A DNA stretch of 64,000 nt from Theristus sp. LFF4_11. Its lineage: Eukaryota; Nematoda; Chromadorea; Monhysterida; Xyalidae. Made by a program: the position numbers and the translations under genes. The stretch is taken from NCBI GenBank assembly GCA_030248135.1, contig JASANC010002461.1:124001-188000 (forward strand), written 5' to 3'. Positions 1-64,000 of this stretch are shown here, piece by piece; within the stretch, counting starts at the first letter, position 1; each line of letters begins with the position of its first letter. Under the pieces are notes generated by a model, which saw only the letters and a program-made list of their open reading frames with translations, was not told the origin of the DNA and did no database searches.

Positions 1-5278
<5,278 letters not shown>

Positions 5279-5822
5279 AAGAATGCTTCACATTTGCATT
5301 TTCCACCGGTGTTCTGCGGACGTTGCTTGCGAACAGCTGATTCGGTGTTAAAACACGGTGTTAATTCGGTGAACAGCCAAAGTTGAAAGAAAAACGCCAA
5401 ATAAGCAACAACCGGTTTTCTTTTGTTGTTGAATTGTCAATTTGTCAAAAAAATCAATTATTTTGCTTTCATCGAATTGAAATTTCTTGACTGCAATGAA
5501 TGAATTATTGAAATTTAAGTGGCGACTGGCAAGGAGGAAGCAACACATCTCAGTTGCTAGTTTTGAACGGTCGCTGCTATCCGATGCGTGCAGATGTTTC
5601 ACGCGTGTACACCTCAGCTTAAAAACATGGTTGCTGAAATTTATTCCTGATACTTTCAGTTTGTTTTGCGTGATACTTTTTGAACCTGGTGGAACCGTGT
5701 AGATGTTTTCGGTGAACATCAGTTTCCCGGCTTTTGTCGGATTGAAATGTGAAGTGATTTAAAAAAGCATTCGCGTTTTACATTTTGCATTATCGAACGC
5801 CGCGAAAACCAGCCGCTCGATC
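5279..5822. other. Intergenic gap between EARS2 and UGGT
   Basis: This 544-bp spacer must hold the EARS2 3' UTR and the UGGT promoter and 5' UTR. Open frames here are short and resemble no family. I see no canonical AATAAA after the EARS2 stop and no recognisable repeat. Confidence 0.6.
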
Positions 5823-8800
5823 ATGAACACTTGGCGACTGTTCATTGTGTCCGTTGTTTGCGGTTGCTTCATGAGCATTAGCGTCGCGAAGAAACAGAAG
5901 AGTGTGGTGGCGTCCGTCGATTCAAAGTGGCCGCAGACGAGTCTACTGGCTGAAATTAGGTCTCTGCTTTCTTTTGGAACATCAAACATGAAGAAACGTT
6001 GAGCGCAATGCACAGTGCGTTGCAAACCCGCTGATTGAAGCCTGCGACTGGATTGAGCTTGATTCAGTCGTGGCTTGGTGTCTCCATCAGCCTTTCATCT
6101 CCGGGAGGATCAGTTCTCCATCTCGTCTGTGTTGCTCATCCTCCGCCGACTGACGTGTCAAACAATGCCAGACATGTTACCCGCCCTTGTGTCTGTTTTA
6201 TTGTGAGTCCTTTTTTCATTCGAAATTTTCAGTGAATTTCTGTCGATTGAGGGCAACCAGCTGTTTTGGTCGTTCGTGGATGGTGTGATCGAGACGTCCT
6301 CCAAATCTCAACATGCAGCCGATCGTTCGTTTTTTTAGATTTGTTTGTTTTTTTTAAAAAACTCGTGGTCGTGGGCCTCTTTACAACTCCGTGTCAAACT
6401 TGCTTTCATTCGCTGATTGATTTTCAACAGTACGTGCTTTTTTCAACACAATTCCACAGCACAACACAGACATTTGAACTTTACGCGGTGCAGAATAGGT
6501 CTACTGAATCGCAACGCAGTTGTATTTGCATCAAAAATTTGCGCATTTCATGGGTGCATTTTGTGCAGTTTCACAAAAGCAACAATACGATCTCGGCATG
6601 AAACAAGCGAGTGCTCTGATCAGTCAACCGCGACTTGAGCTGCTCAAATTCGCCATGTCCCTGCGCGCGCATTCGCCTGCGGTTGAGATGCAGCGACAGG
6701 TTCGTTGGTATCTGTGAGAAATTTGTTGATTCAAGTTTCAGGAAGCACTGTAATCGACCTGTGGTCCTTGAAAGCCAGTTGATTGGTTGGAATTTGCAGC
6801 CGAACTCGCTGATTGCTCCTATCAGCAGTATCAGCTCGTTGCAGCAATTCAAAAACAAGCGCCAGAATGCGCAAATTATATATGTTTCACGGTTTGTGTG
6901 TATGAGTAAACGTGTGTGTCTTTTGTGGGCTGGTCTCGGACAGACAAAAACCTGGCAGACAATTTCTTCTCAACTCCTTCTGGTGAATTGTCGTTTCCAC
7001 GTGCCAGTAGAACGTGTCACACAAACTTCTGCGACCAATCAGTGCGCATACTAAGTTTCGAATTGCGAACGCAGTCAATCAGCGAGCCGTAATAGAATTT
7101 TGACCGTAGATTTCAACGACACACAAAATGTGAACACTGTTGCAGATTGCGAGCACGCATGCAGAGGCGGTGCGCTGTGTGGCGTTCGTCGACGTGCATG
7201 GACAGATGTCGTGTGATGTGCAGCAGTTGCACGAACTGATACAGGCGGCTGATGCACGGTTGGTTGATTACATTTGAAGCACGCCTTCCCTTTCCCTCCT
7301 CCTCCCCCCACCGATTCCGGACACCCGAAGGTTCCAAACTCCGGTGCGACGACTGACCGTCCCGTGCGGATCAATAACCTCGCCACGTGAATTTGTTTTG
7401 CAAAAAACTGTGTTCTTTGAATGTTTGAATCAATGGAGCAGCGCTGTACTGCTCGCGAGCACACTGCGGCAACGCCGCCTGGCACAATCGATGATTTCTG
7501 CGCGGTTATTTTTTATCAGCCGACCACCAGCGACGTACAAGTCTGACCACCATCATCACGGCGGCCGTGGTGCCCCGGTGACCGTGATCCTCTACGCGAA
7601 CGTTGCCAACAGAATCACGCTCCAGTTCCATCGTGCGCTCGCGAAACTGGCCGAAAGGCGAACAGTCGATTATGTGTTTCGACATTTCGATTTCCATGAG
7701 GTTGTTGCGACCAGTTTGAGTTATGTTTGGTTTGTATTTCATTTTTGGTGTACGTTTTTGGTTTGATAAGAGGCTTGCGGTCAATCAAGCCATTCATGAC
7801 AGTTTAGAGGTGGAGAGGTAGATTTGTCCAGAGAGCTAGAAGTTCGGTTGCTGCCTGTACGTTCGACGTTTTTTGTTCGTTCCAGGAAAAAGAGACAAAA
7901 TTGGTGCGACTGTCCGGCTATGGGGTGGAGTTGGCGATCAAGAGCACCGAATACAAGGCGCAGGACGACTCGAAAATTAGGGGTCAGCGTCAGCCTGGTT
8001 ATTTTGGTTATATTCGTTGTTTTTCATATTTGTTATGTGTTTTTCGTAATTGCTATTTTTGTATTTGCGTGCACTTGTCTTTTTCGACTCGTTTTTATGC
8101 ATCCAACGAACCTATGATTTGTATTTATCCAGGGATTTTTCAATTTTAGCCAACGTGACCGATTCGGGTGCCGTGATCGAGGAAGAAGAAAACGAGGAAG
8201 AGGATTTGCACGGATTCAATTTTCGAGCTCTGAAGTCAGTTGTTTTCACAGATGCGTTTTGTTTTATTTCACCAATCAAAACAGGCCGTGCTATTCAGTT
8301 TTTTTCATTTTTACTGTTCCGGGGCCAGCTTTATAAAACTTAGCAGTCAAATAGTGCCACACCACTGAGCCCCTGAATAAAATCATGAAGCATTACAGTT
8401 CCTTTTTTTCACGTAAACTGATTCGCCAATGTCTGCTCTTCAGCGTGAAGTTGGAAAATGTCTTATGATTTCATTCAGTAGCTCGCTGTGACGTGACTTC
8501 TGAGCTTTTATAAAACTGCCCCCTGGCCCACGGGGTGGCACGAAACGAATCGAATGCTGAGAGATGATCGGAATTTTTTGACACAATTTTTTTGCAGAAA
8601 GCTACACCCGGAACTGAGCGATGCGCTCAGCGCGTTCAAGACGCACCTGTACGAGAAAGACGAGCTGACGCCGTTGAAAGTGTGGGAGTTGCAGGACCTC
8701 AGCTATCAAGCGGCGCAGCGCGTCATGAACGCACCGGTCGACGAGGCCCTGGACGTCCTCAAGGACATCAGCCAGAATTTTCCGTTACACGCGAGGTTGG

Positions 8801-11800
8801 CGTTCGCTTTTCGGTTTCTTCAGAAGTTTTCAAGAGCCTTGCGCATGCTGAATTATGAAATTCAATTTGATTGAATTGGAAAAGGGATGTTTTTAGGACT
8901 AAGCTACAGTGAAACTCGCAAATTGTAGGCAATCAGCTGACTGGTTGGCGATCACGTGATGCAGGCTTTCTGTGCAGGACAGACTACGTGCTGTACAGCA
9001 ATGCCTACACCATAAAGCATGCATCACATTCACGTGATCCAACCCAACCACTCAGCTGATTGCCCATAATTCAGAGTTCGACAGTAACCGTAAGTGGTGA
9101 GCAAAGCAGAAGCGAGCGTCTGAGAACGAATGTAACGGCTTGCTGAAAATGGTAATTGACTTCAGAGACCTGACACGGACGCAAGTGAAGCGCGAATTAC
9201 GTGAAGAGATGTCGGGCAACCAGGACAAATGGGAGGAGATCGGCATCGGCGTCGGCGACTCGGCGTTGTTCATCAATGGCATGCTGATTGAGCTCGACTC
9301 CATGGACGTCTACCAATTGCTGGACATTCTGAAACGCGAGGAGAAACTGGCGGCCGGCTTTTTCAACATGGGATTTCGGGTAGGCAACGGTGCGCTGCCG
9401 AGCGGATTCATTGCTCACAGAAACGTGACGCTTCGATCGATCTCATTGAAGATTATGAATGTTGGTGATCAATGAACATTGATGACTGATGTGTCGATGT
9501 GATTATGGTCATGTTACGCCGGTAGTTGCATAACGTTTCCACAGTAGCGGTTTTTCCATGTGAAATTTGAGTGAGTCTGTTGTTGCCAGGACTGAAAACG
9601 CAGCAACGTTTGTTTTGCAGCGCGAATACTTGGCGCTGGTGATGGACGTCGACCTGAGAGATGACCAGACTCAGTACGCGATCGATTATCGCGACGCTTT
9701 TCCGGACGTAAATTCGTTAAATTCCTTTCCGAAGTTTTCCAATTTCTTTTCATAAAGCTATTTCGCGTTTGTCGCAATTTTTGCGCTGTGTTTTTCATTT
9801 TTTCCAGTACATCAACGATTTGGACAAAGATCCGGAATATAAGGACTGGGGTAACTCGGTGAATATGATGATACAGCCATACTTCCCGGGCATGATTCGA
9901 CCAATCGCGCGCAATTTTTTCACTTTGGTATCGTTTTTTTTCTTCACTTGCTTTTTTGTCTCACTAATCGGCGTTATTTTTCATCACAAATCAAGATTCT
10001 TTCAAACGATTTTCAGTTGTTCATTGTCGACCCGTCGACGTGCGACGGTTGGGGTCTGCTGAAAATCGCGTATTCATTCTACGCGCATCAGATTCCGATT
10101 CGGTTCGTCGTTTTTCAACTTTTCAGTCGTTTTTGTTTTGTGCATCATTCAGAAGACTTTTACGTTTTGTCACTTTTCCATGTATTCGCTGACGTCGGTT
10201 CTGAAAGCGACATTCATGAAACCGTATTTCGTGACGACTCTACTGAAACGTGAATACTGCGCGGTCACAATTACTGCTTCATGGATGTCCCTTAAAGCTG
10301 CATTGTGCGCCGAATGCAGCGTGCAAGTGATTTCAAATGTGTCTGGTCTTTCTCCACATGTAGGATCGCCGTGAGTTTTGCGGTGAACACCGATAAAACG
10401 GTGTCCGGCTACGAGAACGTCGGTGTTGCATTGTTGAATCTGTACAACTTTGTGAAGGATGACATGGCAATGGCCGCAAAGGGACTGAAAGCGGTCACGG
10501 AGGTCGGTCGGTGTATGATTGGAAATGCAAAATGCACGTTGCTGCGTTCGGCATTGTGTTTTTTGTGGCACTGTCTGTCGTTGATGTTCTGCTCAACGAT
10601 TTTTACTATTTTTCGAAATTATTGCACGGTTCGCTTCTTCTTTCCCGTACTTTGAACGTGATTAAGCCATCCAAGCGGCTGATCGGTTGGCTGTATGACA
10701 AAGGCAGGCCATCCGGTGCTCTGCTTGTATCTGGCCGCGTTAAAAAATCAACCCTTCAGTCAACACTAATCGTCATCAATTATTCGTATATTATTTTTTA
10801 TTTTGGTGCCAAGACTCAATGCGCGCAAAGATAGGCAAGCAGTCGCATGCACGGCGCGCGAATTCAAAATTTCTAAAGCGATCCGAGTCCCCTTAATAGG
10901 GCCGGATTACTTAGGCTGCTTTGAATTGACACATAAAGATTGAAACTGGTTTCCTCTCTACGTCAGCGAATTCAGTCGCGGAACCTAAAAAAAAATAATA
11001 TTGTCATCGCGCAGGTATTTGGCGCTGCCACTGACTGGTCGAGCATCACGTCGAAGCCGGTCGTCGAAAAGTTCAAGAAACTTTATCCGGGCGAAGATGC
11101 GGATTTGGTGTTCGGCACGGAAAGCGACTACGACAGGGGCAGGCAGGCGGGCGCTCAATTCCTGGCCGCCAGCGGACTGAGAGCAACGCCGAAAGTGCTG
11201 CTCAACGGGGTGCCGTTGGACGACGCCGGCGTCAGTTTCGCTTTGTGTTTCTGTTTTTGGCTCGGTCGTGTTCGGCGAGACGAGAGTCGAACGCAGTCGG
11301 TTTCTTTCGATCATTCGTCTCTGACAGCTGCACGATTTCGGCCGATTGGCGGTGTTTTTGATGATGACGTGTTGGCATGAATTGTGCGGTTGTGCTGTGA
11401 TTGGCTGCGTCAATTGAGCGCTCTGATTGTGACCAGCTGCATTCGCGGATTGCGATGCCACTATATGTATAATGGGATTTTATGTCTCACTTCCACGTTG
11501 TTCCACAAGAACGACAGTCGAACTCAATGTCATAGCTCACAGGCAATCAGCCTATTGATTTCATCGGCTGTGGGGTTGACTTGCTCTCACTGATTGGTCT
11601 GATTGGTGCGGCCGATGCAGCCAATGAACGTGTCCGACTCAACTGCCCGAATGTGCAACTTAGCACAGTGTTTATCGCAGTGTTTAACTTGAGCGAGCAT
11701 GTCGACTTTTGCTACAGTTAACGGCGGATCGTTTCGAGGAGACGGTGATCAACTCGATCATGCGTTTGACGCCGCGCATCCAGCGTGCGATCATGGACGG

Positions 11801-14800
11801 CCGCTTGACCGACCAGGACACCGTCGGCAAATGGCTGATGGAGCAGACGGACGTGATGCCGCGGCTGAATGCCAGGGTGCTCGAGTCGGAGAAGACGACT
11901 GCAACGAGGCCACGGTCGAAGTTTCTCGATCTGACCGATGTCATGGGTGGGTGTTCGTTGGAGGCGGTTGGTGTCGTCGGGCAGTGTCGATGACGGGCTT
12001 GTGTTTCAACAAAAAACTGCAACTCTATGGTTTTTGTTTTCCAATAGCAAGCTTTGAAAGTTCAAGATTTGAACACTCGGAAGTGGTACTCGAGGGGGCG
12101 GCACATCATTGAAGACGAGGCCACACCACTCTTCTGCCTCTGGATGTTGGCCAGGGCGAATCGCAGAGCACCATTATACAACTGGGTTGACTTGCAGAAT
12201 ATCGCGCGAAAGATGTCAACGAATTCAAGAAGTTATCCGAGCCGCAGCAGAATCAGTTCATGATGGACAAAATGAAGTACCTGAAAAGATCATGTGAGCG
12301 AAATTATGGGGTTGTTTTTTTATTGGTAAAGAAAAAAGACGCGCGATGGCTAAATTTTTGCTGAACTGTGTAGTTAGTTTCAAGATAAGTGGTGATGGTC
12401 GCTGATTGACCGTACCTTTGAGTAATTGATTCGATCATGAGACTGTTCTCCTTTTTAGATGAGCCATCCACTAAACCAGTGACTCTTTGGGTGGTGGCCG
12501 ACATGGACACGCCAGAAGGCAGAGCTCTCGGCTATGACGCGATCAAGCATTTGGTGCGGCTGCGCAGATTTGCGTTGTTTTTTGGTGAATTTGAATCTTG
12601 AGCACGCTTTTGAACGTGCCACCAACCGAATGGCTGCTTTTGAATGGTTTGATTGCCATAGCACGCATGCCAGTGTGCCAGATCTAGCTGCCACAATTTG
12701 GCATACTGACCTCGAGTAATTTGAAACGATTTGGCGTTTCAACAAGACCATTCGTAAATGTTGCCTATCTACAGTCGAACTTTTAATCATAGGGAATCAG
12801 CTGATTGGTTGGCATTACGGTTTGCATGCTTTCTGTGCAATCCAAACTCCGCCCCGCCACCACAGCAATGCCTGAAAGCATTCATACCGTAATGCCAACC
12901 AATCAGCTGATTCCCTATAATTTAGAGTGGGACTGTATTGCAGAAGCATTCTCACTCGTCGCGCGTCGGTTTCATCCACAATCCGTCGGACACAACGGAC
13001 GTGAAGACGCCATCGAAACTGGTGAAACTGATTCAAGCTGGCATTCGTCTCTTGTCGGAGCAGCACAGCAAACAGTTTGTGACGAAGCTGATGAAGCAAG
13101 AGTTCGTTGATGCGCTCCGCGACGGCACCACTGATGTCGAACAGCTCGCTGTGCATGTTCGTGGCACTGCGTTTTTTTTTATTTTTGTGTTCTCTGGAGT
13201 TTCGGAAACGGGAGTTTTTTCCCAGAATTCTCATGTTGCTGTTTGATGAAAATTCACAAAACAACCTGTACTGGGTGGTGCGTGCGACGGCACTAGCCAT
13301 GCATACACGCCTAAATCACCGTAGCTTGGTGCGGCTTTGTATAACCGTTGCGATAGCTGAAGTTCGCAAAAAATGCATTTGCATCATGATAATGCCACCG
13401 ATCGCTGAGCTGGTCTGTTGCAATTCGACATCACAATGGTAGGATGTTCACGCTTCCACTCAGGGAATGAATGTCGATTCGTTCAAACGTGAGTTGAAGT
13501 TGATGGATGATGATTGGCTGGCGATCCACAGCTATTATGCGACGAAGGCACTCGAATTGCAGCCGGGACAACGGGCGGTCATTGCGAACGGACAGGTGTG
13601 TTGGAGCTGGGGGGGGGCGACGTTGGCTTGTGTGCTGGGGGCAGGGAAGGGGCGGCGACGTTGGCTTGCGTGCTGGGGCCAGTTTTGTGGAGCGCTCGAT
13701 ACTGATAGTGCCACCTAAATTCTATAGTTTGCGTGTTTGGTGTTAGAAAACGTGTTTCAAACTCGTTCAACACGTAAGCTTCAAAATCAATTGAGCGTCA
13801 AACAATCTTTAACGAAAATTGAATTGGCCGTTCCGTGAGTAGGCTCATTTAGTGTTCAGTGAGATTAGTCTGGTTTCACAATTTTTTCCAGAATAGTTGA
13901 CTCTCTTAAACGCTGGCACATGTGATTAGGATTACGTGATCACTGCAAGTGAAGGCCAGTTCATGCTGACGTAGCTTAAGGGCTCCATTCACGGTAGCAT
14001 GCTAAAACACGAGACCTGACAGGATGTGCGGTACATACATACCTACGTCTGTATGGCCGGTAGTATGCAATAGTAACAGCAATAGTAACAGTAATAGTAA
14101 TAGCAGTAGTAATAGCAATAAAGACCTCACGTGCCGTGCCGTATCCGCATACGTCCGTATGAACGAGCCCAACAACGAACTGTTCCTTAGGTGTTCGGTG
14201 CATTCGAGGACGACGAGCAGTTTGATGCGAACGATTTCATGCTGCTCGAACGCTACGTGCTGAATCGACACTCGAACGTCATTCGCACGCACATCGACCG
14301 TTGGCAGGTCGGACACGACAACGACAAGTGAGACGCTCCCGTCTGATTTTATCACGATTTCTAGTTTCGATGTGAAATTTGTTTCTTTCTGAGTCGTCCG
14401 ACTCGATCTGTTCAAAATGCTACCGGTCATATGAGTCTTGACGTGGCAGTGTGGGCGACGTGCATCCGCGAGATAACGACGACAGTGTCACACAAATTTT
14501 GAATAGCATTATTGAGTCGCAGAATCAGAAAAACACGTCTATTGTATTGCAATACTAGAGTGATATTTGAGCGCGTGAAGTCGCCCATGTGTGATGATCA
14601 TGCACGAATTAACACGCCAGATCGAGCAACTTGGTGGCGCGTGTCGCCTCGTTGTTGATGGCCGATCCGGTGCAGAAGAAACGACACTGCATCATGCTGG
14701 ACGACACGAAACACAGGTCAGCGTGTGCACAGGTGTTACATTGTGCTCGCTCCGCCCACCACAAACATGATTTCGTGAGCGTTGTCAACCGCAAGAGGTT

Positions 14801-17800
14801 CATTCATCCATTCGTACTCACCAAAAATGACGTCACTGTTGAAAGCACCTGCCCTGAAGACACGGTGCATTGTGTCAACAAGTGTTTCTTTGTTTTAATA
14901 CAAGCAAACAAACGCACCAGCACCGAAGCACGCGCGCAGTGTATAATCGCGTGTGTGCTCGTGTGTTGCTGTTTGCGGCCTGTGCACCTTCACAGTCAAA
15001 CTCTTAAGTTACTGGCCGCCAGCTGATTGGTTGGTGATGGTGGCACGCGTCGAACATGCTTTCTGAGCCGGCGTTGCTGTGGAGGTGGAGTTTGTCACAG
15101 AACGCATGCATCACATGGTCACCAACCAACCAGCTGATAGCCTACAATTTAGATTTTACTGTAGATTCAAGTAACAGGTATGTGTGTGTGTGGGGGCGTG
15201 TGTGTGTGAAAGAACGGCAAGACTTTCAACCGTAAAGTTGACCTTTCAACTTTATAAATCACACTTTTCCACTCGGTTGCAGCGTGGTAACACTGCCGGC
15301 TCAATCGCAACGCTCCGCCCCGTTCGACATCATCGCCGTCGTCGATCCGTTGTCACGTGACGCGCAAAAGATCTCGCACACTCTGCAGGTGTTGCAGCGT
15401 GTCGTGAACACTGACATTCAGTTGGCGTTGAATAGTCGCGCAAAGTTGTCGGAGATGCCATTGAAAAAGTTGGTGATTATTTACGTAGTGGTGAGACTAT
15501 ATGTGGACATCCATCCAACGAAAACAGGGCCAAATGGCAGTATGTTTTCAGCGTCCAATTTCCAGTTTTGTTACGGCTGTCAAATGTCAAAATGTTCATC
15601 GTTCGACTCTTAGTCAGCCAATATGTTCACCAATTGCAGCGGCAACCATGAAGTTGCATGCGGCGTGGCGGCATGATCAAAACCAATCGTGCGTTTGCTT
15701 TCAGTTTCTACCGCATGGTGATCGACGCATCGCTGCAGTTCACGTCCGACGGTTCGTTGCGTCCAGCGCCGGTCGCTCGGTTCGGTTCGCTGCCGCAGAA
15801 GCAGCTGCTCACGTTGAACGTGATACCGCCGGACAACTGGCTCGTCGAGGCCGTGCGCGCCTTCCACGACCTCGACAACATCAAGATGGACCAGGTCGAC
15901 AGCGACGTCGTCGCCGAGTTTGAGCTCGAGCATCTGCTGCTCGAAGGCGAGCATTGTTATAAGCTGGCACGGCACACTGTACAATGCCGCATGGATGTTG
16001 CGTTTGTGTGCCACAGCCAAACGTTCGCGTGCTGCGATGTTTTTTTGACCTGATCACTTGGCCTCTTCAGGTCACTGTTTTGACGAGATCACGGGCAACC
16101 CACCGCGTGGCCTACAATTCACGCTCAGCCGCCCGAATGCCGACGACTACGAAGTGGACACGATCGTGATGGCAAACTTGGCACGTTTTGCCATTTCGTG
16201 CTTGTAGTACGGCGTTTGTTTTGTTGCGGCGTTTCGATAAACAAACAAAACAAACGGCCGGATGTGTGTATTGCAGGGCTATTTCCAAATGAAAGCCAGT
16301 CCGGGCGCGTGGGTGCTGCGCCTGCGTGCGGGAAAGTCGGCAGACATCTACGATATTAAGAGGTTCGCTTCCGCGTTGGTTGATTTCGTTTGCTATCCGA
16401 CTTTCAATACCGAGATACAGTACACGAACAGAAATACAATACACAGTCCATGTTGTTTCGATGTGACCTGTGTTTTGTTTCGCCGTAGTGGCTGCAGCAT
16501 TGCAACAATTGTTTTAAAATCGTTGCACATTGAAATGTGTAAAAAGCGTTCAATTTCAGCCACAGCAACACGGACTCTGCAGTGACGACTGATGGTGAGC
16601 ACAGCACCGCTCAGCGCGACGTCTCCGTTTTACTGAACAGTTTCACCTCTAAAGTGATTCGACTGCGTGTCGCGAAACGAGCGGACAAAATCGACGCGAA
16701 TCTGCTGTCGGACGACGACGGACAGGAGGAGCTCGATGATGAGGTGGACGAGCAGCTGTCGCTGTGGCAGACCATCTCGAGGTCGCTGGCTGAATCAAGC
16801 TTTTATGTTTTCATAACGTCATTTCTACGATGGAGTGTGTGTGTTTCGCAGTCTATTTCGGCTATCATATGCAACTAGCTGATTGGTTGGTGATCCGGTG
16901 GTGCAGACATTCGCTGTGCGCAGGACAGACGCCGCCTCCACAGTAATGTCTGCGAAAAAAGTGTGCATCACGTGATCACCAATCACATCAATCAATCAGC
17001 TGGTTGCATATGATATCGAAATGGACTGTATTTTCAAAGTAGAAGCTGAACAGAGAAACACAGCGTTGTACATCACCACTTGAGAAACTAGGGTTGGAGT
17101 TCCAGTCAGAGACGTTTCCTCTGGTTTGATATGAAACAGTTACGAAGGTTTTTTGGCGTTGCTGTTTCCATCTTCTTTCATGTGAATATCGGGAACCGTT
17201 GAGGTTTTCTGCTTTCCACTTTTCATTCTCCGATAATTTTCCAGTGTCCTGTCAAGCGCGCTGCACAGATTGTAAGCATTCTATGGGGTGGTGGTTGACT
17301 GATTGCTAACTAACTAACTCTCATGTGTGTGTGTGTGTGCTTTCTTCTCTGTTACTTTTCATTGTCGTTTGTTGCGATGAACATGACTTTCACGTGAACC
17401 ATCACTGAACTTCTTTGGGCAGTTTGTTTTTCGTGTTTTTCACTTTTGTTTCTAATCGTTGAATCTGCAAACTGATTGACTGTGGTTGAAACGAACTGAA
17501 CTTCGCTGATTTCTCATAACCCCACGAGTCTGCATTTGAGCCGAGTGTGTGTGTGTGTTTCATTGTTACCGTTGTGTTTGCTTCCTATGCTGCTGTTTGT
17601 ATATTATTTTTTTGTTTCAGCACAATTTCGGGCTCGAAAGGCAAAGAGAAATACGATACGATCAATATTTTCTCGCTCGCTTCTGGCCATCTGTACGAAC
17701 GATTCATGAGGTCAACTCGCTTTTTTGGTGTTGACTCTACTTTGGGCCTAAACAACTCAATGCGTTTGTTGACTTGGAATGGAAATCAGTTGACAAAGAA

Positions 17801-20644
17801 AGTGAATTGAACTTGAGTCCACATGATATTACGATTCGGCATATTAGGTGTTGGAATTGGTCCAGTTGATTTCCTCAATGCTAGATGCGCATGAAATTTT
17901 ATAACCAGTTTTATAATTTTCAAGGCTGATGATGCGTAGCGTTGTGAAGCACACGAAACACCCGGTGAAATTTTGGCTGCTGAAAAACTACCTCTCGCCG
18001 TATTTCAAGGTTCGCAAAATGTTTTCATGTTTCGGTGAGCTTTCATTGAACACACTATCTGTACGGTTGAAGTGTTGAGTGTTTTGCATTTTGCTACAAA
18101 AGACTACTATTTTATCAGTATTTTATTCATGGCAAAGTTCGTTCGTTCAAACCAGTCACTTCTGAAGCAGAATACACAGAATACGCAGCAGAAGCCATAA
18201 TGGGACCGTACCGGTGTAGCAAGAAGCATATTTAGTCACAAATGGGTTGTTAAATTTTTGCAAAATTTTAGCCCGATTTAATCGTTCTTCCTATTGTGAT
18301 TTAAAGTTTCGCATGTTTGTAGTCTGCGAAAAAAGGTTGAAGTGTAGATTCTTTATTATTTTTACTAAATCTAAGCGTTTGCAGCAATTTCTGCCGTACA
18401 TGGCCGAGCACTACGGGTTCACGTACGAATTGGTGCAATACAAATGGCCGCGTTGGCTGCACCAGCAGACCGAAAAGCAACGCGTCATGTGGGGGTTGGT
18501 GCGCTGTTGGTGTATGCAGTTGTCACGGCAACGTTTCCCCCATCGAAGAAAGTCCCCATTTGAAACCGTTTTGTGGTCTGTCCTCCCTGAACTACGGCAC
18601 ACACACGCTGATTAGTGTCGTTGCAGTGTGGTCAGCAGCAGTTGAAACCACGAACAATTCCGACCAGCCAAATTATACATCGAAGTTCTCTCTGCACGTC
18701 GGCGCTTGGCCAAACGTGCCCAGACAGCCGGCTGTCGCTTCTGTCATCAGCGATCAGTGTTGTCGTGTTGGACACGCGATTTCTGTCAACTTCGGTTCGG
18801 TTTTCAGCTACAAAATCCTGTTCCTCGACGTGCTGTTCCCATTGGACGTGCGCAAGATCATCTTCGTCGACGCCGACCAGATCGTGCGCACCGACCTGAT
18901 GCAGCTGATGGAGTTGGAGCTCGGCGGCGCCCCATACGGCTACACGCCGTTCTGCGACAGTCGCCGCGAGATGGACGGCTTCCGGTTCTGGAAAGACGGC
19001 TACTGGGCGAGTCACCTCGGCGGACGCAGCTATCACATCAGGTCAGCGCGTTGTTGTTGTTGTTGTTTGTTGCCCCCTTTTTAATCCTTACCCAACGCCC
19101 TTGGGGAAAGGCAGTGTCGCAATTTTTTATTGTCCACCACATGGGCTGCGACGTTGGAAGCAGTTTTTCTGCTATAGCAGTGGGCGTTGGGCAGGCTGCG
19201 CTGGTATGCATGGGCGCGATGTCACTAAGTTCCTCGCCACCGGAACAGCAATCTTGTGAATCAAGAAAGCCGACGTTTATGCTGCCGCACCATTAAGCCC
19301 CACGCGTCACTCGGCACAAAGCAGCTGCGCCCGCTGTCAACTGTGATTTCGTCACACAGTGCTGATGTGTGTGCGTTTCACAACAATGAATTTGTTCGTT
19401 GAATACCCGCACACACGTTAATGCAGCTTTTATCACACACAACATCAGCTGAGTTTTGTGCATTTTTTCTGCTTGCTGTTCAGCGTTGCGTTGCAGCTTT
19501 GAAGCGGTTGAAATTGTGGATGCTTGTTGGAAATCTGTGGAACAAAGTGTGTGACGTGGATTTCGTCATGTGGCAAACGAAAGAATGATTTCAATTGCGA
19601 TGTCATTTTTTAATTCTATTTCGGGTGCAGTTTCGCAAGTTTTGTGGAACACCAAAAAACAGGAATTAGTGGTGACTTCGAAATTTGTCTGATTTGGCGA
19701 GCTCATACTGGTGAAAACCTCATGCTTTATGAAACAAATCAGCGCGCAACACTTCGGATTGGGAGCAATAAATTGCTGGTGGCGTTGCTTCACTGGCTTT
19801 GTGTGCTCCGTTTAAATTTCCGTTGTGATTCGTTTCGGTTGTTCCTTTGCAGCGCACTCTACGTGGTCGACTTGAAACGATTCCGACAGATCGCAGCCGG
19901 CGACCGACTCCGTGGCCAGTACCAAGGACTGAGTGCTGACCCGAACAGCCTGTCGAATTTGGACCAGGTCGGACACAATTCGTTGTGTGGTGGTCTGCAG
20001 GCGGCGCTGCAATGATTGTTGTTCGCTAATTGTTGCTGTTGGTGGTATTGGATTTCTTCTGAAACATACCAGGATCTCCCGAACAACATGATTCACCAAG
20101 TGAAGATCAAGTCACTGCCACAAGAATGGCTTTGGTGCGAGACGTGGTGCGATGATGCGTCGAAAAAATACGCAAAAACCATCGATTTGGTAAGCGAACA
20201 CGATTTTTGCAAATAAAAGTCAACAATAAACACACAAAGTAACTAGATGATTGAGTCTCTCTCACTTGACCGCATAAAAACACGTTTTCAAAATGGCGAA
20301 CTTCACTGCATTAGCACTGATTGGTTGGTTCTCTCTGTTGTCCAACAGTTTCCATTGTCCCACTACTTATTATTCGATTTTAAAGACTTACAAAAATCCC
20401 AAGAATTGGCCAATACCAAGTCGGTCGGATCGATCCGCCCTGTTTTCAGTGCAATAATCCGCAGACGAAAGAGCCGAAACTCGACTCCGCCTACCGTATC
20501 GTGCCGGAGTGGCGTGAGTACGACGAGGAAATCAAAAGGATACAGGAGAACTTTGATCGTGGACTGCCGGCGAGCAGCAGAGCCGACGGCGACGACGACG
20601 CCGCTGCAACGGCACACCGGCACGACACCGATGGCGAGCTATGA
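5823..20644 (+). CDS. UGGT1: UDP-glucose:glycoprotein glucosyltransferase (complete, 33 exons)
   Basis: ER-lumen folding sensor that re-glucosylates N-glycans of misfolded glycoproteins so they re-enter the calnexin/calreticulin cycle. Exons end at 5959, 6324, 6699, 7258, 7700, 7982, 8234, 8795, 9379, 9707, 9927, 10102, 10502, 11230, 11946, 12293, 12553, 13156, 13595, 14327, 14716, 15468, 15946, 16180, 16362, 16781, 17710, 18009, 18494, 19041, 19967, 20189 and 20644. All phases agree and give about 1561 codons, against 1555 in human UGGT1. The start Met opens a signal peptide ([16 protein letters not shown]). Thioredoxin-like and beta-sandwich regions follow, with [19 protein letters not shown] and [16 protein letters not shown]. 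The C-terminal GT24 domain begins near residue 1250; [11 protein letters not shown] carries the DxD metal/UDP-glucose site near residue 1363, then [19 protein letters not shown] and [18 protein letters not shown]. The C-terminus is DTDGEL, an unusual retrieval signal. Two consecutive introns (15947-16070, 16181-16276) begin with GC. Confidence 0.97.
8322..8534. repeat. Degenerate inverted-repeat element (UGGT intron 7)
   Basis: Left arm GGGGCCAGCTTTATAAAACT and right arm TTTTATAAAACTGCCCCC plus TGGCCC are imperfect inverted repeats. The similarity continues inward: AATAAAATCATGAAG in the left arm matches the complement of TTATGATTTCATTCAG in the right. I found only this copy. Confidence 0.5.
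8907..9084. repeat. MITE family A, copy 1 (UGGT intron 8)
   Basis: Inverted repeat beginning CAGTGAAACT and ending GTTCGACAG, flanked by TA dinucleotides as in Tc1/mariner-type insertions. The inner arms carry GCAATCAGCTGACTGG and CAGCTGATTGCCC. Four more copies lie at 12772, 14994, 16849 and 23512. Confidence 0.8.
12772..12935. repeat. MITE family A, copy 2 (UGGT intron 17)
   Basis: The best-preserved copy. The arms GGGAATCAGCTGATTGG and CCAATCAGCTGATTCCC pair perfectly and extend outward to CAGTCGAAC and GTGGGACTG, with TA on both sides. The right end stops eight bases before UGGT exon 18, at the TATTGCAG acceptor, so its insertion placed the element directly against a splice site. Confidence 0.85.
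13980..14170. repeat. MITE family E, copy 1 (UGGT intron 19)
   Basis: Inverted arms: GGGCTCCATTCACGGTAGCA on the left and GCATACGTCCGTATGAACGAG on the right in complementary sense. GCTAAAACACGAGACCTGA inside it matches the complement of part of the copy at 51121-51313. An impure trinucleotide run (AATAGTAACAGC-like, 14068-14120) expands its centre. It ends about 20 bp before UGGT exon 20. Confidence 0.6.
14994..15161. repeat. MITE family A, copy 3 (UGGT intron 21)
   Basis: Left end CAGTCAAACTCTTAAG with CCAGCTGATTGGTTGGTGA; right end CACCAACCAACCAGCTGAT then TTTTACTG and TA. Same architecture as the copies at 8907, 12772, 16849 and 23512. Confidence 0.78.
16849..17028. repeat. MITE family A, copy 4 (UGGT intron 26)
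   Basis: The arms CAGTCTATTTCGGCTATCAT and ATGATATCGAAATGGACTG are inverted repeats that continue inward to TAGCTGATTGGTTGGTGATC and ATCAATCAGCTGGTTGCA. This copy enlarges intron 26 to about 840 bp. Confidence 0.8.
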
Positions 20645-21822
20645 TCGCACAGCACTACGCATCTCGCTGTGATGTTTGCTCACTACAACGCTCGTACTAC
20701 CCAAACCCAGTGAAACACGATGCACACGGTGTTTGTGCAAAACCTGTCACTTTCTATCGCAGAATATGCAGAGCACGCGAACGACGGAACGAACGGGATC
20801 GGCGCGTTTCAAGGAGGCCTATTTAGCCGCAAATGCGGCTGAGATATTGGATATCCAACCAACATTCGTTCTTCTTGAAATTCAAAGTCTGGCCGGCTGT
20901 GTATTCTGCGAAAAACGTGACAGGTTTTCAAAGACAAACTGTGCTGCCAGCTGACTTGAATTTGATTTTTATGTGGCTTCCCTGGTTGACGCTCGATCGA
21001 TTGGGGTGCGATCGTTTGATTCAATTCTTGAACGCAGCAGGCCGTATGGCCCCGGGTGTTTGACTGGGCAGTTCTTTGTTATTTGTTTGCCATAGAATAC
21101 CGTTTCTCTTGTTGATTTTTGCTTGTTTCAATTCGTTTTTTTTAACTTTTTTGTTGTCTTTTACTCGAAACTGGAATCTTGTCAAATTCTGTGATTAAAC
21201 GTGTTTTCGGGATTTTTCTTTTGGTTTTTTTGTTTCGCATCTCCGGTATTTACTGAGTTTTTACAAAAACGAGCTAGTATTTTGTAATCAATTGGATGTT
21301 TTTCATTCTGTGTTCTTGTCGCAAAACCTCGTAGAGGCGCGCTAGAATTGTTTTTTTAATTGTGTTCTCCATCCAATTGTGTATTTTTCTAAAGTTTATT
21401 TTGACTTTCATTTTCTTTTGACTGATTGTATCTCGGGTATATTCTTGTTTTTTTTACTTGAAATTTGTTTGAAAGACGATTTGTAAGCTGAGATTCGCCA
21501 AGTAAAAAAAGTGATTTCTAAACATGGTTGTTCTGTTGTTGTGAGACAAAATCTGGTGAATAAAATCTTCAGCAAAAGTGGTGTTTGTTTAATTCTCAAA
21601 ATTGCCGTTATCTTTGCCGGTCAACCAATGCCTTATTTTGTATCATCACAGTTGCAATCTCACAGCCGTGCAATTCGGTTCGTCTGTCACTCTCGTTGTG
21701 TTGTGTGACGTTGCCGATCAGTGGACGGTTGCTTTCGTGCGCACATTGTGCCTGTGAATGAAATCAACGCCCATTGTTTTCGTGCTGCTTGCGTGCCGTC
21801 CGTCACCGTCCGTCCCAGAGCG
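20645..21822. other. Intergenic gap between UGGT and MRPL23
   Basis: About 1.2 kb with no recognisable gene. The middle (21060-21480) is very T-rich on this strand. It should hold the UGGT 3' UTR and the MRPL23 promoter. I saw no tRNA, clear repeat or strong polyadenylation signal. Confidence 0.6.
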
Positions 21823-23457
21823 ATGACGAGTCGCATGCACGCCCTGTGGCTGCCCGGCTTGCCTCGTCGTCGTGTGTACCTGCCGAATTTCTGGATGAAA
21901 ATCGTACAGCCGCACGCCAAGGAGAAACTCCGGCCGAATGTCGTGAAACTTGAGATACCGTTGCAGTGAGTCGTTTTTGCTGGATGTCTTTTACAAGAGT
22001 GTATTGCTCCATTGGCTCGGCGCTGCCTATTCATGTGCTCAATGGAGGCGCCCACCTTTGCTCGAGAGGGAGACCCTCTAAGGTACAAGCTATGGTCGGT
22101 TTGTTTAAACCTGTCAGTTTTTTTCGTAGAAGTCATGCGAAGCGTCGAATTGCAGTAAGAAAAAGCGAATGTATGTTTTTTGTTGAAATCAAGCACTCCC
22201 ATTTGTGACGAAATCGGCATGGCTTATTGCAACGCCGGTCCCGTTCTGTCTTCTTTCGCCAGTTCTGTTTGCTCTGAGCAAAAAATGACAGGTTTTGAGA
22301 AACATGTTGTATGCTGAGGGTAGCACTAGCAGTCACTTGGACACAGCCTCGGCGGTCTTCTCGCGTACCCAACGGTCGTGATTCCCCGAAATGCAGTTTC
22401 GTTTTTCAGTTAACTGTTGTGTACGTGATGGCTGAGTTTTCTTGTGTCGTCTTGCGTTGCACAATTTCCATTTCGGTTGCCGTTCGTTTCTCATGCTCAG
22501 GATGACCAGATTAGACGTGCGTGAATATCTCGAGAAGATCTACGGGGTGCCCGTTCGCCAGGTGAACACCGTCGTTGCGCAAGGTTAGAGACGAGTATTG
22601 TGAATTTGAACGAACCTGTCTGATCGTCCATTTGCTTTGAAGAACGTCCGTCTGTCAACACCAGAATTTTTAGTTTCGTTATTTTTACGTGTTTTTTTTC
22701 ATGTAAAGATCAACTCAGATGGTAATCGGTTTTGCTGTGCATTAACAAGTGCGTATGACCACTCAGTCCGACACGTTGCAAAATTAGCTTATAACCATTC
22801 CATATGCTTTGTTTTTGGTCATCAAATTTTTGGCTTTCAACGTTGTTATTATTCACTGTTTTGCGTACCTCTCTGTTTTTTCCAGGGCGAATCTACTATA
22901 ACATTCCTTCGTCCTACGCTCGAATCGCCGAAGAGAGAGACCCCGATCGAAAATACGCCTACGTTACGCTGGTTGGTCGCTTCATGATGATCCATCCAAT
23001 CAGTGTGTTGACAACAGCGTACCATTTTCAGTGCAACGTCCACTAAAATGCGCGCTGTGTAGTTTTGCTTGTCTTATACGATTGTGTACGATTGTGTCTT
23101 TACAGCATAACTTTAGCAAGCTGCTCCGTGTTCGATTCTTAGAAATCCTAAAACTACAACTGTTTTCAATTAAAAAACCTTTTTGTCACCCATTTTTGCT
23201 CTCTGCTCTTGCTGCATTGCAATATGCAACCAATCAACTTGTTCGGTTCCAATGTTCCAGCGGCACACTCCGGTCTTTTCTCTTTTCAGAAGCGAGGCGA
23301 AACGTTTGAGTTTCCAAGCGCTTTGTTGGGCTCGCGCGATCAATCGGCCGAGGTGGAAAAGGCCGAGAAGAATCTGAAAGCCGCGAAAGAATCGGGCGCA
23401 CCAAGGTCCGCCGAAGACGCACGCGGTGAATCGTACAGTGGATGGTTTGGATTATGA
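21823..23457 (+). CDS. MRPL23: Mitochondrial ribosomal protein L23 (uL23m), 4 exons
   Basis: Large-subunit mitoribosome protein near the peptide exit tunnel. Exons 21823-21965, 22501-22583, 22886-22971 and 23290-23457 join in frame to 159 residues; human MRPL23 has 153. Exon 1 reads LWLPGLPRRRVYLPNFWMKI, matching the family's N-terminal RLGGPQLRVFRTNFF stretch. Exon 2 gives MTRLDVREYLEKIYGVPV, the conserved motif that contacts rRNA. Exon 3 gives YAYVTL and exon 4 KRGETFEFPS, then a charged, Lys/Glu-rich tail ending in SGWFGL. The start was set at the Met of MTSRMHALW; an in-frame Met four codons later (MHALW) is an alternative. The frame is also open upstream of 21823. Confidence 0.95.
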
Positions 23458-23511
23458 CAGCATTGTTGTTGTTCCTGTTGTTATCACAGTCAACAAAGCC
23501 ACTTTTATTTT

Positions 23512-23682
23512 CAGTCCGTCTGGCTAATATATACGACTAGCTGATTGCAGACACGTGCAGGCTGGTGCGTGCATTCTGTGCCAGCATTGCTGTGGAGGCG
23601 GAGTTTGGTTGCACAGAATCCATTCACCAACTGCACGTGTGTGAAACCAGCCAATTAGCTAGTTGTATAGCCACATGGACTG
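23512..23682. repeat. MITE family A, copy 5
   Basis: Left arm CAGTCCGTCTGGCTAATATA with GACTAGCTGATTGC; right arm CCAATTAGCTAGTTGTATAG then CATGGACTG. It lies 55 bp past the MRPL23 stop codon, so it may be in that gene's 3' UTR. It is the most diverged of the five copies. Confidence 0.72.
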
Positions 23683-23989
23683 TGCATGGCGCTCCATTGC
23701 TTCGCGTTCTTATTGGTCAAACAGCACGGTAATACAGTCGGTTCCGTTGGTTGGATATTTGTTTCGAACATTTACGTTTTTTAACGATCTCGCAACAAAA
23801 GAAACCGCATAAACGGAAAGATTTGTTTCTGTCAAATCGAGTAACGTTGAGGAGAAAACGCATCATTTGATTGAACAGTATTTTCAATGCCCGCTTGCAA
23901 GCGATGCCTGAAGCCTTGCAGAGCTTTGCGATGCAGTGGCCAGTCTCTATGGTTCTGCTCAAAGGCGGACACATTTAACAGCTTAAAGG

Positions 23990-24250
23990 CGCGTTTAGCA
24001 ATTAGTTTTTCTTACGTACGCACGGAACGCACGTCGTTCTAAATGCGAGGCGCAAAACAGTCGTTTCGTTTAAGTCACACGACCGCGCACCTCATTTAGA
24101 ACGACTGAAGTGTCGTGCATACATACGGAGAACTAATTCGCGTGGCCAAAAAGTCGTGTGGTATGTCCGAACGTGCGGACGGACAAGCTTGCGCACGCGA
24201 ATTAGAATTTCGTGCGCACATCCGTCGAACGACTGTCCGTGAAAGGTACC
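23990..24250. repeat. Nested imperfect inverted repeat
   Basis: GTCGTTCTAAATGCGAGGCGC (from about 24031) faces GCGCACCTCATTTAGAACGA (from about 24086), and AATTAGTTTTTC faces GAGAACTAATTCGCG further out. A second pair, CTAATTCGCGTG and CACGCGAATTAG, overlaps it. This suggests two nested foldback elements or one duplicated arm. Confidence 0.5.
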
Positions 24251-24321
24251 GTTGTTGCGGATAACGGAGTTAATATTTTCGGTTGAAATTTTTTGCACAG
24301 TGAATGGCGTACAAAGGACTA

Positions 24322-24851
24322 CCGTATTACCTCCAATAAACCCCCATGGGGGATTAATACGTCAACGACTTTTAGGGGTGGGGGTTTATTGGGGGTGAGG
24401 GGTTTATTTACAAAAGATTGACACCGATGATTGCATTTCGCCGAGACAATGATTCGCATTCCATTTGTAATCACCAAATAACACCAACACAATGCGCACA
24501 ATAATCACCGGAATGAAAATGACTAAAAACAATGCGTAGCCATGTTTTCACCGGATACCGAATTGACTGAACGAACGAATTTGGTTTTGCACCGTGACTC
24601 TGAAATTTTTGTTTCAAAAATCACTTTTTGTCATTAACAGCAGTCGCGATCATCATCTCACTCGTCCGTTTTCAGCATTTGCGTGCCAAGGGTATTCCAC
24701 AGAAATAGACAGAATACGCTGGGCACGTATTTCAGACAGGTTTCTAATAATCCCCCATGGGGGATTATTTGGAAACTTGTCGTGGGGGTGGGGGTTTATT
24801 GGTGGGTGGGGGGGGATTAATGGTGGGGGGGGGTTAATAGGGGTAATACGG
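24322..24851. mobile_element. Small TIR element with TA flanks
   Basis: The terminal inverted repeats CCGTATTACC and GGTAATACGG are perfect over 10 bp and flanked by TA (24320-24321 and 24852-24853). Subterminal zones on both sides contain CCCCCATGGGGGATTA and GGGGTGGGGGTTTATTG blocks. No transposase frame is visible, so it is non-autonomous. The long G runs could form unusual DNA structure. Confidence 0.65.
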
Positions 24852-26268
24852 TATAAGTGATGGAAAGTTCAGTTTCAGACGTTAATGCAGTCGCGAAGCT
24901 GAAGCGTTTTTAAAAATGACGTTTTTTAGTCAAAGAAAGAGTCAAGAAAAAGTTTAGTCAAAGAAATAAAAAAGTTGATCGATCAACGGTTTGCCACACC
25001 ATTGCAGATGAACTAAAAAAGGAGTTGCGTGATCTACAAAGTGAACTAATCATTTGCCCCATTGATAAAGCTGCAAATAATTATGCCTTCATTTTCAAGC
25101 AATTTTACGTGGAGATTTTATGTAAGGAATTGGGAATATCAGTTTCTGGATGGACGTCTAGTTTGCAATGGCAATGCAACGTGTGGATACATCGTCTGAT
25201 GTTCGGTTGATTTACAATACAGTCGTGATTATTGTGTTTACAGTTTCTGGTTTTGAGCAACGAAGATGGGTTGCCGTAAAAGTAAAAATCAAGGGAGTCA
25301 AGGACAACAGCATTTCAAACGAGTCAACGACAACGTGTGCTTGCTGTTTGTTGCTTCACTGAGGTTTTTTTTGGTGGTTTTGTTAAGTGTATCGCATGTG
25401 TATTCCTAAGCGCTCCTTTGCAAGTGTCTGTGACACCGATCGTTGCTGACGAGTCCAACCGGTGTCAGCGTACAACGATGGCGAAACGCCCAACAGATTG
25501 CCAAATAAATTGATTGCATTTGATTACCCTGTACATGTAATTGCATGGTGATTCAACCACACTCAAAAATAAGTGCCTGCTTGAATGCGCAGCAACAAAA
25601 ATTTCATAAGTTTTACACCATATTGCACATGTAAATTGAAGAAATATATTTGAAAATAATTGAAATTATACAAAGAAATAATGCAAATAATGTAATTTTA
25701 TAAATCAGACATATTTTTTCACTTGAGCAAATAATTTAAAAACGCCACAATTGTTTCAAATACGGCGAAATGCTCAATAAATAATTTAGTTAGCACTGAA
25801 CATAATATAATTGATACACAGGAGCAAGTGGTAATAAAAATCCGGTTCGCTTCAGCTGTTTCACCGTCCGTTTTCTTGATAATCTGCGTGGCGTGATGCG
25901 TAATCGTGTCATTTTATCTGAAGGTCGCTTGTTTATGAACTTTACGTTCGTTCTTTGTTACGTGAGGTTTCCAACGTTATGCTCGTGATGCATTGTCACA
26001 TGCACGGGTAACGTGACATTTTCACAGTGTTTCATTTGCATTTAAAAGCAAAGCATTTCATGCGCGAAGCCATATGCATCGCGCGACATTCTTCATAAAA
26101 CAGCAAAACTCACAGACAAAAACTTGAAGAAGAAGTCGCATCAAACCTCATAATAACGAGATAAAACACGGACATCGTTGGTATCTTGGTGGTTTTGTCG
26201 TTATTCTCACATAGTTCCCGGCAAACACAGTAAAGCGGGACAAAACAAAAACGGTGTGACGACTGATC

Positions 26269-29200
26269 ATGAGTGGTGAGTTTGCGATTTTCGCGAATGA
26301 GACGGACCCGGCGACATTTCGTTTCGCGGCCGGTTGTGTGCAGACTGCGATTATCGTGATCAGTGTGCTCGCCAATGGCGGCATCCTGCTGATGCTGACG
26401 TGCAACGGAAAGTTCCGTCGGCTGACGCTCAGTCCGTTGATTCGCTTGATGTCCGTGTTCGCCTTGATTCAGGTACACAACGATTTAAAAAAATCATTGT
26501 CAGTCAAACACACACACACAGAGAGAACGCACACCGCACCACCGAAAGTTACACAAATTTACGAATAATACGAACTCTTTCTTAGCGTTTTGCCTCTTAA
26601 GCGTTTTTCTTCAAATTTTTCCAGAGCGTTGGGCTTGAAACACCGATGGTTGTGATGCTGTTCACCGGAAAACACATCAAAGGCATCCACCCTGTTGTAC
26701 GTTTTTTTTTAAATTCTCATACAGTGTTGCGCCCATTTTTTGCCAGCTTTTTTCAGCAGAACACAGAGCCCTCAAGAGAAGAATGAACGGAATCGACACC
26801 AATGTTTTTTTTTGATTTCAATCAAACCTGATTCCATTCTTTTTTGAAATTTCCAAACTTTATCGTGGCTCTGTTAAAAAAAACTGTGTGACAGGCTTGC
26901 ACAAGCCAAGTGTACACCAACATACACATGTCTGTGTCATTGACAGCTGTGCCGATTGAACACCGGCGTCGCCATGTTCACGATTCCCGGCACCGTGCTG
27001 ACGATGGCCGCGATTGCTGGTGTACGCTACTGTTTCAGTCAGGTAAATCACGATGACGATGACGAATTGATTTATCGCAACGAAAACTTTCGGTGATCTC
27101 TCACCACTGATGAACGCAAACGTTCGTCACACTGCACCACACCGACAACCCGGCGTTTGTGTTCCATTTCGTGTTCCGTATTCATTTCAAAACGGGGCGC
27201 AGTTCATCGGTGTTTGCAACGTACATGCTGTAGAACCACGCGTGGATCCGCCGGCCGGCCACCCGCCACGTGCGCATTCGCGTCACCATTGGTGCAGTGC
27301 TGCTGGGCGCCACTCTGTCGACCGTGCCACTGTTGACGGTGCCGTGTGACATGCGACGCCACCTGGTCATGTTCTGTCATCCGAGTACGCCACCGGCGTC
27401 ATTTCGCGTCATCGACCGCTTTACGTACGTACATAAACTCAAGCACGTTATGTAATGTGTCACTCCATCCGTTGATTTGCCGTATATTTTATCACTCGAT
27501 AGGTGAACTTTCATGTATGACCTATTTTTTTAAACGTGTCCCACTGAAATGACGTCATGTGCCACCAGACATGCGCTTGCCGTTCACAGCAAACCAGTCT
27601 GTTTAGCCAATTTCTTCCCGTAAACAAATGGTGAATGTCGAATCAATCACACCAAACTGACATTTTAGTGTCCGTACTTTGACAAATAGGCGTTTTTATA
27701 GCAAATGACGTCATTTTTAGTCCGGACACGCTTGAATAAATCCACAATAATACTCCGGAAAGCTGTTCGGCAGCTAACGCAATCCGTCGTAGTGACCAGA
27801 CGTGTTTTAAACGGACTACAATTAAAGTTTGGCACTTGCTCACTTCTTTTCACGAAGGCGTCGGTTTCGCTGCGATTCTGTTTGCGTGATACTCGCAAAT
27901 GGAAATAAAAACAAACAGTCAGCACAACTGTGTGTTGTTTCCTGTGCAGCGTTGGCGTGCTCTGCTGCGGCGCAGTGTGGTTTTCGACGTTGGTTCACCT
28001 GAAAGTTCTCGTCCTTGACAAGATTAGAGGAGCGAGCGAGCAAAAACGAACCAGAGCACCACCGGAGAACAACGCTAGTCGAATCGTGAAGCAACGGCGT
28101 CCGATCAAGACGTGTGTTGCCGCGAAAGCGACATTCTTCACGTTGCTGTACACGATGGTCACTTTGACACCGGTTGCTGGTAAACTACAGTGGCGGCCAA
28201 AAGTGTTGGAACGCTGCGCGCGTGCGTGCGTGTGAGCCTTGCATTGCGCGTGTGTTGCATCAGCCGTACAAACGCTATAAAAGAATTCCATGCTATTTTT
28301 TTAGTTTTTTAGACTACTGAGTGTATCTAGTACATGAATCGCAGGGTTTTTTCACTGAAGCACACATTTATTTGACAAATACCGAACATTATAACACGCC
28401 TCCATTGCATATGACTGGCAGTAAAACTGATTCAAAATCATTGGCAAGAAAACTATTCTACGAAGTATTAGCGTTTCTTTGTGTTTGAATTATCTACCAG
28501 ACGTGTATTGCGTTCATATTTCGGGTTCCAGTCGGGTTGTATTGTTTATTCCGCTATATTTTCTTGCCAAATAATTTTGAAACAGTTTTACTGCCAAATG
28601 GAGGTGTGTTGTAATGTTCGGTATTTGTCAAATAAATGTATCCTTCAGCGAAAAAACCCTGCGGATAGTGTACTAGATACACTCAGTAATCACCAAAACA
28701 AAAAAAATAGCATGGGATTCTTATAATAGCGTTTGTAAGGCTGATGATACACACGCGCAACACACGCGCATACATGCGCGCAGCGTTCCAACACTTTTGG
28801 CCGCCACTGTATACTGAATGTCATTTCTTCCAACGTGTCAGATTTTTATGTCGCGGAGTACAGAGTACAAAGAAGAATGAACGGCGATCGCGCCTGCTTG
28901 GAATCAAAAACCACATACCGTATGCGACTAAATGACATCTTGTTTTCAACTCGCTCCCGTTTCCTTATTCTTTTACACTGAGAAAACCGGCCGACTAACT
29001 GACTTTGCGACTCACAAATACAGTGTAGCACAGTTACAAATCCACAAACAGTTACATTATTTGTATTCAACGTTAACTTGTCAAAATCAACGCAGCCATG
29101 CACACGCTGGACATGCAGCTGTCGCCACGTGCCACCATTGTGCTCAGCATGCTCGCCACCACGTCCAACTTGGTCAACGCCGTGTTCCTGTTCATGTTCA

Positions 29201-30427
29201 GTAAAATGTTTCGCCGCCAGTTGTCGATACTGCTTCGGTAGGGGTACATTCAAAAAGTGCTTGACAGTTTGTTGACAACGCTTTTGACACTCTCGTAGTT
29301 TTCGCCGATCAGTTGGTTGAATGGGTAGATGGTATTATCAACCAATCAACAACAACATATGCAGAATTACGTGCTCTGCGCATGTCTGAGTTGTTTTCAC
29401 CTATCGTAAAGTCTTGCATTTGAGGATCCTTGCACATATAAGACCGCCACCCAAAAGTGAGCGAGTGTCGCATGGCGGGGGAAACCAGAAAATTCACAAT
29501 TTTGACTTGGCCAAAATCCCACCCCGTTTATAAGGTCAGATTTTATATCCTAATCTTTGTTTTATAAGATCTTCTCCCACTTATAAAAAAGTTGTCAGTT
29601 GTCACACAAAATTCCACTTTTTTCGAAAATTTTGATTTTCAAATTTACATAAGGAGACCTTGTATGCAAGACTTTACGGTATTTCCAGTGCATTATTGAA
29701 AAAAGTTGTGTGTTTTTCGCATTCAAGCTATGGAACGTGCAATTCTGAGCCGACCGACACGACTCACTGCATCGCAGTTTGGACGAAGGATCGCAATCGC
29801 TACGTTTGGCGGCGACGCCGCACGCAGGTTGCACGCATTGCTGAATGAATGTTTGCTGACCAAAGTTTTCAAATGCGCAACAGCTGAAAATTAGCTGAAA
29901 CCGTATGTATTTGTGAATGTGCAGTAGAATAACTGATATTTTTTCTTTTCTAGTTTTCATGGAACGTTAATTTTTTAATGCTTTTTCATTGTTTTTCTTA
30001 CAACAGTATAACAGTTCAAAAAAACTTTGCATTTCAGCAAGATGGCAGCCCCGAAATGCGCGCGATGTGCGTCCATCAGCAGCAGCGAGACGCCGCCAAA
30101 CTTCGATCGTCGACGGCGCCAGCACCGGCAATGATGACATTCGCCAACCAACGACGGCCGCCGCCCAGCGGTGCACACTTCTGGCGGCTGAAACGGCGCA
30201 TCAGCAACAATGCTGGCGTGATTCGCTGCCAGGCGAGCGCATTGCTGCCGTTCCGAAGGCAGCTCTGTCGTCTGCGACTGACGCGCAGCAGCAACAACAC
30301 GACCACCGAAGAGTGCGCAGCGGTGCCACTGAACGACGCCCGTAGTCCGTCCGAGGACGACCCTTCGTTCGTCATGTGCCACCGCACTCGGCCACACCTC
30401 ACACACTTGCCGCAGCACAACAGTTGA
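26269..30427 (+). CDS. Seven-transmembrane receptor, rhodopsin-like, orphan (8 exons)
   Basis: Plasma-membrane receptor; the ligand cannot be told from sequence. Exons: 26269-26472, 26625-26696, 26947-27042, 27234-27424, 27950-28179, 29096-29237, 29728-29827, 30038-30427, consistent in phase and giving about 474 residues. A short N-terminus with an Asn-Glu-Thr glycosylation site precedes TM1 (QTAIIVISVLANGGILLML). TM3 ends GVRYCFSQNHAWIRRP, so the usual D/E-R-Y is replaced by VRY. TM4 is VTIGAVLLGATLSTVPLL, TM5 VGVLCCGAVWFSTLVHLKVL, TM6 KATFFTLLYTMVTLTPVAG, and TM7 SMLATTSNLVNAVFLFMF. Helix 8 (FRRQLSILLR) runs into YGTC, a possible palmitoylation site, then a long basic Ser/Thr-rich tail. An AATAAA lies 44 bases past the TGA. 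The first six exons are firm. The two tail exons rest on frame and phase only; a shorter tail stopping at 30134 is the alternative. Confidence 0.82.
27528..27740. repeat. MITE family C, copy 2 (receptor intron 4)
   Basis: Ends AAACGTGTCCCACTGAAATG with ACGTCAT, and ATGACGTCATTTTTAGTCC with GGACACGCTTGAATAAA, are imperfect inverted repeats. The interior matches the copy at 46420-46638 in inverted orientation, including CAAATGGTGAATGTCGAATC. Confidence 0.8.
28188..28809. mobile_element. Tc1/mariner-like long foldback element (receptor intron 5)
   Basis: The termini CAGTGGCGGCCAAAAGTGTT and AACACTTTTGGCCGCCACTG are perfect inverted repeats flanked by TA on each side. The CAGTGG-GGCCAAAAGT pattern resembles Tc1-like ends. 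The two arms stay complementary for nearly 300 bases each, including AATACCGAACATTATAACAC facing GTTGTAATGTTCGGTATTTG, around a centre near 28500. There is no transposase frame, so it is a non-autonomous palindromic element that could form a very large hairpin. Confidence 0.85.
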
Positions 30428-30470
30428 ACACTCGCTGTGCGCCCGCGAATCCTCTGGCCTGGCTGTTTCG

Positions 30471-30476
30471 AATAAA
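30471..30476 (+). terminator. Polyadenylation signal AATAAA of the receptor gene
   Basis: A canonical AATAAA lies 44 bases past the receptor stop codon at 30425-30427. Its position favours the long C-terminal tail over the alternative stop at 30134. Confidence 0.6.
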
Positions 30477-30830
30477 ACGCAACAGAACAGACACACCGTC
30501 GGCACCCACTACAGAGATTCGTGAAGTACCATGCTGTGATTGTGACTGGTTTTCGCAGAAACCCGATATTAATTGCTCTTATGTAGCATTTATGGCGATA
30601 TACTGTACATACATTGCATGACGATTATTCTGTCAATCCACTTACTTGTTGATTTATACGTGAATAAATCTGGTCTGCATGTAACATATCCCAGTAGTGC
30701 TGTCGCCTGTTGCAACTTGCAAAAGCGTGGATGGTGTTTCAGGGCGAAGCTCGTAGCAACAAAAAACTGATTCGTGCTTCAGGTATAAGTGCAGTTTGTC
30801 GCACTACAAATTGGAACAGCAAGCTTTTTA

Positions 30831-30905
30831 GCCCTCGGCGGGGCTCGATCCCCCGAACGCACAAACAATAGTCCAACGCGCTACCACTCAAGCCGTGAGG
30901 GTGAC
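30831..30905 (-). ncRNA. tRNA-like sequence (pseudo-tRNA or SINE head)
   Basis: On the minus strand GGCTTGAGTGGTAGCGC fits a tRNA D arm and A box, and CGGGGGATCGAGCCCCG forms a T arm with five pairs and a seven-base loop containing the B box. CCCTC near the 5' end can pair with GAGGG at the 3' end. The anticodon stem does not pair well (TTGGA against TTTGT), so this is probably a decayed tRNA or the tRNA-derived head of a SINE, not a working tRNA. Confidence 0.45.
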
Positions 30906-30991
30906 AAACGATTCGTTTACGTCATGGGCGATACTGTAGCTGGCATTTCATAGGCTACAGCTTTATTTCATTTCCTACCTTATCGCATCTA

Positions 30992-31259
30992 CAGCAGGGC
31001 CAATTAAACATGGTAGGTTATTTCAGGGTACTAGGAACGCGCGAAATTTGTGTGAAAGAAAAAAGACGTTCAGAATTGCATGTCAAAATTCGAATAATAG
31101 GTAACTGGTTATTCGTGTTACACATTCTGTCTTTTCTTTGTTCATTGCACACACTATTGGCAAATATCTTGGCATTTTAGAGAAAGGCAACTCCCAGTCT
31201 GCGACAACTCTCGCCTTGATTCAAAAGACAAGGACCGCCTTCTTCATTCGGCCATACTG
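30992..31259 (+). repeat. MITE family B, copy 1
   Basis: Inverted ends CAGCAGGGCCAATTAAACAT and ATTCGGCCATACTG, with TA on both outer sides. The interior (GGCAAATATCTTGGCATT, CAAGGACCGCCTT) matches the copies at 33783-34058 (inverted) and 40980-41251. The length is about 270 bp. Confidence 0.75.
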
Positions 31260-31665
31260 TACAGTCGGTAGGCGGTGTCGTGCAGCTGCGGGCGCTGCTG
31301 GTGTGCCCACGCTCAGCATTCACAATGAACATTGAAAAACACAGTAAAAACAGAAAACTAATAGTCTCCGCCATATTTGCTTTGTTTTATGCCGAAAAGC
31401 AATGAAGAAAATATGCAGCATCACCATACTTAATTTTCTTTCAAACCAGCATTTTGATGTGCCCATATCTGAACTAAAGCAACACAACCAAGCTTTTTAG
31501 AATTTGAAATATATGTTTTTGAAAAGTCTCTGATAAAAATCGAAGAATGAAAGAGTTCTGAAAAAAACTGTGTGAAAAATTTCGACTAACCGCCGGGTTT
31601 TAGGTGCATATGCAACCTCTAGGATTTTATAAATGAGTGAAGATTTGAAAAAAAGCGCAGCGATC

Positions 31666-34600
31666 ATGCGACTTGAGATTGCCTGTTTGATTCTGCTTGT
31701 TTGTTATGCAAGTAAGTGTGGTTTCCAAAAAATACTTGAATCCGAACAAATATTTCACACTGAATTTGCATTAAGGGCCGGGCTCGACGCAGGTAATCGA
31801 AGCGACCGTGCAATGGGAGAACTTTCCGATTGTGAGTTTCGGAGATAGATTTCCTCCTAATCACTCATTGTTTTCGTTGCTCGTTTCCAGTTTTGTGGGC
31901 GTTTTCGACCGTTGGTGACGGTATTTTTATTTTAAAACGATGGTAAACGTACTATCGCTCAAAAATAAAAAAAAGACTGTAGACAACTCAAACTCGCGCT
32001 GTGTCAATTCACAGCGAAAATGTACACCATAATTCTTCTCAACTCTCATTGAAAATAAGTCACGACGAAAACGTAAAAGATTCACTAAACGAGAACAGTA
32101 TTTCATTGCGATAGGCGCCGAACCAAGCGAAACAGTACTACGTCTATGTGAAGAGTCCAGCAGCGGAGCGGTTTCAGTTTTTTTCCACTGCCGAAGCGCA
32201 CGAAGAATGGGTGAACGTGAGACTGCCGTACACTGGCAATGGTCGATTGAGTGATTGATTTCATTGTTTCTCATGATTTACCGAATCTGTGTAATTTTCT
32301 GTTTTTTAACTGTTTTTATGCTGGTCTTTGTTCGCATTCAAAACAACTTTTCCAATTTCAGGACTGTACAAATTCAAAGTGTGTCGAGCGCTGATAGCGA
32401 GCGCAGTTGACATCGCGCAACAGCACGACTGCTATGACCTGCCACCGGAGGAAGTGTATTATGTTCCAGAGACCACCACATTGCCATTGCTCTCCAGCAC
32501 AATCGGCATTAAAATGGAAGGTGAGATGGACATGATAAAGAAGAAAGTGTTACGGAACGTACACACTGAGCAATGAGTATTGAGCATTTGGATTCGTTGA
32601 CAGCCATGCTCAGTTGGTTGCTTTCAAAAACAACCCACTCCATTGTAAGTAATTTCGATTTGGACGCACAATCTGATTTGCTCATTGCAGGACCTGTGTT
32701 GAATCAGGTGGTGAACGTTGACTGGGCACCGTTTGAACAGGTGCGGCATTTGTCTTGTGTGATCCACTGTTTCGCTGATGTTTCAGCCAGACATTACATC
32801 CGTCTGCGCTGGTCATTTTTGATGATTTTTGATTGGGCTGTGCAGCCCGGACCTTGTCGTACTGACGAGCCTAAAGCCCGCGATATACGCTTACCCGGCT
32901 AAACCGCAAGAAACAGACGCTGTAAATTTGAATATTACTTTCTTGTTAAGCGTTTCTAACGTGTAAGTGTGCATTTGCACGCACAGATGGGGAACATGGA
33001 GCGTGTTTCGCGGTTGCGCGCGCCGCAGCAAAACTAAGCGTATCTGACGGCAGTTTTGTGTTTGAAAACAACAACAAAACTAATTTGAATTTTGTTTCAC
33101 AATAAAATTTAAATTCCGGCCATACGTTCGGGCGTAAAACAGCGTGTGCGGCTTTTAGCTGTGCGGTTTTTCCACAGTTCAACAATTCAACAATTCTTCG
33201 TCCAAGATGAAAGATAATCTTTCACAATAATAACTCAGTTTTCATGCGTTCTTTGTGATTTCTTATTGCCTGCAAGCACCGCGGTGTATGTTTGCAGAAC
33301 AAACCGAATGACATGGTGGTGATAAAAAAAGAGGACACCGAAGGGCGATACCATCGAATTGGCGTCGGCACAAACGTTGATGAAACAGGTCTACCGAATG
33401 AGATTGCGCTGATACGACACCGCAACAACAGTTAGTCGTCGGGGGCACGTGCATTGTATGCAGCTTTGTTTTCCCAGACAAGTGTGCGCACTGCGGATAC
33501 ATGTCCGCAAGATTTCGAACAATTGTTCTTTTTTCATCCTCATAATCCTATTCCAGTCCCACTCCTGTCTTATTCTTATTCCAATATTATTTTTGTCGAA
33601 TTGCACGGAGCATAACGGCTCACCGGAAACCGTTTTTATTTTGCATTTGTACAGCACTGCCGAAACACGAATTCGACGGACCCAGCCGCCGTTCATTGCA
33701 GGTCTGTGTTGTACTTTTCGCTGACTGGCCTATCAGAGTGTTTCGCGCAGTGCTGTACAAATGCAAAAAACATTTTCAGGTACAGTATGGCCGAATAAAT
33801 AAGGCAGTCCTTGTATTCTCCATCAAGGCAGGATCAGTCGAAAACTAGGAGTTGTTTTTAACAAGAATGCCAAGATAATTCCCAATCGTGTGGGCAAAGG
33901 CGAAAGAATGAACAGAATCGCATGAAGAATCAGATAGCTTGAAAAGACACGTCAAATCTCACACACAATTGGGTTTCTGATCGTCTTTTTCCTTTCATTC
34001 AAATTTCGCGCGCTCCTTGCACCCTGAAAAAAGCTGCCATGTTTACTCGGCCATTCCGTAAGCCAGTGTGCTCACTACTACAGCAAAATCGATAAAGACA
34101 GGATCGGAATATGAATAGTATGGGAATACACAGGATTGGGACAGGATTAGGACTGGAACAGGCTTGAGGTTGCATATTTGTATTGTTCTCTCCTTTGCAG
34201 CCGAGTACCGATACAAGGTGTGCTTGGCGGACGGCACCAAATCACCGTTTGATCCGGATGAATACAAGCCGGAGATTTGTCAGATGAAAATCTGGACCGT
34301 TCATTTCGAACCGTGTTAGTTAGTACAGAGAAAAACCACCCCCTCATGTCATTCAGTAAACTTTGCAAAATATTCCGTTCCAACTCTTTCCAGTACCTGA
34401 AAATTAAGCGGCATTCATGAAGTATATTATTTAGTGACAAATAGCTGCGTGAAAACATACATAGCTCGCGGTCACTAAATACTGCTTCATGAATGCCCGG
34501 TTACAGCTGGTGAAGCGGTTCTGACGTCACGCAACTACGGCGACACCAGCATCATCACGCCACGCATCAGCGTTCGCGACGCTCTGCAATACGCGCAACT

Positions 34601-37600
34601 GCTGGGTGTACGGCTGTCTCTAGGAGCATTCATGAACCAGTATTTAATGACCGCATACATGATAGTACACAGCTACGCGTCACCGAATACTGCTTCATGA
34701 ATGCCGCTTCTGTGTGCACTGTGTGGCTGCTTTTTTTGGTTCGCACAGCCCACCACTCATCGTGCGCGAATGCACTCTGAAACAATTCAGCGTTTTCCAT
34801 CGGCGTTTTTAACTTCTGCCAGATTGGCGTTTTCATTTGATCGGAAACCCAAAGAAACGCCAGGTGTAACGCGCGCCCGGTTTGCGGTCCTGGTTTCACA
34901 CAGATTTACCTGATGCAATTAATTTGGTCTGAAACTCATATACAATATGTGTATGGTATGCCTGTCTGAACTCCACCAATAAACGCCAAATAGGGTTTAT
35001 AGCCACAATTTTTGTGTCTATTGTCTTTTTTAGACCGATGGACGTGCTGTGTCAAGCGATGTTTACCACAAAAAGCCGAAGACGCCGACTTATCAGCTGG
35101 TCGCAACACAACCAAGCAATGAAGACAACTATTATTTCACGACGCGAGACGTTGGTACGCGAAACACAAAAAATATGGTTGTGAATTAACAAAATTTCAA
35201 TCGATTTCATGTGCGCATTTGTTATGTGTATTAAAAGGAACGCACCACCTGCGTTTTTGTCCGCGACTTGACATGGAAAAAAAGTACAAACGATGCGCCG
35301 AAGTGGAAGTGGACGTGGCAAGGGTGAACGGTCGGTGTGTGGTGTGCTGTCCTGTTCAATTGTTTACGAACAAAAGTTACGTACAACAACAAAAATGCAT
35401 GATTGCGATGTGAATTCTTGCAGGCGAAATGACTGCGCACGTGCGCTACTTGCCATCAAACATTGTTGCAATCGACTTGCAATGGAATCTATTTGAGCAG
35501 GTGTGGTGGCGTCCTTGAAAATTGCCATGATTACGCATTGAGAACACAGTATTCCGGATTATCCGGAATCATAGCTCGCGCAATTTAAGGATGAGTTACG
35601 GGAAGTGCTAATCAGAGGGAAATTGCCATCGGGCAGCGACTACAACGAAGTGAAACGGGTGCCGATCGCGTCTCAGCACACCACTGTGCACATGCCATAC
35701 GAGCCCGGTGAATTCAATGAAACAGAAAACAATCATACAATCTTGACATAACCTTTTTTATTACGCTCATATCGTCTCTCGCAACAAGTCGACAATAACT
35801 TCATTGTCAGGCCCGTACGATTTCAAAATCTGTTCGGTCGTAAAAGACACGACGCAAGAAGTCGAGTGCGCTGACACGCACCGACTGCCGGTGGGCGCTG
35901 CGAAAGGTTACACGTTTGAATTCATTCGCCTTTTACGAAAACATTCGTCATAAAAAGCAAGGGTGTTTTTTTGAACACCCAAGCATTTTTATTGGGTACT
36001 TTAGAATCGAACGATTTGGACGTGCTACTTACTTGGCCACCGCAACCAGTGCGTTCAGTTGAAAATGAAAAGTTTTTGTGTTCAAAAGTCAAAACCCAAA
36101 TTAAGATCATACATACAATGTATTAGCGGTGTGTTTACGTGTTACCAGAACAGTGACCACTACCAAATCACGGTGCAAACACCGGACTCACCAGCAAAGT
36201 CGATGTTCGTCAAGAATGTCGACGGTGACGTCACCGAGACCCGAGTGAACACGAAGAACGTTGCAGATGGTAAACGGGCTTGTCGGAGAGCCGGGCATAT
36301 TCTTCTGGCATTCGGGTTTATTCGCCTATGCACTGTACAGACACACAGCCACAAACAAGCACACAGCAAACCACTCGCAACCAGTGGTGCATGCCAGTGT
36401 GTTGGTTTTTGAACAGCGCACCACACAGTATCGCCGAAATCAAGTGTATGAATCACAACGAGTGGACGGTCTTCAGAAACAAACATATTAGCGTGCAACA
36501 TGAGCAGCACCAATTCATCGTTCAAACATTGAGCGCTGGTTTTTCGAACGAGTCAAGGGGATGCAGTCAGTCACGAAGCAGTAATTTAGTGACCGCGTAG
36601 CTATGTTTTAACACACATAGGCGTCACTAAATACTGCTTCATGAATGCCGCCTCACTATTTTTTGCACGACAGGTGAATACAAATATGAGGTATGCAGCA
36701 TCCAGAATGGCTACAAACAACGGGACATTCACATGGCTCGCTGTGTTCAGCGGTCGGTGCACGTTGCCAACGGTCGCCCCAGTGAAGGTTGCATCTTATC
36801 TGTTCACATTTCACAAAAGATAGAAACTCAGCAATATAATATCGACATGCCGATGCCAGATGCACAAACCCGTGCACTTGTCGCTTCAGATTCACTCAAA
36901 CTTGCAGAAGCAAAAAAAAACAGCTGCGTCTGCTTTTGTTTCAGAAGGAAAAATATGTTGTTTATGAACAAAAAGTTTTTTAGTGCACCGGGTGCATCGA
37001 ACACGTGCATCAATTGTGCATTATGTTTTTGCGTTGCTGATTTTGAAAAAACATGTAGGTATTATTGTCAAAAGTTCAAACTGATGCAAAATTCAAGCGC
37101 TAGTTTATGATATTCCGAAAACAGCGTCTCAGCAGCCCCGTTGAGCTACCCGTTCTCAGTTCAGCAGAACTGCTGACTAATTCTGTTTCTGTGTTGCAAC
37201 AACAATTGTATTTTTCGCATTTTTCATGTGTGTTTCTTCAGTGACACAAACCGTGGCTGACAGTGAAAAGGTGCAGGTGGTTACAACCGACGATAACAAA
37301 CCCATGATCACACCCGAGGTCAACTGGCCGCCATTAGCTTGGGTAAAGCTTTGCGTTTTTTACATTAATTTACAGCTAAAACACCATTTTTGCGGAAGAA
37401 CCGTATCAATCATTCATTCAAAGTCCCCAAACCCACACGAGTACACTGAAATTGCCGTGATGAAACCGGGCGACAGCAAATATACCGTGGTGGACAACGC
37501 AGCTAACAATGACCGCTCAAAGGTGGTGCCAACGGAGTATGTCGGAGATGGTACGCTCAAACAGCAAAAGATACCTGAAACGAAGCTTTCAAATATCCAG

Positions 37601-40600
37601 AGATCAAGCAGAGATCCATGTAACCACATTACCCCATGCGACATACAGTATTGTCGAACTGAAAATCACAGAAAATCAGCTGAAGCTGCATTTGAGTCTG
37701 ATTATTGGTCCAACTAACACGACGGAACCAATCAGCATCTCATAAGCCTAAGCCTAAGCCGGAGTCTCCTAAGATTGAGTCTAATCATAGCCTAAAGCGC
37801 CATTCATGGAGGTTGACGCGCGCTTACATGAACGTGCATATGAATGAGCGTGTGTTCCAAAACTGAAGCACGCTGACGCGCGCTAAAGCTGCTCTGTTTT
37901 TTGGTTCATGAATGTGTAGCGAAGTGATGCGCGCTGACGTGCTTCAACCTCCATGAATGGCGCTTAATCCTAAGCCTGAACCTAAGCCTAAGCCCAAGCC
38001 CAAGCCCAGGCTGAGGCCTAAGACTAAGCCCAAACCTAAGCCTAATCCTACGCCTACGCCGACGCCTAAACCTAATCCTAAACTTTAGCCTTAGCCTGAG
38101 CCTAAGACTAAGCCTAAACCAACGACTAAGCTTGCGTCAGCCAAAACCCGAGTCCAGATCCAAACGCCAGAACGTTTCACTGTTTCACATTCCAGCTTTT
38201 TTCTTCAGGCATTTACAACTACAGAATCTGCAAGAAAACACGAAACACACACTTGCAGTTGCGCTGCGCATTTGCGAATGAGTTTCTCGAAGCTGTTCCA
38301 GGTATAACTGAAAGCAACGCAAACAAGAAAGAAATAAAAAATCAAAGATAATTAAGGAAAGCTGCTAAAGGTACATACACACGTGCATTGTACACAATGC
38401 ATCATGCAATTACAGACGAGCACACCATCCTGGTGAATATGGTGACAACCGATGTTGACTACGCTTGGATGCATCAAACGAATGTCGGTATTCTGTTGTG
38501 CAGTCGCTGTTTTAACCTATTGACAAACATACCAACAAAACAAACGCGATCAATAATAATTCGCAGAGCATTATTTCAGTTGCTTGGCGAAAACAATCAG
38601 TTCACGCTGACGTGCTATCCGCCGGGCGAAGAAGCCATAGAGTCTTTAATTACGTTAGATGGAGATGATGCGTCCGTGCTGCCGGTTTCCACACGGTACA
38701 CACAACAGGGTTGGTCAAAGTGTTGATAGTGTGTTTTGCATGAAACATCGTTCACTGATGCTGCTGTCGGTGCAGATTAGGGGTGTTTAAAAACAAAAAT
38801 CGTGATTTTGTTTTTTTACAAACTTCTTTTAAAAAATCAAAAAGTGGCAAAACCAAAGTTGTACCAATTCATTCAGGGAGTTATAAGAACCACATTTAAT
38901 GTGCAAAACGCCTCCCGAATGACTCCCATATTCCAGATTGTGTTTTGGGTTTCATTTAGATTTTGACTTCATTTACCCATTTCCAAACCGATATCGTGCC
39001 TCTTATTGCGTTTTGACTCTCAAAACGCCACTAATTATTCCCAAGCTCAACTAAAAAAATTACCGGCTTGAAATTTGATCCATTATGATGACGACGTTAC
39101 GACACGACACGAAACAGCAACCAAACAAAGTAGCGCTATCAGACGGTACAGCTCCGACGCTCAGAATCCACAATGAGAAATGAAATGTCACCTTGGCTGC
39201 ATCGGAAGTGTTAAGCCAAGCTTTGCGATGCTCATTCAGATACATGTATCTTAAGATAAGCAGATGGCAGAATGTAGGTGCAAAGTTCAGTAGCAAAAAA
39301 CTGATCAACTAAGTGTGGTTTGACTGCACAACCGTTTTTCATCCACATTCGCTTTTTGTGCAGGGTTTCTGCATCTGCATCAATATCTGTAAGAGCATCC
39401 ACATCAGCATTTTTTCTGTGATCGTGATTCTACAGATTGAATGAGAACTACTTGCTGTTGTGGTGTCATGATCTACAAATTAACGCACATAAATTCCAGG
39501 CACCTACGCTAATAGCCTTTGTCTCACCGAGATCACAAACTTCTGCGCGAGTGGCAGAAAATTTGTGCCAGAACCCGAACATTGTGAGTGACACGAATGC
39601 ATGAACAAATGCAGGGAGCATTTTTTTCAAATTATGAAACAATTGTGCGCCGGACCTCGGCTGAGCTGATGAAGTGCGCACGGCACAACTGGTTATAAAA
39701 TGGTGTAATTTTGCTGTGATTAATTTCAGTCGTGGAACACAACACGCACGAATTCCAACTGCAGTGGAAGAATACTATTGAGACTGTGAGTGTTTCTTAT
39801 TCGGGTTCAGATGCAAAAAACAACTAAAAGATCTTTCAAATGAAAAACTGAAAAGCGATCCGAAAAAGAAATGGAATGTATAATGACAAACAAAGTAAAT
39901 TTTAAAAAACCCTTCGTGAAACAGCCGTCTGAAGAGTACGAGTGGCGTATCATGACTGCTCGCCCCGACGGTGACGGCTTTCAGTTCGTGACAACGACGC
40001 CGGCCGCTTGTGACTGTGTCGAGACGGTCACGCTGCGCAATGTGATCGAAGGTTCAACTGTGGTCGTTTGAAAACAGAAAAAAACACTGTTCATCATGAG
40101 ATGTATGTTTTGCGGTGCTATTACAATGAACCCCTGTTACGCTATTATAGGTGTGTATAGCTTCAAGGCGTGCTACACGTCGAAGGTAAATCCAATAATA
40201 AAGCCGGATCAGTGTGAGACCATCGAACAAGAAGTGATCCTACCGGCAAGCATTCGAACGGATCTGCAAACTAACGGTAGCGTTTTCATGAAATCTGTGT
40301 TTTTACAAACGGTATTGGGTTTATTGAGTTACCAGTCGTGGCCAGACTTTTGTCTGTGTGTTCGGAGCATCAGTGGGTGCTAGGCAAGCACTCAGTGACC
40401 GAAAAAAGAGATATCGACGCCCCACTTGACGGCGTTCTCTGCATGCAGCTTTCTGGGTTGGCCCGATTGAAACATCGCCGAAATTACTGTTCGATCGTTC
40501 AAGTCAACAACTTCAAGACTTTTTAAAACTTTTTAATTCAAACTTTTCTTAAGCTCCGCTTACATGGACCAATATGATGACGGTCACTACCCCGGTGGTT

Positions 40601-43291
40601 ACGATGCCGCCTCTTGGTTAGCGAGCGCAGTTTTTTACAACAATTAAATGTGGTCAGAATCAAGCTAATGTTTATGAACAAACTTCATTTCAATATTTTT
40701 TTTAGCAACAACGCCTGTTTACACGGTGTCAAATGAGGCTCCTCGAACGACAGAATTTGTAACACTAAAATTTGAAAGTTCGTCAACACGACGAATTTAT
40801 GTTGTGGAGTTTTATAATAACTCTGTTATCATGATTCGTGGCATAAAGTGCTGAGCATGCGACGTAATTTGTGGCATTATAGCTGATTGGTCAGTTTTGT
40901 GTGCATACATTTTGTCATTGGCGAGGCGCAGTCAACGCCAGTATAGAAAGCATAACACCCTGTCATCTTTTCTTTTGTACGGCTTGGCTGAGTAAGCATG
41001 GCAGCTTTTTTCAGAATGCAAAGAGGGCTCAAAATTTGAATAAAAGGACAAAGACGTTGAGAAACCGAATTGTTTGTCAAATTAGACGTGTTTTTACCAA
41101 TGGACTCTTCGTGTTGTTCTGTTTATTCTTTCTCACTTGCATACACGATTGAGAATTATCTTGACATTCCTGAAAAGGGCAATTCCTTGTCTACGATTGA
41201 CCCCGCCTTGATGGAGAATACAAGGACTGCCTTATTTATTCTGCCATACTGTATGTTTATGAGATTCAATGCGCACATAAATAGCAACGCAGTTTCGCGC
41301 TGTGCCCGATTCCCTAAGATCCAACTGAATCGCTGCATTAAGCAGGAAATTATGATTTCCTTTATAAGATACGTCTGCAAAGCGCATTGAGTCGCCGAAC
41401 CCCCAAAAAATAATACATATGTGCACCAACCAATCAGCTAATGCTACAAATTATTCAGGTCGGCGAGCTTTTCACGAACATGTAAAAAACCTTGAAGGAT
41501 GAATTCATTTACAGCCGACACAATGGCCACAGTGACACCCGGAGCCAGCACAACGGATTATCAAACATTTGGCCCTGTTTTTGGAGGTAATGTTCTGATT
41601 AAATTGACCTAATATTTTTAAAAACTTTACTTTCAACGCTTCAATAACCGAAAAACCCTTTTTTATGTGAAAAATATCGAAAAACAAACAAAAAATTGTT
41701 TTTAGAAACTCCAGGCAATAAAACAATCACTACTGTGTCAACTACAATAAGAACAACGCCAACAACCGCAACTACAACTGCACCAACAACTACGACAACC
41801 ACAACAACAACTACAACAACAACCACACCAACAACGACGACCACAACAACGACCACTACCACAACGACGACCACAACAACGACCACTACCACCACCACAA
41901 CCACCACAACAACAACGACCACCATCACAACTACTACAACCACAACAACCAAACCAACAACGACCACCACAACAACGACCACTACCACAACGACGACCAC
42001 AACAACGACCACTACCACCACCACAACCACACCAACAACTACGACAACCACAACAACAACTACAACAACAACCACATCAACAACGACGACTACAACAACG
42101 ACCACTACCACCACCACAACCACAACAACAACAACGACCACCACCACAACTACTACAACCACAACAACCACACCAACAACGACCACCACCACAACTACTA
42201 CAACCACAACAACCACACCAACAACGACCACCACCACAACTACTACAACCACAACAACCACACCAACAACGACCACCACCACAACTACTACAACCACAAC
42301 AACCACACCAACAACAACCACACCAACAACGACCACTACCACAACGACGACCACTACCACCACCACAACCACAACAACCACACCAACAACGACCACCACC
42401 ACAACTACTACAACCACAACAACCACACCAACAACGACCACCACCACAACTACTACAACCACAACAACCACACAAACAACGACCACTACCACAACGACGA
42501 CCACTACCACCACCACAACCACAACAACAACAACGACCACCACCACAACTACTACAACCACAACAACCACACCAACAACGACCACCACCACAACTACTAC
42601 AACCACAACAACCACACCAACAACGACCACCACCACAACTACTACAACCACAACAACCACACCAACAACGACCACTACCACCACCACAACCACAACAACA
42701 ACAACGACCACCACCACAACTACTACAACCACAACAACAACAACGACCACCACCACAACTACTACAACCACAACAACCACACCAACAACAACCACACCAA
42801 CAACGACCACTACTACAACGACGACCACTACCACACCCACAACCACAACAACAACAACAACGACCACCACCACAACTACTACAACCACAACAACCACACC
42901 AACTACGACCACCACCACAACTTCTACAACCACCACCACCACAACCACAACAACAACTACGACCACACCAACAACGACCACCACCACAACTACAACAACC
43001 ACACCAACAACGACCACCACAACAACGATCACTACCAGCACCACAAGCACAACAACAACAACAACTACGACCACAACAACAACGACGACCACCACAACTA
43101 CTACAACCACAACAACAACGACGACCACAACAACAACAGCAACCACTGCCACCACCACAACCACAACAACAACTACGACCACAACAACAACGACCACCAC
43201 CAGAACTACTAAAACCACAACAACAACTACAACAACAACCACACCAACAACTACGATCACAACAACGACCACTACCACCACCACCACCACC

Positions 43292-43328
<37 letters not shown>

Positions 43329-46300
43329 CGACGACCACTACTACCACACTATCAACGACAACCACAACAACGACCACTACTACCACCACAACTACTACAG
43401 TCACAACAACAACTACAACAACAACCACACCAACAACGATGACGACCACCAGAACTCCTACAACCACAACAACAACTATCACAACGACCACCACCACAAC
43501 TACTACAACCACAACTACAACTACAACAACTACAACTACAACAACAACCACAACTTGTGAGTAATTGTTAATTGCGCATTTTTTATTAAAGTGGGATCAA
43601 ATACAAAGCGTCACCGAAGTAAACGGCTGGTTTGCTGGTATTCACGGCAATGCAATTTTAACACAGCAGTTGACCACAATGGTTGTAATTTTCAACTCAA
43701 AAATATTGCGTCATATCTGAATATTAGCCGTTACCTTCTTTAACGGTTTTTCTGTCTGATCACAAACAAAGTGAAAAACCCCCCAAAGAATGGAGCAATC
43801 CGCTGTGACGCAAATGGACGCTATTAAAAAGCGCATGTTCATTAACGTGTGCTATCAAAGGCAAAAGTACGACAATTAGGTTTCTTTTTGTTTTTTAAAT
43901 GAGAGCATGAAAACATTTTTCAGACAATTCTGGCGGAGCAATTTTTACACAAGAGCAAAAACAGGTAACTATAACAGTGGGAGCTGGAACATACACAAAA
44001 GTACAAACGGAAGGCTACGGCGACGAACAACAGGCACCCGTGGCGCCTCACGATTATTGCTGCAGTGTCGACGAAGCCGATAAAGGTTGCTATGTAATTG
44101 ATTTTCCAAATTTTGGATGCTTCTCTGCTTTCCTATTTCCTCTCAAACATAAAGAAATGTTTACAGTGGAGCTCTTATTCGAAGTTGAGCTCGAGTGGAG
44201 TCCAATGGTGTTGGTATGTGATGGTGTCAAAAACATCTATTCAAAAATTAGATTACTGGAACAAATAATCCCGCACACCGTATCAATAAAGTTTCACACG
44301 TTTGCAGCGAGACATAACGAACAAGCATTACGAAATATCGGTTGTAAATCCAAAACAGCAGAATGAAATAATTGAAACGTTGCCAGCGGACAGCACTGAG
44401 TCAAATGTGCACGTGAAATACGCAGGAGATGGTGGGGGATTTCTTAGAATCATAGATCAAAAGAATTTTCAAATATTTCATTTTCAGCGATGTATTTCAG
44501 GTGATTACCTCTTCTCCGTCTGCCTGAAGGCAATGCCACCAGAGAGCGGACAGAACTGCTCCAAAATCAACGTGCCAGTTTGCAGTAGAACAAATTCTCG
44601 GAACAGTCAGTTTCACCAGTTGCTTCACCAATACAATACAACATTGGTCACTATTTCTTTTACAGACGATTCTTTTTTTCAGTCCAACCACAGTACGCTC
44701 ACATGGTGCACGTGGACATGGTACAAGCGTTCCAAAATGCGGTATCGTTTTTTGTTTCATGTTTGATCTCTGCCCAAAGTGTTACTCCGTTTCTAACATA
44801 TACGATCAAGACGAATTTCATGATTCGCAAGTCGTTTCAGATGCCAGTCGACTGTGCGATGCATAGTCTTCTACTTCGTCAACCAGGCCAACCGCATTTT
44901 GCCGACATCGCCGCTCCGTACAACTGCGCACAACGATTGCTGCCTTTGGACTATGCTGGAAATGGTGGAACTGGTTTTTTTAGAATGCCCCCACGGAAAT
45001 TTGAGAAACTTATCATGTCGTTTAGGTGACTACGAGCTTCGGCTGTGCAAACGCGGCGCACCAAATCAGAACTGCACTTCGTTGCCGCTCAGCATTAATG
45101 CTGCGTTTGGACCGTTCGCTGGTTCGGTTTCGCGATGCAGTTTCATGCAATTTGTTTACAAACGCTACGTTGAAACGTTTTAGCAATAAATCAGCAAATT
45201 TGTACGTTTTTGTTCGACACAGATGCGGCAAACGCACTGCACCGTGTGACGACCGTGCAAATCGGTGAATTTCGTTCATCTCCCGTTCGGCTGACACACG
45301 ATTTCTTGCAAATCAATTCAGTGATAAAAAACATTTTCAGATCGCGGACAAAACGTTGGGCGCTTGACGCAGCATCACATTGACACGCAGTTGACTTGGA
45401 ATCCAACGGTGTTGATGTTGCTTTTTTGTTTTCCCATGCTGTTGCGGAACAGACGAAAAATGATGAGATATGATTTGCGAATAATGATCGTTATAGTGAG
45501 TGAGTGTTTTTTTAATATGCAGACATTTGGACTGAGCGATTCTAGTTATCTGATATACGCTGGACCAGACGACTCGGAGATGTTGGAGTTTATAACTGAC
45601 GCGCCGTCAAACTCGTCCGGGTGCTTGGTGTCGTCGGTGCAGAACACCACAGGTATAATGTAGTACATACACAACAAACAATCGCACATTCGACGTGTAG
45701 ACGCGGGGGGGGGGGTGGTTCGCCGTGTAGACTCTCCCAACCACCGAATGGGTAGTGTTCCGCTACGCCGCGACGTTCATGGTGCTGTCCACTGTGGGGG
45801 AGAAAAAACGGCTCCAACACGTAATGCGCGCGATAAACTGTAAAAGATGTAAACCGGAGGGTGAATTTGATCAGCAACAAGGGCATGTGTTGCATTATTG
45901 CTCCGTATTGTGTTCACTCAGGTCCAATAAAGTACAAAATATGCCGACCGGACCACCACGGACAAACGCTGTGTGAAACAAAAAAACTGCAGCCAGTGAC
46001 GCCCGATCAGAATTTGCCCAGCAATGGTAAGTTTATGTTACATTTGTTTTATTCATATTTTTGTTGAGCCAAAGTAAGCCAAGTAATCCATTTGCCCAGC
46101 AATGGTAAGTTTATGTTACATTTGTTTTATTCATATTTTTGTTGAGCCAAAGTAAGCCAAGTAATCCATTACAACTAGTGAAACCATAACCCATTGCAAC
46201 TGGTGCTAGCACTGTTTCTTGCGGTTTCGCCAGCTAAGCGTATACCACCCCCGCCCCCCTCCCCCATCAGGCTCGTCAGAACTAGAAGGCCCGGGTTGCA

Positions 46301-49300
46301 CAGCCCAACAAAAATTGATGACTAGCTGTTATATCGGCGAAACAGTGGGTACACACATATTCTCTTTAATTTCAGGGTATGGTCGGTTGTCTGCTGCACC
46401 CGTATCTCAAGGTATTGTGGATTTATTCAAACCTGTCCCGACTAAAATGACGTCATTTGCTTTAAAAATCCCCGTTTGTCAAAGTAAGGCACTAAAATGT
46501 CAGTTTGGTGTGACTGATTCGACATTCATCATTTGTTTGCGGGAAGAAACCGCTAAACGGAAAGTCTGGTTTGCAGTGAACGGCAAGCGCATGTTGGCAG
46601 CACATGACGTCATTTCAGTGGAACAGGTTTAAAAAATAAGTCATATTATAATATTCGACTTGATATCCAAATCTCGGCACAAAAAAATACTGTCAAGTTA
46701 TACCGACGTATTTTCAGGACATAGTCCTGACGAAAGAGGTTTCCAAGTGGTCTTAACATGGTCGGGTATCGTTTCGGTAAGTGTCATTTTTGAATTTGAC
46801 TTAGTTTTAAAATTTTAAATTTAAAGTCGCTGAAAAACTCAAGATTTTTAAATTCAAAACTCCCAGAGAAACAGTTTAGCTCTGGTGGCCCAATTTGGCA
46901 AACCGTAAATCTGTAAATGAAATGAACAGAAATTAAAAACAGTCATACTTTTTTTAGAAAGAAAAAGAGCCGCTTGGAGATTACACGGTGTTTGTGAAAA
47001 TACCTGTGGCGCCCAACTATAACGCACTGAAGCGAACAGACAACAGTCGAATGCAGGACTCTGTCGTTGTTGACGTGCCGGATAGCGGAAGTGGTATGTA
47101 CGATCCATCCATTTATTTTATTTCGCAAAAAACAAACCTCCGATAAAACTGCATGTACAGCAGGTGTAGTACGGAGACCCGAATTCACAAGCGATTTTGT
47201 CAATTTTTATTAAAATCTACCACACTAACCACGTTAGCAAAATCTGCATTTTCACTGATTGGCGGTGGATCATTGATAGCGTTCAAAAATTTCTTTGTGA
47301 TTACATTCGATGATTGCCCCATGAAGCAGCTCAGTTGCTTTCATCAATTGCATTCAGGCAACTACCAGTTTCGCGTGTGTTGGTATCCCCGGTACGGAGT
47401 TGGAACAGACGATGAACGATGCGCCTATCAGTCCGTGGCGCATTTTGCATCGTCACCAGCTGCTTCTGGCGGTCGACACAGCAATGGTACGGATGAACCA
47501 GATAAAACAATACGAGTTGTTGTTTTTTTCATGCTAAAAATTGATCTGCTGTTGTTGCAGGCGTTTTAAGCGTTACACTGAAGAACTTGTACGGTCAAAA
47601 CATCTTTTACGCGCCACACAGTAAGCAACTAAAAAAGCAGTTTAGTAGTTTAGTTTTTAACGGAGTGTTTTTGTCAAACGATCACACGTAAAAAACCTCA
47701 GAATCACAACAACCGAAAAATTACGTGAATGGCACAATTGGAGTGCACCTGCAATGGAAGCCATTCAAGGTTTGTTTAAATTTTCAAACTTTACAAACGT
47801 TTGAATTGAAACGTATTTATTGAACTTAGTTGTTGTTATTCACCATCAGGACCGGATATCTTCCTACGATATTTTTATGCGAGCACCAAACGAGAACCAG
47901 TACAATTGGATTGGTAAAACTGATCAAGCAGCCTTTTCACAGCGAGTACCGTTTAATGGAGCTGGTATACAATTTGTATCGTTCTTTTTGCTCTGTTGAA
48001 TACCAAACAAACAACCATAATAATTTTTTCAGGTTACTATGAGTTCAGAATTTGTCCAACAATCAACGAACAAGGCATGGTGTCGCAGGAATGCATGTAC
48101 AAAACACTGCCTTTGCATGTTCATGAAACTGATCAAGTGAACGCAATCGGTAGATTATATTCTGAAATTCATAAAAAAAAACAATCGCAAACGGTGATGA
48201 CAACATTTTAATTTTAGAAAGAGATCGAACACTGAATATTAATCTGGACTGGTCCAACTTTCACAAGGTAAGTGTGGCTGCTGGTACTAGACTCGAAACT
48301 AGTGGTCAAGTCGCACAAAACGAAAAGAGCTACGCGCTTGTTTATGTTTGTTCAGAAACTACCGAATGTACAGTCCTACCAAATCTTGTTGAAGTCACCG
48401 ACACAACACGGCTACTCCATTGTAGCACTGGCTCCATCCAACCAATCGCACGCGCTAATCCCAATACAGAATTATGGAGCAGGTCGGTTGAAATGAAATT
48501 TAGAGTAAAGCTAAGCACATCAGTATACCAATAAATACATACTTGCGATCCTTTTTAACACATTGCAGGAATTTACCAGTTTCGCGTCTGTGCAATTGGC
48601 ACCAAAGAAACAGAAAGAGAGTTTCTATGCGACCGACTGGTACGAAAGATAAAGCGCGATGGAAGTGAGTTTCGATTAAAAAAACCATTTGGTCAACGTT
48701 CTTTTGTTTGCAAACATGTGCTGTCCATCAACTGCAAATCAAATGAATTTCAGCATCTGAGCTGGTCACTGACGATGACCTGAAGCAGATTCAAGATTAT
48801 GAATTGAAAAAAGATGAGCGGACCAGCCGATTGTTACCGAAGTCTAACTCTTTGAAGGGCAAGGTCCGGTCGGCTGTGTGCCTGCACGACGAAGATATTG
48901 TGAGTATATTGATATTTGTGAGACTGTTGATATTGTGAGGATTTACAACTTCCAGGAACTCTAAGAAGAACTCAGCGCTTAAACACAGAACATCTGCTTT
49001 CAGACGCACATAGCGGAAAAGAGCAACTTTGATGTGTTTGTCAATTCGCCCGGTCATATGCAACGACCGAAAAAGCATTCATTCAGAATTGAAAATGGCG
49101 AACTACTGGTGGACTTTGAGTATTCTGGCAGTGGTAAGATTGACTGAAAATGATTGACTCATACAGTTTTATCGGAGTTTTCTGCTTTTTCGCGAAATAA
49201 AATGTAATGGATTGAATGGGATGAAATGAAATAGGACTGGAAATAACAGGAAAGGAAAACTTTTTTTAAACAATGCGATGAAAGAATTTAGGATCGTACA

Positions 49301-52300
49301 GCGTTTGTATTTGTGCACGCGACGACAACGGTGATTGTGACTGCCACGATCTCTGCATGCACACGGACGCCTCACAGCATTGTCAGTCACAAGCGCTTTT
49401 TTCGAAAAAACACACTTTCATTTTTAGCATCTCCAAGTGAAAACACTGTGAGTTTTAACTTTAAAAACACAGCGGCACAGTCCATGCACGTCTACCCGTT
49501 TGTCGCCACTGCATTTGTTCCGGAACGAAACAGCATCTCGGTCGCCGTTCCACCCACTTATTTGGTTTGTCGGTTTTCTGCAGGAGGAAGTGGGAAAATC
49601 TGTACTTATCTGAATCATGAGATTATTTTAATATTCACTTACATGTTTATGATAGTTGCAGGATGGTGCACAACAGTTTCGAATCTTCAAATATGATGTT
49701 AATGGGCTGGGACAATTGGTTCGTGCTTGTGACGCAGGAACATTCTGCAACATTCCTGTTGTAACAGGTTCAGTCATCTTAAAAAGGCTTTTTGAATGAC
49801 GTTTGGACGTTTTTTATCAACGTTTCTGCAATTTTTACAATCAAATCACAATACACGTTTTTTTAAATCTGAAGTCACAGTTAATGAACCTGAATCTGGT
49901 TTGATTGGAACAAGAAAGCCCTACTTTTTGGCTTAAATTGGTCGTTTTTTAATCCTATTCGTTCTTTCTTCTTTCACTGTCTATTTATTCTGCTAAAAAG
50001 GTGACAGGCAGGTTTGAAGAATGGATAAAAATTGGTTCGTTTCGACAGGAGTTGAAAACGTGCTATATGCAACAGCTGAAGATGAAAATGGAAAGAGCAC
50101 TAATGTGTACCCTATTGTCTTCGAGGACCAGGCGATCAAGTGTGGAATCGTTGTGGATGTGATCTCTTGGCAATGGGTTTAGTTGCAAAACTTTGATAAC
50201 AGTAATAAAGAAAGATGTAAACTGTTGACACTTGATCAATTCATGTTGCTCTGCTTTTTACCAACAGATCACAAACGACATCAGTAGCGCTAATACACGA
50301 GTACTAGTCCCATTTAAAGTCAGTACGGAAGCGAAGTGGCAAAACGAAAAAATCTTCATTACGCTGCCACCGCAACAGGAGGTAACTTACGATGCCTACA
50401 AGAGTTCTCTCAAAATGGAAGTTTTTGAATGCAGTAAACATTTTGTTTAAAAATTAGAAAAAGGCCCAATAAATTTTAGTTAATTCAAAATTTAAAAAAA
50501 TTTAATTGATTAAAAAACATGGGTCAAAATTACAATTCAGGTGGAATTTGTTGATTATGTGGTGAACATCTGCACCAACCAGAAGTGCACCGAACTTCCA
50601 TGTGCTGCGTCACCTTGTGTTATTGCACCAAATTTTGGTTTGTGCTTCTTTTATAACCCGAATTGAGTGCTACCGTTTTGAGAATCTGTATAACTTGAGC
50701 TCATATGTAACATTGAAAACAAAAAAACGCAAACCAAAAAAACGAACATTTTTGTTTAGATGACGAAATCCTGCGAGATTCAACCATATGGATCAATGTT
50801 TACGGCAGGCGAGCAAGTAACAAAATGTTCAACGTGTTCCCCATTGAACTAAGCAATAGTGGTTTACCCAATACCTATGACAAACTAGAATGGGCAGTAA
50901 GTAAAACGTTTTTCAGTATTGTTATTTTTTTGGGTTCGCAGACGAGGCAAGAAAATTAGTTTCAAGATTTCGGTGGAATTTCAAAATGGTCTGAGTAATG
51001 TAAGTGACCCGGCCCTACTTAGGGAACCAAATTTGAATTCCCGCGTCGTGCGTGAAACTGTTCATCTAACTATGCACGCATTGAGTCCCGGAACCAAAAT
51101 AAAAGATGATAATAAATAAAGGCCCGTTCATACTGACGCATGCCAAAAAGGCCAGGCACTTTTTTGTCACTCAGGTCTTGTGTTTTAGCATACCATCGTA
51201 TAACAGCTCGGCACGTTAAATCTCGTGTTTTTTGCATGTTACCCTTCGCGGAGACGTGCTTTTGACGAACGTCGACGTACAAATGTCAGCATACGTCAGC
51301 ATGAACAGGCCTTCAGGCAGAGACAAAACGACAACACAATGCAAAACGATTTCGCCATTTTTTTCAGTTTGGATTTCACGACATCTTGCTTTGCATCAAT
51401 GAAGGCACAAAAAAACAAGTGAGCTGTGCAACAGTAGAATCTTGCTCAAACACTGTTATACTTCCACGTCGACAGAGTGTAACGTACACATTGTATGGAG
51501 CAACACCACTGGCAACAATGTGTCAAACATGCAACCACGAGTATAAGTGTACTACTGACAAAATATCATTCGATGAAAAGTGTGAACGAGCACAAACTAG
51601 TGAAGATATGTGCACAGAAAAACCACTCGATGCTATTGAAGATGTTTTTAAAGAATGTGAAAATAAGCTCACCAGTACAACTGAGTTTCCAACAAAAACC
51701 TCTGTCACATCGACTTCCAAAACGGAGACAACAGAGACACTAATTGAAAAGGAAACATCTCCAATACAAACGTCAACAACTGCAGCTTATACTGAACCAA
51801 CACCAACACCTGGACAAGAATCTACTTCTGCCAAAGGATCGACAAACATGCAAACGCCATTCGTTAGTGCTATTACGTCAACAGCTTTTAAATCAACAGC
51901 TCCAACAGAGCCACCGATCGACTGCCGATATCAAGTAATGCAAGAAAATTATGTCCCAAACACACCGATTGAATTTCAAAAAGGAGTCGTCGCTAAGTGG
52001 TCGGCCAAGGCAGATCTTGAAGTGGAATTTCCAACGCCTCGTTACGTTGACCAGCTTATCGCTATTACAGACGGAGGAATCAAGAATATCACTGTTCAAG
52101 TTGTATATGCAGACCAAACAGTGTCAACGCTAAACACGTTTGTCGATAACATGATTGTGAATGAAGACAATGTAAAGAAACTCATTATCAGTTTTGTGGA
52201 TCAAGAATACGAAGCTGTCTACAAAAGGGTCACACACCTAGAAATCGTAGCATGCGGTAGACCGACAACCACAACATTGCAAACCGCGTCCTCACCTATT

Positions 52301-55300
52301 AAAACATCTGATACAACATATTCACTTTCCTCAAAAACAGCAATGGAGACAACAAGAACTACAGCTCATATTGAACCAACAGCGACACCAGGACTGGAAT
52401 CTACTTCTGTAAAAGGATCGACAAACACGGTAACGCCATTAGTCAGTATTGACACGCTAACAGCTTTAACAGGCCCAACAGAGCCACCGATCGACTGCCG
52501 ATATCAAGTAATGCAAGAAAATTATGTCCCAAACACACCGATTAAATTTCAAAAAGGAGTCGTCGCTAAGTGGTCGGCCAAGGCAGTTCTGGAAGTGGAA
52601 TTTCCAACGCCTCGTTACGTTGATCAGCTTATCGCTATTACAGACGGAGGAGTCAAGAATATCACTGTTCAAGTTGTATATGGAGACCAAACAATGTCAA
52701 CGCCAAACAAGTTCGTCGATAACTTGATTGTGAATGAAGACAATGTGAAGAAACTCATTATCAGTTTTGTGGATCAAGAATACGAAGCTGTCTACAAAAA
52801 GGTCACACACCTAGAAATCGTAGCATGCGGTAGACCGATTAACAAAGAAACTTCAACTTCTTCGCAACCGCTCTCGACACGTGAAGAACAAATGATAACA
52901 ACCCTTGAAACATCGCCAGCTGTAGTAACGTCACAATCGATTTTCTTGGAATCATCTTCAACATCATCAGCTCAACCGCCATCAGCTAGTACTAGTAGTA
53001 TAGTTAGTGTACCAGGAACAGAGCAAACAACACCACTGCCACAAGCCGGTACTGGTAGTACAGTCAGTGGACCAGCACCAGGACCAGGGCAAACAACACA
53101 ACAGCCACCAGCCGGTACTGGTAGTACAGTCAGTGGACCAGGACCAGGACCAGGGCAAACAACACAACCACCACCAACCGGTACTGGTAGTACAGTCAGT
53201 GGACCAGGACCAGGACCAGGGCAAACAACACAACCACCACCAGCCGGTACTGGTAGTACAGTCAGTGGACCAGGACCAGGACCAGGGCAAACAACACAAC
53301 AGCCACCAGCCGGTACTGGTAGTACAGTCAGTGGACCAGGACCAGGACCAGGGCAAACAACACAACAGCCACCAGCCGGTACTGGTAGTACAGTCAGTGG
53401 ACCAGGACCAGGACCAGGGCAAACAACACAACAGCCACCAGCCGGTACTGGTAGTACAGTCAGTGGACCAGGACCAGGACCAGGGCAAACAACACAACAG
53501 CCACCAGCCGGTACTGGTAGTACAGTCAGTGGACCAGGACCAGGACCAGGGCAAACAACACAACAGCCACCAGCCGGTACTGGTAGTACAGTCAGTGGAC
53601 CAGGACCAGGACCAGGGCAAACAACACAACAGCCACCAGCCGGTACTGGTAGTACAGTCAGTGGACCAGGACCAGGACCAGGGCAAACAACACAACAGCC
53701 ACCAGCCGGTACTGGTAGTACAGTCAGTGGACCAGGACCAGGACCAGGGCAAACAACACAACAGCCACCAGCCGGTACTGGTAATACAGTCAGTGAACCA
53801 GGACCAGGACCAGGGCAAACAACACAACAGCCACCAGCCGGTACTGGTAGTACAGTCAGTGGACCAGGACCAGGACCAGGGCAAACAACACAACAGCCAC
53901 CAGCCGGTACTGGTAGTACAGTCAGTGGACCAGGACCAGGACCAGGGCAAACAACACAACAGCCACCAGCCGGTACTGGTAGTACAGTCAGTGGACCAGG
54001 ACCAGCACCAGGGCAAACAACACAACAGCCACCAGCCGGTACTGGTAGTACAGTCAGTGGACCAGCACCAGGACCAGGGCAAACAACACAACCACCGCCA
54101 GCCGGTACTGGTAGTACAGTCAGTGGACCAGGACCAGGACCAGGACCAGGGCAAACAACACAACAGCCACCAGCCGGTACTGGTAGTACAGTCAGTGGAC
54201 CAGGACCAGGACCAGGGCAAACAACACAACAGCCACCAGCCGGTACTGGTAGTACAGTCAGTGGACCAGGACCAGGACCAGGGCAAACAACACAACAGCC
54301 ACCAGCCGGTACTGGTAGTACAGTCAGTGGACCAGCACCAGGACCAGGACCCGGGCAAACAACACAACCACCACCAGCCAGTACTGGTAGTACAGTCAGT
54401 GGACCAGGACCAGGACCAGAACCCGGGCAAACAACACAACCACCACCAGCCAGTACTGGTAGTACAGTCAGTGGACCAGGACCAGGACCAGGGCAAACAA
54501 CACAACAGCCACCAGCCGGTACTGGTAGTACAGTCAGTGGACCAGGACCAGGACCAGGGAAAACAACACAACAGCCACCAGCCGGTACTGGTAGTACAGT
54601 CAGTGGACCAGGACCAGGACCAGGGCAAACAACACAACAGCCACCAGCCGGTACTGGTAGTACAGTCAGTGGACCAGCACCAGGACCAGGGCAAACAACA
54701 CAACCACCGCCAGCCGGTACTGGTAGTACAGTCAGTGGACCAGGACCAGGACCAGGACCAGGGCAAACAACACAACCACCAACAGCCGGTACTGGTAGTA
54801 CAGTCAGTGGACCAGCACCAGGACCAGGGCAAACAACACAACCACCACCAGCCGGTACTGGTAGTACAGTCAGTGGACCAGCACCAGGACCTGGGCAAAC
54901 AACACAACCACCACCAGCCGGTACTGGTAGTACAGTCAGTGGATCAGGACCAGGACCAGGGCAAACAACACAACCACCACCAGGCGGTACTGGTAGTACA
55001 GTCAGTGGACCAGCACCAGGACCAGGGCAAACAACACAACCACCACCAGCCGGTACTGGTAGTACAGTCAGTGGACCAGGACCAGGACCAGGGCAAACAA
55101 CACAACCACCACCAGCCGGTACTGGTAGTACAGTCAGTGGACCAGCACCAGGACCAGGGCAAACAACACAACCACCACCAGCCGGTACTGTTAGTACAGT
55201 CAGTGGACCAGGACCAGGACCAGGGCAAACAACACAACCACCACCAGCCGGTACTGGTAGTACAGTCAGTGAACCAGGACCAGGACCAGGGCAAACAACA

Positions 55301-58300
55301 CAACCACCACCAGCCGGTACTGGTAGTACAGTCAGTGGACCAGGACCAGGACCAGGGCAAACAACACAACCACCACCAGCCGGTACTGGTAGTACAGTCA
55401 GTGGACCAGGACCAGGACCAGGGCAAACAACACAACCACCACCAGCCGGTACTGGTAGTACAGTCAGTGAACCAGGACCAGGACCAGGGCAAACAACACA
55501 ACCACCACCAGCCGGTACTGGTAGTACAGTCAGTGGACCAGGACCAGGACCAGGGCAAACAACACAACCACCACCAGCCGGTACTGGTAGTACAGTCAGT
55601 GGACCAGGACCAGGACCAGGGCAAACAACACAACCACCACCAGCCGGTACTGGTAGTACAGTCAGTGGACCAGGACCAGGACCAGGGCAAACAACACAAC
55701 CACCACCAGCCGGTACTGGTAGTACAGTCAGTGGACCAGCACCAGGACCAGGGCAAACAACACAACAGCCACCAGCCGGTACTGGTAGTACAGTCAGTGG
55801 ACCAGGACCAAGACCAGGACAAACAACACAACAGCCACCAGCCGGTACTGGTAGTACAGTCAGTGAACCAGGACCAGGACCAGGGCAAACAACACAACCA
55901 CCACCAGCCGGTACTGGTAGTACAGTCAGTGGACCAGGACCAGTACCAGGGCAAACAACACAACCACCACCAGCCGGTACTGGTAGTACAGTCAGTGAAC
56001 CAGGACCAGGACCAGGGCAAACAACACAACCACCACCAGCCGGTACTGGTAGTACAGTCAGTGGACCAGGACCAGGACCAGGGCAAACAACACAACCACC
56101 ACCAGCCGGTACTGGTAGTACAGTCAGTGGACCAGGACCAGGACCAGGGCAAACAACACAACCACCACCAGCCGGTACTGGTAGTACAGTCAGTGAACCA
56201 GGACCAGGACCAGGGCAAACAACACAACCACCACCAGCCGGTACTGGTAGTACAGTCAGTGGACCAGGACCAGGACCAGGGCAAACAACACAACCACCAC
56301 CAGCCGGTACTGGTAGTACAGTCAGTGGACCAGGACCAGGACCAGGGCAAACAACACAACCACTACCAGCCGGTACTGGTAGTACAGTCATTGGACCAGG
56401 ACCAGGACCAGGGCAAACAACACAACCACCACCAGCCGGTACTGGTAGTACAGTCAGTGGACCAGGACCAGGACCAGGGCAAACAACACAACAGCCACCA
56501 GCCGGTACTGGTAGTACAGTCAGTGGACCAGGACCAGGACCAGGGCAAACAACACAACAGCCACCAGCCGGTACTGGTAGTACAGTCAGTGGACCAGCAC
56601 CAGGACCAGGGCAAACAACACAACAGCCACCAGCCGGTACTGGTAGTACAGTCAGTGGACCAGGACCAAGACCAGGACCCGGGCAAACAACACAACAGCC
56701 ACCAGCCGGTACTGGTAGTACAGTCAGTGGACCAGGACCAGGACCAGTGCAAACAACACAACAGCCACCAGCCGGTACTGGTAGTACAGTCAGTGGACCA
56801 GGACCAGGACCAGGGCAAACAACACAACAGCCACCAGCCGGTACTGGTAGTACAGTCAGTGGACCAGGACCAGGACCAGGGCAAACAACACAACAGCCAC
56901 CAGCCGGTACTGGTAGTACAGTCAGTGGACCAGCACCAGGACCAGGGCAAACAACACAACAGCCACCAGCCGGTACTGGTAGTACAGTCAGTGGACCAGG
57001 ACCAGGACCAGGACCCGGGCAAACAACACAACAGCCACCAGCCGGTACTGGTAGTACAGTCAGTGGACCAGGACCAGGACCAGGGCAAACAACAGAACAG
57101 CCACCAGCCGGTACTGGTAGTACAGTCAGTGGACCAGGACCAGGACCAGGGCAAACAACACAACAGCCACCAGCCGGTACTGGTAGTACAGTCAGTGGAC
57201 CAGGACCCGGGCAAACAACACAACAGCCACCAGCCGGTACTGGTAGTACAGTCAGTGGACCAGGACCAGGACCAGGGCAAACAACACCACCACCACCAGC
57301 CGGTACTGGTAGTACAGTCAATGGACCAGCACCAGGACCAGGGCAAACAACACAACCACCACCAGCCGGTACTGGTAGTACAGTCAGTGGACCAGGACCA
57401 GGACCAGGGCAAACAACACAACAGCCACCAGCCGGTACTGGTAGTACAGTCAGTGGACCAGGACCAGGACCAGGGCAAACAACACAACAGCCACCAGCCG
57501 GTACTGGTAGTACAGTCAGTGGACCAGCACCAGGACCAGGGCAAACAACACAACAGCCACCAGCCGGTACTGGTAGTACAGTCAGTGGACCAGGACCAGG
57601 ACCAGGACCCGGGCAATCAACACAACAGCCACCAGCCGGTACTGGTAGTACAGTCAGTGGACCAGGACCAGGACCAGGGCAAACAACACAACAGCCACCA
57701 GCCGGTACTGGTAGTACAGTCAGTGGACCAGGACCAGGACCAGGGCAAACAACACAACAGCCACCAGCCGGTACTGGTAGTACAGTCAGTGGACCAGCAC
57801 CAGGACCAGGGCAAACAACACAACAGCCACCAGCCGGTACTGGTAGTACAGTCAGTGGACCAGGACCCGGGCAAACAACACAACAGCCACCAGCCGGTAC
57901 TGGTAGTACAGTCAGTGGACCAGGACCCGGGCAAACAACACAACCACCACCAGCCGGTACTGGTAGTACAGTCAGTGGACCAGGACCAGGACCAGGGCAA
58001 ACAACACAACAGCCACCAGCCGGTACTGGTAGTACAGTCAGTGGACCAGGACCAGGATCAGGGCAAACAACACAACCACCACCAGCCGGTACTGGTAGTA
58101 CAGTCAGTGGACCAGCACCAGGACCAGGGCAAACAACACAACCACCACCAGCCGGTACTGGTAGTACAGTCAGTGGACCAGCACCAGGACCAGGGCAAAC
58201 AACACAACAGCCACCAGCCGGTACTGGTAGTACAGTCAGTGGACCAGGACCCGGGCAAACAACACAACAGCCACCAGCCGGTACTGGTAGTACAGTCAGT

Positions 58301-61300
58301 GGACCAGGACCCGGGCAAACAACACAACCACCACCAGCCGGTACTGGTAGTACAGTCAGTGGACCAGGACCAGGACCAGGGCAAACAACACAACAGCCAC
58401 CAGCCGGTACTGGTAGTACAGTCAGTGGACCAGGACCAGGACCAGGGCAAACAACACAACAGCCACCAGCCGGCACTGGTAGTACAGTCAGTGGACCAGG
58501 ACCCGGGCAAACAACACAACCACCACCAGCCGGCACTGGTAGTACAGTCAGTGGACCAGGACCCGGGCAAACAACACAACCACCACCAGCCGGCACTGGT
58601 AGTACAGTCAGTGGACCAGCACCAGGACCAGTGCAAACAACACAACAGCCACCAGCCGGCACTGGTAGTACAGTCAGTGGACCAGCACCAGGACCAGGGC
58701 AAACAACACAACAGCCACCAGCCGGTACTGGTAGTACAGTCAGTGGACCAGGACCAGGACCAGGGCAAACAACACAACAGCCACCAGCCGGCACTGGTAG
58801 TACAGTCAGTGGACCAGGACCCGGGCAAACAACACAACCACCACCAGCCGGTACTGGTAGTACAGTCAGTGGACCAGCACCAGGACCAGGGCAAACAACA
58901 CAACAGCCACCAGCCGGTACTGGTAGTACAGTCAGTGGACCAGGACCAGGACCAGGGCAAACAACACAACAGCCACCAGCCGGCACTGGTAGTACAGTCA
59001 GTGGACCAGCACCAGGACCAGGGCAAACAACACAACCACCACCAGCCGGCACTGGTAGTACAGTCAGTGGACCAGCACCAGGACCAGGGCAAACAACACA
59101 ACCACCACCAGCCGGTACTGGTAGTACAGTCAGTGGATCTGGACCGGAGTTAACAACACAGCTACCACCAGCCGGTACAGTACCCACGACCACACAGACC
59201 GTCGCTTTTACCAGTACAACTTCTCGATCTCCTTGCTATTTTTTTACTATTGATGCGCAAACATTCGCAAACGGGGAACCATATTATTTCGAAAACAACA
59301 TTGTGGCGATTAACAATGGAGAAGAAGTTCAAGTTGAACTAAAGTTTCCAGAACCAACAAAAGTTGAAGAGCTTTCAGTGGAGACAGAATCAATTGGGAC
59401 ACCAGTTGAAGTGTATTTCGAAAAATCAGACGGTTCGAGATCAAATCGACTTAACCTTGCAAGCACGGAAGGTGAATTCGTTAAATCTTTGCACACATCA
59501 GAAGACAATGTTGTGGCCGCCGTATTCGAGTTCACTGATGACACAATGGATGCTGAAACTGTACTTTACGAAATCAGGCAACTAAAAGTTAAAGCATGTT
59601 TTGACTATCTGCACACAACAACGACAACGACATCCTGGCCAGGCACTGTCACAGCACCTGGTAATGGACCAGGCACTGCCGTGCCAACAGTTACTGTACC
59701 AAATGAAACAGTACGTCCTCCGGTAGCAGACTGCGAAACGTATGAAATCCGGCCACGCGAATTTCTTGCCACTGATGAAGCTTCAACCATCAATAGTGGC
59801 AGCGCCAGAATTATCAATGGAAACCAAGTTTTGCTATCTTTTTCAAAACCAACCGATTTACAAGAAGTGACGGCAGATGTCGTTGATGATCCGATGGTGG
59901 TCCTAGTAAAATTCAATCGAAACGACTTGACCGCCTCTGATCAGAAGCGTTTGACACCAGCAGAACCAAGTGATCACACACGGACATTGCAAACGGACGA
60001 AAAAATGATTGACTCTATACTGTTCACATTTATAGATGAGAAAAATGGCGTCAACCGCGAACGAATACAAGAAAAAATAACCGATCTGCGTGTTGTGTCG
60101 TGCTACGAGCGGATAGTTTCGGAAGACACTCGGACACCATCGAAACCGGCCGAAACAACCACTTCATCAAAAACATTATCACCTGAATCTGTGACGTCGA
60201 CACAATCCCAGTTGACCCCTGAATCAAAAGAGTGCGATTACTACGTTATCGATCGTCGCGAATTTATTGGCGTCGGACAGTTTCCATACCGCAAAGGTAG
60301 CACAGTTCGCGTTGAGCCCGACAGTGTTGTGACACTCGAGTTTCCACTGGCAACTATTGTCGAACAAATCAGCGTCAAGTCCACCCAATCCAATGACGCA
60401 GTTTCGTATCAATTCAAGCGACTCGATGGAAGTCTGTCGGAAAAGCTTGCAGCGACGACGACCACAATGGAAAATCCGATCTCGGTGGCCGTTTTTGAAT
60501 ATCAAGTGAAACGCATCGAGTTTGAGCCGGTCGACGATGGCATTGACGAAATCGAGGTGAAGGCGTGCAACGCATGGGAAATGCCAGATCAAGCTACGAC
60601 GACATTGCCTTTTGTTACACCAACTCTCCCTGAGACGTCATTGGAAACAGTTCCATATCCTGTGTGTCATGATTATGTGATTGCTTTGACCGACTACATG
60701 TCGCATGGAGCTTTCCCGCTCATCAAGGGCTCTACTGTCAATCTGTTCAAGAATGGTGTGCTAACGCTTGAATTTCCACGAGCCACAATTGTGGAAGAGA
60801 TCGCAGCCGATTCGACATTGCCGGAAAATAAAATTTACATTCAGTTTGAACGCTTCGACGGAAGCAAGTCGGCTGAGATTCTGGCCACCACGTCCGACGA
60901 ACAGGCGCCCACGGTTGCTGCGTCGATTGACGGTGAATTTCAAGTGAAACAAATATTGTTCGACTCAGTGGACGACGGAATTGACGAAATTCGAGTGAAA
61001 GCATGCAATGCCTACGAAACAGTCACGACAAGAACTGTCGCACAAACCACTGCAGCTCTTGGTTCCACAGCTCCGACCACCACAACCACTGTATTTCCAG
61101 CCGTTTGTCGTTACGATCTAGTTCCGCAGGAATTATTCCCACTGGGCACAGTCAGGTACGGTGGCACAACTGTTTCGGCTGCCGACGAATCTTTGATTAC
61201 GATTGACTTTGCTGAACCGGTGCTGCTACAGAACGTCACTGTATGGGCGAATCAGATCATGATTCATTTCGAACTCGTCATGGAATCCGGTCAAGTTATG

Positions 61301-63630
61301 AATTTCGCAACATTCGACTGCTATGAGAAACCATTCCACACGTTGCCGTTGTCATGGATGACTCGGCGCGTCAAGCAAGTGACTTTCACGTTTGAAGCCG
61401 GCAAGACCATTCCTGAAGTCGTCGAGGCTGTGTCGAAGGTGACTGTTGACACGTGCCTCAGTACAAGCAGCACGACTGTTGTTGCCTCGACGTCAACAAC
61501 CGCAACAACGGGCGCCTGCGCCGACTATGAAGTTGTCCCTGAGCAATTGTCACGCAACAGCAATCGTACGCTCGCCAACGGTGTCGTCGCACACTACACT
61601 GCGAACAGTGAGATCGCTTTACAATTCCCGGAGCCCGCTCTTGTGCTGGAGATTGCTTCGCAGACGCGACAGGCCGGCTTTCCCATTCAGGCGCAGTTGT
61701 TCAGCGTCGCCGGCGGGCTGACTTACCACGATCTGACGAGCCAACAGCAACTGAGACATCAGATCAGCGTGAACCAGGCGAATATAACGCTGGTGACGTT
61801 CAGGTTCGTCGAGCACTCCGGCAACATTCACGATGACATCGAAGGAAACGTCGTCTTCTTGAAGCTGGTCGTATGCTTTGGAACGATGCCAACCACTGAG
61901 TCGCCCATCATTCCAACAATCCCGACGACCTCGAAAGAAACCAGCTCAACGGGCAGGACAACACTGACGCCGGGAGCAATCAGGACCACCCCGAATTTAC
62001 CACCTGGAAAAACGGAAGAACCTGTCAAAAAAATGAGAACGTCGAGAGTCCCACAGAAATCTACGACACAGTCGCCAGAAGACGTCAGAACAGTTCAGAA
62101 CACGTTGACCAGCGTGATCGTAACAACGCCGGCCGGCAGAAGAGCAGATTGCGACAGTACGATTGAGCTCGTCTCATTGTCCAGCGCGTCGCCGACGTTC
62201 TCGGCGTCCGACGGATATGGCGCCTCATTCACCGCTGATTCCAACGTTCTCATTCAATTCTCGACGCCCAAAAACGTCACGAGCGCGCGAGCGTTCCTCA
62301 ACACTGACCAAGTGGCTGCCGCCATTCAAGTGATCTTCATCGGCAGCACCGACGGTCGCCGTTCCACCGGTTATCCAGTCGATGATCGTGCGAGCGACGG
62401 CTACTCGTACGCGTTCTTCGGCGGCATTCCGGCCGCTGCGCTTGAGTTCCGACTGAATCAACCGGACATTGAGGCGGCGATGCTCGCGGTGCCGTTTGTC
62501 GGTTTCAACGGCTGCGACATTGGCGACACGAGCACGTCGATGACAGCGACAACGGCGGCGTCGCCAGTGGACGACTGCACGTACGCCGTGCGCGTGTCGG
62601 ACGTGCTCGAGCGCGGCGAACTCCTGTACGGCGGCGACCTGAAGGTGTACCTGGCGACCAGCGGTAAACTCTGGCTGCAATTCTGGTTTCCGCGGACACT
62701 GTTGCACGTCGACGTCGACGGGCGACCGAGCGGCGCGCTGAACGTTGAGCTGCAACGCGCGAACGGCACTCGAGCCGCGTATCGATTGAGGGCGAACGAG
62801 GGCCGCCGATTTGCGGTGAACGCGGAGCGCTTCGATGATGAACGCCAGATATCGGCCGTCGGTTTGTGGCCGGTTGGACAACTGCTCTTCACCGGGTTGG
62901 TCCACGGATGTTCAGCAAAGCGCAACATAATCTCTTGTGCTGCGTTTGCAATATGGAGTCTGTTTTTAATGTGCAGCTTTCTAAACCTTGACCATAAGCA
63001 TCTTCCAAATCTTGAGTCATAAGTAAGGCGATAACTTTTTAAGCAAACCCTTTTAATTGTTATAAGATGAACATATCGCGTGTCGAGTGCAATTGTCATG
63101 TAGCGGAAAAGGCATCGGCGCAAGTTGCTGTAGTTTCCATGATTTTGTATGATGCACATACACCAAGCACACTGAAAGTCGCAGACATTGCACACACTTG
63201 CCACTCGCATCACCAGTCATCGCGACACGGTGAGCACACATCGGTTTTCTTCAAATCATCCGGTTTTCAGCAGCAACAACACCGCTGCCAACATCGAGCG
63301 CCGTCTCGACTGGTTGAACGCCATCTCGAGTGTGACTGTGGTCGCGTGCTACCCGGAGGCGCTGATCACCACGCCCGGAGCAACGTTGATTCCCGGTCAA
63401 CGCACAACGGCAGCAGTGGCGACGACGTCTGCGCCAGGCGATCAACAGATCTGCACGTGCATTCAGCGCTCGAACGCACGTGTGCAACAGCGACACTCGT
63501 CGGACAGGTGCGCTGCTGTTTGTTTGTTTGTTTGTTTGTTTGTTTGTTTGTTTGTTTGTTTGTTTGTTTGTTTGTTTGTTTGTTTGTTTGTTTGTTTGTT
63601 TGTTTGTTTGTAATTTTCAGCCAGAAATAA
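31666..63630 (+). CDS. Giant secreted mucin-like modular protein (about 62-63 exons)
   Basis: No family recognised. Exon 1 (31666-31711) encodes a signal peptide, MRLEIACLILLVCYA. Exons then run 31776-31831, about 32117-32241, 32362-32520, 32691-32740, 33298-33430, 34201-34314, 34507-34607, 35034-35154, 35238-35330, 35424-35500, 35590-35707, 35811-35906, 36005-36048, 36149-36269, 36674-36787, 37242-37342, 37376-37550, 38209-38301 and onward, with compatible phases. The modelled protein has about 6500 residues: some 18 modules of about 95 residues, a poly-Thr segment between modules 8 and 9, then a single 11.5-kb exon (51368-62895) with Cys-bounded domains and a 66-bp tandem repeat, then 63271-63507 and a short last exon ending in TAA. 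Inference: heavily O-glycosylated extracellular or surface protein. The weakest join is 40837-41515, where the frame could also stop at 40854 and split the locus into two genes. The 3' end is also uncertain. Confidence 0.68.
33783..34058 (-). repeat. MITE family B, copy 2 (inverted)
   Basis: Ends CAGTATGGCCGAATAAATAA and CATGTTTACTCGGCCATTCC are inverted repeats with TA outside. It is the reverse-oriented relative of the copies at 30992 and 40980, and lies in the intron before the TEYRYKVC exon. Confidence 0.75.
34408..34502. repeat. MITE family D, copy 1
   Basis: A 95-bp foldback: GCGGCATTCATGAAGTATAT faces ACTGCTTCATGAATGCCCGG, and TTTAGTGAC faces GTCACTAAAT. Other copies are at 34623 and 36563. 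Its right end stops four bases before the start of the coding exon at 34507, inside the splice acceptor TTACAG. Confidence 0.8.
34623..34708. repeat. MITE family D, copy 2
   Basis: GGAGCATTCATGAACCAGTA faces ATACTGCTTCATGAATGCCG. It lies only about 120 bp from copy 1, on the other side of the coding exon 34507-34607. Confidence 0.75.
36563..36653. repeat. MITE family D, copy 3
   Basis: CACGAAGCAGTAATTTAGTG faces CACTAAATACTGCTTCATG, the right end then matching ATGCCGCCTC-type ends of the other copies. It stops about 20 bp before the exon at 36674. Confidence 0.75.
37743..38130. repeat. Degenerate interstitial telomere-like tract, (GCCTAA)n
   Basis: A run of CCTAAGCCTAAG-type hexamers with point changes (CCTAAACC, CCCAAGCC, CCTACGCC), the complement of TTAGGC, the common nematode telomere repeat. 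A 170-bp inverted-repeat element interrupts it (37796-37965). It lies inside the intron 37551-38208 of the giant gene. Confidence 0.75.
37796..37965. repeat. Inverted-repeat element inside the telomere-like tract
   Basis: AGCGCCATTCATGGAGGTTGA at the left is the complement of TCAACCTCCATGAATGGCGCT at the right, over 21 bp. Inside, GACGCGCGCT and GCGCGCTGACG also repeat. I saw no other copy here, although its CATTCATG core resembles family D ends. Confidence 0.75.
40980..41251 (+). repeat. MITE family B, copy 3
   Basis: Left end CGGCTTGGCTGAGTAAGCAT, right end TTATTCTGCCATACTG, with TA outside. The interior (GAGAATTATCTTGACATTCC, CAAGGACTGCCTTATTTATT) matches the copies at 30992 and 33783. 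Confidence 0.75.
41706..43556 (+). other. Poly-threonine exon of the giant gene
   Basis: A single exon of 1851 bp bounded by TTTTTAG and GTGAGT. It opens with TPGNKTITTVSTTIRTTPTT, after which nearly all codons are ACN (Thr) with sparse Pro, Ser, Lys, Ile and Arg. The middle shows a 45-bp higher-order unit coding Pro plus 14 Thr, repeated many times. Synonymous ACA/ACC/ACG/ACT use varies but the protein stays Thr, so selection at protein level is likely. Role by inference: dense O-glycosylation, as in mucin domains. Flanking exon phases (1 in, 1 out) match the module array, so it sits between modules without breaking frame. Confidence 0.8.
46013..46168 (+). repeat. 78-bp direct tandem duplication across a splice donor
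   Basis: The stretch starting TTTGCCCAGCAATGGTAAGT is present twice, head to tail, at 46013 and 46091. Each copy contains the end of the exon finishing at 46026 and its GTAAGT donor, so two identical donors lie 78 bp apart. Using the second would put the intervening bases into the coding frame. Confidence 0.88.
46420..46638. repeat. MITE family C, copy 3
   Basis: Ends ATTCAAACCTGTCCCGACTA with AAATGACGTCAT, and CATGACGTCATTTCAGTGGA with ACAGGTTTAAA. The interior is inverted relative to the copy at 27528. It lies in the intron 46027-46717 of the giant gene. Confidence 0.8.
51121..51313. repeat. MITE family E, copy 2
   Basis: GGCCCGTTCATACTGACGCA faces CATACGTCAGCATGAACAGG. The interior segment CAGGTCTTGTGTTTTAGCAT matches, in complement, the element at 13980-14170. 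It lies in the intron before the giant exon and ends about 55 bp before it. Confidence 0.75.
51775..52838 (+). repeat. Recent 573-bp duplication of a Cys-bounded domain
   Basis: The domain and its preceding linker occur twice, offset by about 573 bp. In the domain proper the two DNA copies differ at only a few positions, for example GAATTTC against AAATTTC and CAGATCTTG against CAGTTCTGG. The linkers are more diverged. This indicates a recent tandem duplication or gene conversion, in contrast to the eight diverged copies downstream of the VNTR. Confidence 0.85.
53035..59180 (+). repeat. 66-bp coding minisatellite (22-residue unit)
   Basis: A tandem array of a 22-residue unit, read roughly as TTQQPPAGTGSTVSG followed by PGPGPGQ. 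By length it holds about 93 units (6.1 kb over 66 bp, not counted one by one). Variants alternate QQPP with QPPP and GPGPG with GPAPG, SEPGPG or GPGPGPGPG, so unit length steps by 6 bp and never breaks frame. Some variants come in blocks, such as the long run of QPPP units at about 54700-56450, as expected from unequal exchange. The Thr, Ser and Pro content implies an O-glycosylated, extended stalk. Confidence 0.93.
63518..63611. repeat. (TTTG)n microsatellite
   Basis: About 23 nearly perfect TTTG units lie between the donor at 63507 and the acceptor TTTTCAG at 63620. The T/G-rich run is in the position of the intron's polypyrimidine tract. It produces long spurious frames in several phases. 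Confidence 0.93.
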
Positions 63631-64000
63631 TCGCTGGCACAATACTTGTTGCAGCAAGGCATGTTCTAAATCTGCGCAGCGGATATCTTATGAATGATGA
63701 AATAAGATCTAAATCTAAATCTTGAAACCCGCTGGCGGTTTTAGAACTGCTCCAAGCATGTGACTCGCTGTGCGAGCCGGTCGCCGTTCACTTCTGCTGT
63801 GTGTTCTTTCATTTCGTAAATTTCATGTTTCAGCTGATAATACACTGACGGACAACTGCATTCATGAAAACATTCGGACTCTTTCAAAGATTGGACACTT
63901 CATTATTGTCTAGATATTACTATGACCGTGATTCTTTGAAAACTAACATGTTGTGTGAGCCTTCCCTCGAGTTTAAATTTTTTCCGTTCAAGTTTTTTTC
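63631..64000. other. Downstream of the giant gene's modelled stop
   Basis: No gene is recognisable. A TTTCAG acceptor-like site at about 63833 is followed at once by stop codons in two frames. The window ends before any clear next gene. Confidence 0.5.

Follow-up and report, generated by a model that had tools for sequence, protein, structure and literature searches.

The TES-120 mucins of Toxocara canis (MUC-1 to MUC-5) are Ser/Thr-rich nematode proteins with flanking Cys modules that belong to a fuzzy surface coat and, in the excerpted text of the source, measure 176-316 residues and carry ShKT domains (PMC3611597). In C. elegans, DPY-6, LET-653, PLG-1 and OSM-8 are given as mucins of nematode matrices in the portion of a review that we drew upon, which describes LET-653 as a ZP protein and DPY-6 as a member of the cysteine-cradle family, and which states that it is unknown exactly which mucins make up the surface coat of C. 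elegans (PMC11304992). A Meloidogyne mucin-like gene of 1,125 bp, much smaller than the gene considered here, has been tied to the surface coat in the part of its source consulted (PMC6638177). In the relevant passages of a further source, transmembrane mucins of the MUC1/MUC4 type combine a signal peptide with a central PTS/VNTR region, and some sea-anemone MUC4-like proteins bear an FN3 domain (PMC9080433).

The locus described here lies on the forward strand of contig JASANC010002461.1 of Theristus sp. LFF4_11, where it spans 32 kb (31666-63630) of the window, by which we mean the whole stretch of 64,000 nucleotides (contig positions 124,001-188,000) that was analysed and to which coordinates refer; all gene features below are on this strand. 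Its product is a very large modular mucin-like protein, probably extracellular. In the order that we propose, a signal peptide would be followed by eight FN3-like modules, a 617-residue poly-Thr brush, seven more FN3-like modules and a Cys-rich segment, and then by domains D1 and D2, a Pro/Thr/Ser brush of ~2,050 residues and eight further D domains with mostly Thr-rich linkers. The protein shares its signal peptide and central repetitive region with the MUC1/MUC4-type mucins, and at ~6,400 residues it dwarfs the 176-316 residues of the Toxocara mucins. In the pieces of the gene scanned with Pfam there was no ShKT and no ZP domain and, unlike in MUC1/MUC4-type mucins, no SEA, NIDO, AMOP or VWD domain; a membrane anchor is not favoured. 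In our assessment the folds are known, and so is the type of molecule, while the arrangement is new and extreme. An earlier, sequence-only reading had proposed a very large secreted or surface-coat glycoprotein; the large, modular, mucin-like and probably extracellular character holds, and placement in the surface coat is retained as a candidate.

Two families of cysteine-bounded modules

Eight Cys-pair modules precede the poly-Thr exon, each encoded by an exon triplet: N1 (31776-31831, 32115-32241, 32362-32520), N2 (32691-32740, 33298-33430, 34201-34314), N3 (34507-34607, 35034-35154, 35238-35330), N4 (35424-35500, 35590-35707, 35811-35906), N5 (36005-36048, 36149-36269, 36674-36787), N6 (37242-37342, 37424-37550, 38209-38301), N7 (38416-38483, 38580-38709, 39500-39583) and N8 (39730-39785, 39925-40051, 40151-40276). 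Seven more follow that exon, namely C1 (44167-44605), the weaker C2 (44683-45121, then a small extra exon at 45223-45264), C3 (45341-46026), C4 (46718-47486, then a small extra exon at 47561-47620), C5 (47702-48149), C6 (48218-48664) and a weak C7 (48754-49381). The introns of the triplets stand in phases 0, 1, 1, and in the first half of model A (see below) this series is repeated eight times. The alignment comprised 14 modules; C7 was left out and scored separately, at 12.0 bits with 1 of 300 of its own decoys as good. When a profile of the N half was run against the C half, five of six modules scored above all 1,800 shuffled decoys and the sixth, C2, was reached by a single decoy; the reciprocal profile placed all eight N-half modules above all 2,400 decoys. 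By these profile comparisons, the Cys-pair modules on either side of the poly-Thr exon are one family. About 18 modules had been claimed beforehand, and while the family proved real and present on both sides, the count came down to 15, since the exon groups after C7 gave low scores that decoys matched (0.4 bits, 27/300 decoys; 4.7 bits, 4/300; 0.3 bits, 58/300) and were not counted. A six-frame scan of the window plus 50 kb of flank (open stretches of at least 25 aa) returned the module on the forward strand at 32115-48780, and the one further row at E ≤ 0.5, near 4.3 kb, was of chance level (E 0.4).

The modules follow the pattern V-x-L-x-W ... Y-x-I ... P ... G-x-G-x-Y-x-F-x-V-C ... C, with the first Cys in all 14, the Trp and the F-strand Tyr in 12 each and the C-strand Tyr in 7. 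A core Trp/Tyr pattern is a hallmark of FN3 domains, and the modules show it at these frequencies. In a profile search of the PDB the four best rows were contactin chains (E 0.0037, 0.0074, 0.13 and 0.15), and the 12 rows at E ≤ 10 comprised five contactin, one KIAA1496, five Rho GDI and one VirB9. The aligned contactin region is, we take it, the B-to-F part of FN3 domains. The Trp, Tyr and Y-x-F-x-V positions of the module align with those of the contactin FN3 modules; the Cys directly after Y-x-F-x-V and the second Cys downstream set it apart, as does the lack of a Pfam fn3 match. The best hit, contactin-5, had E 0.0037 for the whole sequence but 1.3 for its best single domain, and all single-domain values were 1.3 or above; an artificial module consensus reached E 0.61 against contactin-5, and Pfam fn3 gave no match above cut-off with any of the 14 modules or with that consensus. 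For these reasons we label the module FN3-like and not FN3. The domain had been put down as unrecognised, which remains so as far as Pfam fn3 is concerned; the contactin profile matches weakly suggest an FN3-like placement.

The second family, unrelated by profile to the first, had been announced as ten copies of a Cys-bounded domain, and ten were found: D1 (51923-52255), its near-copy D2 (52496-52828; 13 base and 9 residue differences from D1), D3 (59234-59599), D4 (59732-60103), D5 (60233-60568), D6 (60665-61006), D7 (61106-61456), D8 (61517-61876), a weak D9 (62150-62515; 12.6 bits leave-one-out) and D10, which as read through covers 62576-62911 (10.6 bits leave-one-out) and which model B completes via 63271-63507. 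The domains are 111-124 residues long, begin and end with Cys in 10 of 10 copies (D10 as read through), which may form a bond, and hold only these two Cys and one Phe invariant; the linkers joining D3-D10 are mostly Thr-rich. Single-module structure prediction, suggested with the sequence-only reading, was run on D3 (mean pLDDT 84.2, pTM 0.79) and D5 (mean pLDDT 74.2, pTM 0.68) and returned a jelly roll. By prediction, the D domain would thus adopt the jelly-roll fold of the galactose-binding-like superfamily, which gives a predicted place to a domain that had been called unrecognised and that Pfam likewise left without a match. Cys at both domain ends is a trait of F5/8 type C domains. The D domains share it, and the predicted jelly roll, with F5/8 type C (discoidin) and CBM32 domains, and differ in their length of 111-124 residues, in having only Cys/Phe/Cys invariant and in lacking a Pfam match above cut-off (F5_F8_type_C, 0 of 10 copies). 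Searched by profile against the PDB, the D domains returned two rows, both at chance level.

Extent of the gene and its carboxy-terminal end

Two models of the gene were built, with exons curated by hand after training of a small splice and codon model; the automatic gene finder served as a guide, and some of its exons and starts, empty or implausible, were excluded. Model A has 58 exons and 6,379 residues, with GT-AG ends in 57 of 57 introns, joining phases and no internal stop. In model B, with 60 exons and 6,409 residues, the last exon is replaced by 51368-62865, 63271-63507 and 63621-63630. Besides the modules, the models contain an exon leading into the poly-Thr exon (41515-41586, from the automatic runs and hand curation), a linker exon in which domain profiles and Pfam recognised no domain (43924-44085), six exons without an assigned domain (49428-49564, 49662-49767, 50049-50152, 50268-50381, 50541-50637 and 50760-50896) and a giant exon of 11 kb, which bears the Cys-rich segment, D1-D2, the minisatellite and D3-D10, starts at 51368 and ends at 62865 in model B, its open frame continuing to 63022.

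The first exon (31666-31711) encodes the signal-peptide-like MRLEIACLILLVCYA and is directly followed by a GTAAGT donor, in agreement with the signal peptide claimed earlier; by hydropathy, the protein thus has this feature of mucins. The assignment was made on hydropathy alone, which is 2.9 at this start, and a background ATG scores equally high (3.01 for one unrelated ATG in 20000-31600). Another in-frame ATG lies at 31633, 33 bases 5' of 31666; starting there, the protein would have 11 more residues ahead of its hydrophobic core.

Keeping in mind that the exons were picked by hand to join, the GT-AG ends and joined phases are partly circular and no independent proof of a single gene, for which the cross-profile module test offers less circular support. 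The claim of one 32-kb gene finds support in the phase-consistent chain and in the one module family on either side of the poly-Thr exon; such a gene would have one transcript spanning it all. Both automatic runs started at 30731, skipped exon 1 at 31666 and crossed the 40276-41515 gap via other exons, which lowers our confidence. On balance, and with only modest assurance, we favour a single gene for a secreted mucin-like glycoprotein of ~6,400 residues, with FN3-like and galactose-binding-like modules around two brushes; that the locus is one gene, taken by itself, we consider likely.

The region could instead hold a pair of neighbouring genes, or a short isoform, such that a secreted protein of ~875 residues with eight FN3-like modules would stop at 40852-40854 and a second gene with the poly-Thr exon would begin at about 41515. 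The 40276-41515 gap is the longest intron in the model, and it contains an AATAAA/ATTAAA motif at 41039 and an optional exon (40706-40854) with a good acceptor and an in-frame stop, a possible 3' end of such a product, which is in neither model and fits neither domain profile well. Further, an ATG inside exon 41515 opens the frame, and 31666 and 41515 are each preceded by a copy of one dispersed repeat, in the same orientation. This repeat does not mark promoters, however, because a third copy is intronic and inverted. The phases, moreover, join across the gap, the FN3-like family is common to both halves, and both automatic runs bridge the gap, albeit via exons outside the hand models and with start and stop penalties of our own choosing. 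Among the six best starts listed for 40280-41500, scanned with limited donor types, none could convincingly provide a second gene with a signal-peptide exon: the start at 40288 (hydropathy 1.91) has none of the scanned donor types, and the two listed starts with a scanned donor fall in the dispersed repeat. Cumulatively, we consider a division into two genes or a short isoform doubtful. The dispersed repeat itself is ~270 bp long, with copies 69-81% alike at 30990-31262, 33780-34060 and 40978-41253.

The single gene could also end differently, in a membrane-anchored protein: as with a transmembrane mucin, the frame would continue beyond D10 into hydrophobic residues, up to the stop at 63022. 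The read-through tail (62866-63022), which in our preferred model is probably intron, is the only place where a possible transmembrane segment occurs; its residues 6349-6367 have a mean Kyte-Doolittle value of 2.23 over 19 residues, the top of model A, and the competing donor of model B, TTT|GTGGCC, is weak. Composition argues against this end, with a GC content of 0.645 in 62500-62865, 0.452 in 62866-63022 and 0.62 in 63271-63507. Mean codon log-odds follow the same course (0.142 in D10, -0.265 in the tail and 0.167 in the 63271 exon, against a median of -0.054 in the gene's introns), a measure that is not decisive by itself because those introns reach 0.242. Splicing to 63274 or 63271 lifts D10 from 10.6 to 18.3 or 17.4 bits, the best two of 89 candidates; in shuffled downstream controls with four donors only, 4 of 200 matched 18.3 bits (63274) and 6 of 200 matched 17.4 bits (63271). 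Both automatic runs also splice the tail out, yet via a donor at 62862 and an extra exon at 63044-63146. Since the 63271 exon, which encodes the remaining half of D10 together with a Thr/Pro linker, reaches only 1.1 bits on the D profile when taken alone (6 of 300 decoys reach that), the spliced end rests on composition and the joined D10 score. The membrane-anchored form, disfavoured by GC content and D10 scores, is in our judgement unlikely, and we prefer, as a preference, the secreted end of model B at 63630, where the last coding exon (63621-63630) reads SQK-stop and where the earlier reading had also placed the end. The stop at 63022 with its hydrophobic tail was the end that we first favoured, until the D10 splice score and composition overturned it. 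No AATAAA/ATTAAA motif was present within 62901-64000. The last intron of model B contains a perfect TGTT microsatellite of 23.8 copies (63517-63611).

Threonine-rich and minisatellite brushes

Both repeats of the sequence-only reading, a poly-Thr exon and a 66-bp coding minisatellite, were recovered. The poly-Thr exon (41706-43556) encodes 617 residues, 91% of them Thr, with 562 Thr codons in 616 (ACA 247, ACC 173, ACT 81, ACG 61). Overall it contains 92.1% Ser+Thr and 4.1% Pro, and residues 792-1315 are the only ones with the composition regarded, in the excerpts of PMC9080433, as the hallmark of mucin PTS regions (>40% Ser+Thr, about 5% Pro). Departures from the commonest base numbered 38 at codon position 1, 21 at position 2 and 331 at position 3 (n=616). 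Selection for Thr would leave such third-position drift, whereas in a DNA repeat free of constraint changes would be expected at every codon position.

The minisatellite (53011-59145) consists of 93.0 copies of a 66-bp unit encoding QTTQ(Q/P)PPAGTGSTVSGPGPGPG, which tandem-repeat and frame analysis placed in one frame throughout the array, within a single frame of 3,905 codons. It yields a Pro/Thr/Ser-rich brush of ~2,050 residues which, at 27.7% Ser+Thr and 24.3% Pro, falls short of the mucin PTS composition. A 30-base motif of the minisatellite occurs 30 times in the genome, each time inside the array. As the minus strand is also open over both repeats (2,087 and 651 codons), their open frames are weak evidence when taken alone.

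That the array has decayed, leaving an old gene that in part no longer functions, or is misassembled, with a minisatellite that assembly stretched or compressed, appears very unlikely: degeneracy is seen in several modules (the exons after C7, and D9) and there is no excess of silent change either among distinct minisatellite variants (4 silent against 17 residue-changing in the 69 examined units, each 22 residues long, where 58 and 140 were possible) or in the D1/D2 pair, but no stop interrupts the 58 hand-chosen exons of model A or the 60 of model B, the minisatellite motif holds its frame, and the poly-Thr drift is concentrated at third positions.

Uniqueness of the arrangement and a possible role in an extracellular matrix

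In a collection of 5.8 billion proteins, none resembled D3-D10 at E ≤ 0.01, or at E ≤ 0.1 when these domains were searched as part of a 3,906-letter frame, and none resembled the 827-residue N block at E ≤ 0.01; this look-up needs shared words and lengths of 0.55-1.75 of the query, and would therefore overlook orthologues that have diverged or whose gene predictions differ. In the assembly itself (159 Mb, 3,744 contigs), D3-D10 matched once, to itself, and the N block gave 23 matches, all to its own exons; since D3-D10 missed D1-D2 and the N block missed the C-half modules, these searches are weak evidence of uniqueness. Pfam returned only sub-threshold, unrelated rows on the scanned pieces, which were those other than the poly-Thr exon, exons 41515, 45223, 47561 and 63271 and some module ends. 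Among the literature matches listed, as represented by titles and the starts of abstracts of open-access papers, none showed a nematode protein with this architecture. The suggestion of an apparently undescribed architecture thus agrees with the absence of the arrangement from the protein look-ups, the genome, Pfam and the literature matches listed.

With a single gene as the preferred reading, we propose that the two Thr/Pro-rich brushes would be heavily O-glycosylated, and so stiff and hydrated, and that the FN3-like arrays may act as spacers and adhesive rods that anchor them. The galactose-binding-like fold is common in glycan binders. The D domains, if they adopt it as predicted, might bind to glycans or to other proteins and thereby link the molecules into a coat. 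We consider an apical extracellular matrix the most likely setting, be it the cuticle surface coat, the lining of the gut or some comparable mucous layer; beside the body surface, the product may have its home in a gut, egg, seminal or other matrix. It is conceivable, as a long shot, that the glycocalyx is self-assembling, with ten lectin-fold domains binding O-glycans on their own or neighbouring brushes, such that one lineage-specific gene would build a coat whose thickness is set by minisatellite length. The protein is a very large, concrete candidate to test for the nematode surface coat, with its lectin-fold domains, near-pure poly-Thr brush and coding minisatellite. If it is the product of one gene, a giant extracellular protein would have grown in two ways, one half through duplication of exon triplets and the other through expansion of domains and of the minisatellite within an 11-kb exon.

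Several further features were observed in and around the locus. The canonical SL1 leader had 0 exact matches in the whole genome, which fits poorly with the best-known nematodes. Nematode telomeres usually carry the repeat TTAGGC and, in keeping with a nematode host, (TTAGGC)4 had 8,669 exact matches in the genome, overlaps counted, against 0 for the reversed control; a degenerate, telomere-like TAAGCC array lies within an intron of the gene (37965-38117). Short inverted repeats of foldback type occur in introns at 34406-34710 and 36568-36654 and are kin to each other and to a copy near 10.2 kb, and a perfect 78-bp tandem duplication (46012-46170) doubles an exon end together with its splice donor. 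Upstream on the same strand (7278-20015), exons matched Thioredoxin_12, Thioredoxin_13 and Glyco_transf_24 above Pfam cut-offs and Thioredoxin_14 below; they presumably belong to a UDP-glucose:glycoprotein glucosyltransferase (UGGT). Downstream of the giant gene are two short minisatellites with units of 42 bp and 18 bp (2725-2861 and 9432-9480 of the downstream-flank piece).
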